A stretch of DNA of 64,000 bases, taken from Lactiplantibacillus songbeiensis (GTDB lineage Bacteria > Bacillota > Bacilli > Lactobacillales > Lactobacillaceae). The stretch covers positions 62,001 through 126,000 of the forward strand of contig NZ_BJDL01000001.1 of NCBI RefSeq assembly GCF_005405125.1, given 5' to 3'. Position numbers and translations under genes: made by a program. The stretch's first letter is position 1. The number at the start of each line of letters is the position of its first letter. The notes under the pieces are model-generated. The model was given only the letters and a program-made list of their open reading frames with translations. It was not told the origin of the DNA and did not search any database. Below are positions 1 to 64,000 of the stretch, piece after piece.

Positions 1-460
1 CGTTTAAGTAAGTTGCCACGCTTTGGGCAATCGGAATCCCTTTAGTCGCCACCGTCATAACAGCATCGATCTTTTGGTTCAAGTATTGTGTCGCAATCAC
101 CCGGCCGACTTGCCGTAAGATTTCTGGTTGGCCCAAAATATCTGATAAATAAACGTAGCCACCTGGCAAGACCCGGCTTTTGTCGGCTACTAGATCCGTC
201 ATCTTATCAATGAAAGTTTGTGCTTCTTCTTTTAAAATATACGGAATGAACCGCGCCCCACCAGCCGCGCCGGGAATCGTTTCTAAGATCCCCGTCCCAC
301 GCATCTGGAAGGTCCGCTTGAGAATCGTCAAATCTTCACTAATGGAAGATTTCGCTGATTCGTAGCGTTCCGCAAAGAACGTCAATGAAACTAATGTATG
401 GGGCCGTTCTAATAAATAGCGCGTCATATCAATTAAACGTTCGCTTCTACGTACTTTCAT
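1..460 (-). CDS. purR: Purine operon repressor PurR (partial, 3' end outside window)
   Basis: Reading the minus strand from an ATG at 460 gives an open frame to the left edge, beginning MKVRRSERLIDMTRYLLERP. The N-terminal part is the winged-helix DNA-binding domain of Gram-positive PurR. The stretch VMTVATKGIPIAQSVATYL belongs to the phosphoribosyltransferase-like effector domain that senses PRPP. An AGGTGGAAAC Shine-Dalgarno lies just upstream. PurR represses purine synthesis and transport genes when PRPP is low. A PurBox-like sequence upstream suggests autoregulation. About 153 residues are visible; the rest is beyond the window. Confidence 0.93.
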   Translation of the reverse strand, partial: MKVRRSERLIDMTRYLLERPHTLVSLTFFAERYESAKSSISEDLTILKRTFQMRGTGILETIPGAAGGARFIPYILKEEAQTFIDKMTDLVADKSRVLPGGYVYLSDILGQPEILRQVGRVIATQYLNQKIDAVMTVATKGIPIAQSVATYLN

Positions 461-503
461 GTTTCCACCTCAACCTAAATCATCTTTTTTAAAGTCTATG
501 CAA

Positions 504-529
504 AATGATAACACAAACGTTCGGGAATT
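504..529 (-). promoter_or_regulatory. Putative purR promoter with PurBox-like site
   Basis: On the minus strand a TTCCCGAACGTT sequence (516-529 region) resembles the CCGAAC-type PurBox of lactic acid bacteria. It is followed by a TATCAT -10-like hexamer at 504-509. The position fits PurR autoregulation. The assignment rests on motif similarity only. Confidence 0.4.
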
Positions 530-635
530 AGCTAGGCTTTCATTATTTTTTTCCAAAACAATCGGAATTTCTTAATAATTTCGCTTTAAAAAAGACTTTC
601 ACGGAATATTCACCCGGAATTTATGAACAATCACA

Positions 636-661
636 AAAAAGAGCTAGTCAGCCGACTAGCC
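636..661 (-). terminator. Rho-independent terminator after the metal ABC permease
   Basis: On the minus strand GCTAGTC and GACTAGC form a 7-bp stem with a short GGCT loop, followed by TTTTTT. It sits directly after the permease stop at 669. Confidence 0.85.
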
Positions 662-668
662 CAATGCC

Positions 669-1466
669 TTAACTACCAACGTGTAACCGTTGATACCCTA
701 AGGCCGTAAAATAAAAGACACATTCAATCGCAGCAATAAAGAAACTGACCGGTAAATTGGTCACATACCCCAAATACAGGCCCAACCACACGCCGACGAT
801 GGCAAATAAAATCGAGACACCAATCATCTTGCTGACGGTGTGAACAAAGTAACGTGCCGCCGCGGCTGGCAACGTTAATAGGATAAAAATCAACAATGAC
901 CCAACAATCTGGGCCGCCACACTGACACTCATTGCGACTAGCACCAAGAAGACCACTGAAATCGCAGTCGTCCATAAGCCACTCACCCGTGCACCAATCG
1001 CATCGAATGAATCAAACTTTAAAGGCCGGTACAACGCCAACATCACGAGTAAGACAATCCCTGATAAGACAGCCACCCGTAACACATCACCAGCCGCAAT
1101 TCCAATCACGCTCCCAAATAAAATGCTGGTCGCATAACTCGACGTTTGATTTGATAAGGATAAAAATAAAATCCCTAATCCAATAAATAACGCCGAAATT
1201 GCAGAGATTGAAGCTTCGCGGCGGGACTGTTTGACACTCATCTGCCCGACAATCACTGAACTGATCACCGTAAAGATCAACATCCCGGATAAGGCAGTCC
1301 AGCCCATAAAGATCCCGAAAGCTGCCCCGGCAAAGCCAATCTCTGACAAGGTATGGGTCAAGAAAGATAAGTTCCGGGCAATGACGAAGACGCCAATCGT
1401 GCCGCAAATAATGGCAATAAACGTCCCGGCCAAATACGCATTGCGCATAAACGCTAAACTAAACAT
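669..1466 (-). CDS. Zinc/manganese-type ABC transporter permease (ZnuB/AdcB family)
   Basis: A 265-residue hydrophobic protein with about eight membrane segments and the organisation of the ABC-3 family of metal permeases. The sequence includes the SEIGFAGAAFGI and GDVLRVA segments typical of the ZnuB/MntB/AdcB group. It would form the membrane channel of a divalent metal importer with the ATPase encoded just upstream, whose 3' end overlaps this start by 8 nt, so translation is probably coupled. No substrate-binding protein gene lies next to them, so the metal-binding lipoprotein must be encoded elsewhere. Zinc is favoured over manganese only because of the Zur-like palindrome ahead of the operon. 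Confidence 0.88.
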   Translation of the reverse strand: MFSLAFMRNAYLAGTFIAIICGTIGVFVIARNLSFLTHTLSEIGFAGAAFGIFMGWTALSGMLIFTVISSVIVGQMSVKQSRREASISAISALFIGLGILFLSLSNQTSSYATSILFGSVIGIAAGDVLRVAVLSGIVLLVMLALYRPLKFDSFDAIGARVSGLWTTAISVVFLVLVAMSVSVAAQIVGSLLIFILLTLPAAAARYFVHTVSKMIGVSILFAIVGVWLGLYLGYVTNLPVSFFIAAIECVFYFTALGYQRLHVGS

Positions 1467-2151
1467 CGGAAACCTCCTTCAATTGTTCAACCGACATTCC
1501 TGCCATCGCCCCAAATTCCTGTTGACCGGGTCGCAACGCTAAATAATGTTTGGCGTATTGCTTAGCTAACGGTAAATCGTGGGTAATAAATAACACGGTG
1601 ATATGACTCGTCTGGTTGAGATTCTGAACAAGGTCTAATAATTCATATTTCATTTCATTATCTAAGCTGGCCGTGGATTCATCCAAGATCAATAATTGGG
1701 GGGCTTGGACAATCGCTTGGGCCAAGTATGCCCGTTGCTTTTCCCCGCCGGATGCCATTCCTAACGGCCGCTGTTTGATTTTCTTAACATTGGTCACACG
1801 TAATGCCGTATCGACTTGGCGGTGTTCAGCTTTCGAAAGCCACGGTCGCCAACCACGCATATTTAAGCTAACAAAATCTTCAATAGTTAACGGATATTCT
1901 TGGTCTAAATTTCGAAATTGTGGCACGTAGCCAACTTTAATCGCTTTTTTACTTGGAAAATACTTGATTTGACCACTCGTTGGTTTGAGCATCCCCAGCA
2001 AGGCGCGAATCAAGGTCGTTTTCCCGACCCCATTCTCACCGATGACCGTTACAAAGTCCCCTCGCTGAATCTCAAAGTTCAAATCTTTAAATACTTGGTT
2101 ATTGGGAAACGCAATCCCCAAATGCTGAACAGCAATTAAGGGTGCCGTCAT
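1459..2151 (-). CDS. Metal ABC transporter ATP-binding protein (ZnuC/AdcC family)
   Basis: A 230-residue ABC ATPase with Walker A GENGVGKTT, the signature SGGEKQR, Walker B LLILDEST and a switch histidine in FITHDLPLA. It energises metal import with the permease encoded immediately downstream. The frame remains open to an ATG at 2199. That upstream ATG lies inside a palindromic operator, and the ATG at 2151 (MTAPLIAVQHL) has a GGGGG-type ribosome binding site at the right distance, so 2151 is preferred. Confidence 0.9.
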   Translation of the reverse strand: MTAPLIAVQHLGIAFPNNQVFKDLNFEIQRGDFVTVIGENGVGKTTLIRALLGMLKPTSGQIKYFPSKKAIKVGYVPQFRNLDQEYPLTIEDFVSLNMRGWRPWLSKAEHRQVDTALRVTNVKKIKQRPLGMASGGEKQRAYLAQAIVQAPQLLILDESTASLDNEMKYELLDLVQNLNQTSHITVLFITHDLPLAKQYAKHYLALRPGQQEFGAMAGMSVEQLKEVSDV

Positions 2152-2180
2152 ATTTTTGCCCCCATCTCTCTTATTAAGGT

Positions 2181-2201
2181 AAATAGTAATGATTACCATT
2201 T
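2181..2201. promoter_or_regulatory. Zur/Fur-family operator (10-1-10 palindrome)
   Basis: AAATAGTAAT-G-ATTACCATTT is an inverted repeat with ten-base arms, one mismatch and a one-base centre. This is the layout of Fur-family boxes, and the GTAATNATTAC core is closest to Zur boxes. It lies 30 nt upstream of the ATPase start and would make the metal transporter zinc-repressed. Confidence 0.65.
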
Positions 2202-2291
2202 TAGTTTACCTGATTCGGTTGATTTGTCAATAGGTGGTCATAAAAACGACCAGCTCGAGATGAACTGATCGTTTTTGATTAGTGACTATAC

Positions 2292-2442
2292 TTGCCACTC
2301 TGGTTGGCCCAGAATCGGCTGGAACGTGGTGGCCACGTTTTCGAGCCAAAGTACGGTCTCGAAAGCCGGGCTTTATCTAAGTCGAAAACCACGACTAAGA
2401 TAAACGACACCACTGAGCCGATTCTGGGCCGCCCGTCGTTAA
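2292..2442 (+). repeat. F1 structured repeat, copy A (forward)
   Basis: First of twelve copies of a roughly 150-bp intergenic element. The outer stem CCCAGAATCGGCT/AGCCGATTCTGGG is perfect (13 bp). Internal hairpins are TTTCGAG/CTCGAAA and TTTATCTAAGTCG/CGACTAAGATAAA. Invariant parts shared by most copies are GGAACGTGGTGGCCACGTTT, AGCCGGGCTT and ACGACACCACTGAGC. This copy is single and lies between the ABC operon and the 3' end of a surface-protein gene. Little else is recognisable in 2202-2539. Confidence 0.85.
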
Positions 2443-2539
2443 TTAACCGCTAACTTCTAGACTACTCAATATTTTATTCCAGCAGTTGAAAAACTAACCA
2501 GCAAATGGCAACTTTAATCGACATCAACCATAATCTGAT

Positions 2540-3796
2540 TTAGTTACGGCGACGCTTGCTTTCAATCCAGGTTCCTAATGTACCTAGCAAAAGCAGCACA
2601 CCGGCCCAGCTACCAACTTGCGTGGACTTTTCAACCGTTTGTGGCAATTGCTGACCCGCTTTGATAACTGGCTTGGCTGGTTCAGTAGTTGGCGTTAGCT
2701 TAGTTGCCTGAGTTGATACAACTGCTTGCTGCTCGGAAATTTCAGCATCACCAGTTTGACCGGTCACTGTGGCTGGCTTAGTACCAATAACTGTAGGTTT
2801 CACCTGATGTTCAGGATCTGGCTGAACATTTGGTTTCGTCGCCGGCTGTGTCGGCTGAGGTTGCGTCACGGTTGGCTTAGGTTGAGGCGTTGGCGCTGGT
2901 TGTACCGTCGTTGGTGGCGTAGTCGGCGTCACTGGTTCAGTTGGCGCAACTGCCTGCAAGGTCAACGCGACCATCTTCGCCCGACCATCATTCGTTTGCA
3001 ACGTAACCGTATAATGACCCGCTTGCGTGAAATCAACCTGACTGAAATCTGGTCTAACCGTTACCGCTTGACCAAACTTATCAGTCGCCTGAGCTTGAAA
3101 ATCAGTCACTGTTGGCCGACTACCACCAAGCGTCATCGTATAATCAGCTGCTGTAAAGCTTTGCCGATTAGCTAAGACATGTAACATTACCTGCTTGATT
3201 TGTTTAGCAGCCGTTAAGGTCACTTGATAATCACCGGCTCGGTTAAAATCAACTTTGCTCAAATCAACGGTTACCGGCATCGCCGTCCCAGCTTCAGTCG
3301 TTGCTTTAGCCTGAAAATCAGTGGCAGTTGGCTGCACATCGCCCGCAATCATCGTATAATCTTGCCCAGTTAGACTGGCTTGTGACTGATATTGATACTC
3401 ATAAGTGACCGTTTGCGCGGTGGCTGTGAATTGACCCTGCGCATTACCATAGACTCGTTTCAACTGATAATGGTCAAAGGTTAATGCGGTCGTCTGATAC
3501 GTTGCACCAAGCTGACCAGTTAACGTTCGTTGATCAGCTAGCTGCTTACCGGTTGTATCAACATACCTAACCGTAATCAAAGCTCCCGCCGTTGGTGATG
3601 CAGTGTAAACATACGTAATCGTTTGTGGTTCTGCACCAAACGTTATATTCGACTGGCCAACGATTTGACTTAACTTGTAACCATCAATAGCAATTGGGGT
3701 GCTTTGATAAGTTGTGCCAATTGGCTGGGTGACGGTCTTAGCCGCTGCCAACACTTTTCCGGTCGTATCTTGATAATGAATCGTTAGGTTGCCCAT
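2540..3796 (-). pseudogene. C-terminal fragment of LPQTxE-anchored MucBP surface protein (separated by frameshift)
   Basis: This frame encodes the cell-wall end of the surface protein whose N-terminal part lies at 3846-6539. It holds two MucBP-like repeats (TIHYQDTTGK, TVRYVDTTGKQL) and two roughly 75-residue Ig-like repeats (DYTM...PTATDFQAKA and DYTMTLGGSRPTVTDFQAQA). A Pro/Thr/Gln-rich wall spanner follows, then the sorting signal LPQTVEKST, a membrane segment and a KRRRN tail. The frame can be read backwards without a stop through VYDNQARTLTYHYTQDPIA, overlapping the end of the upstream frame. One extra base near 3855-3880 would explain the break. No ribosome binding site precedes the ATG at 3796, so independent expression is unlikely. 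Confidence 0.75.
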
Positions 3797-3845
3797 CGCT
3801 ATCGGGTCTTGCGTATAATGATACGTTAATGTCCGCGCCTGATTA

Positions 3846-6539
3846 TCATAAACGCCACTCGGTTGAGTTGGACTTAGCCACTAAGGTGTAGCCCTCAAAG
3901 GAACGAGCCGTACTCTGATAAGCGTCCCCAATCGGCCCGCTTAGTGTCGCAGTAGCCAACATTTTTTGATTGGTATCATCAAAGTAAGCCACCGTGATTG
4001 GCGCACCAATTGTTCTGGTATAAACATACGTCACCACTTGGCTGGGACTATGCAGTACGCCATCTGGTGTATCGCCCTGTTGCATTTTAAACGTATAACC
4101 TGTAATCGTTGGCTTGGTTAAATCCAAATCTGGCAATGATCGACTGAGGCCACCAACTTGATACGTATCATTCACAACACCCCGGAATGACTGTGACGGT
4201 TGCAATTCTTTTTGATTTTCATCCTGGTATTGAATCGTCACCGTTGCTGGGACCGTTTGTTGCCAGACATAGGTCCGCATCGCGCCTGGTTTATCAGTGG
4301 CTAATACTTGCGCGGCCGTCTGCAGGTCACCTTCTGGATGATGGAGTGACGCTGTGGGCGTGTGATGGCCACCATCATCGACGAGTTGCCAGTATGGCTC
4401 GACATTGATGTAAGTCCCGGTGTCGTCGGTGAGCTGTGTATGGTTGCCGGGAGCATCTGGTAAACCAATATCAGATGTTAAAATTGTATTTGGACCCATC
4501 GTCACTTTCCAAAGAGACGTACAACCTGCAAATATATTGAATAATCTTGAGTAACCCTCTACATCATGAATTTGATCCTCAGCGCCACTCATATCAATTT
4601 TGCTTAAATCAATCTCAGTTAAACTGCTACAATCATTAAACATATATGCTAGTCCAACACCTTTAGCAGCAGTAAATCCAGTCAAATTGACTGACGTTAA
4701 ACTAGTACAACCAGTAAAAAGGCTCCAAAGTATTGCTTCCTTATCAAAATTCCAATTTGAAATATTGGCAGTAACTAAACCAGTATCATGATAAAACATA
4801 AAGCGCATTGTTTCGATATTTCTAGTATCAAAATGACTAAGATCGATTGCAGTTAATGCCGTATCCTCACTAAACATTGATTCCATCATCGTTGCTGCAC
4901 CTGTACCGAATTTATCCAAACCATTTATTGTTGTTAATTCAGGACAACCTGCAAAAGTAGAATTCATATTAATTGCCACAGAATTAGTTAAAGTTCCCAA
5001 TGTTATGGTCTTTAAAAATCGATTTCGGGAAAACATAAAGCGCATATCAGTAACACTGTCCGTACTAAAGTTTTTAACAGATTTAGGTGATAAATCTAAG
5101 GATGTTAAAGCAGTATAGTCAAACATATTTCCCATATTAGTAACCTTAGACGTATCAAAGTTACTGATATTCAACGAATTCAGGTGCTCATTCGTTTCAA
5201 ACATGCCTGACATGTCTGAAACCTGACTAGTATCAAAGCTAGATAAATCCAACTTTGATAACCAATACAAGTGATTAAACATTTGAGACATATTCGTTAC
5301 ATTTGACGTATTAAATTTAGCCAAATTTAGTGATGTAACACCGTCATTCATCGCAAACATTCTAGCCATATTTGTCACATGACTAGTGTCAAATCCTCCT
5401 ACAATGCTTAAATCTTGACAATTAGTTCCATAGAACATACCGCTCATATTAGTCACGCGACTAGTAACAAACTTATCACTATACTTAAGAATCGGTGAAG
5501 AGCCTCCATAGAAGTCTCCGATAGAATCGAACATGTTACTCATATCAATAACATTCGACGTATCAAAATTAGTGAGGTCAATAACCTCTATGACCCTACA
5601 ATCTTTGAACATATTAGACATATCACTCACTTGACTAGTATCTAGTTTAGTCAAATCAACATCTGCTAATTTTTCATCGCCATCAAAAAAGCTCGACATG
5701 TTCCAAGTTTTACTAGTATCCAATTTCGTTAAATCAATGGTTGTCGCATTTTTCAAGTTTGCAAACAACTCAGCTGCGTCTGGAGCAGCAACCACGCCAT
5801 CTTCAACTACCACTGAAGTGATACGCTCGTCATAGTCACCCCAAGTTGGTTTAACTATTGTTGCATTACCAGTCTGACCCGCATGAATTGTCAAAACGCC
5901 AGCCGCATTAATATCCCAATTAGCCGTCCCATAAACACCATTGGCCGGCAAGGTGAGTTCAGGCGTATCTACAGTGACCGCCGCCATCCGTGATTGTTGT
6001 AAATTTGACCGTAACCTATTACTGGCTATACCATTTGCAGCCGACTTATCATTGGCAGGTGCCGCACTGGAAACTGACGCCGCTGAGCTGACTGGTTTAG
6101 CATTACTATCACTCGTCAGCTGCCCACCAGCTGAGCTAACACTGGTTGGGACACTAGCAGCCGAACGTTCATTGTTAGATTGATCACTGACTGCACCACC
6201 AGCTTCACTCGGCATTGCTGAGCCAACCGATGACGTGCCACCAGATTGCATACTTTGGGCTGAGCCAGCTGTTGCACTTGTTTGACTCGTTCCACTAGCG
6301 GCAGCTGATTGACTACCCTGACCAGATGTCTGGCTCAACGTCACTTCTTTAGGCTGTTCACTCCCAGGCACCACTTGTTCAGGTTGACCACTAGTCGCAT
6401 TGTCAGGTGCATTCTCAGTATCAGCTTGACCAACTAGTTGGTGACCCGCTAATCCCGCAGTCATCCCAGTCGTAATCAGCAACATCGTCAACCACTGTTG
6501 GCAATCCTGATGTACATTAGTTTTAGTTTTCAAAGTCAT
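3846..6539 (-). CDS. BspA/DUF285-repeat surface protein, N-terminal part, truncated by a frameshift
   Basis: An 897-residue secreted protein. It has a signal sequence (WLTMLLITTGMTAGLAG) and a Ser/Ala/Gln-rich low-complexity stretch to about residue 190. Many DUF285 (BspA-type leucine-rich) repeats of the form FDTSxVTNMSxMF run from about 270 to 680, followed by MucBP domains (TIQYQDENQKEL, TVAYFDDTNQKM). It stops inside the last MucBP with ...NSTEWRL, whereas the +1 frame continues into MucBP, wall spanner and LPQTVE anchor at 2540. As written, the product would be secreted but not sortase-anchored. The ATG at 6539 follows a GAGGGGA site and is preferred over the TTG at 6560. Intact proteins of this type are adhesins or mucus-binding factors. 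Confidence 0.85.
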   Translation of the reverse strand: MTLKTKTNVHQDCQQWLTMLLITTGMTAGLAGHQLVGQADTENAPDNATSGQPEQVVPGSEQPKEVTLSQTSGQGSQSAAASGTSQTSATAGSAQSMQSGGTSSVGSAMPSEAGGAVSDQSNNERSAASVPTSVSSAGGQLTSDSNAKPVSSAASVSSAAPANDKSAANGIASNRLRSNLQQSRMAAVTVDTPELTLPANGVYGTANWDINAAGVLTIHAGQTGNATIVKPTWGDYDERITSVVVEDGVVAAPDAAELFANLKNATTIDLTKLDTSKTWNMSSFFDGDEKLADVDLTKLDTSQVSDMSNMFKDCRVIEVIDLTNFDTSNVIDMSNMFDSIGDFYGGSSPILKYSDKFVTSRVTNMSGMFYGTNCQDLSIVGGFDTSHVTNMARMFAMNDGVTSLNLAKFNTSNVTNMSQMFNHLYWLSKLDLSSFDTSQVSDMSGMFETNEHLNSLNISNFDTSKVTNMGNMFDYTALTSLDLSPKSVKNFSTDSVTDMRFMFSRNRFLKTITLGTLTNSVAINMNSTFAGCPELTTINGLDKFGTGAATMMESMFSEDTALTAIDLSHFDTRNIETMRFMFYHDTGLVTANISNWNFDKEAILWSLFTGCTSLTSVNLTGFTAAKGVGLAYMFNDCSSLTEIDLSKIDMSGAEDQIHDVEGYSRLFNIFAGCTSLWKVTMGPNTILTSDIGLPDAPGNHTQLTDDTGTYINVEPYWQLVDDGGHHTPTASLHHPEGDLQTAAQVLATDKPGAMRTYVWQQTVPATVTIQYQDENQKELQPSQSFRGVVNDTYQVGGLSRSLPDLDLTKPTITGYTFKMQQGDTPDGVLHSPSQVVTYVYTRTIGAPITVAYFDDTNQKMLATATLSGPIGDAYQSTARSFEGYTLVAKSNSTEWRL

Positions 6540-6560
6540 TATAATAACGTCCCCTCGCAA

Positions 6561-6864
6561 TTAATTAACTTGTTTAACTCAACTAAATGTTAACACATCG
6601 ATCATTAAAATAGTTAACTATAATTATAGCCATATAAGCTACCACGTCATTTTCATGAATTAAGGTGATCGTAACAAGGTTTAGTTTGATAATTGAAAAA
6701 TTAAAACGTTATTTTTAATAATTTTTTTAATTTTAAAAACCAGCATTTACTGAGAGTTACCCTAAAAATCTAATGTCTCTCACATTGCATTGTTGCCTCA
6801 GACACCGTATAGTCAACCTATCATCAGCTAGCAATCAATCTCACCGCTAAATAACTAGTAGAAA
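6561..6864. promoter_or_regulatory. AT-rich divergent intergenic region
   Basis: This stretch separates the surface-protein gene (minus) from a small membrane protein gene (plus). A minus-strand TATAAT at 6623-6628 with a weak ATGACG hexamer 16 nt upstream could be the surface-gene promoter. The remainder is very AT-rich with poly-T and poly-A runs. I see no other feature. Confidence 0.35.
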
Positions 6865-6876
6865 CGAGGCCTGCAC

Positions 6877-7080
6877 TTGAAATTTTTAAAACAACTTAAA
6901 GCAATCCGCCGTCAATCTATCATTCTGGACCTAACCCTTATTAGTAGTATCGGCCTGATAATCACGCTGATTGGTAGAAGCACCTACACGGCTGCACGTC
7001 ATTATTTTCTGTTAGCTGTCATTTCAACAGCCATCTTCTTCAGCTGGTGGCTCTATCTAGTTATTCATTCAAGAAACTAA
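6877..7080 (+). CDS. Small two-helix membrane protein of unknown function
   Basis: A 67-residue frame starting with TTG at 6877, with a GAGG site 9 nt upstream. A basic N-terminus (MKFLKQLKAIRRQ) is followed by two hydrophobic segments, about residues 18-33 and 45-62. I do not recognise the family. It stands alone, convergent with the glycosyltransferase gene, and shares a bidirectional terminator with it. The clear start site and its own terminator support it being real. Confidence 0.55.
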   Translation: MKFLKQLKAIRRQSIILDLTLISSIGLIITLIGRSTYTAARHYFLLAVISTAIFFSWWLYLVIHSRN

Positions 7081-7146
7081 AAATAGCAGTGCGACCAGCT
7101 AAGCCGACCACCAATGGCCACTTAACTCGTCTCACTGCTATTTTAA
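7081..7146. terminator. Bidirectional terminator between convergent genes
   Basis: AAAATAGCAGTG and CACTGCTATTTT form a 12-bp stem with U-rich or A-rich flanks on both sides, serving the plus-strand membrane gene and the minus-strand glycosyltransferase. Confidence 0.8.
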
Positions 7147-7149
7147 TTA

Positions 7150-8007
7150 CTATTCAACTACTTGTTTTAAGCTCGCTAATAAGCGTTGTAACTGTTGCTG
7201 ATAATTCAAAAACAACCCCGTAAACTTACCATCGCTGCTAGCATCCCAAGGCTTCGGTGTTCCACAGTAATGTAGAATCACCGTATTCGTCATCACCCAA
7301 TGAATATCATGCTGTGTTAGATTGCGCGTCTGATAGATCAAATATTTACGGGTATCATAGTTCCAGATCTCTTCAGGAATCTCTAAAATATCGGTACCAT
7401 ACAAGAAGTTCAGAATATCTTGATCTGGCAAAATCAATTCACTTTCATGCGTTTCAATCGCGTTCGTAATATCATTAAGCCTAATCTTAGCACGGGCTTG
7501 ATCCAAATCAATCACCAAGACACCCGAGTTAAAGTAACTAGTCGTCGTGCCTAATCGTAGCTGATTCACACTATCGACTAGCTTGGTCACCCCACGATGC
7601 GCCGCAGCGGCCAACATATGACCAGCTAAGTCCAGCTCCCATAATGGTCGTAACGAATTGATCACCAACAAATCCGGATCTAAATAGATCACGCGTTTCA
7701 CTTCACGCGGGAGAATTTCACCACTTAATAAGCGGAAATACATCTCTTTAGGGTACCGTTTAATCAACGGTACGCCCGCCGTGAAGTCCGCGTCAACGGG
7801 CTCGTTACTGAACTGCCAGCCGAAACTTGCTGTCAGTTGTGCCACCGCGGCCACTTCCGCTGGCGTCAAACTCGCATGCAACAGCCACAGATGAACTCGT
7901 TCACCCGGATTATTGACATGCACCGAGTACAGCATCACTTTGAGCGGCGCCAAGTAGCCCGCATTCAACGTTACTAGTAAATTAATCTCATCAGTCAAAA
8001 TGTCCAC
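7150..8007 (-). CDS. Glycosyltransferase family 8 protein
   Basis: A 285-residue GT8 enzyme. The N-terminus (INLLVTLNAGYLAPLKVMLYSV) matches the nucleotide-sugar binding start of the family. The DxD metal motif is in YLDPDLLV near residue 100. A second metal-binding histidine may be in LHYCGTPKPW near residue 250, and GVLVIDLDQ and LPDQDILN are family-typical. Such enzymes transfer glucose or galactose to lipopolysaccharide-like, teichoic acid or surface-protein acceptors. The acceptor here cannot be inferred. The hydrolase gene 11 nt upstream is probably co-transcribed. Confidence 0.88.
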   Translation of the reverse strand: MDILTDEINLLVTLNAGYLAPLKVMLYSVHVNNPGERVHLWLLHASLTPAEVAAVAQLTASFGWQFSNEPVDADFTAGVPLIKRYPKEMYFRLLSGEILPREVKRVIYLDPDLLVINSLRPLWELDLAGHMLAAAAHRGVTKLVDSVNQLRLGTTTSYFNSGVLVIDLDQARAKIRLNDITNAIETHESELILPDQDILNFLYGTDILEIPEEIWNYDTRKYLIYQTRNLTQHDIHWVMTNTVILHYCGTPKPWDASSDGKFTGLFLNYQQQLQRLLASLKQVVE

Positions 8008-8017
8008 CGACTTTCGT

Positions 8018-8965
8018 TTATTCAGTCAGACCGACTTGTTCGGTCAAGAATTCACTCAACACCGCTTGATATCGGTCAGGATGCGTCCGCACTGCCTCAA
8101 CATGACCGGCTTCCGGATCAATATATAAACTCTTCGTTTGTGTTAATTGATTGTATAAATGATGGGCATTACGCACCGGCACCGTCTGATCATGACTACC
8201 ATGAATCATTAAGATTGGTAGGCCGCCTTTTTGAACTTGCTGTAAGATTTCGCCGTCACTGAACGCATAGCCCGCACTGCTTCGGGCTAACCGGTTCGCC
8301 ATTGGCATAATTAGACTTGCCGGTAAGTGAAACTTATGACTAATCCGGAACTTTGCTTCATCATAAAGATTAGCATAGCCACTGTCTTCCACAATCGCCT
8401 TTACATTATCCGGCATCGGTTCACCGCTAGTCGCCATCACCGTCGCGGCACCCATCGAGATGCCCATTAGCACCAACTCCGTATCTGGTCCCAATTGTTC
8501 TAACGCCATGGCAATCCAACGCTGATAATCCAGCCGATCTAACCAACCATAGCCAATCGTATGGCCCTCACTATCGCCAAACGCTCGGGCATCTGGTAAT
8601 AAGACCTCATATCCCAAGCTCATAAAGATGCGGGCATACGGAATCATTTGTTCGCGTGAATGTCCCAAGCCATGTGCTAGAATGGCTAAGCGGCCATTTG
8701 CCTTAGGATTCGGTAAGTAGGTGGCGACTAAGTTCAAGCCGTCAAATGACTGGACCAACCATTGTTGCTTAGGTTGTTTGTCATACCAGAAATTTTCAAT
8801 CTCCGTATTTTCTGAACGGGACAACGCTTGCCCCCGTTGCTTTTGATCATCACTGACATGCATCGCCACATTATAGGCGACCGCGCCGCCAAGCAACGAA
8901 CCCGTGTAGGTGGCCGCACCTACAACCCCGGCCAATTTCAAACTCAATTTCGTTGTTGCTTTCAT
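8018..8965 (-). CDS. Membrane-anchored alpha/beta hydrolase
   Basis: A 315-residue alpha/beta-hydrolase-fold protein. It has an N-terminal hydrophobic segment (LAGVVGAATYTGSLLGGAVAY), an oxyanion region AHGLGHSRE, nucleophile serine in GISMGAA, acid residue near MIHGSHDQTVP and a histidine in PEAGHVEA. It resembles the YqkD/BAAT-like hydrolases common in lactobacilli, usually with unknown substrate. The ATG at 8965 is chosen because AGGTGG sits just upstream; an ATG at 8980 would overlap that site. The product is probably bound to the outer face of the membrane. Confidence 0.85.
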   Translation of the reverse strand: MKATTKLSLKLAGVVGAATYTGSLLGGAVAYNVAMHVSDDQKQRGQALSRSENTEIENFWYDKQPKQQWLVQSFDGLNLVATYLPNPKANGRLAILAHGLGHSREQMIPYARIFMSLGYEVLLPDARAFGDSEGHTIGYGWLDRLDYQRWIAMALEQLGPDTELVLMGISMGAATVMATSGEPMPDNVKAIVEDSGYANLYDEAKFRISHKFHLPASLIMPMANRLARSSAGYAFSDGEILQQVQKGGLPILMIHGSHDQTVPVRNAHHLYNQLTQTKSLYIDPEAGHVEAVRTHPDRYQAVLSEFLTEQVGLTE

Positions 8966-9076
8966 CGTCACCCACCTCATTTCTTACCTTTAATTTAACC
9001 ATAATTGACCGAGTTTGTGCATGATTCACGACTATCTTTCAGGATTTTTAACTTGGTAATAGCCTTTTAATCAATA

Positions 9077-9114
9077 TAAAAAGCACCACCAACTAAACCT
9101 AGTCAGTGATGCCA
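9077..9114 (-). terminator. Terminator of ispE
   Basis: On the minus strand GCATCAC...GTGGTGC with an inner ACTA/TAGT pairing is followed by TTTTTA, 5 nt after the ispE stop. Confidence 0.8.
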
Positions 9115-9118
9115 ACAA

Positions 9119-9985
9119 TTAACGATCCGCCAAATTAACGGGCCGCACTAAATAAACTTCTTTGCAGAACCCCTTTAGCGAATTATAGACCCGCTGAGCG
9201 CGTGATTGTTTACGGCACACGCCAAAGACGGTTGGCCCCGTACCGCTCATTTGCGCAGCATCGGCCCCAAACGTTAATAATTGTTGTTTAATTTGCATAA
9301 TCTCCGGGTAACGCTTCGCCGTAATCGGTTCGAGCACATTCCCCATGTTCTCAAAGACGCGCGCCAGTTCGCCAGTCTGAATGCCAGCTAGTAAGCCCTC
9401 AATATTAGGATGAGTCTTCAATTGATCATAATCAACTTGCCGCAAAATGTTCGGTGTCGACACACTGATCTTAGGTTTGGCCAACACAATCCACATCGGT
9501 GGTAGCTTAGGCAGTGGAGTGACAATCTCGCCCTTGCCCGTCACATGTGCTGTTTGGCTGTACACACAATATGGCACATCGGAATCAATCTGTAACCCTA
9601 ATCTAGCTAACGTCGCTAAGTCTAAATTCAATTCCCACAACCGATTCAGTCCACGCAAGACGGCCGCAGCATCTGAAGAGCCACCACCCAGTCCAGCGGC
9701 GACCGGAATCGTCTTTTTGATCTTAATCTTCACGCCGCTATGAATCTGGTAACGCCGCTTCAATAAGCTCACCGCTTGAAAAGCCAAGTTGCGCCGATCA
9801 TTGGGTAAAAAGCCGCTATCAGTCGCCACCTCGATCCGGTTAGCTTTAATCGTCTCAATTTGGACATAATCGGCCAAATCCACCGAGGTCATCACCATAT
9901 TCCATTCCTTGTCGCCATTGTGATGCTCGAACAATGTATCTAAGCCTAAATTGATTTTAGCTGGCGCTTTTTCCACAATCTGCAC
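9119..9985 (-). CDS. ispE: 4-diphosphocytidyl-2-C-methyl-D-erythritol kinase (IspE)
   Basis: A 288-residue GHMP kinase. KAPAKINLGLD at the N-terminus and the ATP-binding loop PVAAGLGGGSSDAAAVLRGL near residue 100 are diagnostic, and AAQMSGTGPTVFG is the third GHMP motif. IspE phosphorylates CDP-methylerythritol in the MEP isoprenoid pathway. The window also encodes HMG-CoA reductase of the mevalonate pathway, so IspE may be a relic or have another role, as in other lactobacilli with a lone ispE. GTG at 9985 is preferred because GAGGGTGAG precedes it; the ATG at 10003 has no ribosome binding site. Confidence 0.92.
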   Translation of the reverse strand: MQIVEKAPAKINLGLDTLFEHHNGDKEWNMVMTSVDLADYVQIETIKANRIEVATDSGFLPNDRRNLAFQAVSLLKRRYQIHSGVKIKIKKTIPVAAGLGGGSSDAAAVLRGLNRLWELNLDLATLARLGLQIDSDVPYCVYSQTAHVTGKGEIVTPLPKLPPMWIVLAKPKISVSTPNILRQVDYDQLKTHPNIEGLLAGIQTGELARVFENMGNVLEPITAKRYPEIMQIKQQLLTFGADAAQMSGTGPTVFGVCRKQSRAQRVYNSLKGFCKEVYLVRPVNLADR

Positions 9986-10232
9986 GCGTCTCACCCTCTT
10001 CATCGGTTAATTAGTTGACTTGCCGAAGTGACTTGATTTGAATAACTATTAGTCAGCAAACATGTATAGTAACGATTACTTTAGCTAGCTAATTCTAGTC
10101 AAACTAACCAATCTTAGCCGCTAACTGTCAGTATTCACTGCGTTTATCCTGGGCAGTCAACATTGGCCCAACCAGAATGACAACCAACCGCAAGTCTTAT
10201 TTCTTATAATTATACTAATTTAAGGGCAAAAT

Positions 10233-10256
10233 AAAAAGACCTTGCTTGGGGGTCTT
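10233..10256 (-). terminator. Terminator of veg
   Basis: On the minus strand AAGACC and GGTCTT form the stem around a CCCAAGCAA loop, followed by TTTTATTTT. It lies about 25 nt after the veg stop. Confidence 0.8.
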
Positions 10257-10282
10257 AATATTGGTGATTCGCGCAATGCGAA

Positions 10283-10537
10283 TTAGGCTTCTTCAGTTGT
10301 TTCATCTTCGAAGGCGATTTGAACGTTCTTGGTTAACACATCCGTGTAACTATAGGAGACCCGTTCAAATGAGTTTTCTTGTTGGTCTAGATCAACGACA
10401 AACACAGAACGGTACGTTTCTTTTAAGATACCATGACGTTCAGTGGTCTTCTTCCGCCCGGCTTGGGCCACGACTTTCATCCGTTGGCCGATCCGAGAGT
10501 CGAGCTTATCTTTAATAGCAGCTAGTGAAATTGGCAT
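10283..10537 (-). CDS. veg: Veg family protein
   Basis: An 84-residue protein matching the Veg family (DUF1021), with the conserved LAAIKDKLDSRIGQRMKVVAQAGRKK and ERHGILKETYRSVFVV regions. In Bacillus Veg is highly expressed and has been linked to biofilm gene control, but its biochemical role is unclear. A GAGGAGG site precedes the ATG. The gene lies between rsmA and ispE, the usual Firmicutes order, and has its own terminator. Confidence 0.93.
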   Translation of the reverse strand: MPISLAAIKDKLDSRIGQRMKVVAQAGRKKTTERHGILKETYRSVFVVDLDQQENSFERVSYSYTDVLTKNVQIAFEDETTEEA

Positions 10538-10643
10538 TCAGAAACCTCCTCGTATGTGAAACTACTATACTAGCTTTTCATGAAAAAGTCAATATTATAT
10601 CACAAGGTTTTCTGATGTGCAACTGTTTTGTCATAATTAAATG

Positions 10644-11531
10644 CTAAAGTAAATCAGCCGCATGTAAGGCATCGGTCAAGGTAATAAATTCATCAACCGT
10701 CAAGCGTTCTGCCCGGATTTTTGGATCAATACCAGCTGCGTCTAACGCTGTTTGAATCGCTGTTTTAACCTCTGGTTGTTTGCCAAATAAACTTTGCATA
10801 TTATTCCATAAATTCTTCCGCCGATGGGCAAACCCAGCTTTCACAACCTTGAAAAATTCGGCTTCGTCGAACGGCACATGCGTCCGTTCCGGTAAGGCCG
10901 TTAACTTAACAATCGCTGAATCCACATTCGGTGACGGCACAAAGACTGTCCGTGGCACAACCATCGCTAATTCGGCGGCCATCCGATATTGCACAGCAAT
11001 CGTCAATGAACCATACGCTTTAGTCCCCGGTTCCGCCGCTAAACGATCGGCGACTTCTTTTTGCATCATGACCACGATGTTATCAAAGGTCACACTACCC
11101 GCTAACACGCTCATTAAAATAGGCGTCGTAATGTAGTAAGGCAAGTTAGCCACTAGCTTCAATGGCCGATCTGGATCTAAATGTTCGGCAATCATAGCTG
11201 GCAAATCGACTTTTAAGATATCTTGATTGATGATTTCAACATTGTCATAATCGGCTAGCGTTTCATCTAAGATTGGTAATAACCGGTCATCAATTTCAAA
11301 GGCTAAAACTTGATGGGCGGCGCACGCCAAGTATTCGGTTAACGCCCCAATCCCAGGGCCGATTTCAATGACGTTATCTTCTGGACCAATGTCTGCCGTA
11401 GCGACAATGTTATGCAACACGTTTTGGTCGGTCAAGAAATTCTGACCTAAACTCTTTTTAACCCGTAATCCATAGGCATTCATGATTGCCTGAGTGCGGG
11501 CGGGGTTCGCAATATCGATTTCTTTACTCAT
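10644..11531 (-). CDS. rsmA: 16S rRNA (adenine1518-N6/adenine1519-N6) dimethyltransferase RsmA
   Basis: A 295-residue KsgA/RsmA methyltransferase. It has the substrate entry motif KKSLGQNFL, the SAM-binding IEIGPGIGALT, the acidic AFEIDDRL and the catalytic NLPYYITTPI. It dimethylates two adjacent adenines in helix 45 of 16S rRNA during 30S maturation; loss gives kasugamycin resistance. The start has an AGAGGAG site. It follows rnmV by 11 nt, an operon pairing (tatD-rnmV-rsmA) common in Firmicutes. Confidence 0.96.
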   Translation of the reverse strand: MSKEIDIANPARTQAIMNAYGLRVKKSLGQNFLTDQNVLHNIVATADIGPEDNVIEIGPGIGALTEYLACAAHQVLAFEIDDRLLPILDETLADYDNVEIINQDILKVDLPAMIAEHLDPDRPLKLVANLPYYITTPILMSVLAGSVTFDNIVVMMQKEVADRLAAEPGTKAYGSLTIAVQYRMAAELAMVVPRTVFVPSPNVDSAIVKLTALPERTHVPFDEAEFFKVVKAGFAHRRKNLWNNMQSLFGKQPEVKTAIQTALDAAGIDPKIRAERLTVDEFITLTDALHAADLL

Positions 11532-11542
11532 TAATGACTCCT

Positions 11543-12103
11543 CTATTGTTCGTCGGTTAGTTGTTCAACCGCTTGCCAAAAATCAGCCGGTTGAATTTGA
11601 AATAGTTGTAGGCGTTTGGGTAATTGTTTCCCATTAACATAGCCAATTTTTAACAGTTCGCCCAATTGTTCACGTCGTTTGCGCGCAGCTGGGCCTGCTA
11701 ATAAGCCGGCCTTAATCAAGTCCGCTCGTGAGATCAATAACGGTGCATCATCAGGCTTCTCAGTGTATAAATTAGCCAAGGCCGCTTGAATTGCAGCCGG
11801 ACTAGCATGTTCAACGCCTAGACTGCCGCCTGCTTTCGTGGGTACGCCAGCTGCCCGTGGTAAAAAGGCATGTTGTACCCCCGGCACTGCTTTGGAGATG
11901 GTCTTACGAATTCGTTCCCCAGAATAATCTGGATCAGTGAACACGATTACCCCACGACTGGCTTGTAGCCGCTTAATTTGGGCCAACGTTTTGGTATTAA
12001 TCGCGGACCCATTAGTTTCCAAGGTATCCGCATTGACGGCTAACGCGAGCCGCTTAGTGTCGTCCTTACCTTCGACGACAATCACTTCTTTAATCTTCTT
12101 CAA
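11543..12103 (-). CDS. rnmV: Ribonuclease M5
   Basis: A Toprim-domain nuclease of 186 residues with VVEGKDDT near the N-terminus and TDPDYSGERIR as the second acidic motif. It matures 5S rRNA. The frame is open to 12166, but a TTG at 12103 with a GAGGAAT site about 9 nt upstream, inside the end of tatD, gives the normal family length. The two genes then overlap by 14 nt, implying translational coupling. Confidence 0.92.
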   Translation of the reverse strand: MKKIKEVIVVEGKDDTKRLALAVNADTLETNGSAINTKTLAQIKRLQASRGVIVFTDPDYSGERIRKTISKAVPGVQHAFLPRAAGVPTKAGGSLGVEHASPAAIQAALANLYTEKPDDAPLLISRADLIKAGLLAGPAARKRREQLGELLKIGYVNGKQLPKRLQLFQIQPADFWQAVEQLTDEQ

Positions 12104-12866
12104 TCTTAAATAATTCCTCAGCATTCTGATAAGTTTGTGCCGCAATCGCTTCCGGCGTGGTATCACGCAACTTGGCTACGGCTTCGACCACGTAACGCGT
12201 AAAAGCTGGCTCATTTTGCTTGCCGCGATACGGTTCCGGCGTTAGATACGGGGCATCCGTTTCCACTAATAGGCTTTCCGCAGGTGTTTGCTTCACTGAT
12301 TCGTGAACGTCATCCGCATGCTTAAATGAGGCCACCCCACTGTATGAAATATGCATCCCCAAGTCCAAGAAACGCTTCAACCATTCTGGATCGCCATTGA
12401 AACTATGCATGACCCCACCTGTATCCCGAATATCCGCAGCCTTTAAAATCTTGTACGTATCTTCAAAAGCATCGCGATTATGCACTGAAATCGGGACCTG
12501 CATGTCTTTGGCAATTGCCACTTGGCGCGCAAAAATCTTGCGCTGCACATCTCGTGGCGATGTATCCCAATGATAGTCCAACCCAATCTCACCTAAAGCG
12601 ACAACTTCGGGCAATTGTAACTGCTCAATAAGAACTTGCTCCGTGTCCTTAGTATAATTCTTGGAATCTTCTGGATGCCAACCAACAATGGCGACTAACT
12701 CGGGATATTTTTGCGCTAACTTAATGGCATCAGCATTCAACTGAGTATTCGAACCTACGATTGCCATGCGTTCAACCGATAGCGCTTTGGCCTGTGCCAA
12801 GTATTTCGGCACGTCATTAATAAATTCTTCACTATTTAAATGGGTATGAGAATCAAAAATCCGCAT
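12090..12866 (-). CDS. tatD: TatD family deoxyribonuclease
   Basis: A 258-residue TIM-barrel metal-dependent hydrolase. The FDSHTHLN metal motif opens the protein, GEIGLDYHW provides the central glutamate, and SVHNRDA, VMHSFNG and VETDAPYLTP supply the other ligands. TatD proteins are Mg-dependent 3'-5' exonucleases. The gene heads the tatD-rnmV-rsmA set and has a GAGGGTG site before its ATG. Confidence 0.95.
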   Translation of the reverse strand: MRIFDSHTHLNSEEFINDVPKYLAQAKALSVERMAIVGSNTQLNADAIKLAQKYPELVAIVGWHPEDSKNYTKDTEQVLIEQLQLPEVVALGEIGLDYHWDTSPRDVQRKIFARQVAIAKDMQVPISVHNRDAFEDTYKILKAADIRDTGGVMHSFNGDPEWLKRFLDLGMHISYSGVASFKHADDVHESVKQTPAESLLVETDAPYLTPEPYRGKQNEPAFTRYVVEAVAKLRDTTPEAIAAQTYQNAEELFKIEED

Positions 12867-12901
12867 CTTAACACCCTCACTTTTAGTTTTTATAGTCTGT
12901 T

Positions 12902-13080
12902 ACGCTTGGTACTAGTTAAAATTGCCGCCTACCGGTTGTTTTCTAAAATGCTGGAACGCTGTGAATCATTTTGAAGCCAAAGGTCAGTCTTCAAAACTGA
13001 CCTTGGTCTAAGTCCGAGAAATTCGCTCAAGCTAAGGCCAACGACATGGCTGAGCATTTTAGAAAACAACCTTGCGGCTA
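12902..13080 (+). repeat. F1 structured repeat, copy B (long-stem subtype, forward)
   Basis: A divergent F1 subtype with a perfect 19-bp outer stem, GGTTGTTTTCTAAAATGCT against its complement. Internal hairpins are TTTTGAAG/CTTCAAAA and CTTGGTCTAAG/CTAAGGCCAACG. It shares a preceding TACGCTTGGTACTAGTT with copy I at 41802. It lies upstream of tatD in inverted orientation to copy C. The 190 nt between B and C shows no other feature. Confidence 0.85.
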
Positions 13081-13270
13081 AAGTAACTGGCTAAACATAA
13101 CGCTTCAGTCATATACCAACCGTCCGATAATTAACGATAGGCGCTCAGTAAGACCGTCCTGCAACCAAGAACTGGTCTGCAAAGCACTCGTCCTGATTGC
13201 TCCGCCTATTTAACTGTCAAATAAGTTCGTTATCATCCATCAAAGACAACTGATCACCGGCTGTCAAAGC

Positions 13271-13429
13271 TAGCGTAGGGCGGGCCGGATGATGCTCAGT
13301 GGTGTCGTTTGACTTGGTCGAGTGGTTCTTTCTCGGCCTTAGTCAAAGCCCGGCTTGCGAGACCGCTCTTCGGCTCGCAAACGTGGCCACCACGTTCCAG
13401 CATCAATCCGGACCAACCGTAGCGGCAAT
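13271..13429 (-). repeat. F1 structured repeat, copy C (reverse)
   Basis: Read on the minus strand: outer stem around CCGGATTGATGCT/AGCATCATCCGG with one bulged base, hairpin TTGCGAG/CTCGCAA and hairpin TTTGACTAAGG.../...CCAAGTCAAA. It lies just beyond the metG terminator and forms an inverted pair with copy B. Confidence 0.85.
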
Positions 13430-13483
13430 CAACACTAAATCAAAACATTCTTATTGATTTTAACACGTTTCACGTCGTAATAA

Positions 13484-13516
13484 AAAAGCTTGAGCGTTTT
13501 ACGGCCCAAGCTTTCA
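13484..13516 (-). terminator. Terminator of metG
   Basis: On the minus strand AAAGCTTGGGC pairs with GCTCAAGCTTT and is followed by TTTT, 17 nt after the metG stop. Confidence 0.85.
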
Positions 13517-13532
13517 GAAAAATCGTTTAGTT

Positions 13533-15623
<2,091 letters not shown>

Positions 15624-15696
15624 TCATTTTAGTTAGATTCTTTCTCATTGTATCATACTTCCAACTATCAGTGGTGCTAGGCCGTAATCAGACCAC

Positions 15697-15735
15697 TTAA
15701 AAAAGCAGCAAATCAGTTTAAAATTCGCTGCCAAA
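15697..15735 (-). terminator. Terminator of the GntR-citG operon
   Basis: On the minus strand GCAGCGAA pairs with TTTGCTGC, followed by TTTTTT, 10 nt after the citG stop. Confidence 0.8.
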
Positions 15736-15745
15736 ATCTCATGAT

Positions 15746-16633
15746 TTAGATCAAAGTTAAAGGTGACACTTGCAACTGATCGAAGAATATCCCTAACGCT
15801 AACAAGTCGGCAGTACCACCGGGACTAAGATGCCAATCGATCAACTGCTGATCAAGATCCCGCAACGCTTTAACTAAAGTGGTCCCCGACAAATCAGCCA
15901 CTTGCAACTCACGTGCCGCCGTCTGCACTTTAGCTAGACCCGCTTGGCCGCCACGATGTAATAAATTAACATCTTCTAGTTCGGCCATCAAGTATAACAT
16001 CAACTTCAAATAACGCTCGGTAACTGGTAAATCAGTATGCAACCGTAACCACGGTAACGCTAATTGTTGTAACGCTGGATAACCAGCTTCAGCTTCCCCA
16101 CGAATCCCAGTAACCCCATAACGCACATACAGTTCTTCACCGTATGACAAGTGGTCTTTAATGCTGACATGCTTAAAGTCAGCCGCCGTAATGCCGGCTG
16201 TCATCGTTTGAACGGCCGTAAAGACCGACTGAAAGTGTTCTGCTTGTAACGTGGCCAAAGTCTGCGTCTTCAAGCACCAGCCTAGTGCGCCTAATAAAAC
16301 AGCGTACGAAAAATTAGCGCCTTTGTGCGTATTGACTTGATGGGTCGCCAGCAACATCATGCGTTCACCTTGAGAGCCAGCGCGCCGTAAACTGGCAAAT
16401 AAATGCGCCAAGTCAGGGCTCGCTTGTCCTAATTTTAAATATAATTTCAAAAACGGTGACCAGGCTTGAATACTGGTCATAAATAAATCGTAATCCATAT
16501 CGTCATGGGCGCCGGCTGAAAACGGATCAACTAGGCCCGGCTTGGGCGCTAGTGACACTTCAGCGACGAGCGATTGTTGGGCGAAGCGGCTGATCAACGT
16601 CAGCGTATCGGTCATTGGAGTCGTTTTAATCAA
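15746..16633 (-). CDS. citG: Triphosphoribosyl-dephospho-CoA synthase CitG
   Basis: A 295-residue CitG/MdcB family protein with the signature EVSLAPKPGLVDPFSAGAH and the nucleotide-binding region THKGANFSYAVLLGALG. It makes 2'-(5''-triphosphoribosyl)-3'-dephospho-CoA, the precursor that CitX attaches to the citrate lyase acyl carrier CitD. The start is a TTG at 16633 whose GAGGGA site lies inside the end of the upstream regulator gene; the two genes overlap by 8 nt. It is separated from citCDEFX by the regulator but clearly belongs to the same pathway. Confidence 0.94.
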   Translation of the reverse strand: MIKTTPMTDTLTLISRFAQQSLVAEVSLAPKPGLVDPFSAGAHDDMDYDLFMTSIQAWSPFLKLYLKLGQASPDLAHLFASLRRAGSQGERMMLLATHQVNTHKGANFSYAVLLGALGWCLKTQTLATLQAEHFQSVFTAVQTMTAGITAADFKHVSIKDHLSYGEELYVRYGVTGIRGEAEAGYPALQQLALPWLRLHTDLPVTERYLKLMLYLMAELEDVNLLHRGGQAGLAKVQTAARELQVADLSGTTLVKALRDLDQQLIDWHLSPGGTADLLALGIFFDQLQVSPLTLI

Positions 16634-17321
16634 GGTGTCGTTCCCTCATCTCTTTAATGATAAATTGCAGTGACTGACCTAAATGCTCGCGAATAATTAA
16701 ATTGATTTGAACTTCATCGTGATTAACCATCGCTTGGTAGATCCGCCAATGTTCTTGCAGCGCTAACGCTCGTCGTTCCCGTGACATGATCGAAATGTCC
16801 CGAAAATAGACGAGGTATGCCTGTAATTTGAAAACAATCGTGACCAGATGGGGCATGTCACAGTGATTATAAATAAATTGATTAAAGTCGGTAAAGTAGC
16901 TAACGACGGTTTGGTCAGGGACTTCATCAAGCTCGGCTTCCGTTCGTTCAAGTAACTTACGTAGTTCTTCAAAGTCAGCCGTCGTCATTTGTGACATGGC
17001 TTTACGAGTCGCGAGTGAATCAAGTTCTTTGCGAATATCAAAGATTTCATAGGCATCTTTGACCGTGATACCTTTGACCATCGTGCTGACCCCCGGCGCG
17101 CTGGCAACCAAATCCTCTTCTGCCAGTCGCCGTAATGCATAGCGAATCGGGGTTCGACTAACGTTGAGTTCTTCAGCGAATTTCTTTTCATTGATCCGGG
17201 TGCCCGCCGGAATATCTCCTAAAATAATTGTCTTCCGAAATGCTTCAAAGACCAAATCTTTTAGGGGCTGGTTCTGGGATAAATCCAAATTATTAGCAAC
17301 AGCTTGCACGATAGCATCCAT
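16626..17321 (-). CDS. GntR-family transcriptional regulator of the citrate cluster (CitO-like)
   Basis: A 231-residue FadR-type GntR regulator. The N-terminal winged helix (about 14-75) contains AGTRINEKKFAEELNVSRTPIRYALRRL, and an all-helical effector domain follows. By position it corresponds to CitO, which activates citrate operons in Enterococcus when it binds citrate; this is inference. The ATG at 17321 has GGAGGGG just upstream. The longer open frame to 17429 runs into an F1 repeat and is rejected. The promoter lies about 270 nt upstream, so the transcript should carry repeat D in its leader. Confidence 0.88.
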   Translation of the reverse strand: MDAIVQAVANNLDLSQNQPLKDLVFEAFRKTIILGDIPAGTRINEKKFAEELNVSRTPIRYALRRLAEEDLVASAPGVSTMVKGITVKDAYEIFDIRKELDSLATRKAMSQMTTADFEELRKLLERTEAELDEVPDQTVVSYFTDFNQFIYNHCDMPHLVTIVFKLQAYLVYFRDISIMSRERRALALQEHWRIYQAMVNHDEVQINLIIREHLGQSLQFIIKEMRERHLD

Positions 17322-17371
17322 GCGGTCCCCTCCGTTCATCTTACGACCCGTGAGATTAGGATTCATTTTAC

Positions 17372-17524
17372 TTGCCACTCTGGTTGGTCCAGAATCGGCT
17401 GGAACGTGGTGGCCGCGTTTATGAGCCACAGGGCGGTCTCATAAGCCGGGCTTTGACTAACCCGGAAAATCACCGGCTAAGTCAAACGACACCACTGAGC
17501 CAATTCTGGCCCGCCCGACGTTAA
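17372..17524 (+). repeat. F1 structured repeat, copy D (forward, in the regulator's 5' leader)
   Basis: Outer stem CCAGAATCGGCT/AGCCAATTCTGG (one mismatch), hairpin TTATGAG/CTCATAA and hairpin TTTGACTAACCCGG/CCGGCTAAGTCAAA. It starts 51 nt from the regulator start codon, between that codon and the cre/-10 region at 17589-17616. Confidence 0.85.
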
Positions 17525-17588
17525 TCAATAATCATTTATGACTTAATGCTTATCGATACCAACTAATACTAATCTCAGTCACCCTCCA

Positions 17589-17616
17589 TTATATCAGACC
17601 ACGAAAGCGTTTCCGT
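17589..17616 (-). promoter_or_regulatory. Promoter with cre site for the GntR regulator
   Basis: A minus-strand TATAAT at 17589-17594 is preceded by CGGAAACGCTTTCG (17603-17616). This matches 11 of 14 positions of the cre consensus TGAAARCGYTTTCA. A cre overlapping the core promoter would give CcpA repression in glucose. No good -35 is visible. Confidence 0.5.
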
Positions 17617-17820
17617 TACAGTCAGCTTACATTTTAAGGGTTTACAACCTAATTTTATGACGAACCAATTCAAAATCTAACAATTGCTGGTCAGTGACAG
17701 TAAAATTTGTCATGCTTTACAATGTAATTCGCTAACGCTAACTCATCAGCTAAACAGTCAACACAATCGCACACCGACTAACTGTGCTTGTCATACCGGC
17801 TTTAATTGCTAACCGTTATT

Positions 17821-17977
17821 AGCGTAGGGCGGGCTGGATGACGCTCAGTGGTGTCGTTAGACTTAGGCTGGGTGCTTTTTCCCCAGCCTTAGACTAAGCC
17901 CGGCTTGTGAGACCGCTCTTTGGCTCACAAACGTGGCCACCACGTTCCAGCGTCAATCCAGACCAACCGAAGCGGCT
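17821..17977 (-). repeat. F1 structured repeat, copy E (reverse)
   Basis: Read on the minus strand: outer stem TGGATTGACGCT/AGCGTCATCCA with one bulge, hairpin TTGTGAG/CTCACAA, and hairpin TTAGTCTAAGGCTGG/CCAGCCTAAGTCTAA. It lies just after the oadA terminator. D and E form an inverted pair bracketing the regulator promoter. Confidence 0.85.
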
Positions 17978-18002
17978 AACTTAACCCATTTTCAAACAAC
18001 AA

Positions 18003-18040
18003 AACCCGTAACCAGTGGTGCAAGCTGGCTGCGGGTTGTT
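18003..18040 (-). terminator. Terminator-like hairpin after oadA
   Basis: On the minus strand AACCCGCAGCCAG pairs imperfectly with CTGGTTACGGGTT, followed by TTGTTGTTTG. It lies 9 nt after the oadA stop and would end the long citrate operon. Confidence 0.65.
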
Positions 18041-18048
18041 TCAGTCGG

Positions 18049-19458
18049 TTAGACTTCTGGTGCAAAACTCAAATCGATTTTTTGCACGGGGACATCGTAG
18101 AATCGGTCTTCACGCCGACCTAAGAAATCACGGCCTTGATCTGGGAATAACCCATAGATCAAGATGTCTTCCATGCTATGTGCATAGTCGCCAATCTCGG
18201 CTTTAAAGCCCGGTAATTGTGGCGCGATATCATCAGCCGGCCGCGTGGTAATCGGCTGTTCGTCGCCAATGATGGTCTTGATCATATCAGGTGCAATCGC
18301 TACTGGCGGGCGGCCGTATAAGCCACGCACGTAATCTTTGATTTCATTTGGAATCAACTTATAGCGTTCGCCACTCATCACGTTCATCAATGCTTGCGTC
18401 CCAACCATTTGTGACAATGGTGTCACTAATGGTGGATAGCCTAAGTCGCCACGCACTTTCGGCACTTCGTCCAAGACTTGTTCGTACAAGTCTTCTTGAC
18501 CCGCATCTTTCAGTTGGGCCAATAAGTTAGACAACATCCCACCCGGCACTTGGTACCGCAAGGATTTTGGTTGAACGTCCATTACTTTAGGATTTAAGCC
18601 GCCATCACGACGAAAACGGTCACGAATGGGGGCAAAGTATTCGGCAATTTCAGCGGCCAATGTTTGATCAACTGGCACATCATAACCGAGATCTTTTAAC
18701 GCCACTAACATTGATTCGGTCGCTGGTTGACTTGTCCCCCCAGCAAATGGTGAACTAGCGGTGTCAATAATATCAGCGCCGGCTTCCACGGCCTTGATAT
18801 AAGTCATATCCGCAATGCCAGAAGTCGCATGGGTATGGATTTCAATCGGAATCTCAATCGTCGCTTTTAATTCACTGACGAGGTCATAAGCCCGTTGTGG
18901 GGTTAAAATACCGGCCATATCCTTGATGCACAAGGAATCAGCTCCCATATCAGCCATTTCTTTTGCTAGCTTAACGTAGTATGGAATCGTATGAAAGTCA
19001 CTCGTGGTATACGAAATCGTCATCTGCGCATGACCACCGTATTTCTTGGTGGCCGCTAAAGCAGTACGTAGATTACGCGTATCATTTAGCGCATCGAACA
19101 TCCGAATAATATCGATTCCATTTTCGATCGACTTTTGGACAAAGGTTTCGACCACATCATCAGCATAGTTCTTGTAGCCAAGAATGTTTTGCCCACGTAA
19201 TAACATTTGGAGCTTGGTGTGTTTGACATGCTTACGAATCTCGCGTAGACGTTCCCACGGATCTTCATTCAAATACCGCAAGCAGGAATCAAAGGTGGCC
19301 CCGCCCCACACTTCAAGCGCGTGATAGCCGGCTTGATCCATCTTGTCCAAGATCGGTAACATATCACTAATCGGCATCCGGGTGGCAATCAGGCTCTGTT
19401 GACCATCCCGCAAAACAGTTTCCATCATTTCAACTTTTTGACTCAAACTTCTCGCCAC
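18049..19458 (-). CDS. oadA: Oxaloacetate decarboxylase alpha subunit (carboxyltransferase)
   Basis: A 469-residue carboxyltransferase with ETVLRDGQQSL near the N-terminus, the carbamylated-lysine region CIKDMAG and the metal-binding HTHATSG. It transfers the carboxyl group of oxaloacetate to biotin. It lacks the fused biotinyl domain seen in Klebsiella OadA; here the biotin carrier is separate at 25382. It works with OadB in the membrane, yielding pyruvate and CO2 after citrate lyase. It overlaps citX by 16 nt. The GTG at 19458 is the longest start; a TTG at 19446 has better spacing from AAGGGTGG. Confidence 0.93.
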   Translation of the reverse strand: MARSLSQKVEMMETVLRDGQQSLIATRMPISDMLPILDKMDQAGYHALEVWGGATFDSCLRYLNEDPWERLREIRKHVKHTKLQMLLRGQNILGYKNYADDVVETFVQKSIENGIDIIRMFDALNDTRNLRTALAATKKYGGHAQMTISYTTSDFHTIPYYVKLAKEMADMGADSLCIKDMAGILTPQRAYDLVSELKATIEIPIEIHTHATSGIADMTYIKAVEAGADIIDTASSPFAGGTSQPATESMLVALKDLGYDVPVDQTLAAEIAEYFAPIRDRFRRDGGLNPKVMDVQPKSLRYQVPGGMLSNLLAQLKDAGQEDLYEQVLDEVPKVRGDLGYPPLVTPLSQMVGTQALMNVMSGERYKLIPNEIKDYVRGLYGRPPVAIAPDMIKTIIGDEQPITTRPADDIAPQLPGFKAEIGDYAHSMEDILIYGLFPDQGRDFLGRREDRFYDVPVQKIDLSFAPEV

Positions 19459-19991
19459 CCTTCTGTAATTAAACCATCAACGGCTTGTTGGACTTCCAAT
19501 AACCCATGTTTTCGTGACCGGCTACAAGCCTTGGCATCGCCACCGCAAATCAGGCACGGCCGGACGGGTAAGGCGAGTCCGTGACGACTGGTTTGCGTTA
19601 AATTGCCAGCGTCCAAGGTCAACACATCCAGATCACATAATTGGGCAAAGCCAGCTTGCTGTTCAAACTGGATCAACGCCCGTTTCACTTGCGCGGCCGG
19701 CACATCCAAGACCAAGTAGAATTCAAAACCCGTTGGCCGATCAAAGCTCATCTGAACTAGGACAGCAGCGCCATATTGGTGCGTCAGACTAGTCATAATT
19801 GCTTGATACTGCTGGGTCAATTGCGGTCCCGTCTTAATCGGTCCGGGGATCCGGACTGATGACCAGACGAGCGTCGCACTTGGATGGGCTTGCAAGACGG
19901 CTAACTGCTCCGCCGCGCGCCAATCACGGGTTGCTAACATTTGTGGCAACGTGATTTCGGGACCAGTTAGATTTTGGAACGTGCTAGACAT
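19443..19991 (-). CDS. citX: Citrate lyase holo-[acyl-carrier protein] synthase CitX
   Basis: A 182-residue protein with the family signature GPEITLPQMLATRDWR and LVWSSVRIPGPIKTGP. CitX transfers the phosphoribosyl-dephospho-CoA group made by CitG onto a serine of apo-CitD. The ATG at 19991 overlaps the end of citF by 8 nt; an in-frame ATG at 20003 is also possible, and neither has a strong ribosome binding site. The cysteine-rich stretch CLICGGDAKACSRSRKHG near the C-terminus is normal for the family. Confidence 0.9.
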   Translation of the reverse strand: MSSTFQNLTGPEITLPQMLATRDWRAAEQLAVLQAHPSATLVWSSVRIPGPIKTGPQLTQQYQAIMTSLTHQYGAAVLVQMSFDRPTGFEFYLVLDVPAAQVKRALIQFEQQAGFAQLCDLDVLTLDAGNLTQTSRHGLALPVRPCLICGGDAKACSRSRKHGLLEVQQAVDGLITEGWREV

Positions 19992-21516
19992 TTTTGACCA
20001 CATCGATCAAACTGCCATCGCGATATTCAATTAAAGCCACTGTTTGGTCACCGTATTCGATCTTTTCAGGCACACCGGTAATCGCATAAGCTTTATCTTT
20101 TAAATCATCAATCGTCAGTTGCGGCACTTTTAAGTCTTTGAACATTTCGACTAAGTCTTGACGTGCCGGATTAATGGCAATTCCCAATTCTGTCACGACA
20201 ACGTCCACACTAGAACCTGGAGTAACGACCGTCGTCACAGCGTCCACGATAGTTGGGATGCGGCCCCGGACAACCGGTGCAATCACCATACTCAACTTGC
20301 AAGCAGCACTAGTGTCAGAATGGCCACCAGACGCGCCGCGAAGCACCCCATCAGAACCAGTAATAACGTTCACGTTGAAGTCAGTATCAACTTCCAGTGC
20401 GGATAAAATGGCAATATCTAGTTGATTGATGACCGCACCCTTGCTCAGTGGTGACGCATACATATTGGCATCGATTTCGTAATGATCTGCATTTTCAGCG
20501 AGGGAGATGGCTGACGGATGATCAAAGTCTTGCACATCGATCAACTTGTCGACTAAGCCTTCTTTTTGCATTTCGACCATCGCATTGGTGATCCCGCCTA
20601 ATGCAAAGCTCGCTTTAACATCTTCGTCAATCATTGTTTGGCGGAGGAAGCGACTAACCGCTAAGGCCGCACCGCCACTCCCAGTCTGGAAGGAGAAGCC
20701 GTTCTTGAAATAGCTCGATGCGGTAATCACTTTAGCGGCATATTCAGCAATCAATAATTCTTTCGGATTCTTCGTAAACCGAGTTGCGCCCTTCGCAATC
20801 CCATCTGGATCACCAATCGCATCAACTTGGACCACGTAATCAACATCCGTTTGCGGAATGCTAATCGGCGTGTTCGGATATGGCATCAAACTGTCAGTAA
20901 TCGCCACAACCTGGTCGGCATACTTCGCATCAACCATCGCGTAACCTAATGACCCACAAGTCGCTTTGCCTTTAGTCCCATTGATATTACCGTATTCATC
21001 AGAACTTGGCGCGCCTAAGAAAGCCACGTCAATATGAATGTCACCGCTGGCAATGGCCCGCGCACGACCACCGTGCGACCGAATCACGACTGGATTCGCC
21101 ATAATGCCACTCGAAATTGCGGCGCCAACTTTGTCTCGTAACCCACTCGACGTGATATTGGTAACCACGCCATTCTTGATATGATCAATCAACGGTGCAT
21201 GCACATTTGCAATTGAGCTAGGGGCAATCGACAAGTTCTTGATCCCCATCTTGGCAATTTCGGCCAAGACCATGTTCATCACAAAGTCGCCTTCGCGGAA
21301 ATGATGATGGAAGGAAATCGTCATGCCATCTTTTAAGCCAGTCTTGACGATGGCTTCATGGATACTGCCTAATAGTTTACTCTCGTTAGGTTTGATCGGT
21401 TTAATGGTTTTAGTGGCGGCCTGATAGCTGTCGATATGGGCAAATTCGCCATCATAAACGCCGTATTGGTCGGCATATTTAGCCGGAATCTCACGTTTTA
21501 ATTTATTTTCAACCAT
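19984..21516 (-). CDS. citF: Citrate lyase alpha subunit (citrate CoA-transferase)
   Basis: A 510-residue CitF, the usual family length. It exchanges the acetyl group on the CitD thioester for citrate, giving citryl-ACP. Recognisable parts are DGMTISFHHHFREGDFVMNMV, FLGAPSSDEYGNING and the C-terminal VTELGIAINPAR. It follows citE with a 1-nt gap, and the GGAGGTGG site lies inside citE. Confidence 0.96.
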   Translation of the reverse strand: MVENKLKREIPAKYADQYGVYDGEFAHIDSYQAATKTIKPIKPNESKLLGSIHEAIVKTGLKDGMTISFHHHFREGDFVMNMVLAEIAKMGIKNLSIAPSSIANVHAPLIDHIKNGVVTNITSSGLRDKVGAAISSGIMANPVVIRSHGGRARAIASGDIHIDVAFLGAPSSDEYGNINGTKGKATCGSLGYAMVDAKYADQVVAITDSLMPYPNTPISIPQTDVDYVVQVDAIGDPDGIAKGATRFTKNPKELLIAEYAAKVITASSYFKNGFSFQTGSGGAALAVSRFLRQTMIDEDVKASFALGGITNAMVEMQKEGLVDKLIDVQDFDHPSAISLAENADHYEIDANMYASPLSKGAVINQLDIAILSALEVDTDFNVNVITGSDGVLRGASGGHSDTSAACKLSMVIAPVVRGRIPTIVDAVTTVVTPGSSVDVVVTELGIAINPARQDLVEMFKDLKVPQLTIDDLKDKAYAITGVPEKIEYGDQTVALIEYRDGSLIDVVKNV

Positions 21517-21517
21517 C

Positions 21518-22396
21518 TTAGTCCACCTCCATATTAGTGGCCTTGGCTAAGGCTAAGACCCGTTCGGCCCGTTCAACAATTGGTTTATCAACCATTTGGC
21601 CGTTAACTGCAATCACACCAGACCCTTTGGCTTCGGCTTCACGAATCCCCGCCATGACTTCTTGGGCTTTTTGCACTTCTTTAACGGTTGGCGCATAAAT
21701 GCCATTGATTACTGGAATCTGACGCGGATTGATGACGGACTTGCCATCAAACCCAAGTTGCTTGATCAATTCTGTTTCATGACGCAAGCCTTCCTCATTA
21801 TCAACATCGGAATAAACCGTATCGATCGCTGCAATTCCGGCAGCCCGAGCGGAATGTAAGATGTAGTTACGAGCAAAGGACAATTCCGCCCCATCTGGAT
21901 AACGGCGGGTCTTTTGACTCGTCACATAATCTTCAGCGCCCAGCGCAATCCCAATCATCCGGTCGGAAGCTTTGGCGATTTCACGCGCATTCAAAACGCC
22001 TTCTGCGGATTCGATGGCCGCCATCATATGGGTGGTACCGGCTGGAATATCGTATTTAGCTTCCACCGCGGTAATCACGGCATCTACGTCGATAATATCT
22101 TGCGCGGTTTCCGTCTTTGGTAACCGAATGACGTTAATGCCCCCCAGGACCATCGCTTCGATATCTTGCTTACCACCAGCATCTAAGGCGTTAACCCGCA
22201 CGACCGTTTCAACTGATGAATAATCAAACGTTTTCAATGCTGAGTAAACCAAGACCCGCGCCGTATCTTTTTCTTTTAGTGAAACGGCATCTTCAAGGTC
22301 AAACATCACTGAATCGGCCCCATATAAGACGGCATCGCGTAACATTGCTGGATTCGCCCCGGGGACGAACATCATTGTTCTTCTTAAACGTTCCAT
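21518..22396 (-). CDS. citE: Citrate lyase beta subunit (citryl-CoA lyase)
   Basis: A 292-residue HpcH/HpaI-fold lyase starting MERLRRTMMFVPGANPAM. FDLEDAV supplies metal-binding acidic residues, AIESAEGV the second acidic motif, and GFDGKSVINPRQI is typical of CitE. It cleaves citryl-ACP to oxaloacetate and acetyl-ACP. The ATG at 22396 with a GGAGGCG site is preferred over the longer frame to 22477, which lies inside citD. It overlaps citD by 13 nt. Confidence 0.95.
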   Translation of the reverse strand: MERLRRTMMFVPGANPAMLRDAVLYGADSVMFDLEDAVSLKEKDTARVLVYSALKTFDYSSVETVVRVNALDAGGKQDIEAMVLGGINVIRLPKTETAQDIIDVDAVITAVEAKYDIPAGTTHMMAAIESAEGVLNAREIAKASDRMIGIALGAEDYVTSQKTRRYPDGAELSFARNYILHSARAAGIAAIDTVYSDVDNEEGLRHETELIKQLGFDGKSVINPRQIPVINGIYAPTVKEVQKAQEVMAGIREAEAKGSGVIAVNGQMVDKPIVERAERVLALAKATNMEVD

Positions 22397-22689
22397 GAGT
22401 TCAACGCCTCCCAATCGTAATCCGTCTTGCCTTGTAAGCGATAAGCTGCTGCAATCGTGCGGGCCTTGATCGTGCAATCTAAGGCGCCTTTATCAACAGC
22501 TTCAACGGCAATATCATTAATGCCTAATTTTTGTAAAACTTCAGTCATCAGTGCTGTAATATGCGCACCGAATTGTTTCTTAACGTTACTGTCGAGGTCA
22601 ATGGTAATGCCACTGGCGTTGGGCTTTAAGGTAATCATAATGTCGCTAGATTCCATGGTCCCCACCGTGACGGTTTTAGCTGTTTGCAT
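22384..22689 (-). CDS. citD: Citrate lyase acyl carrier protein (gamma subunit)
   Basis: A 101-residue CitD. The N-terminal GTMESSDIMI contains the serine (about position 14) that carries the phosphoribosyl-dephospho-CoA prosthetic group. It presents acetyl and citryl thioesters to CitF and CitE. GGGGAG lies 8 nt before the ATG, and the gene overlaps citC by 14 nt. Confidence 0.95.
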   Translation of the reverse strand: MQTAKTVTVGTMESSDIMITLKPNASGITIDLDSNVKKQFGAHITALMTEVLQKLGINDIAVEAVDKGALDCTIKARTIAAAYRLQGKTDYDWEALNSWNV

Positions 22690-23680
22690 GTGGTTGACTC
22701 CCCTTCAAATAGTGATAACTAGTGGCTGGCACTAGTTTTTTAACGGTGTCCCAGTCATTAGCCGCGAGTGCTTGCCGCACCTTCGTGGCGCTGACGGGTT
22801 GCGCATCGACTGTCAATCGTGGGACAACAGTCAATTGCAGTTGACCAGTTAAGACTTGCGCCAACTGGTCATTGTAGACTTTGGTAACGGGCGAATAAGG
22901 CTCGTCACCGACAAACCGGTGATGAATGTCCAAGATTGGACTGATTTTACGTAAGAATAACGTGGCATCGAGTTGTGCTTGTTCTTTAGCGACCGCTAAG
23001 TCTGCCTGATCTTTCAAGAAGTACGCTGGGAACGTGGCGTTGGCTACCAAATAATGATTTGTTGGCAACACAATCACCCGCGGCTGGTCAGCAACGGCTT
23101 GTTGGACCATCTTTAACCTTGCCTGCGTATCAAATTGCGACCGGTCTTCGGAAACAACGAAGACGTAAACCACATCGCAAGTTGCTAAAGCAGTCTGGAT
23201 TAGATGCAAATGGCCATTCGTAAACGGATTGGCATTCATCACAATCGCCCCTGCATTAGTACTCGTAACTTTCCGCTGATCTAATAACAATTGGTAGGCA
23301 TTCAGATCCGGGTACCCGCGTTCAAGCAAGACCACGTGCGTCGTGGCGACCACGGCTTTAAATCCGAGCGCTTCGAAATACGGAGCTGTACATGGCTTGG
23401 TATAGACAAAGGCCTGTGACTGTTGCTGTTCATCTAATTGATCAAGTAACGCTTTAATTAGCGGGGCTAATAAATTTTGGTGCGTTTCCGTTGTGGCAAC
23501 GGCCACGCATTTAATAATGTTCTGATAAAGCGAACCAGTCGCGACCAAGTTGTCATCATCGTATAAACCGATCGTATAATCAACTTGCTCATCCGCCATT
23601 AAGCCCGCCTGCGTCAATAGTGTTTGCCATTGTCGTTTCGCTGTCGGATTAATGTCGAACCACAGTCGTTTAAGTTGCAT
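22676..23680 (-). CDS. citC: [Citrate (pro-3S)-lyase] ligase
   Basis: A 334-residue protein with an N-terminal acetyltransferase-like region (to about 130) and a C-terminal nucleotidyltransferase fold containing NANPFTNGHLHLIQTAL. It acetylates the thiol of CitD with acetate and ATP, activating citrate lyase. It heads citCDEFX-oadA. GAGGTGA lies just before the ATG. Repeat F begins 31 nt upstream, so the leader, if transcribed from further right, would contain one or both repeats. Confidence 0.94.
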   Translation of the reverse strand: MQLKRLWFDINPTAKRQWQTLLTQAGLMADEQVDYTIGLYDDDNLVATGSLYQNIIKCVAVATTETHQNLLAPLIKALLDQLDEQQQSQAFVYTKPCTAPYFEALGFKAVVATTHVVLLERGYPDLNAYQLLLDQRKVTSTNAGAIVMNANPFTNGHLHLIQTALATCDVVYVFVVSEDRSQFDTQARLKMVQQAVADQPRVIVLPTNHYLVANATFPAYFLKDQADLAVAKEQAQLDATLFLRKISPILDIHHRFVGDEPYSPVTKVYNDQLAQVLTGQLQLTVVPRLTVDAQPVSATKVRQALAANDWDTVKKLVPATSYHYLKGSQPHANS

Positions 23681-23710
23681 GCCGTCACCTCCAAAAGTGT
23701 CGTTGTTTTA

Positions 23711-23869
23711 TTGTCGCTCCGGAAAATCTGGATTGACGCTGGAACGTGGTGGCCACGTTTGTGAGCCATAGTACGGTCTCACAAGCCGGGCTTTTACTAG
23801 TCCGGGATAGATCGCCCGGCCAAGTAAAATTTCACCACTGAGCATCAATCCAGATTTTCCTGCGCTAGC
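23711..23869 (+). repeat. F1 structured repeat, copy F (forward)
   Basis: The outer stem extends to GGAAAATCTGGATTGA with a perfect 16-bp partner. Hairpins are TTGTGAG/CTCACAA and TTTTACTAGTCCGGG/CCCGGCCAAGTAAAA. It lies 31 nt upstream of the citC start. Confidence 0.85.
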
Positions 23870-23943
23870 AGCTACTTAAATTTAAGTCGGCTTTAAAAGC
23901 TAACTTCTAATCTCATGACCGATTCACCAAGCTATCAACCGAA

Positions 23944-24097
23944 TTAACGCCGGGCGGGCCGGACAATGCTCAGTGGTGTCGTTTATCTTAGTCGATGATT
24001 TTTCGACTTAGATAAAGCCCGGCTTGGAAGACCGCACTTCGGCTTCCAAACGTGGCCACCACGTTCCAGCATTGCTCCGGACCAACCAGAGTGGCAA
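23944..24097 (-). repeat. F1 structured repeat, copy G (reverse)
   Basis: Read on the minus strand: outer stem CCGGAGCAATGCT/AGCATTGTCCGG with one bulge, hairpin TTGGAAG/CTTCCAA and hairpin TTTATCTAAGTCGAA/TCGACTAAGATAAA. It starts 12 nt after the stop of the OadG-like gene. F and G are an inverted pair separated by 74 nt, inside what may be one operon. Confidence 0.85.
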
Positions 24098-24108
24098 CTA
24101 TTAGCTAC

Positions 24109-24231
24109 TTATTTAGCTGGAAAGACTTTGATCAAGAGCTTGGAAATCAGGTAAATGACGAAGAGGACTAAGAACACGCCACCCATCCCAAATCCCATTA
24201 GTTCAAATGCGATTTCTAAATTATGAATCAT
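24109..24231 (-). CDS. Small OadG-like membrane subunit of oxaloacetate decarboxylase
   Basis: A 40-residue frame, MIHNLEIAFELMGFGMGGVF onward, ends ...LLIKVFPAK. One membrane helix (about residues 17-31) is preceded by the FELMGFGMGGVF segment typical of decarboxylase gamma chains. GGGAGG sits 8 nt before the ATG, and the gene lies 15 nt after oadB. It probably anchors or stabilises the OadA-OadB complex. It is shorter than classical OadG and lacks the C-terminal soluble tail. Confidence 0.75.
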   Translation of the reverse strand: MIHNLEIAFELMGFGMGGVFLVLFVIYLISKLLIKVFPAK

Positions 24232-24246
24232 GGTGTTAGCCTCCCT

Positions 24247-25368
24247 TTACATGAAGAATGATAGCAACAGGCCACCAGCGATAACTGAGCCAATCTGACC
24301 AGAAACGTTGGCACCAACGGCATACATTAAGACAAAGTTCTTTGGATCTTCTTCGGACGCCATCTTTTGGATCACCCGACTAGACATTGGGAAGGCCGAA
24401 ATACCGGCGGCCCCAATCATTGGATTGATCTTTTCTTTCCGGAAGACGTTCAATAACTTGGCGAACAAGACCCCACCGATGGAATCCATAACGAAGGCCA
24501 CGAGTCCAAAGGCGATAATCATTAACGTTTGTAAGTTTAAGAATTGGTCAGCCTGCAGTTTAACGGAAATCGTTAACCCTAACAGGATACTGACAATGTT
24601 AACCAATTCATTCTGCGCGGTATTGGATAAGCGGTCTAAGACCCCACATTCCCGCAGCAAGTTTCCAAACATTAAGAAACCGACCAATGGTAATGAGATT
24701 GGGGCGATAAAGCCGGCCAAAATCGTGACGATAATTGGGAAGAGAATCTTGGTTTGCTTCGAAACGCTTTCGGCTTTGTAAGTCATCCGAATTTGGCGTT
24801 CCTTCTTAGTCGTGACAGCTTTAATAGCGGCCGGTTGGATAATCGGTACCAACGCCATGTACGAATACGCCGCCACGGTAATCGGCCCCAGCAGATTCTC
24901 TGCTAACTGGTTCGAAACGAAGATGGCGGTTGGACCATCCGCGGCGCCGATAATCCCAATAGAAGCTGCTTCCTTAATATCGAAACCAAATAAGACGGCC
25001 ACGATAATAACGAAGAAAATCCCAAATTGCGCCGCAGCGCCAAATAAGAGCATGAACGGATTTTGTAATAATGGTCCAAAATCAATCATCGCACCAATCC
25101 CAATAAAGATTAAAAGTGGAAACAATTCGGTCGTGATTCCGGCTTTGAAGAGGACATCCAAGACCCCTTCGGCTTTGGTGCCACCGACAGTTTGGGTTAA
25201 AACCCCGGTCCCTGGAAAGTTAACCAGAATGGACCCCAGCCCCATTGGAACTAACAGTGTTGGTTCATATTCTTTTTTGATACCCAAATACATCAAGATG
25301 CCACCAATCAGCATCATCGCGATTTGGCCTAAGGTAATTGAGGTAATCCCCTGAATTAAGGTTTCCAC
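24247..25368 (-). CDS. oadB: Sodium-pumping decarboxylase beta subunit (OadB)
   Basis: A 373-residue polytopic membrane protein with about nine to eleven helices. It has the family motif GAADGPTAIFVSNQLA, whose aspartate acts in Na+ translocation and carboxybiotin decarboxylation, and SAFPMSSRVIQK near the C-terminus. It decarboxylates carboxybiotin, coupled to Na+ export in characterised homologues. The start is GTG at 25368 with AAGGAG upstream. The biotin carrier gene precedes it by 13 nt. Confidence 0.94.
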   Translation of the reverse strand: METLIQGITSITLGQIAMMLIGGILMYLGIKKEYEPTLLVPMGLGSILVNFPGTGVLTQTVGGTKAEGVLDVLFKAGITTELFPLLIFIGIGAMIDFGPLLQNPFMLLFGAAAQFGIFFVIIVAVLFGFDIKEAASIGIIGAADGPTAIFVSNQLAENLLGPITVAAYSYMALVPIIQPAAIKAVTTKKERQIRMTYKAESVSKQTKILFPIIVTILAGFIAPISLPLVGFLMFGNLLRECGVLDRLSNTAQNELVNIVSILLGLTISVKLQADQFLNLQTLMIIAFGLVAFVMDSIGGVLFAKLLNVFRKEKINPMIGAAGISAFPMSSRVIQKMASEEDPKNFVLMYAVGANVSGQIGSVIAGGLLLSFFM

Positions 25369-25381
25369 ATGCTTACTCCTT

Positions 25382-25780
25382 TCAGCTGATCTTAATCAGC
25401 GCGTCACCGGCATTCACCGTGTCATTTTTATCGACAAATAATGTTTCCACAACGCCAGCTCGATTGGCAACGATTTCATTTTCCATCTTCATTGCTTCTA
25501 AGACTAATAATGGCTGGTTTTCAGTAACTTGGTCACCTGGTTTAACTAGGACTTTAATAATCGTCCCTGGCATCGGTGCATCCATCGCATCGGCCACGTC
25601 AGCGGGTGCTGCTTTCGGGGCAGACGCTGGGGTTGGTGCGGGGGTAGTTGCAGGTTGTGGCGCGGCAGTTGGTGCGGGTGCCACGGCGACTGGGGCAACT
25701 GGTTGCGCCACACCGCCGATTTCTTCCATTTCAACCAAGTATTCTTTACCATCAATGGTGATCTTAAATTTACGTAACAT
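25382..25780 (-). CDS. Biotin carrier protein of oxaloacetate decarboxylase
   Basis: A 132-residue biotinyl protein with a short N-terminal region, an Ala/Pro-rich linker (about 27-60) and a C-terminal biotinyl domain with VLEAMKMENEIV, where the lysine carries biotin. It shuttles carboxyl groups from OadA to OadB, like OadD of Enterococcus. It follows the upstream gene with a TAATG overlap. Confidence 0.92.
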   Translation of the reverse strand: MLRKFKITIDGKEYLVEMEEIGGVAQPVAPVAVAPAPTAAPQPATTPAPTPASAPKAAPADVADAMDAPMPGTIIKVLVKPGDQVTENQPLLVLEAMKMENEIVANRAGVVETLFVDKNDTVNAGDALIKIS

Positions 25781-26118
25781 TAGTGCTGGTCAACTCGCTT
25801 TCTGATTGTTTTGACGACGAATTGACCGTCGCCGGTAGCTAAAGCACAACTGCTCGCAATAACGCTAACAAGCTGGGCTTCCGGATTTTGCACATAGAGC
25901 TTTTTTAACACTAACTGACTATCGGGAACCGCGGTTGCCGTCACGCTGGCAGCAATCAGACTTGGAATGAGATGGTCATGTGGATCGACTTCCAAGTACT
26001 TCGGGACGGTCACCCACGTTTCAGCTGGTTCAGCCGGCACAGTCGGTGTCACCGCCGGCTGGTCGGCCGGGGCGCTGGCCGCTTCGTGATGAAATAACGT
26101 TTGCCAAAAACTAGCCAT
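25780..26118 (-). CDS. OadH-like accessory protein of the citrate/oxaloacetate decarboxylase operon
   Basis: A 112-residue protein of unknown biochemical role. An N-terminal amphipathic stretch MASFWQTLFHHE and a Pro/Ala/Thr-rich segment are followed by a conserved-looking domain from about residue 40. In Enterococcus a small gene named oadH holds the same place before oadD and oadB; I equate them by position. AAGGAG lies 8 nt before the ATG at 26118, which is preferred over 26154. Confidence 0.65.
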   Translation of the reverse strand: MASFWQTLFHHEAASAPADQPAVTPTVPAEPAETWVTVPKYLEVDPHDHLIPSLIAASVTATAVPDSQLVLKKLYVQNPEAQLVSVIASSCALATGDGQFVVKTIRKRVDQH

Positions 26119-26159
26119 GCGGATCACTCCTTTAATTTGTTTAGTCAGCGGCAACTGGT

Positions 26160-26335
26160 AAATCGCTTACAATTTAAAACTGACCACTCATTGCCGCTGA
26201 ACCCTTGCTTCCATCATATAACCAAATGTTGATTCAGATTGTTCTTTTAATGTTCTATCGACATCCTATGAGTTGACCCGCAGCTTGCTTATTGGCCATT
26301 TACGCGGCTAAGCAGGTTGCGGGTCAATGGCGTTG
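26160..26335 (-). promoter_or_regulatory. Leader/promoter region of the oad-cit operon
   Basis: This AT-rich region holds a possible extended -10 (minus-strand TGGTTATATGAT near 26214-26225). At 26272-26326 TTGACCCGCA and TGCGGGTCAA enclose further pairing (TGCTTA/TAAGCA). No U-tract follows, so the hairpin is not a standard terminator for the transporter gene upstream. Confidence 0.35.
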
Positions 26336-26351
26336 CGTTACCGAATTAAAC

Positions 26352-27698
26352 TCATTGTGGAATGTAGAATGGCATGTGGCCGGTCAAGAGAATCGTAACC
26401 ACGAAGATGGCGAAGACGCCGAGTGCGTACTTGGCGGTTTCCTTTTGCCAAGCCCCCATGTCCAAACCAGTTAAACGTAGTAACAAGTAGATAAAGGCTA
26501 CTAATGGACTGAGTAAATGGAACGCTTGACCCATCAAAGAAGCGAGCGCCATTTGCATGTTGGTAAAGCCGTATGCCCGCCCAGCTTGAGCTAAGACTGG
26601 CAAGACCCCAAAGTAGAACCCGTCGTTTGATAGGAAGAAAGTCCCAGGAGCAGAAATCGCAGCAATCACTAAGCCCCAGAAACCGGCTAATTGATGCGGG
26701 ATAATTTGGGTAAAGCTTTGAGCCAAAGCCGTCGCCATCCCAGTTCCTTGGAAGAGACCCATGAAGACCCCCGCCGCGAAGACTAAGATAACCACTTGCA
26801 CGGCGTCACCACCGTTAGCACCAATTCGCTTGGATTGGTCTTTGAGCTTTGGATAGTTGACCATCAACGCGATACAAGTTCCGACTAAGAAGAGCAACAA
26901 TGGTGGCATTTCTAAAGCTTTGATGAATGAACCGGCAACTAACCAAGCAATCAAAACAATGGTTAAGATACCGTTGAATGCAAAGTTCTTTGGCCGACGA
27001 ATCTCAGCAACATCTGGATCAGTGACTTGGGTCATCGCATCGATTTCAGCTGGTGATAATTCTTTAATACCTAAGCGTTTACGTTCTTTACGACCCATAC
27101 TAGGCGCAACGATAAAGGTGACGTAAAGTAAGGCTAAGATCATCCCAGGCATCACGTAAGCTAAGATACTGGCATCAACATCTAAGACGGCCATTGCTCG
27201 TGCAGTTGGCCCACCCCATGGGAGTAAGTTCATGATCGTGTTTTGTAAGATAACCAAAACCCCTAAGTTCATCATTCGCATGTTTAACTTCTTGTAAATC
27301 GGAATAAAAGCCGAACAACAAATCAAGGTGGTAGTCGTCCCATCCCCGTTCAAGGAAACGGCCGCCGCAACGATGGCTGTGGCCATTAGGACTTTCATTG
27401 GATCACCTTTAGCGAAGAGAATCATCTTCTTGGTGATGGGATCAAATAACCCCGCGTCCAGCATAATCGAGAAATAAAGAATCGCAAATAATAGCATGAT
27501 CCCGGTGTTGGCAGTGGTCTTGATCCCTTCGAGGACGAAATCACCGATTGTACCTTTTTTGGCAACGCCGGCGACCATCGCAATAATGGCGAAAACTAAT
27601 GGAACCAATACTAAGGCGGTAAATGGTGATAATTTCTTCTTCATGATAATGAACATGAAGACGACAATCATGGCATATGAGATAACTGTTAGTAACAT
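26352..27698 (-). CDS. Citrate:metal transporter, CitMHS family
   Basis: A 448-residue membrane protein with about 12 helices and strong resemblance to CitMHS transporters such as Bacillus CitM/CitH and Enterococcus CitH. Seen features include SLNGDGTTTTLICCSAF, LPWGGPTARAMAVL and the C-terminal QAFHLLSPLVAFIYLLLRL. It would import citrate as a divalent metal complex. It heads the cluster, behind a cre site at 27743 and a palindrome at 27830. AAAAGGAG lies ahead of the ATG. Confidence 0.9.
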   Translation of the reverse strand: MLLTVISYAMIVVFMFIIMKKKLSPFTALVLVPLVFAIIAMVAGVAKKGTIGDFVLEGIKTTANTGIMLLFAILYFSIMLDAGLFDPITKKMILFAKGDPMKVLMATAIVAAAVSLNGDGTTTTLICCSAFIPIYKKLNMRMMNLGVLVILQNTIMNLLPWGGPTARAMAVLDVDASILAYVMPGMILALLYVTFIVAPSMGRKERKRLGIKELSPAEIDAMTQVTDPDVAEIRRPKNFAFNGILTIVLIAWLVAGSFIKALEMPPLLLFLVGTCIALMVNYPKLKDQSKRIGANGGDAVQVVILVFAAGVFMGLFQGTGMATALAQSFTQIIPHQLAGFWGLVIAAISAPGTFFLSNDGFYFGVLPVLAQAGRAYGFTNMQMALASLMGQAFHLLSPLVAFIYLLLRLTGLDMGAWQKETAKYALGVFAIFVVTILLTGHMPFYIPQ

Positions 27699-27730
27699 GG
27701 TTTCAACTCCTTTTATTTTTCTACAAGCAA

Positions 27731-27756
27731 ATCATATCGGATTGAAAGCGCTTTTA
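27731..27756 (-). promoter_or_regulatory. cre site and -10 of the citrate transporter gene
   Basis: TGAAAGCGCTTTTA at 27743-27756 matches 13 of 14 cre consensus positions. A TATGAT hexamer on the minus strand lies at its edge (27732-27737 region) with no good -35, as expected for an activator-dependent, CcpA-repressed promoter. Confidence 0.7.
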
Positions 27757-27829
27757 CTACCGTTTTTGTGCGGAAGTACACAGAAAGAACACTTTGATAT
27801 TCCAGTTCACAGCAAGTTTCGTTGCGCGA

Positions 27830-27845
27830 AAATGTATGTACATTT
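27830..27845. promoter_or_regulatory. Palindrome AAATGTA-TG-TACATTT, candidate GntR (CitO-type) operator
   Basis: Perfect seven-base arms around a 2-nt centre, about 75 nt upstream of the cre site and 130 nt upstream of the transporter start. GntR/FadR-family proteins bind short palindromes of this kind. The link to the regulator at 16626 is inference. Confidence 0.5.
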
Positions 27846-27971
27846 AAGTCTAAAGGTGTTGTTATGATAGGCATCATTGGCGTTTTCACGTTAACGCAAC
27901 CATGCACTTCCGCTAACGATCGGCCTAGGCCGCTTGCTCACTACTCAACAATGACTAAGCTTTAATCCTAA

Positions 27972-28010
27972 CCAAAAACAATCACCAAGTCTGCTAAACT
28001 TGGTGATTGC
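27972..28010 (-). terminator. Terminator of the large surface-protein gene
   Basis: On the minus strand CAATCACCAAGT pairs with ACTTGGTGATTG (12 bp), loop TTAGCAG, followed by TTTTT. It lies about 30 nt after the stop at 28039. Confidence 0.9.
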
Positions 28011-28038
28011 ATGATGATTGAACTTATTCAAGTTAATT

Positions 28039-31000
28039 CTAATTATGGCGCCGTTTCAATGTAATTCCTAAGGTTGCTAAAACTGCTGTCGTCGCTAATA
28101 AAATGGTGCCTGTTAGTGAAGGTTTGGTTTCACTCGTTTGTGGTAACGGCTTTTCCACCATCGCCTGCTTGCCAACAGTTAATTTATCGACAGCCTTTAA
28201 TTGTGCTTTGGCTGGTCTAATCGTCGCCATCGCTGATTGCGTTGTTGCCGATTTATTTGTGACCATTACTGCTTGAGTTGTTGCTGCTGGTTTGATTGTT
28301 GCCGTTACTGATTTCGTCGTCACTGATTGCGTCGTCGCTGCCAAATCAATGGTAGCCATTGCTACTTGCGTCGTTGTTGCGGATTTAATCGTAGCAGCAG
28401 TCAGTTGACTTTGCTTAAGGCCAGTCTTAATGACAGATTGACCAGTCTTTTGATTAGCCGACTTGACCTTAACAACCGTCTTAACAGCTTGCTTGGTGCC
28501 ATGTTTGGCCGGTGAGACGATTGGTTGATCTGGCTGGTCTACATCAGTTGGGGGCGTCACGATTCCACCATTATTCGGATGATCTGGTGTTGGCGTTGTA
28601 CCGGGATCAGTCGGTGTTTCTGGATTAGTCGGTGTACTTGGATTAGTTGGTGTCTCTGGATTAGTTGGTGTACTTGGATCAGTCGGCACCTCAGGATCAG
28701 GCGTTGACGCCAACACCGTAACCGTCATTGACTTAGTCAGTTGATGGCCAAATCGATCTTGGTTCGTCACTTGCAACTGATACTTGCCGGGCACAGTGGT
28801 GTTAACCGTTCCAGTAATCGTTAATTGACTAGCTGAGATCGCTTGACCTAGCGCATTCGTCGCCAGTTTAACGAGGCTCGCTGGATCAAAGGTTGTCCCT
28901 TGAGTCACAGTTAGGGCATCCGTTAATTCCAAACTCAGCGCACTCACATTAATCGTTATGGGTTGCTTGACTGTATTTTGATATTGGTCACGATAACTGA
29001 CCCACATCGTGTAAGTGCCGCCTTGCTTGAGATTAACCTGACTGACGTCGTAGCTTAACGCCGTCTTAGCTAGCGGTTGACCATCTATGCCGGTAGCAGA
29101 TGTAACCGCACTAGTTGGCTCAAAGTTATCCCCAAGTAATAAGTTAACTTGTGGCACTGTTTGAATCGCAATTGGACTAGCTTTTACCGTTACCGTCAAG
29201 ACTCGTTGCAACGTATTACCATAAGCATCGGTATAGCTTACCGCCACCGGATAGGTCCCTGCTTTGGCCGTATTCAATTGGCTCAAGTCAATTGTCAGGT
29301 CTGCTAGTGCTACCGCTTGCCCCGTCGCATCTTTTGCGGTGATGAGTTGAGCGGCTAGATCCAAAGGTTCGCCAACAATTAATTCAGTCGTTGGTTGCAC
29401 AGTCAAGGCTAACCGACTAGAAACAACGACGATTTGAACTTGTTTCGTCAACTGATTGCCAGAGTTATCCTGATAACTGACCGTTACCGTATAAGTCCCG
29501 GCTTTTTGCGGATCAACCGTGTTATCGATAGTTAAGCCATTCGCTGTTGTCATGTCAGTCCCCATGGCAGTTACGGCGGTGGTAATGACACTTGTCGGGT
29601 CAAAGGTTGTTTTTGGTCCGGCAATTAATGGCTGGGTTGGAGCCGTTAAGTTTAACGTTGCCGTATTTTCAATCACGCGAACCGTCGTTGTCGCTGTGAC
29701 CAGATTACCAACCGTATCCGTGTAATCAGCTGAGATGGTATAATCGCCAGCTTTAGTTAAATCAACTTTATCCACACCAGTAAACGTAACACCGGCAGCG
29801 TCATCAACTGATTGCCCAGCAGCATTTATCAGGTTATCGAAATAATCAGCTATTGATAATTTAGCAGTTGGTCCAATAATAATCGTTGGTGCTTTTAAAT
29901 TAATCTTAGCCTGACTTTCAACCAAGGTTAAAAAACTAGTTTGTGTTAGCAAAACATCATCTGTATTGCGATAACTAAAAACAAACTTATAAACAGCAGG
30001 AATCGTATAATCATTAGTTGTTATCGGACTACCATCCGCATAACTTTCAATAACTTGTACCTGGTCCTGGCCAACAACCATGGGACTACCACTATCAATA
30101 GTCCCAGTGAGTAATTTTGGAATTACAGCTTGCATTGCCGCCAAGTTGGCTTCTGCGTCTGACCCTATAACAACAGTGACATCTTGGCCACCGATAGTCG
30201 CTTTACTTTTACGTTCAATAACATTGACATTAATTGGCGCCGAAAATTGATTACCTAGTGCGCTAGTATAGGTCAACGTTATTGGATACTGACCTAACTT
30301 AGTTTGATTAACTGAACCAGTATAACTAAACTGACTGGGGTCAAAGTTAAACACGTCTTCACCACGCGCATCTTTCAGGCTAGCAATCCCAGATATCACG
30401 CTCCAATCGGTATTCTGATAGATATTAATGTCTTGTCCCGTCAATTGGGTCCGATCGCTATAATCTTCTTGAGCAAGATAGGTCTCAGCAGTACCTGTAG
30501 CGCCTTTCCGATAAAAATCATCAAGCTCTTGATACGTTAAAACTTCACTCGTGCGCGCATTAACCCATTTACCCGTATATGGGTATGTCGTAACTTGACC
30601 GATATTGTTATACCAAGAGAAGTCCTCAGAAATAAATTTAAATGTCGGACTGACCTTTAACTCAACCAGATCAAAAGTATTACCTTGACCTGACGCATAC
30701 CCCATCATTTCACTATTGTCAGTTACCTTTGTCATGTTCCAAGTGCTTAAGTCAAGATATGTCACACCTGAGAATTCGAACATAGATGCCATAATCGTCG
30801 CACTTATAGGCGTCCAAGAACTAACATCTATATTCTTCAATGCCGTTGTGCCATAAAAAGCTCGCCAGAACGTAGTTACCTTGCTAACGTTCCACTTACT
30901 AACATCCACATTTGCTAACTTCTCTGAGTTCTCAAAGAGTTCCGACATATATTCGACTTTACTTGTATTCCAGTTAGTTGCATTAACTGTAACCAAATCA

Positions 31001-32109
31001 CTTGATCTTAAAAACGTCCCATCCATATTAGCTAAGTTATCGGTATGCCAGTCATTGACTTCGATATCAGTTACACCGGTCGTATAGGAAAATAGTTTCG
31101 ACATATCGGTAACGCTATGGACATCCCATCCATTCAGATTAACGACATCATCTAGCTTCGAACCAAAAAACATAGAATTCAAACTAGTAGCCTGACTAAC
31201 ATCAACTTGATTCAGGCCGGTGACCCCATTACTCAAATATGAAAACAAGCCCACACCATTCAGGCCAGTAACCACTAACTTTCCAGTCACTGCCATCGAC
31301 TTAATATCATCACGATTCAATTTTTGGAGAGCGTTGTCTGCATCGGTATACGTAAAGTCGGGACTACCAAGCGTGCCACCGCCTAAGGTTAACGCCCCGT
31401 TACTAGCATCAAATGACCAGGCAACGTCACCATTAACGCCTTTAATAGCCGTTGATACCGCAGTATCGCGTAATAAAGCACTACGACTAAGTTGTCTGGG
31501 GGCTTGGCTGGTGACCATTGCCTTAGCAACTTGACTAGTTTGACCGGTAGTCGCCGTTGATGCAGCCTGTTCAACAGTCAATTGTTTTGTATTATTATCC
31601 TTAGCACTCATCACGGCTGAGCTTGCAGGTGCCACATCACTTGATTGATCTTTCGGTACTACACTGGCCACTGCTTGACTCGACTGACTAGTCGCACTTT
31701 GACTGTTACCATCAGTTTGACTTTGAGCTGCTGAACTAGCTCCTGATGTTACCGACTGAGATTCAGTTGCGCCAGATTGAGATTGCTGACTACTGGCGGC
31801 CGAACTAGCAGCTTCCGAACTATTGGCAGTGCTATCAGTACTGGTCGTAGCCGACTCCGCCTGACTGTAATTAGATTGTGTCGATGCTGGTGTGGCTGAC
31901 AACTTGACACTGTTACCCTCACCACTAGTAGTTGCCGCTGCCACCTGAGTCGTGGCAGTTGCCGGCTTAGCAGTCGTCCCAGCTGTATCCGCCTGGGCAG
32001 TCGTTGTATTCCCAATCTGCCAAGTTAATAACGTTAGACCTGCAAAGACCCAGAAACGTCCCTGTTTGTACATCTTATAATGCAATTTTGATCCCATTTT
32101 TTTTGCCAT
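28039..32109 (-). CDS. Large LPQTxE-anchored surface protein with DUF285 and Ig-like repeats
   Basis: A 1356-residue cell-wall protein. The N-terminus carries a KxYKxGKxW-type signal (KMYKQGRFWVFAGLTLL). A Ser/Ala/Gln-rich region runs to about 215, DUF285 leucine-rich repeats (WDVHSVTDMSKLF, WNTSKVEYMSELF) to about 520, and then about eight Ig-like repeats of roughly 75-80 residues. Next come PTNPETPTNPSTP tandem repeats, a Thr/Ala/Lys-rich spacer, LPQTSETKPS, a membrane helix and a KRRHN tail. Sortase A would link it to peptidoglycan. A role as adhesin is likely from architecture only. GAGGGG lies 8 nt before the ATG. It is the intact counterpart of the frameshifted protein at 2540-6539. Confidence 0.9.
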   Translation of the reverse strand: MAKKMGSKLHYKMYKQGRFWVFAGLTLLTWQIGNTTTAQADTAGTTAKPATATTQVAAATTSGEGNSVKLSATPASTQSNYSQAESATTSTDSTANSSEAASSAASSQQSQSGATESQSVTSGASSAAQSQTDGNSQSATSQSSQAVASVVPKDQSSDVAPASSAVMSAKDNNTKQLTVEQAASTATTGQTSQVAKAMVTSQAPRQLSRSALLRDTAVSTAIKGVNGDVAWSFDASNGALTLGGGTLGSPDFTYTDADNALQKLNRDDIKSMAVTGKLVVTGLNGVGLFSYLSNGVTGLNQVDVSQATSLNSMFFGSKLDDVVNLNGWDVHSVTDMSKLFSYTTGVTDIEVNDWHTDNLANMDGTFLRSSDLVTVNATNWNTSKVEYMSELFENSEKLANVDVSKWNVSKVTTFWRAFYGTTALKNIDVSSWTPISATIMASMFEFSGVTYLDLSTWNMTKVTDNSEMMGYASGQGNTFDLVELKVSPTFKFISEDFSWYNNIGQVTTYPYTGKWVNARTSEVLTYQELDDFYRKGATGTAETYLAQEDYSDRTQLTGQDINIYQNTDWSVISGIASLKDARGEDVFNFDPSQFSYTGSVNQTKLGQYPITLTYTSALGNQFSAPINVNVIERKSKATIGGQDVTVVIGSDAEANLAAMQAVIPKLLTGTIDSGSPMVVGQDQVQVIESYADGSPITTNDYTIPAVYKFVFSYRNTDDVLLTQTSFLTLVESQAKINLKAPTIIIGPTAKLSIADYFDNLINAAGQSVDDAAGVTFTGVDKVDLTKAGDYTISADYTDTVGNLVTATTTVRVIENTATLNLTAPTQPLIAGPKTTFDPTSVITTAVTAMGTDMTTANGLTIDNTVDPQKAGTYTVTVSYQDNSGNQLTKQVQIVVVSSRLALTVQPTTELIVGEPLDLAAQLITAKDATGQAVALADLTIDLSQLNTAKAGTYPVAVSYTDAYGNTLQRVLTVTVKASPIAIQTVPQVNLLLGDNFEPTSAVTSATGIDGQPLAKTALSYDVSQVNLKQGGTYTMWVSYRDQYQNTVKQPITINVSALSLELTDALTVTQGTTFDPASLVKLATNALGQAISASQLTITGTVNTTVPGKYQLQVTNQDRFGHQLTKSMTVTVLASTPDPEVPTDPSTPTNPETPTNPSTPTNPETPTDPGTTPTPDHPNNGGIVTPPTDVDQPDQPIVSPAKHGTKQAVKTVVKVKSANQKTGQSVIKTGLKQSQLTAATIKSATTTQVAMATIDLAATTQSVTTKSVTATIKPAATTQAVMVTNKSATTQSAMATIRPAKAQLKAVDKLTVGKQAMVEKPLPQTSETKPSLTGTILLATTAVLATLGITLKRRHN

Positions 32110-32311
32110 TCTAAGAACCCCTCATCATTCAAACAGTAGCTTTAACTTATAATGTTCGTATAGTTAACCCATAAACTCATTATACGGCTAAAATATCGAA
32201 AATATTATATTTTTCAACAAAAAATATTAAGAATGCCAAGAAAACTAAGTCTAAAACTGACCTTGAATATGAGATGACACTTTAAGCTATGACTTGGATG
32301 TACCTAAGAAC
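32110..32311. other. Surface-protein upstream region, no recognised gene
   Basis: AT-rich region upstream of the surface-protein gene, presumably carrying its promoter. I cannot pick a convincing -35/-10 pair, and no ORF or repeat is supported. Confidence 0.3.
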
Positions 32312-32345
32312 ACAAAAAAAGCACCCACAAATGTGAATGCTCTTC
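32312..32345 (-). terminator. Terminator of the 86-residue gene
   Basis: On the minus strand GAGCATTCACA pairs with TGTGGGTGCTT (two mismatched positions), followed by TTTTTTT. Confidence 0.8.
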
Positions 32346-32358
32346 AACCTTATTCGCT

Positions 32359-32619
32359 TTACCAGTCACCGAACTTCTCATCTTTAAGTTCAGTCAATAG
32401 CTTCTGATAACGTTCTGAATTCATTGCCCCTTCAAAATGGGCATTTTCTAGCTTATTAAACCGATCCGCTAAATAATACGCGGATAAATAAAGTGTTAAC
32501 TTACGTTTCACAATTGCTTCGGGATCTAAATCATCCGAAACTTGATGTGAGCTAACGACCATTTCAGCAAACTTACGCCGGTCTAATGATAAGTTGCAAC
32601 TGTCTTCTGATTCTGTCAT
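32359..32619 (-). CDS. Conserved-looking hypothetical protein (86 aa)
   Basis: A small, charged, probably helical soluble protein (MTESEDSCNLSLDRRKFAEM...KLLTELKDEKFGDW). I do not recognise a family. It has its own terminator and a GGGGG-type site before the ATG, supporting a real gene. No membrane segment or nucleic-acid-binding motif is visible. Confidence 0.65.
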   Translation of the reverse strand: MTESEDSCNLSLDRRKFAEMVVSSHQVSDDLDPEAIVKRKLTLYLSAYYLADRFNKLENAHFEGAMNSERYQKLLTELKDEKFGDW

Positions 32620-32708
32620 GTCTGATACCCCCTTGATTAATCAGTCTTTCCATACGTTCAGGGTATCATAATCCATGACTTGACCACTGTTTTTTAAGTG
32701 TTCTTTTA

Positions 32709-33551
32709 TCAGAACAAGTCCAACTGCTGCGGCCCTAGATCACCGAATGACACGCCCAATAGATCCTTTAAAGCCAGTGCGTTATCCGCGGCATCACCAC
32801 CGGAATTATTATTAAAGATCACACAGACTTCATCCGTCTGGGGCTGCAAGTCTTCGACCATTGTCTTAAAGGCCATCAACTCCGTCTCATTATAACGATA
32901 CAACGTGCGTTGACCGCGCCAATCTTTTCCTTTAGCTGACCAACCTTGCTGATTACGACCATGGAGTCGCATAATTGCTAATTTAGGGCTGGTCACAACG
33001 GGTTCCATTGATACCCCATCATTCATGGCGTGCGGTTCATCGACAATGACATGAATCAGGCCTAAATCTTTCAAAAAATCAAAAACCGAATCCTTAACAC
33101 CGGCTTCATACCAGCTTTGATTCCGAAACTCGACCGCAATCGGCACGCCTGGCAACCACTGCACCATCCGCTGTAAATAATGGAAATTCCGCGTTGACCG
33201 TTCGAAAAACGGTGGAAATTGGAATAAGACGGCCTTCAACTGACCATGCTGAATTAACGGTTTCAACATCGCGCGGTATTCACGATAAGCCGTCTTTAAA
33301 TCGTCCATCGAAAGGCCATCTTCATAAGTATCATGCAGCGTCATTGTCTGATTAGCTTTTAAAATAAATTGGAACTTGGCTGGAACTTCTTTTTGCCATT
33401 TAGCCACGGTACTAACTTTCGGAATCCCATAAAATGGGGTATCAACCTCGACAACTGGTAGCACTCCTGAATATTCCGTCAATGTTAAGTTATCCGTACC
33501 ACCCAGCAAGCTAGGATGTTCTGTCCAAGTCGTTAATCCAAGTGTAATCAT
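32709..33551 (-). CDS. DUF72 family protein (YecE-like)
   Basis: A 280-residue TIM-barrel protein of the DUF72 family. Recognisable parts are LGLTTWTEHPSLLG, VVEVDTPFYGIP, FQFPPFFERS, VAVEF-like IAVEFRNQSWY and VIFNNNSGGDAADNAL. The function is unknown; some members may bind metals or act in nucleic acid metabolism. Its ATG overlaps the TGA of the sirtuin gene (ATGA), so both are translated from one message. Confidence 0.9.
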   Translation of the reverse strand: MITLGLTTWTEHPSLLGGTDNLTLTEYSGVLPVVEVDTPFYGIPKVSTVAKWQKEVPAKFQFILKANQTMTLHDTYEDGLSMDDLKTAYREYRAMLKPLIQHGQLKAVLFQFPPFFERSTRNFHYLQRMVQWLPGVPIAVEFRNQSWYEAGVKDSVFDFLKDLGLIHVIVDEPHAMNDGVSMEPVVTSPKLAIMRLHGRNQQGWSAKGKDWRGQRTLYRYNETELMAFKTMVEDLQPQTDEVCVIFNNNSGGDAADNALALKDLLGVSFGDLGPQQLDLF

Positions 33552-34249
33552 GTTAGCGTCAGTCCTTCAAAAAATTCAACCGCATTTAATTGGACCATCT
33601 CAAAGTCAAATGGCAATTGTAACGGCTCTTCATTAATCGCCATCACTTTCGCGTCAGTCGCGCGGTAATCGATCAATCCGGCAAAGGGATAGACCCGAAA
33701 CGAGGTCCCACAAATCACGACCAGATCAGCTTGTCGCAACAAAGCCAACGATCGGTCAACATTTTGCTGATTAATCCCCTCATCGTACAAGACGACATTG
33801 GGCCGTAAGTACCCGTGGTCTGTCGTATGATACGGTGACTTTAAGTAGTCCGCCCACGGCACTGCTTGTCCACACTGCGTACAGTAGACCTGGTACAAGT
33901 TACCATGAAATTCGACTAAATTTTTAGTTTCGGCCACTTGGTATAAATTATCAATATTTTGCGTAATCACCCCAGCCTGCCCGCGTTGCGTCAACGCCGC
34001 CATCTTTTCATGAATAACGTTAGGCTTGGCTTCTGGATGATACAAATTTTCCTTTAGATAATGGTAAAAGCCAATGGGATCAGACTCGAGATAGGCATGA
34101 CTGAGATAATATTCGGCATTATGATGGCCGGTGTACAAGCCATTCCTAGATCGATAATCCGGAATTCCTGATGGTGTCGAGACCCCGGCACCAGTCATGA
34201 AGACAATGTGCTCGGCCGATAGTAGGGTCTGTTGAGCTTTAGTTGTCAT
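33548..34249 (-). CDS. Sir2-family NAD-dependent protein deacylase
   Basis: A 233-residue sirtuin. GAGVSTPSGIPDYRS binds NAD, TQNIDNLYQ and FHGNLYQVYC hold the catalytic histidine, and ICGTSFRVYPFAGL and AINEE line the NAD pocket. The zinc ribbon appears incomplete: CTQC is present, but the second Cys pair is replaced by a stretch without cysteines (YHTTDHGYLRPNVVLYDE). It would remove acyl groups from lysines, or act as an ADP-ribosyltransferase. It is translationally coupled to the DUF72 gene. F2 repeat a lies just upstream. Confidence 0.9.
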   Translation of the reverse strand: MTTKAQQTLLSAEHIVFMTGAGVSTPSGIPDYRSRNGLYTGHHNAEYYLSHAYLESDPIGFYHYLKENLYHPEAKPNVIHEKMAALTQRGQAGVITQNIDNLYQVAETKNLVEFHGNLYQVYCTQCGQAVPWADYLKSPYHTTDHGYLRPNVVLYDEGINQQNVDRSLALLRQADLVVICGTSFRVYPFAGLIDYRATDAKVMAINEEPLQLPFDFEMVQLNAVEFFEGLTLT

Positions 34250-34280
34250 GATTTGAGAACCTCCTTTGCGTTAGTTTGCT

Positions 34281-34400
34281 GAAACGTGTTCGGCCCGACT
34301 GCGTCCTCCGCTTGCTACGCCAAGCAGCCATACCGGAAGTTCACCGGTATCACTGTTTGGCTAGGCAATGCTCAGACGCAACCCGTCGAACCTCTCACTC
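34281..34400 (-). repeat. F2 structured repeat, copy a
   Basis: A roughly 120-bp element. On the minus strand it starts right after the TAG of the upstream gene and ends in GAACACGTTTCA. Stems are TGCGTC/GACGCA, AGCCAA/TTGGC and a 7-bp inner hairpin ATACCGG/CCGGTAT with loop TGAACTT. Conserved unpaired parts are GAGCATTGCCTAGC and GCGTAGCAAGCGGA. Confidence 0.8.
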
Positions 34401-35359
34401 TATCTAGTCGTAAACGGCACATGCAATCGGGCAAACAAATCCTTAACCTGCATCCCATACAATTCCTTAAAGAAGTCATCACTCTGCTTTTCAGCTGGTG
34501 CTGGTATTACGAAGGCATTTTGTCGGTCACCTTTATTCAAGCCGATAAAAGCCCGCGTGTGTTGTTCCGTTTCAATCATTTCTGAATGATAAATATCGAA
34601 CAACTGACGCACTTCTAGTCGTTGTTGTCGGTCACTAAGCACGCTTTGCATCGTCACGAATTCACTGCCATGCAATAATGGCAAATCCCAGTCCAACATT
34701 TGATCATCGAACGCCTTGAATAATTTAACAACTGTCCGCCGCATGGCAAATGGCGTTTCAACCGGTTTGGTATCAATCACTGCGTACAACTTTTTAGCTG
34801 CGGCCCATGACTTTGGAAAGTCCGCTTCAATCTTAGCCAAACGTTGATCACCTAAGTCACCATTAAAGAAGACCAATAAGTCCGTTAACGTTAATAGCCG
34901 TAACGTCATCATCGCATCGTCTTGATTAGGGTCTTCAGGATCAATCGTGGCATAAATACCTTTGAAGTATAAATCTTCAATCTCGCTATCGATTAAGTCA
35001 TGTTCTCGTTGCTTTTGGACAATCAACACATGGGCAACGGCATCATAAAGTTCAGTCGCAATCGCCATCAATTGTTCATCTAATTGGGCATTGTTCGTTG
35101 TTAAGTTAAACGTCATCTGTGGGAAACCTTGCAACAATAGTAAGAGGTGCATGATTTCGTGTGACGCCGTATAGTTAGGCGCCATAATGTCACTGACATG
35201 CACTTCAATATCGCCATTCTGCATCAATTGGGTCGCTTGGTCATGGCGTACATAACCGGCCTTTTGGTCACCGAATGTAACGGTCACGTTACCTGGGAAA
35301 ATGGAATTTGTCGCACTTAATAAGTCTTTTACTTGTTGTGATACTTTTAATTCAGTCAT
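34400..35359 (-). CDS. IpaB/EvcA-like protein with HExxH motif
   Basis: A 319-residue protein. SHEIMHLLLLLQG near residue 82 contains HExxH, suggesting a zinc-dependent site. Otherwise it is helical and soluble. Lactobacillus homologues are often labelled IpaB/EvcA family, a name that says little about function. It starts 1 nt after the HMG-CoA reductase stop (ATG at 35359, site AAAGGATG) and is probably co-transcribed with mvaA and the Ppx/GppA gene. Peptidase activity is inference. Confidence 0.7.
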   Translation of the reverse strand: MTELKVSQQVKDLLSATNSIFPGNVTVTFGDQKAGYVRHDQATQLMQNGDIEVHVSDIMAPNYTASHEIMHLLLLLQGFPQMTFNLTTNNAQLDEQLMAIATELYDAVAHVLIVQKQREHDLIDSEIEDLYFKGIYATIDPEDPNQDDAMMTLRLLTLTDLLVFFNGDLGDQRLAKIEADFPKSWAAAKKLYAVIDTKPVETPFAMRRTVVKLFKAFDDQMLDWDLPLLHGSEFVTMQSVLSDRQQRLEVRQLFDIYHSEMIETEQHTRAFIGLNKGDRQNAFVIPAPAEKQSDDFFKELYGMQVKDLFARLHVPFTTR

Positions 35360-35360
35360 C

Positions 35361-36629
35361 TTAATTTTCATCCTTTGTTTGCCGATACGTGGCAATGAGT
35401 TGTTGTGTTGTCGCTAAATCTTGTTGTGGCGCTTGTTCAAGCCGCTGGAGAATAATAGGCAATTCACTCGGTGTTGCCCCGGCCGCCAACGCTAGTGATT
35501 TCAGTTGCAAGTGCATATGGCCTTGTTGAATCCCAGTTGTCACTAACGCGCGTAACGCCGCTAAATTCTGGGCTAATCCCACGGCCGCCATTGTCTTCGC
35601 TAAATCACCCGCGGTCGTAATCCCTAGTAACCGCTGATTCAATTGAGCGAGTTCGTTAATTTTAATCGACCCACCAACCACACCAACGGGTAACGGCATG
35701 GTCAACGTGCCACTTAAAACTCGGCCATCGGTGGTCCAAGTACTCATGCCGCGATACTGACCATCTTTAGCAGCATAGGCATGGGCACCACTTTCAATTG
35801 CCCGCCAGTCATTTCCGGTCGCGATTGCGACGGCGTCAATGCCATTCATGATGCCTTTATTGTGGGTCGCCGCGCGATACGGATCAATCTGAGCAACCGT
35901 GCTAGCCGATGCAATCTTTTTGGCGACCAAGTCACCCGCATAACGACCGGCTTGTAACAACGAAACTGGCAGTTCACAAGTCGCCGTTACCAGACTAGCC
36001 GTGGCAAAATTAGATAAGATACTCATCAACGCATTCGTCTTTGTTAAAACACCGATTGATTTGGCGACCGCCTCCAACATGGTATTGAGCATATTAGCGC
36101 CCATCGCGGCCTGAACGTCAACGAACAGATCAATCGACAAGTAACCTTGACCTAACTGCCGTACCCGCAACTGCCGGGCCCCACCGCCACGCTTTTTCAA
36201 GCTTGGATGGGCATCATCAGCCACTTTTAATAAGCCCGGTGCATGGGCCTTGATCAAATCTGCCGTTTTTTCGGGTGCCGCTAACTGTTCTAACACGATT
36301 TGACCGATCATCTCACGTTGGTTTAATTCCGTCTTAAAGCCACCAGCCCGTTTGATAATTTTGGCACCATTGCTAGCTGCCGCAATCACGGACGGTTCTT
36401 CAGTGACCATCGGGACAATTCTTGGCTGGTCATCAATCACAAAGTTCACCGCGACGCCCATGGGTAATGGATAATCGGTTAAATAATTTTCAATAATCTC
36501 ATGATGTTGCGTCAAATAATATTTTTTGAATAAAGCCGCTTCAGTTGACGATAAGTGGGCATTTTCGGCCACGATTGCGGTCCGTTCCGCCCAGCTCTTT
36601 TGATAAAAATGGCGAAAATCAGCCGTCAT
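35361..36629 (-). CDS. mvaA: Hydroxymethylglutaryl-CoA reductase, degradative/class II type
   Basis: A 422-residue class II HMG-CoA reductase with VDVQAAMGANMLNTMLEAV, the catalytic-lysine region ATHNKGIMNGIDAVAIATGNDWRA and GTLTMPLPVGVVGG. It reduces HMG-CoA to mevalonate, the committed step for isoprenoid precursors (undecaprenyl phosphate, quinones). The Ppx/GppA gene ends 4 nt upstream, suggesting one operon. Confidence 0.95.
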   Translation of the reverse strand: MTADFRHFYQKSWAERTAIVAENAHLSSTEAALFKKYYLTQHHEIIENYLTDYPLPMGVAVNFVIDDQPRIVPMVTEEPSVIAAASNGAKIIKRAGGFKTELNQREMIGQIVLEQLAAPEKTADLIKAHAPGLLKVADDAHPSLKKRGGGARQLRVRQLGQGYLSIDLFVDVQAAMGANMLNTMLEAVAKSIGVLTKTNALMSILSNFATASLVTATCELPVSLLQAGRYAGDLVAKKIASASTVAQIDPYRAATHNKGIMNGIDAVAIATGNDWRAIESGAHAYAAKDGQYRGMSTWTTDGRVLSGTLTMPLPVGVVGGSIKINELAQLNQRLLGITTAGDLAKTMAAVGLAQNLAALRALVTTGIQQGHMHLQLKSLALAAGATPSELPIILQRLEQAPQQDLATTQQLIATYRQTKDEN

Positions 36630-36633
36630 ATAA

Positions 36634-37575
36634 TCATTCCTTATCTTTAGGTTCCGTTTTCTGATTTAAATGTTCAGAGATAATGCCTTCGCGCACGCCA
36701 CTTTCAGAGAAGATGACCCGATCACTGTCAAGCATCTGCAACAAGGTCACTAATGGCAACATGCCACCGACAATGATGTCAGCGCGGTCATATTCCATTC
36801 CTGAAATATCTTGGCGGCCAAGTCGCGACCGCGTCAAGAAGTCAAGGAACGTATGATAAACCGTCTCCGTCTTTAAGCGATAGCCATGAATATCTTCGAC
36901 TTTAAGCTTCTGTTGACGTCGACGATTGATGCGCGCTAACGTCCGATTGGCCCCGCCAAGTAAAATAATCGGAAAGTGCATGGCTTCCGTCAGCCACCAA
37001 ATATCTGCCAATCGATTGCGAAGAAACATCTGCGCTCGAAATAAGTTAGCTGAGGGCACGACATCATCTAGTTCAAATTGTTCCGATAACGTAACCGCGC
37101 CAAACGGCACACTGATCAGTTGCTTGGCCTGACCGCCCTTGACTAGAATCAGTTCACAACTAGCACCGCCAGTATCGAGAATCAAGCAATCATTGACGAC
37201 CAACGAGTTTGCAACGCCTAAATAATCATAATAAGCTTCATCATCGCCAGATAGGACTTTCAGATCCAGACCAACTTCTTTTTTAACCCGTGCTAAGAAA
37301 GCCGCCTGATTCTGCGCCATCCGAACCGCGGCCGTAGTAATCCCAATAACATCGGTATTGGGCATCCGCGAGTAGATCCGCTTAAAGTGTTGCAAAGCTT
37401 TGATGGTGCGATCAATGGCCGTGGCACTTAATACGTGTTGTGCGCCCATTCCTTCTGACAACCGGGTATCCTCTTTAATCCGCTTAATCTCATCCGCCGT
37501 TCCATTCGGGTGTAGTCGATTAACGGCCATCCGCGCCGAATTCGATCCCAGGTCCACAATTGCTAAATTCTTCAT
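36634..37575 (-). CDS. Ppx/GppA family phosphatase
   Basis: A 313-residue protein of the ASKHA fold with IVDLGSNSARM, GITTAAVR and ILDTGGASCEL. It would act as an exopolyphosphatase or hydrolyse pppGpp; the length is that of the short Gram-positive form without the C-terminal HD region. The ATG at 37575 is preferred over 37596, which lacks any ribosome binding site. Confidence 0.9.
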   Translation of the reverse strand: MKNLAIVDLGSNSARMAVNRLHPNGTADEIKRIKEDTRLSEGMGAQHVLSATAIDRTIKALQHFKRIYSRMPNTDVIGITTAAVRMAQNQAAFLARVKKEVGLDLKVLSGDDEAYYDYLGVANSLVVNDCLILDTGGASCELILVKGGQAKQLISVPFGAVTLSEQFELDDVVPSANLFRAQMFLRNRLADIWWLTEAMHFPIILLGGANRTLARINRRRQQKLKVEDIHGYRLKTETVYHTFLDFLTRSRLGRQDISGMEYDRADIIVGGMLPLVTLLQMLDSDRVIFSESGVREGIISEHLNQKTEPKDKE

Positions 37576-37746
37576 AACACCACGCTCGCTTTTCATTTTA
37601 AGTCACTCGGTTATTTTAGCTTAAGGCGATCATATCATTCAAAAGTCGCGCCTTAAAACCAAACATTCTGTTGTATTTATTTTACCATTAAATTCCCAGC
37701 GTGTGATGGTCAACGGTCGCGTCTCACCAGACCGGTTAGTCCATCA

Positions 37747-37783
37747 AAAAAGCCCAACACACCACTTGTATGCTGGACTTTCT
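37747..37783 (-). terminator. Terminator downstream of dus
   Basis: On the minus strand AAGTCCAGCA pairs with TGTTGGGCTT (two mismatches), followed by TTTT. It lies about 300 nt after the dus stop, so the dus transcript would include repeat H in its 3' UTR. Between 37784 and 37928 nothing else is recognisable. Confidence 0.7.
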
Positions 37784-37928
37784 TACAAATAATTCAGTTT
37801 TCAGACTAGATTGAATTTGCATCTACCAACTAGCCGCTAAGCCGCCATGAATCATTTTAGAAACCAACAACTCGACTAATCTTGTACCTTAAACTAAACA
37901 TGCACATCGTTCATAAAGTGCCAGTTAA

Positions 37929-38081
37929 TTAACGCCGGGCGGGTCAAAATTGGCTCAGTGGTGTCGTTTATCTTAGTCGGTGGTTTTCCGACTTAGATAA
38001 AGTCCGGCTTGGAAGACCGCAGTTTGGCTTCCAAACGTGGCCACCACGTTCCAGCCGATTCTGACCCAACCAGAGTGGCAA
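37929..38081 (-). repeat. F1 structured repeat, copy H (reverse, single)
   Basis: Read on the minus strand: outer stem GGTCAGAATCGGCT/AGCCAATTTTGACC (pairs with G-U wobbles), hairpin TTGGAAG/CTTCCAA and hairpin TTTATCTAAGTCGG/CCGACTAAGATAAA. It begins 6 nt after the dus stop. Confidence 0.85.
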
Positions 38082-38086
38082 TCCGC

Positions 38087-39082
38087 CTAGTTAGCTAACG
38101 GCGACTCATCCAAAATCTGTCGAGCTTCTGCGGTGGACTTGGCATCCATCATCGCGTTGCGTAATTCAGTCGCGCCTAACTCTGGACGCGCATAGATCTT
38201 GAAGAAGCGTTTTAATGATGGGAAACGCGGCACATCGTAGCGTTGGCTAAAGTCGTCGAACAAATCTAATTGATAACGCAACAGATCCAATAATTCTGCC
38301 AATGAATGTGGTTGGGGCTGTTGCTCAAACGCAAACGGACTCGCGAAGACGCCACGGCCAATCATAATGCCATCTAATCCGGGATGCGCTTTGGCTAAAG
38401 CCACTCCAGCCTGATAGTTCTCAATGTCCCCATTAATTTGCAATAACGTCTCCGGTGCAATCGCATCGCGCATCTTAATCAACTCATCGATCACCTCAAA
38501 ATGGGCGGGGACTTTACTCATTTCTTGTTTCGTCCGCAAATGAACGGTCAACACCGCCACGTGCTGTTCTAGCAACGTCGGAATCCAAGTCTGCATCTCA
38601 TCGAGTTTACTGTAGCCTAAACGGGTTTTCGCACTGACGGCCAACCCCGATGACTTAGCAGCCGCAATCACATCAACCGCCCATTGCGGATTACGAATCA
38701 AATCGCTGCCACCGTGATTCTTAATGACCGTACCATCGGGACACCCCATGTTAATATCAATCGCCTGATAGCCTTGCGCTTTAACCGCTACCGCAGCACT
38801 AGCAAAATCCGCCGGGTCGTTGCCCCATAGTTGAACCACCGGCATTTGAGATTCAGCTGGCGCCACGTATAACCGACCGTGTACCGGAAACTTCGTCTTG
38901 GGATTCGTAATACCTTTAGCGTACACAAATTCCGTAAAAAATGCATCGGGGGCAGCGGCACGACTGATGACTTGCCGAAAGACAGTGTTACTAACGGCTT
39001 CCATCGGGGCCATCGTAAAAAATGGCCGCTGTTCAGCGCGAGCCTTAGCTGCAATTTGTTGCCAATATCCTGATTCTGTCAC
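38087..39082 (-). CDS. dus: tRNA-dihydrouridine synthase
   Basis: A 331-residue FMN-dependent Dus with TMAPMEAVSNTVFR, the DINMGCPDGTVIKNHGGSDLI active-site region whose cysteine donates the proton, AKTRLGY and GIMIGRGVFA. It reduces uridines in tRNA D-loops; the modified position cannot be told. It appears to be a single-gene unit. Confidence 0.93.
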   Translation of the reverse strand: MTESGYWQQIAAKARAEQRPFFTMAPMEAVSNTVFRQVISRAAAPDAFFTEFVYAKGITNPKTKFPVHGRLYVAPAESQMPVVQLWGNDPADFASAAVAVKAQGYQAIDINMGCPDGTVIKNHGGSDLIRNPQWAVDVIAAAKSSGLAVSAKTRLGYSKLDEMQTWIPTLLEQHVAVLTVHLRTKQEMSKVPAHFEVIDELIKMRDAIAPETLLQINGDIENYQAGVALAKAHPGLDGIMIGRGVFASPFAFEQQPQPHSLAELLDLLRYQLDLFDDFSQRYDVPRFPSLKRFFKIYARPELGATELRNAMMDAKSTAEARQILDESPLAN

Positions 39083-39265
39083 GTTTCAGATGCTCCTCTA
39101 GCTAATTAATTATGGGATTAAGTTTAGCATTAATCGCTAGCACTTGCAGAGTCAATGTTTTAGGTAATTCCAACAAGCAAGTTCTCGGTTCAAGCAATAC
39201 ATTAGGTGCTTCCCACCGCCACCAAATACTAGTCAATTTCCCATAAAAAATCTTCACAATAAAAA

Positions 39266-39320
39266 AGTCATGCATATTCGACCAAATCAACAAAGATCCG
39301 GTCGAATATGCATGACTAAT
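39266..39320 (-). terminator. Strong terminator after the Abi gene
   Basis: On the minus strand AGTCATGCATATTCGACC pairs perfectly with its 18-nt complement and is followed by TTTTTTATTG. It lies 57 nt after the Abi stop. Confidence 0.9.
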
Positions 39321-39376
39321 CAATATTAGAATGACATATATTATTATGACACAAGATAGATTAATCTTGACAAAGC

Positions 39377-40258
39377 TTACTTTTTTAATACCTCACACCA
39401 ATCTTCAGGAAATCCCCAGTCGTTTAAACTGACATTTTCCAAGGTTCTTGTATAATCACAGAGTTCATCAATACAAGAATTATAATATGCTGAACTGAAG
39501 CACAGTTCGCGTAAAATATAAAAAGCTGGAAAAACGGTTGCTTTCCTTAATTCTGGACAAGATGTTATATCTGTTTTAAAAAATTTAGGCGAAGTAGAAA
39601 AGGTCCGTTTAAATGTCCGACTATTATGTGCACAGCAGTTACGCGCCAATGTTAAATAATGTAGCCAGTTCTCCAACCTTTTATTAGTTAAGCCACCATA
39701 TGTGCCTCTAACGAAATCCTTTTGATCTTCAGTTTGTAAATCTGAAAAGAACTTAGAAAATGTTCCTAGCGAACACATCTCAAATACAACCCATAACGGA
39801 AATGTATTCTCGTAGTCATCTCGATAATGTTTAACATATAATTCATTACGCGTCCCAGCCTTCTTTGCATCATCACTAATTTTATCTAAAAAATCAGTTT
39901 TATAGTCAATTGCGCGGAAGAATCCATCATCCGCATAGCAGAGAGGATCATATTTTAACGCTAAAAAATTACCTAATCTTGACTTAATCTGTGTTTCGAC
40001 ACGTACGATTAAACTAAGTAACAACATATGCATTTTTTGATCCAACATGTAGGCACCATACACTTGCTCAAATGTCACATTATTATCAAAGTGATCCTTT
40101 GAATCATAGAATGGAAAGCAGTACCCTTTAAACTTGAAATAACCAATATTTTCAAGTTTTTGTTTTACTTCTTCTGAGTTAGTAACTTTCAACCCTCGTT
40201 GGAACAAAATATCGACTTGCTGCCCAACTGTTGTTGCGGCACGTTCATATTTTCCCAT
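39377..40258 (-). CDS. Abi family (Abi_2) abortive infection protein
   Basis: A 293-residue protein of the Abi_2 family (AbiD/AbiF type). Conserved features are ILFQRGLKV, YFKFKGYCFPFYD near residue 50, IVRVETQIKSRL and the C-terminal RNCCAHNSRTF. The last is the RxxxxH motif of HEPN-type ribonucleases. Such proteins abort phage infection by RNA cleavage. The gene is visibly more AT-rich than its neighbours, stands alone between dus and trpS and has its own strong terminator, which suggests horizontal gain. TTGGAG precedes the ATG at 40258; the frame is open to 40336. Confidence 0.85.
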   Translation of the reverse strand: MGKYERAATTVGQQVDILFQRGLKVTNSEEVKQKLENIGYFKFKGYCFPFYDSKDHFDNNVTFEQVYGAYMLDQKMHMLLLSLIVRVETQIKSRLGNFLALKYDPLCYADDGFFRAIDYKTDFLDKISDDAKKAGTRNELYVKHYRDDYENTFPLWVVFEMCSLGTFSKFFSDLQTEDQKDFVRGTYGGLTNKRLENWLHYLTLARNCCAHNSRTFKRTFSTSPKFFKTDITSCPELRKATVFPAFYILRELCFSSAYYNSCIDELCDYTRTLENVSLNDWGFPEDWCEVLKK

Positions 40259-40379
40259 TATATTTTCTCCAATGTACAAAAAAGTCCTCACTTGGGCCAC
40301 ATTGCTAAGAGGTGTGTGAGGTGCTGTTGATATCATAGTACCTTACACTCTAATTTTTTTCAAGCATAGCATCACTCTA

Positions 40380-40426
40380 ATAAAAAAATTGCCGCCGCTT
40401 TTTTTAAGTGACGACAATTTTTATTA
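40380..40426 (-). terminator. Terminator of trpS
   Basis: On the minus strand AAATTGTCGTC pairs imperfectly with GGCGGCAATTT, followed by TTTTATTAG, a few bases after the trpS stop. Confidence 0.75.
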
Positions 40427-40430
40427 AGCC

Positions 40431-41462
<1,032 letters not shown>

Positions 41463-41475
41463 CTATTTATTGATA

Positions 41476-41705
41476 CAAAAAAATCCCAATCAACTATTAC
41501 TAGTCAATTAGGACGCATTACCGTGGTACCACCTAAATTGCAGAAACTGTTTCTGCCACTCATTACGCCGATAAGGGTGGGTACCCGGTCTAAACTCCGA
41601 ATCTCCAAAAAGCCAATTCGATTGTCCCTCCTAGCTTGCAGCAATTGCTAGGTCTCTGTTGGTTGGACGCCCTACCGTTCTTTTCTTCAACGATTATTTG
41701 ATACT
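41476..41705 (-). promoter_or_regulatory. T-box riboswitch of trpS
   Basis: On the minus strand the T-box sequence TAGGTGGTACCACGG (41521-41535) precedes a terminator made of TCCTAATTGACTA and TAGTTGATTGGGA with TTTTTTT (41477-41514). The preceding 170 nt hold Stem I and other helices. Uncharged tRNA-Trp would stabilise the antiterminator. Confidence 0.92.
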
Positions 41706-41801
41706 AGTGTAAGCGTTACGCGCGCTGGTGTCAAAGTTAGTTTTTCAAGTAATGATTTTTGTTGAAATCTTCAAAAATCATTAGCGTTTATCTAATTTTA
41801 A

Positions 41802-41982
41802 TACGCTTGGTACTAGTTGAAATTGCCGCCTGCCGGTTGGATTCTAAAATGCTGGAACGCCATGGGCCATTTTGAAGCCAAAGTGCGGTCTTCAAAACTG
41901 GCCTTGGCCTAAGTCCGAGCACCCCACTCGCACTAAAGCCAACGACACGGCTGAGCATTTTAGAATCCAACCTCTCGGCTAA
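41802..41982 (+). repeat. F1 structured repeat, copy I (long-stem subtype, forward)
   Basis: Partner of copy B. The 19-bp perfect outer stem is GGTTGGATTCTAAAATGCT with its complement. Compared with copy B, two adjacent bases change on one arm and their partners change on the other. It is preceded by the same TACGCTTGGTACTAGTT. Confidence 0.85.
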
Positions 41983-42029
41983 CTAACAGGAATCAAATAA
42001 TTAATCGTTAATTTTTTAATTTCCGTTAG

Positions 42030-42183
42030 TTAACGCCGAGCGGTCCAGAATTGGCTCAGTGGTGTCGTTTATCTTAGTCGGTGATTTTCCGACTTAGATA
42101 AAGCCCGGCTTGTGAGACCGGTCTGTGGCTCGCAAACGCGGCCACCACGTTCCAGCCGATTCTGGGCCAACCAGAGTGGCAAT
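42030..42183 (-). repeat. F1 structured repeat, copy J (reverse)
   Basis: Read on the minus strand: outer stem CCCAGAATCGGCT/AGCCAATTCTGG, hairpin TTGCGAG/CTCACAA and hairpin TTTATCTAAGTCGG/CCGACTAAGATAAA. It lies 39 nt after the nitrilase stop and forms an inverted pair with copy I across a 47-nt AT-rich spacer. Confidence 0.85.
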
Positions 42184-42221
42184 TTAAGCCAACTAGCAAC
42201 AAATCAATTTTATCCTAAATG

Positions 42222-42998
42222 CTAATACAACTCAGTCCGCCGATCCGCAAAGACTGGCATACTCCCCCGAACGGCAGCCACCTGCTGCAAGTCTATTGTC
42301 GCGGTCACCACAGTTGGTTGATCCTGCGTTTCGGCGACCACTTGCCCCAGCGGATCAATCACTAATGATTGACCGCCAAAGTCATTATCAGGATCACTAC
42401 CGACGCGATTAACTGCCACAACGTAGGCCTGATTTTCAATGGCCCGTGCTTGCAACAGGAGCCGCCATTGTGGCAGGCGCACGGTTGGCCACTCGGCTGA
42501 GACAAAAATTACTTGTGGTCCCTGGGCAGCTTGCTTGCGTAACCATTCGGGGAAACGGATGTCATAACAGATGACGCCCATCGCTGGCACCTCATCGAGT
42601 ACAAATCGATTCTCAGTCCGACCAGCTGTAATATAGCGGTCTTCACGCATCAATCCGAAACGATGGACTTTATCGTAGCGACTCAGTAATTTCCCTTGCC
42701 GATTAACAACTAACATTTCATTATAGTAGTGACCGTTGCGGGCCACCGCCACCGAACCACCTACGATATTAATCTGGTATTGCCGTGCCAAATCAGTTAG
42801 AACCGTTTGCGTCCGAACGCCATTGAAATCTGCCAATTGGTCAAGCGCTGTTAAGGCATAGCCGGTATTCCACATTTCTGGCAAAACGACCACATCCGCC
42901 TGCTGAACAGCGGCCTGTTTGATTGCGGCCGCAACGCGACGATAATTCTCATCTGGATCACCGAACTTAATATCAATTTGTGCTAACGCTACTTGCAT
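42222..42998 (-). CDS. Nitrilase-superfamily carbon-nitrogen hydrolase (omega-amidase-like)
   Basis: A 258-residue hydrolase with the Glu-Lys-Cys triad: E in VVLPEMWNTGY, K in SRYDKVHRFG and C in GVICYDIRFPEW. It most resembles the YafV/Nit2 branch that deaminates omega-amides such as alpha-ketoglutaramate or repairs deaminated glutathione. The exact substrate is not determined by sequence. Confidence 0.9.
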   Translation of the reverse strand: MQVALAQIDIKFGDPDENYRRVAAAIKQAAVQQADVVVLPEMWNTGYALTALDQLADFNGVRTQTVLTDLARQYQINIVGGSVAVARNGHYYNEMLVVNRQGKLLSRYDKVHRFGLMREDRYITAGRTENRFVLDEVPAMGVICYDIRFPEWLRKQAAQGPQVIFVSAEWPTVRLPQWRLLLQARAIENQAYVVAVNRVGSDPDNDFGGQSLVIDPLGQVVAETQDQPTVVTATIDLQQVAAVRGSMPVFADRRTELY

Positions 42999-43170
42999 CT
43001 CGTCACCCGTTTTTTATTAGAATTATTAAAATAATCTTAGAATAAAGTGGCATTAGTTGCAAGCACATTCATTCGTTAAAATGCAGGCGCTTTGATTGAC
43101 AGCGCTCCTAAATCCGCCTAGAATTGTTCAAGCTATTTACACGAGAATTTAAACGGGAGGCTGGCTGCCA

Positions 43171-45480
43171 ATGACAACACCAGATCAAGAACAACAACAA
43201 GAACAGCGCCGAGTAGATACGGTCGTTAAACAGATCAAGGCTCGCGCTAAAGAGACCGACCGTTTGGTGGCTAAGGCCCACCATGATACCGACATCATTC
43301 AAAAAAACTACGGTGACAACAACTCCGTCAATACCTTTGAAGTTGATGACCGGATTGAAACCAACGCCGAACTGCAACAACAAAAACAAATGGTCGAACG
43401 AGCTGTCGAATCTGAAGCCATCTTAAATCGACAAGTTGGTGTTTTAAAAGACCTCAGCAACTCACCTTACTTTGGCCGCATTGACATCCAAGATGACCCC
43501 GCAGATGATCCCGAACGCCTCTACATCGGGACCGCTTCGTTTGTCGATGAACATCAAAACTTTCTCGTCTACGACTGGCGCGCCCCAATTTCTTCCGTTT
43601 ACTATAATGGGACGCTCGGCAAAGTCGCCTACCAAGCACCCGCTGGCGAACAAACAACCGAGCTATTGAAGAAACGCCAATTCCAGATTGATCATGGTCA
43701 GATCAACAACATGTTCGATACGAACGAGACCGTTGGTGATGAGATTCTGCAATCCGTTCTCGGAGAACAAAACGATGCCTATATGCAAAACATCGTGGCC
43801 ACGATTCAAAAAGAACAAAATGATATCATTCGTGATACTTACAGTGACCTATTAGTCGTCCAAGGCGTCGCCGGGTCTGGAAAGACCTCCGCGATCTTAC
43901 AGCGGATCGCCTTTCTGTTATACCATTCACGCGCTTCACTCGAAGCTGACCAGATGGTGTTATTCTCACCTAACCGGCTATTCAGCCACTATATTTCGGA
44001 GGTCTTGCCGAGTTTAGGGGAACGTAATATGCGCCAAGTGACGTTAGCGGAATTCCTCAGTGCCCGTTTTCAAGGCCTAACCGTCCAAAGTCTCTTTGAA
44101 CGCTACGAAAGTGACCAACAAGCCCCAGCGACCAGTGCGGCGATTCGTGACTTTCAAGAAGGGGCCGCCTTTATGGCCCAAGTTGACGCCTATTGTCACC
44201 AGTTACCGGCTGACAAGCTGCGGTTCACTAACATCGTCTTCAACGGCGATGTCTTCTTCACCCGCGCAGAAATCACAGCGATTGCCACTAGCTTACCCAC
44301 TGCCATGCAACCAGCTGACCGGTTCTTAGCTATCAAGAACACGTTGATCAAACGACTTAAACACCGCATCGATCATGAAGCTCAAGCTGATTGGGTCAAC
44401 GAACAGATCGACCAATTATCGGATGAAGCCTATCACGACTTACTTGGTGACAAACGCCGTGGCGCCTTTCAATCGTTGGATGATGAAGTCTTCTATATTG
44501 GTAAGCAAATCGTAACCAAGCGCTTGCGCCAAGTTTATGATGCCATTTATAACGGCTATTTCTTAGATACTTATGAACAATACAATGATTTCTTAGCTCA
44601 AGTCGACTGTCCAGCCGCGGTTACCGAAACCGATTGGAACGCACGAATCAAAGCCTTCCGTGCCGGAATTGAATACCACCGGATTGACTTAATTGACTGC
44701 GCGCCGCTCTTATTATTACGCGATATTTTAACCGGTAGCGGACAAAATCGACGCATGCAATACCTATTCGTCGATGAGATGCAAGATTACTCGTTAGCGC
44801 AATTGCTTTACATTAAGCACGCCTTTCCACTTGCCAAGTTCACCCTACTAGGTGACAGTGAGCAAGCCCTATTCAAAGGAATCGAACAACCTAAACAGTT
44901 ACTAGAACGTTTACGCGATGCCTTTCAGGTACGGCGGGCTAATTTAATTACGTTGAATAAGAGTTATCGGTCGACCTTACAAATCACGAATTTCGCTAAA
45001 GCGCTTTTACCAGATGGCGACCAGATTCAAGCCTTTACACGAGAGGGCGCCTTACCGAAAGTGATGATTCGTTACGATGAAGATAGTGCCTTACAAGGTT
45101 TACTGACGGAAGTTCATCAGCAGCTTGAACACACCCACACGGTCGCTGTTTTGACACGGAATATGGCAGATAGCAAGAAAGTCTACCAATTCTTGAAACA
45201 TCATACCGTGGCGACATTGATGGCGGATAGTGACCGGACGATGCCACAGGGCGTCATTGTCTTGCCGATTTACTTAGCTAAAGGGTTAGAATTCGATGCC
45301 GTCATTGCCTATGACATTTCCGCTCAGAACTACCCAGATGCGAATTCAGTTGGCTTACTCTATACGATTGCGTCACGGGCAATGCACCACCTAACGCTAC
45401 TCAGCGTTGGTGATGTCTCACCATTAATCGTACATCTTGATCCCACGTTATTTACCATTGAACATCAAGTCCGCGTCTAA
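43171..45480 (+). CDS. HelD-like UvrD/Rep-family helicase
   Basis: A 769-residue SF1 ATPase. A long N-terminal coiled-coil-like region (1-110) precedes Walker A VVQGVAGSGKTSAIL near residue 232, FVDEMQDYS (Walker B), LGDSEQALFKGIEQP, LNKSYRST and a C-terminal YLAKGLEFDAVI. The layout fits HelD, which binds RNA polymerase and recycles stalled complexes. GGGAGG precedes the ATG. It is the first plus-strand housekeeping gene in a mostly minus-strand region and ends in its own terminator. Confidence 0.88.
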   Translation: MTTPDQEQQQEQRRVDTVVKQIKARAKETDRLVAKAHHDTDIIQKNYGDNNSVNTFEVDDRIETNAELQQQKQMVERAVESEAILNRQVGVLKDLSNSPYFGRIDIQDDPADDPERLYIGTASFVDEHQNFLVYDWRAPISSVYYNGTLGKVAYQAPAGEQTTELLKKRQFQIDHGQINNMFDTNETVGDEILQSVLGEQNDAYMQNIVATIQKEQNDIIRDTYSDLLVVQGVAGSGKTSAILQRIAFLLYHSRASLEADQMVLFSPNRLFSHYISEVLPSLGERNMRQVTLAEFLSARFQGLTVQSLFERYESDQQAPATSAAIRDFQEGAAFMAQVDAYCHQLPADKLRFTNIVFNGDVFFTRAEITAIATSLPTAMQPADRFLAIKNTLIKRLKHRIDHEAQADWVNEQIDQLSDEAYHDLLGDKRRGAFQSLDDEVFYIGKQIVTKRLRQVYDAIYNGYFLDTYEQYNDFLAQVDCPAAVTETDWNARIKAFRAGIEYHRIDLIDCAPLLLLRDILTGSGQNRRMQYLFVDEMQDYSLAQLLYIKHAFPLAKFTLLGDSEQALFKGIEQPKQLLERLRDAFQVRRANLITLNKSYRSTLQITNFAKALLPDGDQIQAFTREGALPKVMIRYDEDSALQGLLTEVHQQLEHTHTVAVLTRNMADSKKVYQFLKHHTVATLMADSDRTMPQGVIVLPIYLAKGLEFDAVIAYDISAQNYPDANSVGLLYTIASRAMHHLTLLSVGDVSPLIVHLDPTLFTIEHQVRV

Positions 45481-45493
45481 CTACCGGGCACTA

Positions 45494-45534
45494 AAAAACA
45501 TCTTCAGCTAATTTAGCCGAAGATGTTTTTTTAA
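45494..45534 (+). terminator. Terminator of the HelD-like gene
   Basis: ACATCTTCAGCTAA pairs with TTAGCCGAAGATGT (one mismatch), followed by TTTTTTTA. Confidence 0.88.
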
Positions 45535-45559
45535 TAAGTTAAGTTTTGATTGATGCAAA

Positions 45560-45712
45560 TTGCCACTCTGGTTGGCCTAGAATTGGCTGGAACGTGGTGG
45601 CCACGTTTTTGAGCCACAGAGCAGTCTCAAAAGCCGGGCTTTATCTAAGTCGGAAAACCACCGACTAAGATAAACGACACCACTGAGCCAATTCTAGTCC
45701 GCCCGGCGTTAA
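45560..45712 (+). repeat. F1 structured repeat, copy K (forward)
   Basis: Outer stem CTAGAATTGGCT/AGCCAATTCTAG is perfect and differs from copy A at two pairs by double substitutions. Hairpins are TTTTGAG/CTCAAAA and TTTATCTAAGTCGG/CCGACTAAGATAAA. It lies after the HelD terminator. Confidence 0.85.
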
Positions 45713-45760
45713 AAAGTCTTACTTTCAAGTTAGTCGTCAACCATATTAATCCGATCATTC

Positions 45761-45918
45761 AGCGTAGGGCGGGCTGGATGACGCTCAGTGGTGTCGTTTG
45801 ACTTGAGCTGGGGGATTTTTCCCAGTTCTAGTCAAAGCCCGGCTTGAAAGACCGCTTCTCAGGCTTTCAAACGCGGCCACCACGTTCCAGCGTCAGTCCA
45901 GACCAACCGTAGCGGCAA
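45761..45918 (-). repeat. F1 structured repeat, copy L (reverse)
   Basis: Read on the minus strand: outer stem TGGACTGACGCT/AGCGTCATCCA with one bulge, hairpin TTGAAAG/CTTTCAA and a long third hairpin starting TTTGACTAGAACTGGG. It lies 12 nt after the antiporter stop, forming an inverted pair with K between two convergent genes. Confidence 0.85.
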
Positions 45919-45929
45919 CCTAAACTAGT

Positions 45930-47111
45930 TTACGCCGACTTATCGCTAACCACTAACTTTGGTGCCCGGTTAATGGCGTCTTTTAGGACAAATGGTGCAA
46001 TGATGGTGACCAGAATAATGACTAAAATAACGTCTGAATAATAATCGCCGGATAATAAATGCGCAGAGAATCCAATTTGAGCCGTGATCAATGCCATTTC
46101 ACCACGAGAAATCATCCCCGCACCGACCAGATAATTACTCGACCCACTAAAACCGTTCAAGCGAGCGCCCAGGCCACAACCGACTAATTTCGTTAGGACA
46201 CCCAAGACCGTCATCACCGCAATGAATGGTAGTGCTGCCCAGAAACCGTCAAACGTCATATTCAACCCAACGCTGGCGAAAAACAACGGAATAAACATCG
46301 TATAGCCGACCGGTTCCACACTGATATCGACTTGGTGCTGATAGTCAGTTTGAGCAACCGCGACCCCGGCGAAGAATGCGCCAATCGCACCACTCAGGCC
46401 GACTAAATCCGCAACCCAAGCCATTGCCAAACAAATGATAATCGCTATAATCGTGGGACTGGCTGCCATCAAAAGATGGTCACTCAGTTGCATCAAATAC
46501 GGTGCAACCCACTTCACTAATAAGAAGACGCCCACAAAAAACGCGACTTGTTCCAATAAGACGATACCGATATTAGATTGCGTCCCACTACCAGAGTCAC
46601 CCATCATCGAAATCATCAGACTTAACAAAATGACCCCAATAATATCATCCGCGACGGCTGCACCGAGAATCGTCGCGCCCTCTTTAGTATCCAGTGCCTT
46701 GAACTCTTTTAACACTTCGACGGAAATAGAGACTGACGTGGCCGAAAAGATCACGCCGATAAACAATGACTCAAACCACGTAAAGTGAAATAACCGACTC
46801 GTGACCCCCATAATTACGACTGGAAAAATCACACCGATGACGGCCACAATAATAGCTGGCCGCAAATACTTCTTTAGCAACGTCAGATTACTTTCCAAGC
46901 CACCAATAAACATCAGGACAATCACCCCGATGTCCGAAAACGTTTGGACGAGGGTATTGAGCTGGACCCAATTTAAAATCGCCGGTCCCAGCAAAACGCC
47001 CACCAAAATTTCCCCAATCACGGCCGGAATCCCGGCACGATGGGCAAAGTGTCCCGCTAAGGTCGTCGCAACTAATAATAAACACAAAGTTCCTAAAAAG
47101 CTCACTGCCAT
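45930..47111 (-). CDS. Cation:proton antiporter (CPA2 family)
   Basis: A 393-residue membrane protein with about 12-13 helices and the CPA2/NapA-like pattern AVIGEILVGVLLGPAIL, FIGGLESNLTLLKKYL, FSATSVSISVEVLKEF and the AAVADDIIGVILLS region, where two aspartates take part in ion exchange. It would exchange Na+ or K+ for H+. The protein ends after the membrane domain, with no TrkA-N domain. Confidence 0.92.
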   Translation of the reverse strand: MAVSFLGTLCLLLVATTLAGHFAHRAGIPAVIGEILVGVLLGPAILNWVQLNTLVQTFSDIGVIVLMFIGGLESNLTLLKKYLRPAIIVAVIGVIFPVVIMGVTSRLFHFTWFESLFIGVIFSATSVSISVEVLKEFKALDTKEGATILGAAVADDIIGVILLSLMISMMGDSGSGTQSNIGIVLLEQVAFFVGVFLLVKWVAPYLMQLSDHLLMAASPTIIAIIICLAMAWVADLVGLSGAIGAFFAGVAVAQTDYQHQVDISVEPVGYTMFIPLFFASVGLNMTFDGFWAALPFIAVMTVLGVLTKLVGCGLGARLNGFSGSSNYLVGAGMISRGEMALITAQIGFSAHLLSGDYYSDVILVIILVTIIAPFVLKDAINRAPKLVVSDKSA

Positions 47112-47147
47112 CCATCCTTTAAATATGTCGTAAGTTCATGATACACC

Positions 47148-48524
47148 TTAATCTTGATTCGTTTTGTAACTGCGCGCTGCCAAGGTCCGTTGAATCAGGT
47201 AGCCACCCAGGCCAATCGCTAATCCAATCAACGCTGGGACCACCCAGTCCATACCCAACTTCGCCATCGGTAAAGTTTTCGCATCCCAAGCTAATAAGTG
47301 TTGCGCCCAACCTTGTCGCGTCACGATTGCGGGAGCCGAACCCAGCGCATCGAATAATGCTGGTATCAAAGTAAACCCAGTCGTCCAACGATAGACACCC
47401 GTATTACGATGAAATAGCGGTGACAGAATCGATAAGACGATCAACGTAATCGCTAAAGGATACAAGAACATGAGCATTGGCGTTGACCAAGCGATAATCT
47501 GATCCAAACCAATATTGGCAATTAAGAACGAGGCGCCACAAGAAAGCCGATTCCAAGTTCGATAGGAAATCTTTGGGAATTTCACATGTAACGCTTCTGA
47601 AAATGACGATGCCAAGCCAACCGCCGTCGTTAAACAAGTTAACGTAGCCATAATCGCTAACATAATCTCCCCAGGAACGCCGAAGAACGCCTTGGCAATT
47701 TGTGAAAAGGCAATCCCGCCATCGACTGACAACTTAAAGTGGGTTAACGATGTCGCGCCAAGCCAGATTAAGCCGAGATAGATCAGTGCTTCTAGCGAAA
47801 TGCTCAACAAACTAGATTTAGCAGCCGTTTTCGCAATCGCCGTTGGGTTATGCTGTCCTAACCCACGAATAACCGTGACAACGGCAATCCCGAATAGTAA
47901 AGCAGCTAAGGCATCCATCGTATTATACCCTTGTAAGAAGCCATTCAGAAAAGCATGTTGCTGATAAGCCGTCGTCGTAGCGGTCATTTTCGCAATACCT
48001 AAAGGATGCGTAAACGCCATCCCAAAGATAACCGCTAGCAGAATCAAAAAGGCCGGATTGAGCAACTTGCCGATCATGTCCACAATTCCCGTTGGTTTCC
48101 GGGAAGCCCAATAGGTGATACTGAAGAAAATCAATGAATAAATGAACAAGTAAAACGGGGCTTGACTGGTACTGATATGACTAGCAATCCCAATCTGAAA
48201 CGGCGTTGTGGCCGTCCGTGGTGTTGCAAACAACGGGCCAAGGGTGGCGCAAGTTAGCATCATAAATGCTGTGGCGTAATGTTTGCCAATTGGCCGGGCA
48301 AGATCATAAATACCGGTACTGCGGGTAATACTAATCGCAATAATGCCGAGTAACGGTAAGAGTGTCCCGGTCAATAAGAAGCCCCAACCAGCCGTTAACC
48401 AATGACTACCGGCCAATTGACCTAAATGAATCGGAAAGATAAGATTACCGGCACCAAAGAACATGCCGAACAACATTGAACCGATAATGAGATAATGTTT
48501 GAATGTTAATTTTTGATTGGACAT
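47148..48524 (-). CDS. brnQ: Branched-chain amino acid transporter (LIVCS family)
   Basis: A 458-residue, 12-helix transporter of the BrnQ family, with FGMFFGAGNLIFPIHLGQLAG at the N-terminus. It imports leucine, isoleucine and valine with a cation. A T-box leader lies upstream, so it responds to uncharged tRNA. The ATG at 48524 has AGGAG 9 nt before it. A small frame with a stronger ribosome site starts 97 nt upstream and overlaps this start. Confidence 0.94.
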   Translation of the reverse strand: MSNQKLTFKHYLIIGSMLFGMFFGAGNLIFPIHLGQLAGSHWLTAGWGFLLTGTLLPLLGIIAISITRSTGIYDLARPIGKHYATAFMMLTCATLGPLFATPRTATTPFQIGIASHISTSQAPFYLFIYSLIFFSITYWASRKPTGIVDMIGKLLNPAFLILLAVIFGMAFTHPLGIAKMTATTTAYQQHAFLNGFLQGYNTMDALAALLFGIAVVTVIRGLGQHNPTAIAKTAAKSSLLSISLEALIYLGLIWLGATSLTHFKLSVDGGIAFSQIAKAFFGVPGEIMLAIMATLTCLTTAVGLASSFSEALHVKFPKISYRTWNRLSCGASFLIANIGLDQIIAWSTPMLMFLYPLAITLIVLSILSPLFHRNTGVYRWTTGFTLIPALFDALGSAPAIVTRQGWAQHLLAWDAKTLPMAKLGMDWVVPALIGLAIGLGGYLIQRTLAARSYKTNQD

Positions 48525-48621
48525 AAGCAAAGACTCCTCGTGTGTTGACTGTAGTAACGACAGCTAATTCGTCATTGCTTGGCACTCGACTAAGACCACC
48601 ATAACTTGTTGTTTGAAACAT
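48445..48621 (-). CDS. Putative upstream ORF overlapping brnQ (58 aa)
   Basis: ATG at 48621 is preceded by AAGGAGG at good spacing. The frame (MFQTTSYGGLSRVPSNDELA...) lies after the T-box terminator and runs 80 nt into brnQ in another frame. I recognise no homologous protein. It might be a leader peptide that couples or limits brnQ translation, or chance. Confidence 0.3.
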   Translation of the reverse strand: MFQTTSYGGLSRVPSNDELAVVTTVNTRGVFAYVQSKINIQTLSHYRFNVVRHVLWCR

Positions 48622-48648
48622 GCACTCGTCCTCCTTCATCATCAAACG

Positions 48649-48960
48649 AAAAAAAGCGCCCTTTGAAAATCACTAGGATTTTCAAAGGGCGCTTGCGCGC
48701 GGTACCACCTTTGTTTGTGCTGGACATTTGTGTGTCCGGCAGCTTTGATCGCGTACAGTAGGGGTTGAAATGTGTTCGGCTCGACTACTTCTTCCACTTA
48801 CTTAGAAGCAACCCGTCGCGCCTCACAGACTACGATACGTTCACACGATAATGGGTGTCCCCAGCCGACACTTACTGACGCTCGCATCGGCAGTTCACAG
48901 GTTACTTTCATGACTGGCTCAAGACTGACTTCCACTACCCGTCAGCTCCCTAGACTTGAT
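48649..48960 (-). promoter_or_regulatory. T-box riboswitch of brnQ
   Basis: On the minus strand AAGGTGGTACCGCGCGC (48695-48711) is the T-box. Next to it GCGCCCTTTGAAAATC pairs with GATTTTCAAAGGGCGC around CTAGT, followed by TTTTTTTCG (48649-48693). The upstream 250 nt should contain Stem I; the specifier codon cannot be placed with certainty. An internally deleted F2 element occupies 48765-48828 of the leader. Confidence 0.88.
48765..48828 (-). repeat. F2 repeat, internally deleted copy d (inside the brnQ T-box leader)
   Basis: Both ends match F2 copy a: GAAATGTGTTCGGCTCGACT at one end and AGCAACCCGTCG...CCTCAC at the other. The central 60 or so nt with the inner hairpin are missing. TTCTTCC/GGAAGAA-type pairing remains. 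Confidence 0.65.
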
Positions 48961-49288
48961 CCCAGTTATTACTTTCCTGATCATCACAATTGTTTTCTCA
49001 TTTATTTTTAATATTTGCAATCATAAACTCATTTTAATGTTTTGTCAACATCTGGTGCTAAGTTCATTTTTAACTGTTCTTCCAACCAGATTGATGCTTA
49101 CCATTGAAATTTGTTTTGACCGACCAATCAAAAAGCGGTTACAATACCTATAGTACGACATTTAGTGCTAGTTAAAAATATCGACTGATCGTTCATTTAT
49201 AGCAACCCAGTCATTAACGACAGACCCACCAGGATTGGCGATTTAATCCAACTAGATCCTGTCAGATTTCTATATTGAGGTGACACCA

Positions 49289-50161
49289 TTGCAAATTCAA
49301 CATGAAGCCGTCCAGTCTATGCCACGACTCCCTTTTAAATATTATGAACACGACCCGCTAACGACCATTAATGTCGCCCCGCATTGGCATCAAGGTATTG
49401 AACTCAACTACTTGCTCGCCGGTGACACCTTAACCTTTGTCACGGACGGACAGACACAACAGTACCAACCGGGCGACATCTGGGCGACGAATCGCCGCAG
49501 CGTCCATAGCGCTACTGGTAGCCCAGACGCTGACTGGGATGAATTCGGGCTGATTATCGATGATGATTACTTGTTGACGCAACTGCCAGCTAGTGCCAAT
49601 TGGCAACTAACTTTAGGCTTGACCACGGCTAAGACAACGCACCCTACTAGCTATACCGTGATCCAGCAACAATTATTGACCATCCATGACTTGCTCCAGC
49701 ACCCTGTTACCGACACCGTTCGCTTACAAGTGTTGAGTCACTTCTTTCAGCTATTAATTGAACTAGATCAACATTTCGTCATTTTGAAAGACGACACGAC
49801 AACGAGTCCCAATCAATCACTAACCGATACCGTTATGACGACCATTAATGACCACTATGCTGAACCGATTAGCGGCACGACTTTAGCTGAACAATACCAC
49901 GTTTCACTAACGACCTTGAACCAACAATTCAAGACCAATTTACAACTATCCGTTAATCGCTACTTACGGCTGGTTCGCTTAATGAATGCCCGGCGTTTAC
50001 TACTATCAACGGATATGAAAGTTGATTACATTGCCGTCCATTGCGGGTTCACTTCCGCTAAGACACTCAACCGCAATTTTAAAGCTTGGAAAGGACTGAC
50101 GCCAACCGATTATCGTCAAGCCTACCAGCGCTATCATCAAATTGATACCAATTGCCTTTAA
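49289..50161 (+). CDS. AraC-family transcriptional regulator
   Basis: A 290-residue regulator with an N-terminal cupin (NVAPHWHQGIELNYLLAGD, QPGDIWATNRRSVHS) and a C-terminal pair of helix-turn-helix motifs (ISGTTLAEQYHVSLTTLNQQF and MKVDYIAVHCGFTSAKTLNRNFKAW). Such proteins sense sugars and control nearby sugar genes; the target is unknown here. The TTG at 49289 has GAGGTGA at good spacing, while a GTG at 49280 overlaps that site. Confidence 0.88.
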   Translation: MQIQHEAVQSMPRLPFKYYEHDPLTTINVAPHWHQGIELNYLLAGDTLTFVTDGQTQQYQPGDIWATNRRSVHSATGSPDADWDEFGLIIDDDYLLTQLPASANWQLTLGLTTAKTTHPTSYTVIQQQLLTIHDLLQHPVTDTVRLQVLSHFFQLLIELDQHFVILKDDTTTSPNQSLTDTVMTTINDHYAEPISGTTLAEQYHVSLTTLNQQFKTNLQLSVNRYLRLVRLMNARRLLLSTDMKVDYIAVHCGFTSAKTLNRNFKAWKGLTPTDYRQAYQRYHQIDTNCL

Positions 50162-50255
50162 AAATGACCCCTATTCAAAATTTCAGCATGCTAAACTACG
50201 TTCGGTTACTTGAAACCGAGCGTTTTTATTTTAAAAATAAAAGGAGTTTTCCCTC

Positions 50256-51053
50256 ATGATTAAACTAATTGCAACTGATATGGACGGGACATTTTTACGA
50301 CACAATATGACTTATGACGAAGACCGCTTCGCCACTTTACACGCACAACTGCAGCAACAAGGGATTCGCTGGGTCGTGGCCAGTGGCAATCAATACTACC
50401 AATTAAAATCATTTTTTAAGCAATATCCGGATACGATTTACGTCGCTGAAAATGGCGCTTATATTCGTGACCTTAAGCAGATTTACGCGGTGCATGCCTT
50501 TGACCCTATCGCTGTCGCAGCCATTTTACCGAAACTTCAAGCGATACCGCATTTGCAGATCACCGTTTGCGGCGTCCGACGCGCCTATGTTCTCACTACG
50601 GAAGACCCGGTCCACATGGCAGATGTAAATCGCTACTATCCAGAACTAGCAAGTGTCGACCACTTTACCGACATTGATGATCAAATCCTCAAATTCGCCA
50701 TCACTTGCCCAGTTGCCGAAACCGATGCGATTGTTGCACAATTACGAACGGCTTTGCTAGGCCTCGCCGTCCCGACTAGCAGTGGTCACGGTGACATTGA
50801 TGTCATCCAGATTGGCACCCATAAAGCGGCGGGACTACAAGAATTAGGTAACGTTTTGGGTATCGGTCTCAATGAGATGTGCGCCTTTGGCGATGGCGGT
50901 AATGACTTAGAAATGCTGCAGAAAGTCGGTCTCGGGGTGGCGATGCAAAATGCCCAAGCGCCCGTCAAAGCCGTCGCTGATGACCAGACGACCGATAATG
51001 AAAGCCAAGGCGTCTTAAACTTTATTAGTGATTTACTGGTTAATCCGCAATGA
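50256..51053 (+). CDS. HAD-superfamily sugar-phosphatase, Cof type
   Basis: A 265-residue Cof/YidA-like HAD hydrolase starting MIKLIATDMDGTFL with the nucleophile aspartate. VVASGNQYYQL is motif II, HKAAGLQELG motif III, and CAFGDGGNDLEML motif IV. It dephosphorylates sugar phosphates or flavin-type substrates. AAAAGGAG precedes it, and its TGA overlaps the next gene's ATG (ATGA). Confidence 0.93.
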   Translation: MIKLIATDMDGTFLRHNMTYDEDRFATLHAQLQQQGIRWVVASGNQYYQLKSFFKQYPDTIYVAENGAYIRDLKQIYAVHAFDPIAVAAILPKLQAIPHLQITVCGVRRAYVLTTEDPVHMADVNRYYPELASVDHFTDIDDQILKFAITCPVAETDAIVAQLRTALLGLAVPTSSGHGDIDVIQIGTHKAAGLQELGNVLGIGLNEMCAFGDGGNDLEMLQKVGLGVAMQNAQAPVKAVADDQTTDNESQGVLNFISDLLVNPQ

Positions 51054-52219
51054 AGACGCCCAGTCAATTAACCACCGCGAGCATTTTAAGTCTGTCATTC
51101 GTCAGTGCCGTCACCACGGTGATTACCGGGATCATTCCGCAACTAACCGCTGAATTTCCACAAATCGCGCCAACGTTGATCGAATGGCTCGTCACGAGTG
51201 CGAATCTAAGTGCGTTGGTCACCTTGTTGCTCAACCCTTGGCTGACCCGCCGTTTCGGCAGTCGGCAGCTGGTGATTAGCGGCTTGCTAGTGAGCGCCGT
51301 GGCCGGAACCCTCCCCATACTCGTCACTAATTTTGCCGTACTGATGGCCAGTCGAATCGTGCTGGGACTCGGGATTGGCCTATTCTCACCACACGCGATT
51401 GGTCTGATTGCACACGTCTACCACGGTGAGCTGCGGGCCCGGCTGCTGGGCTATCAGACCGGCCTGTCAGCGTTAGGCAATGCGATTTTACTCGTCTTAG
51501 CCGGCTGGTTAGTCATTTTAAGTTGGCGTGCCGTCTTCTTACTGTACCTGATTTTAGCCGTTTTGGCGCTGCTAGCAGTCAAAGCATTGCCGGATTTTCG
51601 ACCGACTGCCTCGACCACTAACCAAGCTGAATCCTTACCAGCTTCTAGATGGACTCTATTAGTACTGACTTTTGTCACTTACATGCTGATTTGGGGCGTT
51701 CAGTTAAAATTACCAACGCTATTTACCGAACGCCACTTTGGTAATACCAGTGTCTTGAATCTCACTTTAGCCGCGATGAACTTAGGTGGTCTCATTGCCG
51801 GGTTGTCATTTGGCAAACTCCACCAGCACTTGCATCGCTACACCTTAACGCTCGGCTATGCGGGCGCAGCAGTGGCGGTTCTGGTCCTATGGCAAACGAC
51901 CAATGCGGCTTTAGGCATCATCGCCGCCATTTTCTTTAACTTTATCTACTCATACACTGGTCCTTACTTAGTCTTTAGCAGTCAGGCCAGTTTGACTGGT
52001 AATCAAATTGATACCATGAGTAGTCGCCTGACGATTGCGACCATTATCAGTGCCTTTTTCGCGCCCCTCGTGTGGAATTGGCTCGGTAATTTTGGCCCGC
52101 AAACTCTAACAACCAACGTTCTAGCTTGGATTGCCGGCTGTTTAACCTTGATTACATTACTGACCGGCGTGTGGGCATACCACATGCAGAAAGGACCCAC
52201 TAACCATGTCGAATCTTGA
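51050..52219 (+). CDS. Major facilitator superfamily transporter
   Basis: A 389-residue MFS protein with 12 predicted helices, closest in appearance to the drug/sugar efflux group (YdhP/AraJ-like), with NPWLTRRFGSRQLVISGLL between helices 2 and 3. The substrate is unknown. It overlaps the HAD gene by 4 nt and the acetyltransferase gene by 14 nt, so the three form one operon. Confidence 0.9.
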   Translation: MKTPSQLTTASILSLSFVSAVTTVITGIIPQLTAEFPQIAPTLIEWLVTSANLSALVTLLLNPWLTRRFGSRQLVISGLLVSAVAGTLPILVTNFAVLMASRIVLGLGIGLFSPHAIGLIAHVYHGELRARLLGYQTGLSALGNAILLVLAGWLVILSWRAVFLLYLILAVLALLAVKALPDFRPTASTTNQAESLPASRWTLLVLTFVTYMLIWGVQLKLPTLFTERHFGNTSVLNLTLAAMNLGGLIAGLSFGKLHQHLHRYTLTLGYAGAAVAVLVLWQTTNAALGIIAAIFFNFIYSYTGPYLVFSSQASLTGNQIDTMSSRLTIATIISAFFAPLVWNWLGNFGPQTLTTNVLAWIAGCLTLITLLTGVWAYHMQKGPTNHVES

Positions 52220-52820
52220 AAAAATGCACACGGGGGACCTCTATCTACCAGATGATCCCACAATCGAAATCCAGCAAAAACAATTGCTGAATCGCTTATA
52301 TGATTACAACCAAACCCGTGTCACCGAACCCGAAAAACAACAAGCTATTCTATCCCAACTGTTCGCTGAAATCGGTCCACATTGTTACATTGAGCCGCCA
52401 TTTCACGCCAACTTTGGCGGTCATCACGTCCATTTTGGTGCCAACATTTACGCCAACTTCAACCTGACACTAGTCGATGACACCCATATCTATATCGGTG
52501 ATCATACGATGATTGGCCCGAATGTGACGTTGGCAACCGCTGGGCACCCGATTCTACCAGAATTACGGGAACAAAATTATCAGTATAATAGGCCAGTGCA
52601 TATCGGCCGCAACTGCTGGCTAGGCACTGGCGTCATCGTTTTACCAGGTGTGACCATTGGTGATAATGTCGTAGTCGGCGCTGGCAGCATTGTTACTAAG
52701 AATTTGCCAGATCATGTCGTTGCAGTTGGCAATCCTTGTCAGGTGATGCGCCAAGTCAGTGACCATGACCGGCAATATTACTTTAAGGATCGGCAAATTG
52801 ATCCGAAATTATTAAAATAG
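52206..52820 (+). CDS. Maltose/galactoside O-acetyltransferase (hexapeptide repeat)
   Basis: A 204-residue left-handed beta-helix acetyltransferase of the Maa/LacA/NodL type. An N-terminal helical domain (1-60) is followed by hexapeptide repeats. The catalytic histidine lies in LATAGHPILPE near residue 117, and NCWLGTGVIVLPGVTIGDNVVVGAGS is the acetyl-CoA side. It acetylates sugars, often to detoxify non-metabolised sugars for export, which would fit the MFS and phosphatase partners. Confidence 0.93.
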   Translation: MSNLEKMHTGDLYLPDDPTIEIQQKQLLNRLYDYNQTRVTEPEKQQAILSQLFAEIGPHCYIEPPFHANFGGHHVHFGANIYANFNLTLVDDTHIYIGDHTMIGPNVTLATAGHPILPELREQNYQYNRPVHIGRNCWLGTGVIVLPGVTIGDNVVVGAGSIVTKNLPDHVVAVGNPCQVMRQVSDHDRQYYFKDRQIDPKLLK

Positions 52821-52826
52821 TGTACA

Positions 52827-52870
52827 AAAAAATGGAGACCCTGTATTTGAATCAGCGTCTCCATTTTTAT
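52827..52870. terminator. Terminator of the HAD-MFS-acetyltransferase operon (bidirectional)
   Basis: AAAATGGAGAC pairs with GTCTCCATTTT, with TTTTT on the plus side and AAAAAAA before it, so it may also stop minus-strand transcription from the toxin gene. Confidence 0.85.
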
Positions 52871-52937
52871 ATCGAGATAATTTTTTTCATTTAATACAAC
52901 TATTGCAAATCACTAGCTGGTATCGGCTAAAACTTAC

Positions 52938-53423
52938 TTATCGATCAAATAATAATGATTTTTCTTCAAGCAGTTTAAAATCCAAGCACATTCTGTTGAA
53001 GAAATCGATATTTTTCTTATTTTTCAACTGATAGACCTTTGAAGCCTGCCTTGTAATTTGTGCCTCACGAGGTCGAATATAGTTAATTTCATTAAGCATC
53101 AATTGATATTTTAATACATTGCGTTCCTTTTCAACCTCCATATCTACCAAAGTATAATTAGCCTCGTTGATAGGAATCATATCATTAAGCAATAAAAAGC
53201 TTAGTGGTGCTGTATCTGATTGAGAACTACCCCAAACTTGAACAGCAATTCGTTTATTTACATGTTTACCAGACTTGGCAGTTTCCAATGGTGCAAAGTA
53301 CGTAAATTCATTAAACTTAAAAACAATTCCAACATATGGTCGATGACTCTTATTCCATAAAACTCGACGATTAAACCTTCTCAAATACGAAATATAATCA
53401 CTATTTACATAATAAAGATTCAT
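52938..53423 (-). CDS. Type III toxin, ToxN/AbiQ family endoribonuclease
   Basis: A 161-residue protein matching the ToxN/AbiQ fold. It begins MNLYYVNSDYISYLRRFNRRV, then RPYVGIVFKFNEFTYFAPLETAKSGKH and LLLNDMIPINEANYTLVDM, and a lysine-rich helical C-terminus. Members are endoribonucleases held inactive by a repeat RNA. Here a two-unit 35-nt repeat and a terminator lie directly upstream, the standard layout. GGAGGACAG precedes the ATG. It is slightly shorter than characterised members (about 165-171 residues). It is more AT-rich than its neighbours and likely acquired. Expected roles are phage defence and plasmid or locus stabilisation. Confidence 0.88.
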   Translation of the reverse strand: MNLYYVNSDYISYLRRFNRRVLWNKSHRPYVGIVFKFNEFTYFAPLETAKSGKHVNKRIAVQVWGSSQSDTAPLSFLLLNDMIPINEANYTLVDMEVEKERNVLKYQLMLNEINYIRPREAQITRQASKVYQLKNKKNIDFFNRMCLDFKLLEEKSLLFDR

Positions 53424-53442
53424 CTGTCCTCCAAAAATTTAG

Positions 53443-53472
53443 AAAAAAAAAGGGCCGCCATGCAGCCCCCCT
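53443..53472 (-). terminator. Terminator between antitoxin RNA and toxin gene
   Basis: On the minus strand GGGCTGC pairs with GCGGCCC (one G-U) around an ATG loop, followed by nine U residues. In type III systems such a leaky terminator sets the antitoxin-to-toxin ratio. Confidence 0.88.
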
Positions 53473-53479
53473 TCATACT

Positions 53480-53550
53480 AAGGTTCTCACTTACGGTAGA
53501 GAATCACCAATTTTAAAAGTCTCACTTACGGTAGAGAATCACCAAATACT
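53480..53550 (-). ncRNA. Type III antitoxin RNA (ToxI/antiQ-like tandem repeats)
   Basis: On the minus strand the unit GGTGATTCTCTACCGTAAGT GAGA occurs twice, at 53520-53543 and 53485-53508, exactly 35 nt apart. Identity runs through 24 nt; the spacers are AT-rich. TCTC/GAGA pairing within a unit could form the pseudoknot core. Known antitoxins of this class have 35-36-nt repeats. Two units is fewer than in characterised ToxI (5.5) or antiQ (2.8). Confidence 0.85.
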
Positions 53551-53564
53551 GGACTTCTATTCTA

Positions 53565-53592
53565 TACAAATTATACAACATTCTCGAAAGAA
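53565..53592 (-). promoter_or_regulatory. Promoter of the type III toxin-antitoxin locus
   Basis: Minus-strand TTTACT, a 16-nt spacer and TATAAT (53570-53575 region) lie just ahead of the first antitoxin repeat. Confidence 0.6.
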
Positions 53593-53659
53593 GTAAATGG
53601 ACTTGCACCATATTAATTGTACACAATGATGACCGTGAAACACGAGTTATTTATATTCA

Positions 53660-54991
53660 CTAATACAAATACTGCAAATCACTAGCCGGCGTTGGATAGG
53701 CCAAAACTAACTTCTGCAATTCAGCTAACGTGACTTGTTTATCGATCAACAAAGCCACGTAATTAATCAGTTCATCGGCAATCTCACTCAGGAAGCTGGC
53801 ACCGAGCACGAGTCCGGACTGTTGATCCACAATTACCTTCGCTAAAGCTTGCGGCGTTTGTAGCCGATAGTACGTAAACCAGTGGGTCATATCCAACTCA
53901 TTGACTTGGTATTGATTGGACTTTGCTGCTTGATCCGCAGTCATGCCAACTTGTGCTAGCTTAGGTTCAGCGTACACCTCAGTCGGAACAACCGGATAGC
54001 TGATTGGTGCACCAGCTTGTGTTAACTCACCGACTAAATAGCGCGCTTCATAACCTGCCAGCGGGGTTAATTTTGGTACCGGCGTATCGCTCACATCCCC
54101 GATCGCATAAATATGTGGATTAGCGGTCTGTAAATGATCGTTGACTTGTACGCCGTGTCGATTGTAGCTGACCCCGACATTCTCCAAACCTAAATGATCC
54201 GCATTTGGCACCCGCCCAGCGGAACAAACCACTAAGTCAGTTGTGAGATCAAAACCGTGATCATCTGTTAAGTGTAGACCATCTGCTTGTTGCATAATTT
54301 TGTTTAAGTCCACATCTAAATCAAAGGTGACTCCTTGTTGCGTTAAATTTTGCATCAACGCCTTAACAAGGGCCGGGTCAAAGGCCTTCAATGGCCGCTG
54401 ATTATGATGAATCAAATGAACTTCAGCACCCGCTGAACGTGCAATCGTTGCTAATTCAAACCCAACATAGCCACCACCAACAAATGTGACCCGGCTAGGC
54501 ATCGTGTCTAAATCAAGAAAGTCCGTACTAGTGGCAAAATACTCGTGACCGGTGATTGGTAAGATACTTGGCCGTTGACCGGTCGCAATCACATAGTCAG
54601 TCGCATTGACGACCTCACCATCTACGGTCAACTCGCCATCAGCCCGAAAATACGCTTGCCCATGCAAGGTATCAATCTTTTGGGCCTTTAAACCGTTCAA
54701 CGTGCCACTCGGGATCTGATCCGTATACCCGCGCTTGGTTGCCATCAAAGCTGGCCAATCAATCGTTGGGACCCCAGTCAACCCATGACCAGCTAAATTC
54801 TGGGCATGGCGGCGGGCTTCAACGGCACTGAGTAAAATCTTTTTTGGGTCACAACCACGGTTAGGACAAGTCCCACCCCATAAGTCATTTTCGACAATCA
54901 ATACTGATTTACCTTGAGCTTTTAGACCACTTGCCATGGCGGTACCGGCTGGGCCACCGCCGATAACGATAACGTCAACTTGTTTGGTCAT
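53660..54991 (-). CDS. Pyridine nucleotide-disulfide oxidoreductase (glutathione reductase-like)
   Basis: A 443-residue flavoprotein. It has the FAD motif VIVIGGGPAGTAMASGL, redox-active cysteines in GGTCPNRGCDPKK near residues 42-47, the NAD(P) motif FVGGGYVGFELA, a second FAD motif IYAIGDV and a C-terminal dimerisation domain. It lacks the usual C-terminal HPT catalytic motif and ends PASDLQYLY. It probably reduces a low-molecular-weight disulfide. The ATG at 54991 has AAAGGAG; the frame is open to 55099 through an F2 repeat. Confidence 0.87.
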   Translation of the reverse strand: MTKQVDVIVIGGGPAGTAMASGLKAQGKSVLIVENDLWGGTCPNRGCDPKKILLSAVEARRHAQNLAGHGLTGVPTIDWPALMATKRGYTDQIPSGTLNGLKAQKIDTLHGQAYFRADGELTVDGEVVNATDYVIATGQRPSILPITGHEYFATSTDFLDLDTMPSRVTFVGGGYVGFELATIARSAGAEVHLIHHNQRPLKAFDPALVKALMQNLTQQGVTFDLDVDLNKIMQQADGLHLTDDHGFDLTTDLVVCSAGRVPNADHLGLENVGVSYNRHGVQVNDHLQTANPHIYAIGDVSDTPVPKLTPLAGYEARYLVGELTQAGAPISYPVVPTEVYAEPKLAQVGMTADQAAKSNQYQVNELDMTHWFTYYRLQTPQALAKVIVDQQSGLVLGASFLSEIADELINYVALLIDKQVTLAELQKLVLAYPTPASDLQYLY

Positions 54992-55035
54992 TTTTGGAAC
55001 TCCTTTGCTTGAGATTTTGTTTTTGCTAAACTTGC

Positions 55036-55155
55036 TGAAACGTGTTCGCTCGGGCTGAGGATTCCGCTTGCTACGCCAGTCAAGCATGCGGAAGTTCACC
55101 GCATCATTGACTAGCTAGGCAATGCTCAACCTCAACCCGCCCTCACTCACACTCT
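55036..55155 (-). repeat. F2 structured repeat, copy b
   Basis: About 120 bp in tandem with copy c. The inner hairpin is ATGCGG/CCGCAT with loop TGAACTT, middle stem TAGTCAA/TTGACTG, outer stem around GAGG/CCTC. Conserved GAGCATTGCCTAGC and GCGTAGCAAGCGGA are present. Confidence 0.8.
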
Positions 55156-55160
55156 TTTTT

Positions 55161-55280
55161 GAAACGTGCTCAGTCCAACTGCGCCCTCCGCTTGCTACGC
55201 TAAGCCAACCATGCGGAAGTTCACCGCATCATTGTCTTAGCTAGGCAATGCTCAAGCGCAACCCGTTGGCCTTCACACTC
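55161..55280 (-). repeat. F2 structured repeat, copy c
   Basis: On the minus strand it starts directly after the TAG of the ABC ATPase gene. Stems are TGCGC/GCGCA, GCTAAG/CTTAGC and ATGCGG/CCGCAT. It is in the same orientation as copy b, 5 nt away. Confidence 0.8.
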
Positions 55281-56248
55281 TAATCTGGTTCATGCGTACT
55301 CAAATACCCCATCACGGTCTGCCGATCCAAATATCCCCGTACTTGCTGATCTTCCGTCACGGCCAAATAATCATGCGTCGTCAACGCTTCAAACGCGGTG
55401 CGTAAGGTCGCTTGCCCGTCAATCGCTTGAATCCGACCGGCAGCAACATTCGGTTTGACTTTTAAATAACCTTGTTCCAAGCCCACTCGACCGACATAGA
55501 TATCGTAGACTTTCTTCGCACGACTGGCACCAAAGAATTCGCGAACGAAATCATTGACGGGATGCTGGGCAATTTCACTTGGCGTATCGACTTGGAGCAA
55601 TTCACCATGACGCATCACGCCGATTCGGTCACCTAATTTTAACGCTTCATTCATATCATGGGTGACAAAGACAATCGTATTGCCGAAACGTTGATGCAAC
55701 CGTAAGACCAAATCTTGTAACTGTTGCCGTGAGATTGGGTCTAACGCACTGAATGGTTCATCCATTAAGACCGTTGCTGGTTGTGAGGCAAGTGCCCGTA
55801 AGATACCGATCCGTTGCTGCTCACCACCAGATAGTTCATCGGGCATCCGATCGCGATATTCGGCAGGATCTAAACCGACTTCAGTCAGTAATTCATCAAT
55901 CGTTGTACTGATTTCTTTTTTTGGTGTTCCTTTCATTTCGGGAATCACCGCAATGTTTTGCGCCACGGTCATCGTCGGAAACAACGCGATTTGTTGCAAG
56001 ACGTAGCCCATATCCCACCGTAACTCGCGGATAGGCACTGTCGTTGCATCGGTGCCATTAACTAGGATTTTCCCGTCCGTCAACGGCTCCAAGCGATTAA
56101 TCATTTTCAATGAGGTCGTCTTGCCGCTACCAGAAGTCCCAACCAGCACGAATAGCTCCCCTTGCGACACGGTTAAGTTCAAGTCAGGAATCACATTGTG
56201 ACCGTTAAAGTCTTTCTTAACATGCTGAAACTCAATTGCACTGGTCAT
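55280..56248 (-). CDS. Glycine betaine/carnitine/choline ABC transporter ATP-binding protein
   Basis: A 322-residue OpuCA/BusA-type ATPase with Walker A GTSGSGKTTS, signature LSGGEQQR and Walker B ATVLMDEPF. A short C-terminal region resembles a single truncated CBS-like regulatory domain (from about 245) rather than the tandem CBS pair of long OpuCA. It powers compatible-solute import with the fused permease-receptor encoded 1 nt upstream. Confidence 0.92.
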   Translation of the reverse strand: MTSAIEFQHVKKDFNGHNVIPDLNLTVSQGELFVLVGTSGSGKTTSLKMINRLEPLTDGKILVNGTDATTVPIRELRWDMGYVLQQIALFPTMTVAQNIAVIPEMKGTPKKEISTTIDELLTEVGLDPAEYRDRMPDELSGGEQQRIGILRALASQPATVLMDEPFSALDPISRQQLQDLVLRLHQRFGNTIVFVTHDMNEALKLGDRIGVMRHGELLQVDTPSEIAQHPVNDFVREFFGASRAKKVYDIYVGRVGLEQGYLKVKPNVAAGRIQAIDGQATLRTAFEALTTHDYLAVTEDQQVRGYLDRQTVMGYLSTHEPD

Positions 56249-56249
56249 C

Positions 56250-57776
56250 TTAGTGTCCTCCTTCTAATAAGCCATGTTGCACCAAATAATGATGGGCAAC
56301 CGTCGCCGCCGACTTATTCTGTACGTTAACTTCATAGTTCATTTCTTGCATATCCGTTTCTGAGATCTTGCCAGCCAACTTATTCAACGCCTTGACCACT
56401 TGCGGATGTTTGTTCGCAAAGCTGGTCTTCATTAACGGTGCCCCTTGGTAAGTTGGGAAGAAATGCTTATCATCCTTTAAGATGGCCAAGTTATATTGCC
56501 GCAACTCACTATCGGTTGAATACGCATCGACCAAGTTGATCCGGCCTTTACTGATCGCCGTGTACCGTAAGGCTGGTTCCATCGACTTGGCAGTCACATT
56601 TAAGCCATACGCCTGCTTCAAACCTTTCAAGCCGTCATCACGGTCAATAAATTCTAACGTCATCCCGGGATTCAACAACGATTCAACTTGCGTCAGATCA
56701 CTAATCGTCTTTAAGTTGTGCGCTTTTTTAAACTTCTTCGTTACTGCCAAGGCGTACGTATTGTTGTAAGCCATTGGTTGCAATAATCGCATCTGGTCTT
56801 GAGACGCTAACCGGGTCTTCGCCAATTGATACGTCTTTTCAGCGGTCAAGCCTTTCGGATGGCTGCCCTTAACTAAGGTCTCTAGCACTGAGCCCGTAAA
56901 TTCAGGATAGATGTCAATTTGATCATGTTTCAAAGCACTAAATAAAAACGTCGTCTTCCCAAAGTTAGGCTTTAACGCCACTTTTACATGATCATTATTA
57001 GCTTCAATCAGATCTTTATACATATTAATGAGAATTTCTGGTTCAGAACCTAGCTTCCCGGCAATCGTAATGGTTTCCGTTCGGTTGGCAAACACACTAT
57101 ACGCACCGCCCCCGCCAAGTAAGACCACAATTAAGGCAAACACGGTTAGCGCACGCTTGGGTTTCGCCGTTTGGAACCAGCGAATCAACGCGCTCAACGC
57201 AATCGCTAGTAACGCCGACGAAATTGCCCCAATTAATAAAAGCGACGTATTGTTCCGGTCAATTCCGAGCATAATAAAGGTCCCTAAGCCCCCAGCACCA
57301 ATTAAAGCGGCTAAGGTGGCGGTCCCGATAATCAAGACAACCGCCGTCCGAATCCCGGCGATGATTTGTGGCATCGCAATCGGCAGTTCGACTTTAAATA
57401 ATTTCCGCATCCGCGACATGCCAAACGCATTGGCCGCTTCTTCAATCGACTCATCGATCTCGTTGATCCCTAAGTAAGTATTTTGAAAGATAGGTAGTAG
57501 CGCATAGATAACTAAGGCAATCACTGCCGGAACCGTCCCAATGCCGACTAATGGAATCAATAACCCCAATAAGGCTAACGATGGGATCGTCTGAAGCACG
57601 CTGGTTACCTGTAACAAAAACTCGGCCATCTTAGGTCGACGAACGGCCCAGATTGCCAATGGAATCGCAATCACCATCGCAATGACTAGCGCAGCAAGTG
57701 AGATGCCTAGATGTTGCCAAAGCGCCGTCAATAAATCCCCGCGCCGCTCCATAAATGTCTGTATCAAGGTTTGCAT
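56250..57776 (-). CDS. Glycine betaine/carnitine/choline ABC transporter, fused permease and substrate-binding protein
   Basis: A 508-residue fusion. Residues 1-200 form the permease with about six helices and the GIRTAVVLIIGTATLAALIGAGGLGTFI loop that contacts the ATPase. A further helix at about 210-230 leads to an external OpuAC-type binding domain (235-508: ITIAGKLGSEPEILINMYKDLI...). It imports osmoprotectants in hyperosmotic stress. Confidence 0.92.
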   Translation of the reverse strand: MQTLIQTFMERRGDLLTALWQHLGISLAALVIAMVIAIPLAIWAVRRPKMAEFLLQVTSVLQTIPSLALLGLLIPLVGIGTVPAVIALVIYALLPIFQNTYLGINEIDESIEEAANAFGMSRMRKLFKVELPIAMPQIIAGIRTAVVLIIGTATLAALIGAGGLGTFIMLGIDRNNTSLLLIGAISSALLAIALSALIRWFQTAKPKRALTVFALIVVLLGGGGAYSVFANRTETITIAGKLGSEPEILINMYKDLIEANNDHVKVALKPNFGKTTFLFSALKHDQIDIYPEFTGSVLETLVKGSHPKGLTAEKTYQLAKTRLASQDQMRLLQPMAYNNTYALAVTKKFKKAHNLKTISDLTQVESLLNPGMTLEFIDRDDGLKGLKQAYGLNVTAKSMEPALRYTAISKGRINLVDAYSTDSELRQYNLAILKDDKHFFPTYQGAPLMKTSFANKHPQVVKALNKLAGKISETDMQEMNYEVNVQNKSAATVAHHYLVQHGLLEGGH

Positions 57777-57979
57777 AATTTCCTCCCCGAAGTCTGCTTT
57801 CTAATGTGTCTAATCGTAGCATAATGCCGCCCAAAACCGCAGTAAAAAGCGTTTTGATTTTCGGCTCACTTGTAACTTTAAAAGTTCGATATACCTAGCC
57901 TATCAGTTTGCCGAAAAACTGTTAAGATTAAAAAGAAAGGATTTTCCGTCCAAAACTTTAAAAACGAAGGTGTTCCCGC

Positions 57980-58396
57980 ATGCTCGATCCAACTGATATT
58001 GAGATCTTAAAAATTTTAAACCGTAATTGCCGCATTAAACTCAACCATTTAGCAAAGGAAGTTCACCTAACACCCCCGGCCGTGGCCTCCCGGGTGGAAC
58101 GGCTTGAGGCTACCGGTGTCATTCGCAAATATACCATTGAAGCCAATCTCGCTGAAATGGGCTTCCAACGCCAAGTCTTCATTCAAGCCGGCCTCAAAGC
58201 TAACCAGAAAAAGGCCTACCTAGCATTGATCAAACGTTATCGCAACACGATTCGCCACCACTATCGAACGACCGGTGAGATGAATGCCTTGATTGAAGCC
58301 GCATTCTTCACCGCCGCTGATTTGGACGATTTCTTACAACAACTGAGTGTCGTCGCAACTTACCGCGTGATTGATATCGTGGCCGAAGCTTTTTAA
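57980..58396 (+). CDS. Lrp/AsnC family transcriptional regulator
   Basis: A 138-residue regulator with the N-terminal helix-turn-helix (TDIEILKILNRNCRIKLNHLAKEVHLTPPAVASRVERLEATGVI) and a C-terminal RAM domain. It would sense an amino acid. It is divergent from the osmoprotectant transporter across a 200-nt region and could control it; that link is inference. Confidence 0.92.
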   Translation: MLDPTDIEILKILNRNCRIKLNHLAKEVHLTPPAVASRVERLEATGVIRKYTIEANLAEMGFQRQVFIQAGLKANQKKAYLALIKRYRNTIRHHYRTTGEMNALIEAAFFTAADLDDFLQQLSVVATYRVIDIVAEAF

Positions 58397-58397
58397 G

Positions 58398-58436
58398 CTA
58401 AAAAAGACGCTACCTAGTTTAGGTAACGTTTTTTTA
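58398..58436. terminator. Bidirectional terminator between Lrp and GGDEF genes
   Basis: AAAAAAGACGCTACCTA pairs with TAGGTAACGTTTTTT around GTTT (one mismatch). It serves both convergent genes. Confidence 0.85.
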
Positions 58437-59567
58437 AGCGCTCGTAATCTGCATCCGACCATGACGCTTCGAATGATATAAATTACGATCAACGCGATTA
58501 TAAAAATCAAGTAATTCCTGATCTACAGCCCGTAACTCGGACACGCCAACTGAAATCGTTGGTTCAATCGGCTGCCCATCTGCGACAACTCGTAGGTGGT
58601 TAACTGCATTGAAGATCTGCGCCACAATCGGCTGCGTGGCGGCCAAGTGATAATCGGGGAACAAGAGATTAAACTCCTCGCCCCCGGTTCGAAAAAGTTG
58701 AATTCGCGGATCATTTTCATCAAGCACTGTTTGAACGGTCGTCACGACTTGCTGTAAGACTTCATCCCCTGCCAGATGTCCATGCGTATCATTGATCTGC
58801 TTAAAATGATCAATATCAAACATCATCATCGTTAATGGCTGATCCGTATTTTTGCTCTTCTCGAACCAACACGTCCCCACATCAACATACGACGCGTAAT
58901 TTTCCGCCTTGGTCAATGAATCATGACTGGCAAACCGTTTTAACCGTTGCTTCAGTTCACTATCATGGGTCAGCATAATCACATAGCTATACAGCAAGAT
59001 GGCAAAAACGACCAGATACAACCACTGCAGGGTCAGCATCTTCCAACTCAACTGATACTTTAACTTCATCCAATACCACAACAACCAACCAAATGGGATG
59101 ATAATGGTGAGATAGATAACCGGGGCTAAGCGAGACGTATGCCACTTGCGATAAGCAATATTCAGCCCCCAGAACAGGAGACATAACGTCACCGTATGCC
59201 ACCAAGATAACCAAGACGTCATTGAATGATTATAGATCATAAAAATAACCACGGTGGGGAATAACCAAATACCAGCTACCCGATCACTCAAGAAGTAACC
59301 GCAAAAGATAATCGCAATCAATTGGAAGTTCATAAACTGCCAATCATAAGTCTGACCAATCACGAGGGTTTGCAAGCTAAACGTGAAAACGACCATGTAG
59401 AGCACACCATACCAAGTTTCGATCGTGCGATCCGTAATCTCCCAGTGGTGCCCATGCACCCAGCGCTTCAGCCACCCCACACTCGCCCAGTACAATGTTA
59501 AGACCCCTAAAACAAAGAAAACACTGGTCGTAAATGGTGCCACGTGCCAGTTCGTCCAGGTCATCAC
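58434..59567 (-). CDS. Membrane-bound diguanylate cyclase (GGDEF domain)
   Basis: A 377-residue protein with about six N-terminal membrane helices (1-195) and a C-terminal GGDEF domain (about 210-377). MMFDIDHFKQINDTHGHLAGDEVL is the metal/GTP-binding start, and RTGGEEFNLLFP is the active-site loop (GGEEF). The inhibitory I-site RxxD is not seen before it (RIQL instead). It should make cyclic di-GMP. An EAL-domain gene lies 1.6 kb away. Confidence 0.92.
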   Translation of the reverse strand: MMTWTNWHVAPFTTSVFFVLGVLTLYWASVGWLKRWVHGHHWEITDRTIETWYGVLYMVVFTFSLQTLVIGQTYDWQFMNFQLIAIIFCGYFLSDRVAGIWLFPTVVIFMIYNHSMTSWLSWWHTVTLCLLFWGLNIAYRKWHTSRLAPVIYLTIIIPFGWLLWYWMKLKYQLSWKMLTLQWLYLVVFAILLYSYVIMLTHDSELKQRLKRFASHDSLTKAENYASYVDVGTCWFEKSKNTDQPLTMMMFDIDHFKQINDTHGHLAGDEVLQQVVTTVQTVLDENDPRIQLFRTGGEEFNLLFPDYHLAATQPIVAQIFNAVNHLRVVADGQPIEPTISVGVSELRAVDQELLDFYNRVDRNLYHSKRHGRMQITSA

Positions 59568-59674
59568 ATCACCTCCCTCTTAAATTGGTTAGGACAGCTT
59601 AATTGATGAGCGCCAAAATTAGCCGATCACGCACAACCAAACTCCCTATCGTCGTTCATTTGTTTAGCGATAAC

Positions 59675-61030
59675 CTAGCTACGGACATAACCGCCTTCTT
59701 GTTCAACCGCAATCTGACCAACTAGATTCAAGTAATCAAATGGGTTGTTGAAGTTCGGCGAGAACAACATGTCGACCATTGCCAACTGATCAATCGTGCC
59801 ATTATTTTGCATCAACACGGAGACCACGTTGGCCGATTGTGACACGCTATGCTTGCTCATCAGCTGAACGCCAAGCACTTTACGACTATTCCGATCGTAG
59901 ACCAGTTCAATATTGACATTAAACGCATCGGGCATAAAGTCCGGTCGATACGGACCGTCATAGTGCGCGGTCGTCGCATTCAAATGGGCTGCTAAAGCTT
60001 GCTTTAAGGTTAAGCCGGTACCGGCGATCGTTTGTCCGAATAAAATAATGCCAGTTGTAGATTGCGTCCCAATCGTCCGCACGCGTCGTTCACCAACGTT
60101 GATTCCAGCCAACGTTCCTTGCCGAATCGCATGTGAAGCTAATGGAGCATAAACCTGAGTATGCGTTGGATTAGAATGAATGACCGTCGCATCACCAGCC
60201 GCTAAGATTGCTTCGTCAGACGTATACATATAATCATCCGTAATAATCGCGCCTTTCTTGGTCATCTTAACTTGACCTTCCAAAAGGTTGGTATTCGGTA
60301 ACATCCCGGCGCTGACCGCCGCCATATCGACCACAAAGTCGCCAGCCGTCGTTGCGACCACTAAGTGACCCTCAGCATCATCATCAAAACTAGTCACCGT
60401 CGTATCCGTCACCACGTGAACCCCGTTATCGGTTAACAAGGTCATCACCGCCGTCGACAAGGCTGGTTCTAAGTAATCATTCAATAAATACTTTGGCCGC
60501 TGGAACAGCGTGACTTGATGGCCCGTCTTCGCATAGCCTTCAGCGAGTTCGACGCCGATATGACCGCCACCTAGAATCGCAATTCGCGGTTGATCGTTGG
60601 TCGCGGTACATAAATCGTGCGCTTGATCATAAGTTTTGCAAAGCATCACTTTTGGATTTTCAATCCCCGTAATGGCTGGAATCGCGGTAATGGAGCCAGT
60701 TGCCATGATTAACTTGTCGTAGCTGGTGGTTTGCATTTCTTTAGTGATTAGATTCTGAACCAGCACCGTCTGCTGCTTAGCATCAATTTTAATGACATCA
60801 TGCTGAATCCGCATGTGGACACCTTGCTTGGTAAAATCAGCCGGTTCGGCGTAAAAGGTATCCTCCAGACGCGGCACCGTTCCTTCAATATGCAAATAAG
60901 TGGCACATGATAGATAAGAAATATTCGCTTGACGTTCATAGACTGTAATATCCGCTGTCGGATAAGTCTTCAGAATTTGTTTAATCGCTGCAATTCCTGC
61001 GTGTGTACACCCGACTACCACAATATTCAT
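59675..61030 (-). CDS. FAD-dependent NADH oxidase/peroxidase family protein
   Basis: A 451-residue flavoprotein of the Nox/Npx family with VVVGCTHAGIAAIK, the redox cysteine in ISYLSCATYLHIEG near residue 42, NAD site AILGGGHIGVELAEGY, and AILAAGDATVIH. It reduces oxygen to water or hydrogen peroxide using NADH. The first motif has CTHAG where GTNHAG-type motifs are common, within family variation. The ATG at 61030 follows AAAGGGGC. Confidence 0.9.
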   Translation of the reverse strand: MNIVVVGCTHAGIAAIKQILKTYPTADITVYERQANISYLSCATYLHIEGTVPRLEDTFYAEPADFTKQGVHMRIQHDVIKIDAKQQTVLVQNLITKEMQTTSYDKLIMATGSITAIPAITGIENPKVMLCKTYDQAHDLCTATNDQPRIAILGGGHIGVELAEGYAKTGHQVTLFQRPKYLLNDYLEPALSTAVMTLLTDNGVHVVTDTTVTSFDDDAEGHLVVATTAGDFVVDMAAVSAGMLPNTNLLEGQVKMTKKGAIITDDYMYTSDEAILAAGDATVIHSNPTHTQVYAPLASHAIRQGTLAGINVGERRVRTIGTQSTTGIILFGQTIAGTGLTLKQALAAHLNATTAHYDGPYRPDFMPDAFNVNIELVYDRNSRKVLGVQLMSKHSVSQSANVVSVLMQNNGTIDQLAMVDMLFSPNFNNPFDYLNLVGQIAVEQEGGYVRS

Positions 61031-61167
61031 AGGCAAAAGCCCCTTTCTTTTTTTAAAAGATTAGTTTATTATATTAATACGCATATACGTTTATAGTTAT
61101 TAAATATACAACCTTAACATTATACTAACTTTCAACTTAAAAGCAAACTGCCAGAGGAGGCCCTCTA

Positions 61168-61863
61168 TTGAACCCAACTTACCGTTTTTTTGTTCAACCG
61201 CAAGTCAATACGCTCACCAAAACCATTGCCGGCTATGAATTGTTAATCCGGCAACAGACAGCGGCAGGCTGGCGTTTACCAGCTTCTTTCACCGCAATCG
61301 ATCCCGTGGTTTTCGCCGACTTATTAATCCAAGCTACCAAGGTTTTAGGCAACAAAGTCCAACATTGTTCGGTGAACATCAGTCGTCAACAATTAATGAC
61401 CACTACGATCGCCCAAGCCTTAATCCAATGTCAGATTCAACTCTATCCAACCAAATTAGTTGTTGAATTAACCGAAGACGAAAGTACTGAAGACTACTGT
61501 ACTGACGCCGTTCTAGCGCATCTCGAAATGTTCGTTCAACACGGCATTGAAGTCTCATTGGACGATGTTGGCAGTGGTGAAAACTACTTCACTGAGATTC
61601 GCGATTTATTGCCATATGTCAGTGAAATTAAGTTTGCGTTACAAAACTTCAAACAACACTTTCAAGATCCCGAAATGCTACGACGCGTTCGTTTCTGGCG
61701 TGCCATTAGTAACGAATATGCTTTACGAATGGTGCTTGAAGGTATCGAAGATCAACCAGACAATCAACTAAGTAACCAGCTCGGTATCGGCGTTAAACAA
61801 GGCTATTACTTTGGTAAGCCGCGCTTATTGCAACTACCAGCAAAGACAACTTACTGCGCCTAA
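61168..61863 (+). CDS. EAL-domain protein, probable cyclic di-GMP phosphodiesterase
   Basis: A 231-residue stand-alone EAL domain starting with TTG after GAGGAGG. The EAL motif reads ELL in AGYELLIRQQ. Other expected catalytic positions appear present: asparagine in SVNISRQQL, glutamate in VVELTEDE, two aspartates in SLDDVGSG, lysine in SEIKFAL, glutamate in VLEGIED and glutamine in KQGYYFGKP. It is likely to degrade cyclic di-GMP, though the altered loop (DDVGSGE) leaves room for a binding-only role. Confidence 0.85.
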   Translation: MNPTYRFFVQPQVNTLTKTIAGYELLIRQQTAAGWRLPASFTAIDPVVFADLLIQATKVLGNKVQHCSVNISRQQLMTTTIAQALIQCQIQLYPTKLVVELTEDESTEDYCTDAVLAHLEMFVQHGIEVSLDDVGSGENYFTEIRDLLPYVSEIKFALQNFKQHFQDPEMLRRVRFWRAISNEYALRMVLEGIEDQPDNQLSNQLGIGVKQGYYFGKPRLLQLPAKTTYCA

Positions 61864-61882
61864 ACTTTAAATCTAATCGCAT

Positions 61883-61932
61883 AAACGGTGTTCACAGTAC
61901 TCTTAACTGAGTTATTGCGAACACCGTTTTTT
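61883..61932. terminator. Bidirectional terminator between EAL and SDR genes
   Basis: AAACGGTGTTC pairs perfectly with GAACACCGTTT (11 bp), followed by TTTTTA on the plus strand. Confidence 0.85.
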
Positions 61933-61940
61933 ATTTAACC

Positions 61941-62831
61941 TTACCCATGCCGGTAGTGTCGACTGCCAGCCCGCTTCACATCTTTACGCGCAAAATGGGT
62001 TAACTTTGCCGCCCCAACTGTCGCCTGGTTCATTAACTTATCGAACTGGCGATCAGACAACCAATGCCGCGCCGTTAATGACACGCCAGCGCCCATCCCA
62101 GCGTGATAGCGAGTCTTTGGCTTCACATCGTTGACTGCTCGAACCATCAGCTTCGCAATCACACCTGGATTAGACGCGAACGTATCGAACAACGAGAGCA
62201 TTGCCCCCACGTTACGCGCTTGCTTGCCATAAGCCGTTTCACCAGACACTTCTAGTAACTTCTTTTCAGCGATACCGGCCCATTCGGTCTTAATACCACC
62301 TGGTTCAATGATCGACACGTCAATGCCAAACGGTGCTAGTTCCATCCGCAACGCATCGCTCATCCCTTCGATCGCATGCTTGGTACCCATATACCACGCA
62401 CTCAACGGCTGATAAATCTTCCCACCGATGGACGACACATTAATAATCCGACCACGGTGTTGCGCCCGCATGATTGGTAAGACTAATTGCGTTAAGCGCA
62501 TCACGCCAAAGACATTCACTTTGAATTGATACTCACCTTCAGCTAACGGCACATCTTCCAGTGCCCCATACGAACCATAACCGGCATTATTGATGAGCAC
62601 ATCTAAACGGTGTTGTTCCACCTCAATCGTTTTGACCGCTGCAACCAAGGTCGCTTCATCCGTCACATCCAACTTCAAGACGTGCACCCCCGCAGCCGCT
62701 AGATCCGTCATTTTTTCGACTCGCCGGGCGGCACCATAAACAATATTGCCTTGCGCCTGCAACTTTAAGGCCGTCGCTTTCCCGATTCCTGATGATGCAC
62801 CCGTGATTAGAATGACCCGTGGCTTTGCCAT
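61941..62831 (-). CDS. Short-chain dehydrogenase/reductase
   Basis: A 296-residue classical-type SDR with ITGASSGIGKATAL for NAD(P) binding, NNAGYGSYG, catalytic serine in INVSSIGG and Tyr/Lys in WYMGTKHAIEG. The extended C-terminus (about 190-296) suggests a retinol/steroid-type branch; the substrate is unknown. The ATG at 62831 has GGAGG; the frame is open to 62855. It is divergent from the next gene. Confidence 0.9.
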   Translation of the reverse strand: MAKPRVILITGASSGIGKATALKLQAQGNIVYGAARRVEKMTDLAAAGVHVLKLDVTDEATLVAAVKTIEVEQHRLDVLINNAGYGSYGALEDVPLAEGEYQFKVNVFGVMRLTQLVLPIMRAQHRGRIINVSSIGGKIYQPLSAWYMGTKHAIEGMSDALRMELAPFGIDVSIIEPGGIKTEWAGIAEKKLLEVSGETAYGKQARNVGAMLSLFDTFASNPGVIAKLMVRAVNDVKPKTRYHAGMGAGVSLTARHWLSDRQFDKLMNQATVGAAKLTHFARKDVKRAGSRHYRHG

Positions 62832-62959
62832 AAGTTTTGCCTCCATTATTCTCAACTAATTAATGCCATGCTACCCCTTACTAGCGCGAAATGCAATCGG
62901 ATTCATAACCAGAGATATGCTAAAATAATGGTAAGCAGTTTTAAAAAGGGGTTGGGAAA

Positions 62960-63910
62960 ATGTCCGTTAACTTTGGAATTTTAAGTGCCGCTTCAATTGT
63001 TCCCCGCGTGGTCACCGGCATGCGTGAATCATCCTTGGCCACGCCGCAAGCTATCGCCGCCCGTTCACGGGTTAAAGCCGAAATGGTGGCTTTACGTTGT
63101 CAGTTGCCGACCGTCTATGACGATTACGAGACCTTATTAAGTGATCCGCAACTTGATGCCATTTACATTCCAACTTACAATGCCGGACACTTTCCGTTAG
63201 CCAAGCTGGCCTTGCAGCACCACAAACCCGTCTTACTCGAAAAGCCATTCACCCTAACCGCTGCCCAGACACAAGCCTTGTTTGACTTAGCTGCGCAAGA
63301 ACAGGTCTTATTAATGGAAGCACAAAAGGCCATCTTTTTACCGATTACGCAGCAAGTCAAACATTTATTGGCTGCTGGAACACTGGGACACGTGCGAACG
63401 ATTAACATTACCGAGTACCATCCTAGCGGTAATCCAACTGGCTGGTTCACGAATCGTGCGGCGGGTGGCGGGGCTTTATATGGCAGTGGTGCCTATCCGC
63501 TAGACTACTTGCAATACTTATTCGCACCGACTGATTTAACGATGACCGGCGTCGCAACGATTCCGACCGGCTTAACCGATACCCAAGCCGCACTCAGCTT
63601 ACAGTTTGGCGACTGCCTAGTGACCTTATTGATCACCTCAGCGCAGCCACAGCCTAGCCAGATGGTCATTCATGGTGACTTAGGAACGTTGACGATTCCT
63701 AACTACTGGAAGACGGATCACGCGACCTTGGCCCTCAACGACCAGCCTGTGAAGACGCTCCACGCCGATCAACAAAGTGAATTTCGCTTTGAAATCGATC
63801 ACTTTTGTCAGCTGCTCATGACCGGTCAAACAACGAGTCCCGTCATGACACCAGCAATCACGAAACGGACCATCCAATTAATCGAAGCTTGTTACCAGCA
63901 ATGGTTTTAA
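62960..63910 (+). CDS. Gfo/Idh/MocA family oxidoreductase
   Basis: A 316-residue NAD(P)-dependent oxidoreductase. The N-terminal Rossmann fold starts FGILSAASIVPRVVTGM, EKPFTLTAAQ holds the conserved lysine near residue 95, and the C-terminal domain contains GGGALYGSGAYPLDYLQYL. It acts on a sugar, inositol or related polyol. The nucleoside hydrolase gene starts 18 nt after it, likely in the same operon. Confidence 0.9.
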   Translation: MSVNFGILSAASIVPRVVTGMRESSLATPQAIAARSRVKAEMVALRCQLPTVYDDYETLLSDPQLDAIYIPTYNAGHFPLAKLALQHHKPVLLEKPFTLTAAQTQALFDLAAQEQVLLMEAQKAIFLPITQQVKHLLAAGTLGHVRTINITEYHPSGNPTGWFTNRAAGGGALYGSGAYPLDYLQYLFAPTDLTMTGVATIPTGLTDTQAALSLQFGDCLVTLLITSAQPQPSQMVIHGDLGTLTIPNYWKTDHATLALNDQPVKTLHADQQSEFRFEIDHFCQLLMTGQTTSPVMTPAITKRTIQLIEACYQQWF

Positions 63911-63928
63911 ATATGAGGAGGAATTTTC

Positions 63929-64000
63929 ATGCCAATTAAACTAATTATGGACACCGATCCTGGAATTGATGATGCCGCTGCAATCACGATTGCCTTGAAT
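63929..64000 (+). CDS. Inosine-uridine-preferring nucleoside hydrolase (partial, 5' end)
   Basis: The frame MPIKLIMDTDPGIDDAAAIT continues to the right edge. DTDPGIDDAAA is the calcium-binding signature of nucleoside hydrolases, which split ribonucleosides into base and ribose. GAGGAGG precedes the ATG. Only 24 residues are visible. Confidence 0.9.
   Translation, partial: MPIKLIMDTDPGIDDAAAITIALN

What the first reader, a model, noticed from the sequence alone, without database searches (positions are those of the whole stretch)
2292..45918. F1: a twelve-copy structured intergenic repeat with extensive covariation
Twelve roughly 150-180 bp copies (at 2292, 12902, 13271, 17372, 17821, 23711, 23944, 37929, 41802, 42030, 45560, 45761) share near-invariant linkers (GGAACGTGGTGGCCACGTTT, AGCCGGGCTT, ACGACACCACTGAGC), while three stems vary freely yet stay paired. 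In the second stem alone, eight versions occur with the matching complement: TCGAG, ATGAG, GTGAG, TTGAG, GCGAG, GGAAG, GAAAG and TGAAG; copy J has one mismatch. The third stem swaps TTTATC/GATAAA, TTTGAC/GTCAAA, TTTTAC/GTAAAA and TAGTC/GACTA. This is the mark of selection on a folded RNA or single-stranded DNA, not of a decaying repeat. Conserved loops with variable stems would suit a protein-binding RNA, a REP-like DNA element moved by a transposase encoded elsewhere, or a transcript-end processing signal. I know of no named family with these sequences, but cannot search.
Basis: seen in the sequence. Interest (0 to 1): 0.85.

Follow-up and report, generated by a model that had tools for sequence, protein, structure and literature searches.

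The report
Folding mobile DNA repeat of lactobacilli
The twelve repeats are halves of a small mobile DNA element, present in well over a hundred copies in this Lactiplantibacillus genome, whose ends fold into a T-shape that evolution preserves mostly by strict DNA-type base pairing, so it looks like a shape read on DNA rather than on RNA.

Summary
In detail: 12 copies, one fold, strong covariation (25 of 51 pairs change on both sides). The copies are mostly halves of a bigger unit: convergent pairs of unlike copies. The young unit is about 400 bp: terminal inverted repeat ACGCTTGGTGCTAGTTG, T-shaped module, small hairpin, T-shaped module, inverted repeat. It moves. One insertion faces an empty site in a close relative, and 18 of 36 elements have 7-10 bp target duplications against 0.6 expected. 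The module occurs in 51 of 201 genomes and 10 of 40 genera sampled from the family. Once a few columns with fixed mismatches are set aside, G-U pairs are rare and no commoner than A-C, unlike T-box or tRNA controls. This points to a DNA fold, not RNA. A separate IS sits in the same hairpin loop at 15 of 15 junctions. The REP/RAYT reading fails: 8 of 19 carrier genomes lack a Y1 transposase and both non-carriers have one. It is a new family of a known kind (MITE-like), with an unusual DNA-level fold.

The parts
2296..2439 (+). copy A, T-shaped module type 1, no partner found; lies at the edge of a segment (about 2300-6612) that is absent at the matching place in relative G193
12902..12918 (+). 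terminal inverted repeat of copy B (ACGCTTGGTACTAGTTA)
12928..13076 (+). copy B, module type 3
13273..13424 (-). copy C, module type 2, convergent partner of B
17376..17521 (+). copy D, module type 1
17822..17974 (-). copy E, module type 2, convergent partner of D
23715..23865 (+). copy F, module type 2
23947..24093 (-). copy G, module type 1, convergent partner of F; in G193 the arm of F runs straight into G (read by eye)
37932..38077 (-). copy H, module type 1, no full partner found
41803..41819 (+). left terminal inverted repeat of element I/J
   Evidence: G000:C1:103803-103819
41829..41977 (+). copy I, module type 3
41978..42032 (.). central spacer; in the sister element L009 it folds as a small hairpin
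42033..42178 (-). copy J, module type 1, convergent partner of I
42191..42207 (-). degenerate right terminal inverted repeat of element I/J
45564..45709 (+). copy K, module type 1
45762..45914 (-). copy L, module type 2, convergent partner of K
9067..9075 (.). empty target site TTAATCAAT: here relative G193 carries a complete pair with both terminal repeats, flanked by TTACTCAAT and TTAATCAAT

Best explanation
A family of short non-autonomous mobile elements (MITE-like). The full unit in Lactiplantibacillus is about 390-405 bp: a terminal inverted repeat, a T-shaped module of about 150 nt, a central hairpin, a second unlike module facing the first, and the other inverted repeat. Shown by sequence comparison: it inserts into new sites with 7-10 bp target duplications, and modules that lie close together nearly always face each other. 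Inferred: a transposase supplied in trans (type unknown, probably of the DDE kind that leaves such duplications) moves it. Also inferred: each module must fold as DNA (an extruded hairpin, or a single strand during replication) to be recognised by the mover or a host factor, and this keeps the arms complementary while a few unpaired bases stay fixed. Inferred from general knowledge: the two modules differ because two equal ones would make a long perfect palindrome, which bacteria delete. The exposed hairpin loop is used by another IS as its landing site.
For: Mobility: insertion against an empty site; 18 of 36 two-ended elements with flanking repeats versus mean 0.58, maximum 4, in 2000 re-pairings; 181 terminal repeats in the genome at up to 2 mismatches against 0 for the reversed control pattern. 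Architecture: close neighbours (under 700 bp) are 17 convergent, 1 tandem, 0 divergent in sampled own-genome DNA, and 30 convergent, 2 tandem, 0 divergent in the named loci. Fold: a change on both sides in 46 of 49 pairs (43 rows, nine genera; shuffled mean 31.4) and in 45 of 49 (122 distinct rows; shuffled mean 33.8). DNA rather than RNA, with stated columns dropped: Watson-Crick 5974, G-U 76, A-C 124 (141 copies) and 5182, 59, 90 (124 copies); T-box leaders of the same family G-U 46, A-C 6; tRNA stems G-U 16, A-C 0. Fixed unpaired bases, such as A opposite A in CTAAG/CTAAG (118 of 118 and 111 of 120 rows), argue against mere palindrome mending. As single-stranded DNA both strands of copy K and the plus strand of copy I fold at z -6 to -8. 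Loop exposure: 15 of 15 IS junctions fall in one loop. 55 of 56 sampled copies lie mostly outside ORFs that cover 84% of that DNA.
Against: No autonomous copy and no mover was found. A few fixed or wobble-like pairs exist: G-T at one internal-loop position (131 of 140 rows), T-G in 85 and T-A in 28 rows at another, and one stem pair with G-T in 31 of 123 rows. I dropped four columns and three; with nothing dropped G-U is 381 and A-C 199 in the first set and 211 and 191 in the second (summed from the rows). In one search one of the five covariation measures fails: further pair types 126 against a shuffled mean of 129.4 (435 of 500 shuffles reach it). The T-box control was filtered on standard pairs, G-U counted in, which favours G-U. 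Terminal repeats and duplications were shown only for Lactiplantibacillus; in other genera the unit's ends are not settled. 61 of 124 copies in named loci and 21 of 56 in own DNA have no neighbour within 700 bp.
Confidence: 0.68

Rival explanations
1. A structured RNA: the module is transcribed from one strand and bound by a protein or used as an untranslated-region signal; the mobile unit merely spreads it.
For: Strong covariation with fixed unpaired bases; fixed G-T positions; in L115 two of three copies lie, as read by eye, between a stop codon and a terminator-like hairpin.
Against: G-U is not commoner than A-C once the columns named are set aside, unlike T-box and tRNA; both orientations occur in the same intergenic gap; no Rfam match at the copies.
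Confidence: 0.15
2. Palindrome mending without selection: template switching at hairpins copies one arm onto the other, so arms co-vary for mechanical reasons.
For: Mending would also give Watson-Crick-only pairs; fused units and inner deletions are seen between close relatives.
Against: It should also erase the conserved mismatches, yet A opposite A and the GGAAC internal loop stay fixed across the named genera.
Confidence: 0.12
3. A REP/BIME-like element moved by a Y1 (HUH) transposase such as a RAYT.
For: High copy number, intergenic, inverted pairs, folded, targeted by an IS as REPs are (PMC1525189, passages read).
Against: Y1_Tnp has no match in 8 of 19 carrier genomes, among them G193 with at least 148 copies, and matches in both genomes without copies; terminal repeats and 7-10 bp duplications.
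Confidence: 0.05

Closest known systems
Bacterial MITEs, e.g. QMITE2 of Coxiella (PMC10969869, passages and a legend read)
   Same: Non-coding, terminal inverted repeats, duplications of 7-9 bp, intergenic, strongly folding
   Different: Here two large T-shaped modules covary, with conserved internal loops, in an alignment from nine genera; the passages read describe no such module
REP/BIME with RAYT (PMC2817692, abstract and passages read)
   Same: High copy number, inverted pairs, hairpins, intergenic
   Different: REPs in the table rows seen are roughly 20-40 nt and mostly begin with GTAG or a like head; no Y1 link here
IS1397 and ISKpn1 inserting into REP sequences (PMC1525189, passages read)
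   Same: An IS inserts specifically into a dispersed palindromic repeat
   Different: Another IS in another bacterial group; its family (IS3-like) is judged from its end sequence only, from memory
Integron attC sites and parvovirus terminal hairpins (recalled, no call)
   Same: Function through a folded DNA strand; T-shaped in the parvovirus case
   Different: No integrase, Rep or virus gene was seen tied to the element here; none was searched for beyond Y1_Tnp

Membership tests
MITE (non-autonomous DDE-type element) | terminal inverted repeats | tested here: met
   181 copies of ACGCTTGGTGCTAGTTG at up to 2 mismatches, control 0; shown for the own genome and close relatives only
MITE (non-autonomous DDE-type element) | target-site duplication | tested here: met
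   18 of 36 elements, 7-10 bp, shuffled mean 0.58
MITE (non-autonomous DDE-type element) | no coding capacity, intergenic | tested here: met
   55 of 56 copies mostly outside ORFs of 120 aa or more
MITE (non-autonomous DDE-type element) | autonomous IS with the same ends | tested here: inconclusive
   the first 260 bases inside ten unpaired terminal repeats read as the same element or its remnants; neighbouring proteins were not identified, most of the genome was not read and three small contigs are withheld
REP/RAYT | Y1_Tnp partner tracks copy number | tested here: not met
REP/RAYT | short palindrome with GTAG-type head | tested here: not met
   about 150-nt three-way junction; no such head in the consensus, by eye
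Structured RNA family (Rfam) | match to a covariance model | tested here: not met
   none at the copies (window, four loci, where one chance match, RF02351 at 27.8 bits against a gathering score of 60, lies away from the copies)
Structured RNA family (Rfam) | G-U pairs tolerated over A-C on the sense strand | tested here: not met
   with columns dropped as told; a few fixed G-U positions are exceptions
Structured RNA family (Rfam) | transcribed | not testable with these tools
   no expression data

The most novel reading that the evidence does not exclude
The module is a DNA shape code: a three-way-junction hairpin in single-stranded or cruciform DNA, read by an unknown protein kept in many Lactobacillaceae genera, with variable stems held to Watson-Crick pairing and fixed bases at the junction, comparable in logic to attC sites or parvovirus terminal hairpins but used by a bacterial transposon-like element.
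Probability: 0.45. Interest if true: 0.8.

Novelty: new variant of a known kind. Interest (0 to 1): 0.62.

Why it matters
If right, heavy covariation in intergenic DNA is not proof of an RNA, and the G-U to A-C ratio separates the two; this family is a good test case with many copies in many genomes. It also offers a system in food bacteria for studying how folded DNA is recognised, a source of genome change in Lactiplantibacillus, and another example of an IS that homes to a dispersed palindromic repeat.

Tried and rejected
Rfam: at gathering threshold the window gave only a T-box; at E up to 1 four loci gave one chance match away from the copies. Plasmids and phages by blastn with one element as query: no match. 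Four viral contigs with a core word and one with a terminal-repeat word gave no model match; the last word lies inside an ORF. A 2.06-kb convergent pair in two genomes looked like an autonomous element but flanks an aldehyde dehydrogenase-like ORF (my reading) in two syntenic genomes. ORF lists of three loci around copies showed no transposase of interest by eye. Twenty sites with seemingly unpaired terminal repeats were fetched; several had a partner or a contig end, and in ten the first 260 bases read as the same element or remnants. Proteins beside them were not identified, so a mover nearby is not excluded. Papers: the listings of searches showed no title or abstract start that describes this element; that covers only the held open library. 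PMC2267715, PMC8632094 and PMC12306157 were searched by term only. The IS end was not found in 20 other genomes of the genus at up to 3 mismatches, nor as an exact pattern in genome contigs or viral contigs, nor by blastn in plasmids.

Full report
Check of the observation. The 12 copies are at the stated places. RNAalifold folds them into an outer stem, a lower stem (GTGGTG with CACCAC) and two inner hairpins; 25 of 51 pairs have a change on both sides. Shuffles and slid partners do not reproduce this.

Copies are mostly paired. In sampled DNA of the same genome (window and L071-L090, 56 copies at E up to 1e-12) neighbours within 700 bp are 17 convergent, 1 tandem, 0 divergent; in 80 loci from named genomes (124 copies at E up to 1e-9) 30, 2 and 0. 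21 of the 56 and 61 of the 124 copies had no neighbour that close; degenerate partners under the cut-offs are not counted.

The full unit and its movement. Setting outer flanks one under another shows a shared end, ACGCTTGGTGCTAGTTG, next to many type 1 and type 3 copies and few or no type 2 copies. It occurs 181 times in the genome at up to 2 mismatches, the reversed control 0 times. Long units measure 386-406 bp; one of them, L009, folds as one body: terminal-repeat stem, module, central hairpin, module. I took as units all pairs of ends (up to 4 mismatches, 90-700 bp apart) in the own-genome and close-relative loci: 36, of which 32 are from this genome, 3 from G193 and 1 from G149. 18 of 36 have a flanking direct repeat of 7-10 bp by a score of my own; re-pairing flanks at random gives 0.58 on average and at most 4 in 2000 trials. 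Relative G193 (88-97% identical in the aligned stretches) carries a complete unit at window position 9067-9075, where this genome has the empty site. Other differences that I read between the two genomes are inner deletions or fusions of units.

Spread. A covariance model from 24 copies finds 150 copies in this genome, which is the cap. It finds the module in 51 of 201 genomes and 10 of 40 genera sampled from the family and in 19 of 21 genomes of the genus. In a sample across the order it is in 12 of 295 genomes, one of which lies outside the family with two weak matches; the two large samples used stricter filters. Two contigs of that list have the same length (64,819 and 90,062 bases) as contigs of genomes that the tool calls same genus, so the genus is Lactiplantibacillus (inference). 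One element as query had no match on plasmids or phages.

DNA or RNA. If the folded molecule were RNA, G-U should be tolerated and A-C not. Over 141 copies, with four columns dropped, the counts are Watson-Crick 5974, G-U 76, A-C 124, other 78. Over 124 copies from named loci, with three columns dropped (under 60% Watson-Crick), they are 5182, 59, 90 and 102. One position has T-A 47, A-T 33, C-G 21, G-C 19 and no other pair in 120 rows. Controls: T-box leaders of the same family (21 of 28 fetched loci: one not given, six without a motif that I required) 273, 46, 6 and 26; 17 unique tRNAs 355, 16, 0 and 0, the zeros probably because the predictor brackets only standard pairs. Against this, the dropped columns hold most G-U cells: with nothing dropped, G-U is 381 and A-C 199 in the first set, and 211 and 191 in the second. 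They include a fixed G-T in the internal loop and a T-G/T-A position in the outer stem. The alignments were fitted to the model, so absolute pairing rates lean towards the fold. In one search, four of five covariation measures exceed every shuffle and one (further pair types) does not. I read this as a DNA-level fold with a few fixed mismatches, or a need to fold on both strands.

Fixed bases. In the named loci GGAAC in the internal loop, A opposite A within CTAAG/CTAAG, and the A-T and G-C (or A-T) pairs with the C and T beside them at the closing end of hairpin 2 are nearly invariant, while stems between them vary. Simple palindrome mending would remove such mismatches.

An IS homes to the loop. 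An IS end, TGAGGYGTACCCCAAAAGTTGGAAC, occurs 15 times, each within about 80 bases of a contig end; all 15 junctions lie in the loop of hairpin 2 of a module. The two sequence variants (7 and 8 junctions) look like the two ends of one IS, so this is about eight insertions (inference). The IS end was not found in 20 other genomes of the genus. IS1397 and ISKpn1 insert specifically into REPs (PMC1525189, passages). The IS3-like label rests on the end sequence, from memory; the inside of the IS was not read.

The mover. Y1_Tnp does not track the element: 8 of 19 carriers show no match, and both genomes without copies do. Ten unpaired terminal repeats lead into the same element or remnants. The mover is unknown.

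Verdict. A new, widespread family of MITE-like elements with a large conserved DNA fold. Membership among MITEs rests on terminal repeats, duplications and lack of genes, tested in Lactiplantibacillus only. The DNA-fold reading is the novel part and is not proven.

Noticed in passing
L216-L230 (own genome, junction near a contig end): An IS inserts in the hairpin-2 loop of the repeat at 15 of 15 junctions, 12 of them in one orientation.
   Followed up: partly
window 34275-34401, 55031-55155, 55155-55281: A second repeat family of about 125 bp with conserved blocks such as GCTTGCTACGC and GGCAATGCTCA.
   Followed up: no
window 2300-6612: Segment with two MucBP-domain proteins (one also with DUF285), absent at the matching place in relative G193.
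   Followed up: partly
window 39377-40336: Abi_2 (abortive infection-like) gene, absent at the matching place in G193.
   Followed up: partly
window 48682-48993, minus strand: T-box leader (RF00230, 100.9 bits).
   Followed up: no
L093 about 4531-5727 (G193): A TnpB-like ORF (my reading of the sequence, no search) sits between the citrate lyase ligase-like gene and the fused F/G copy.
   Followed up: no
L156, L168 (G222, another family of the order) and L157, L169 (G102): Distant weak matches (28-33 bits) that seem by eye to keep the hairpin-2 motif and may be branched differently; not folded.
   Followed up: partly
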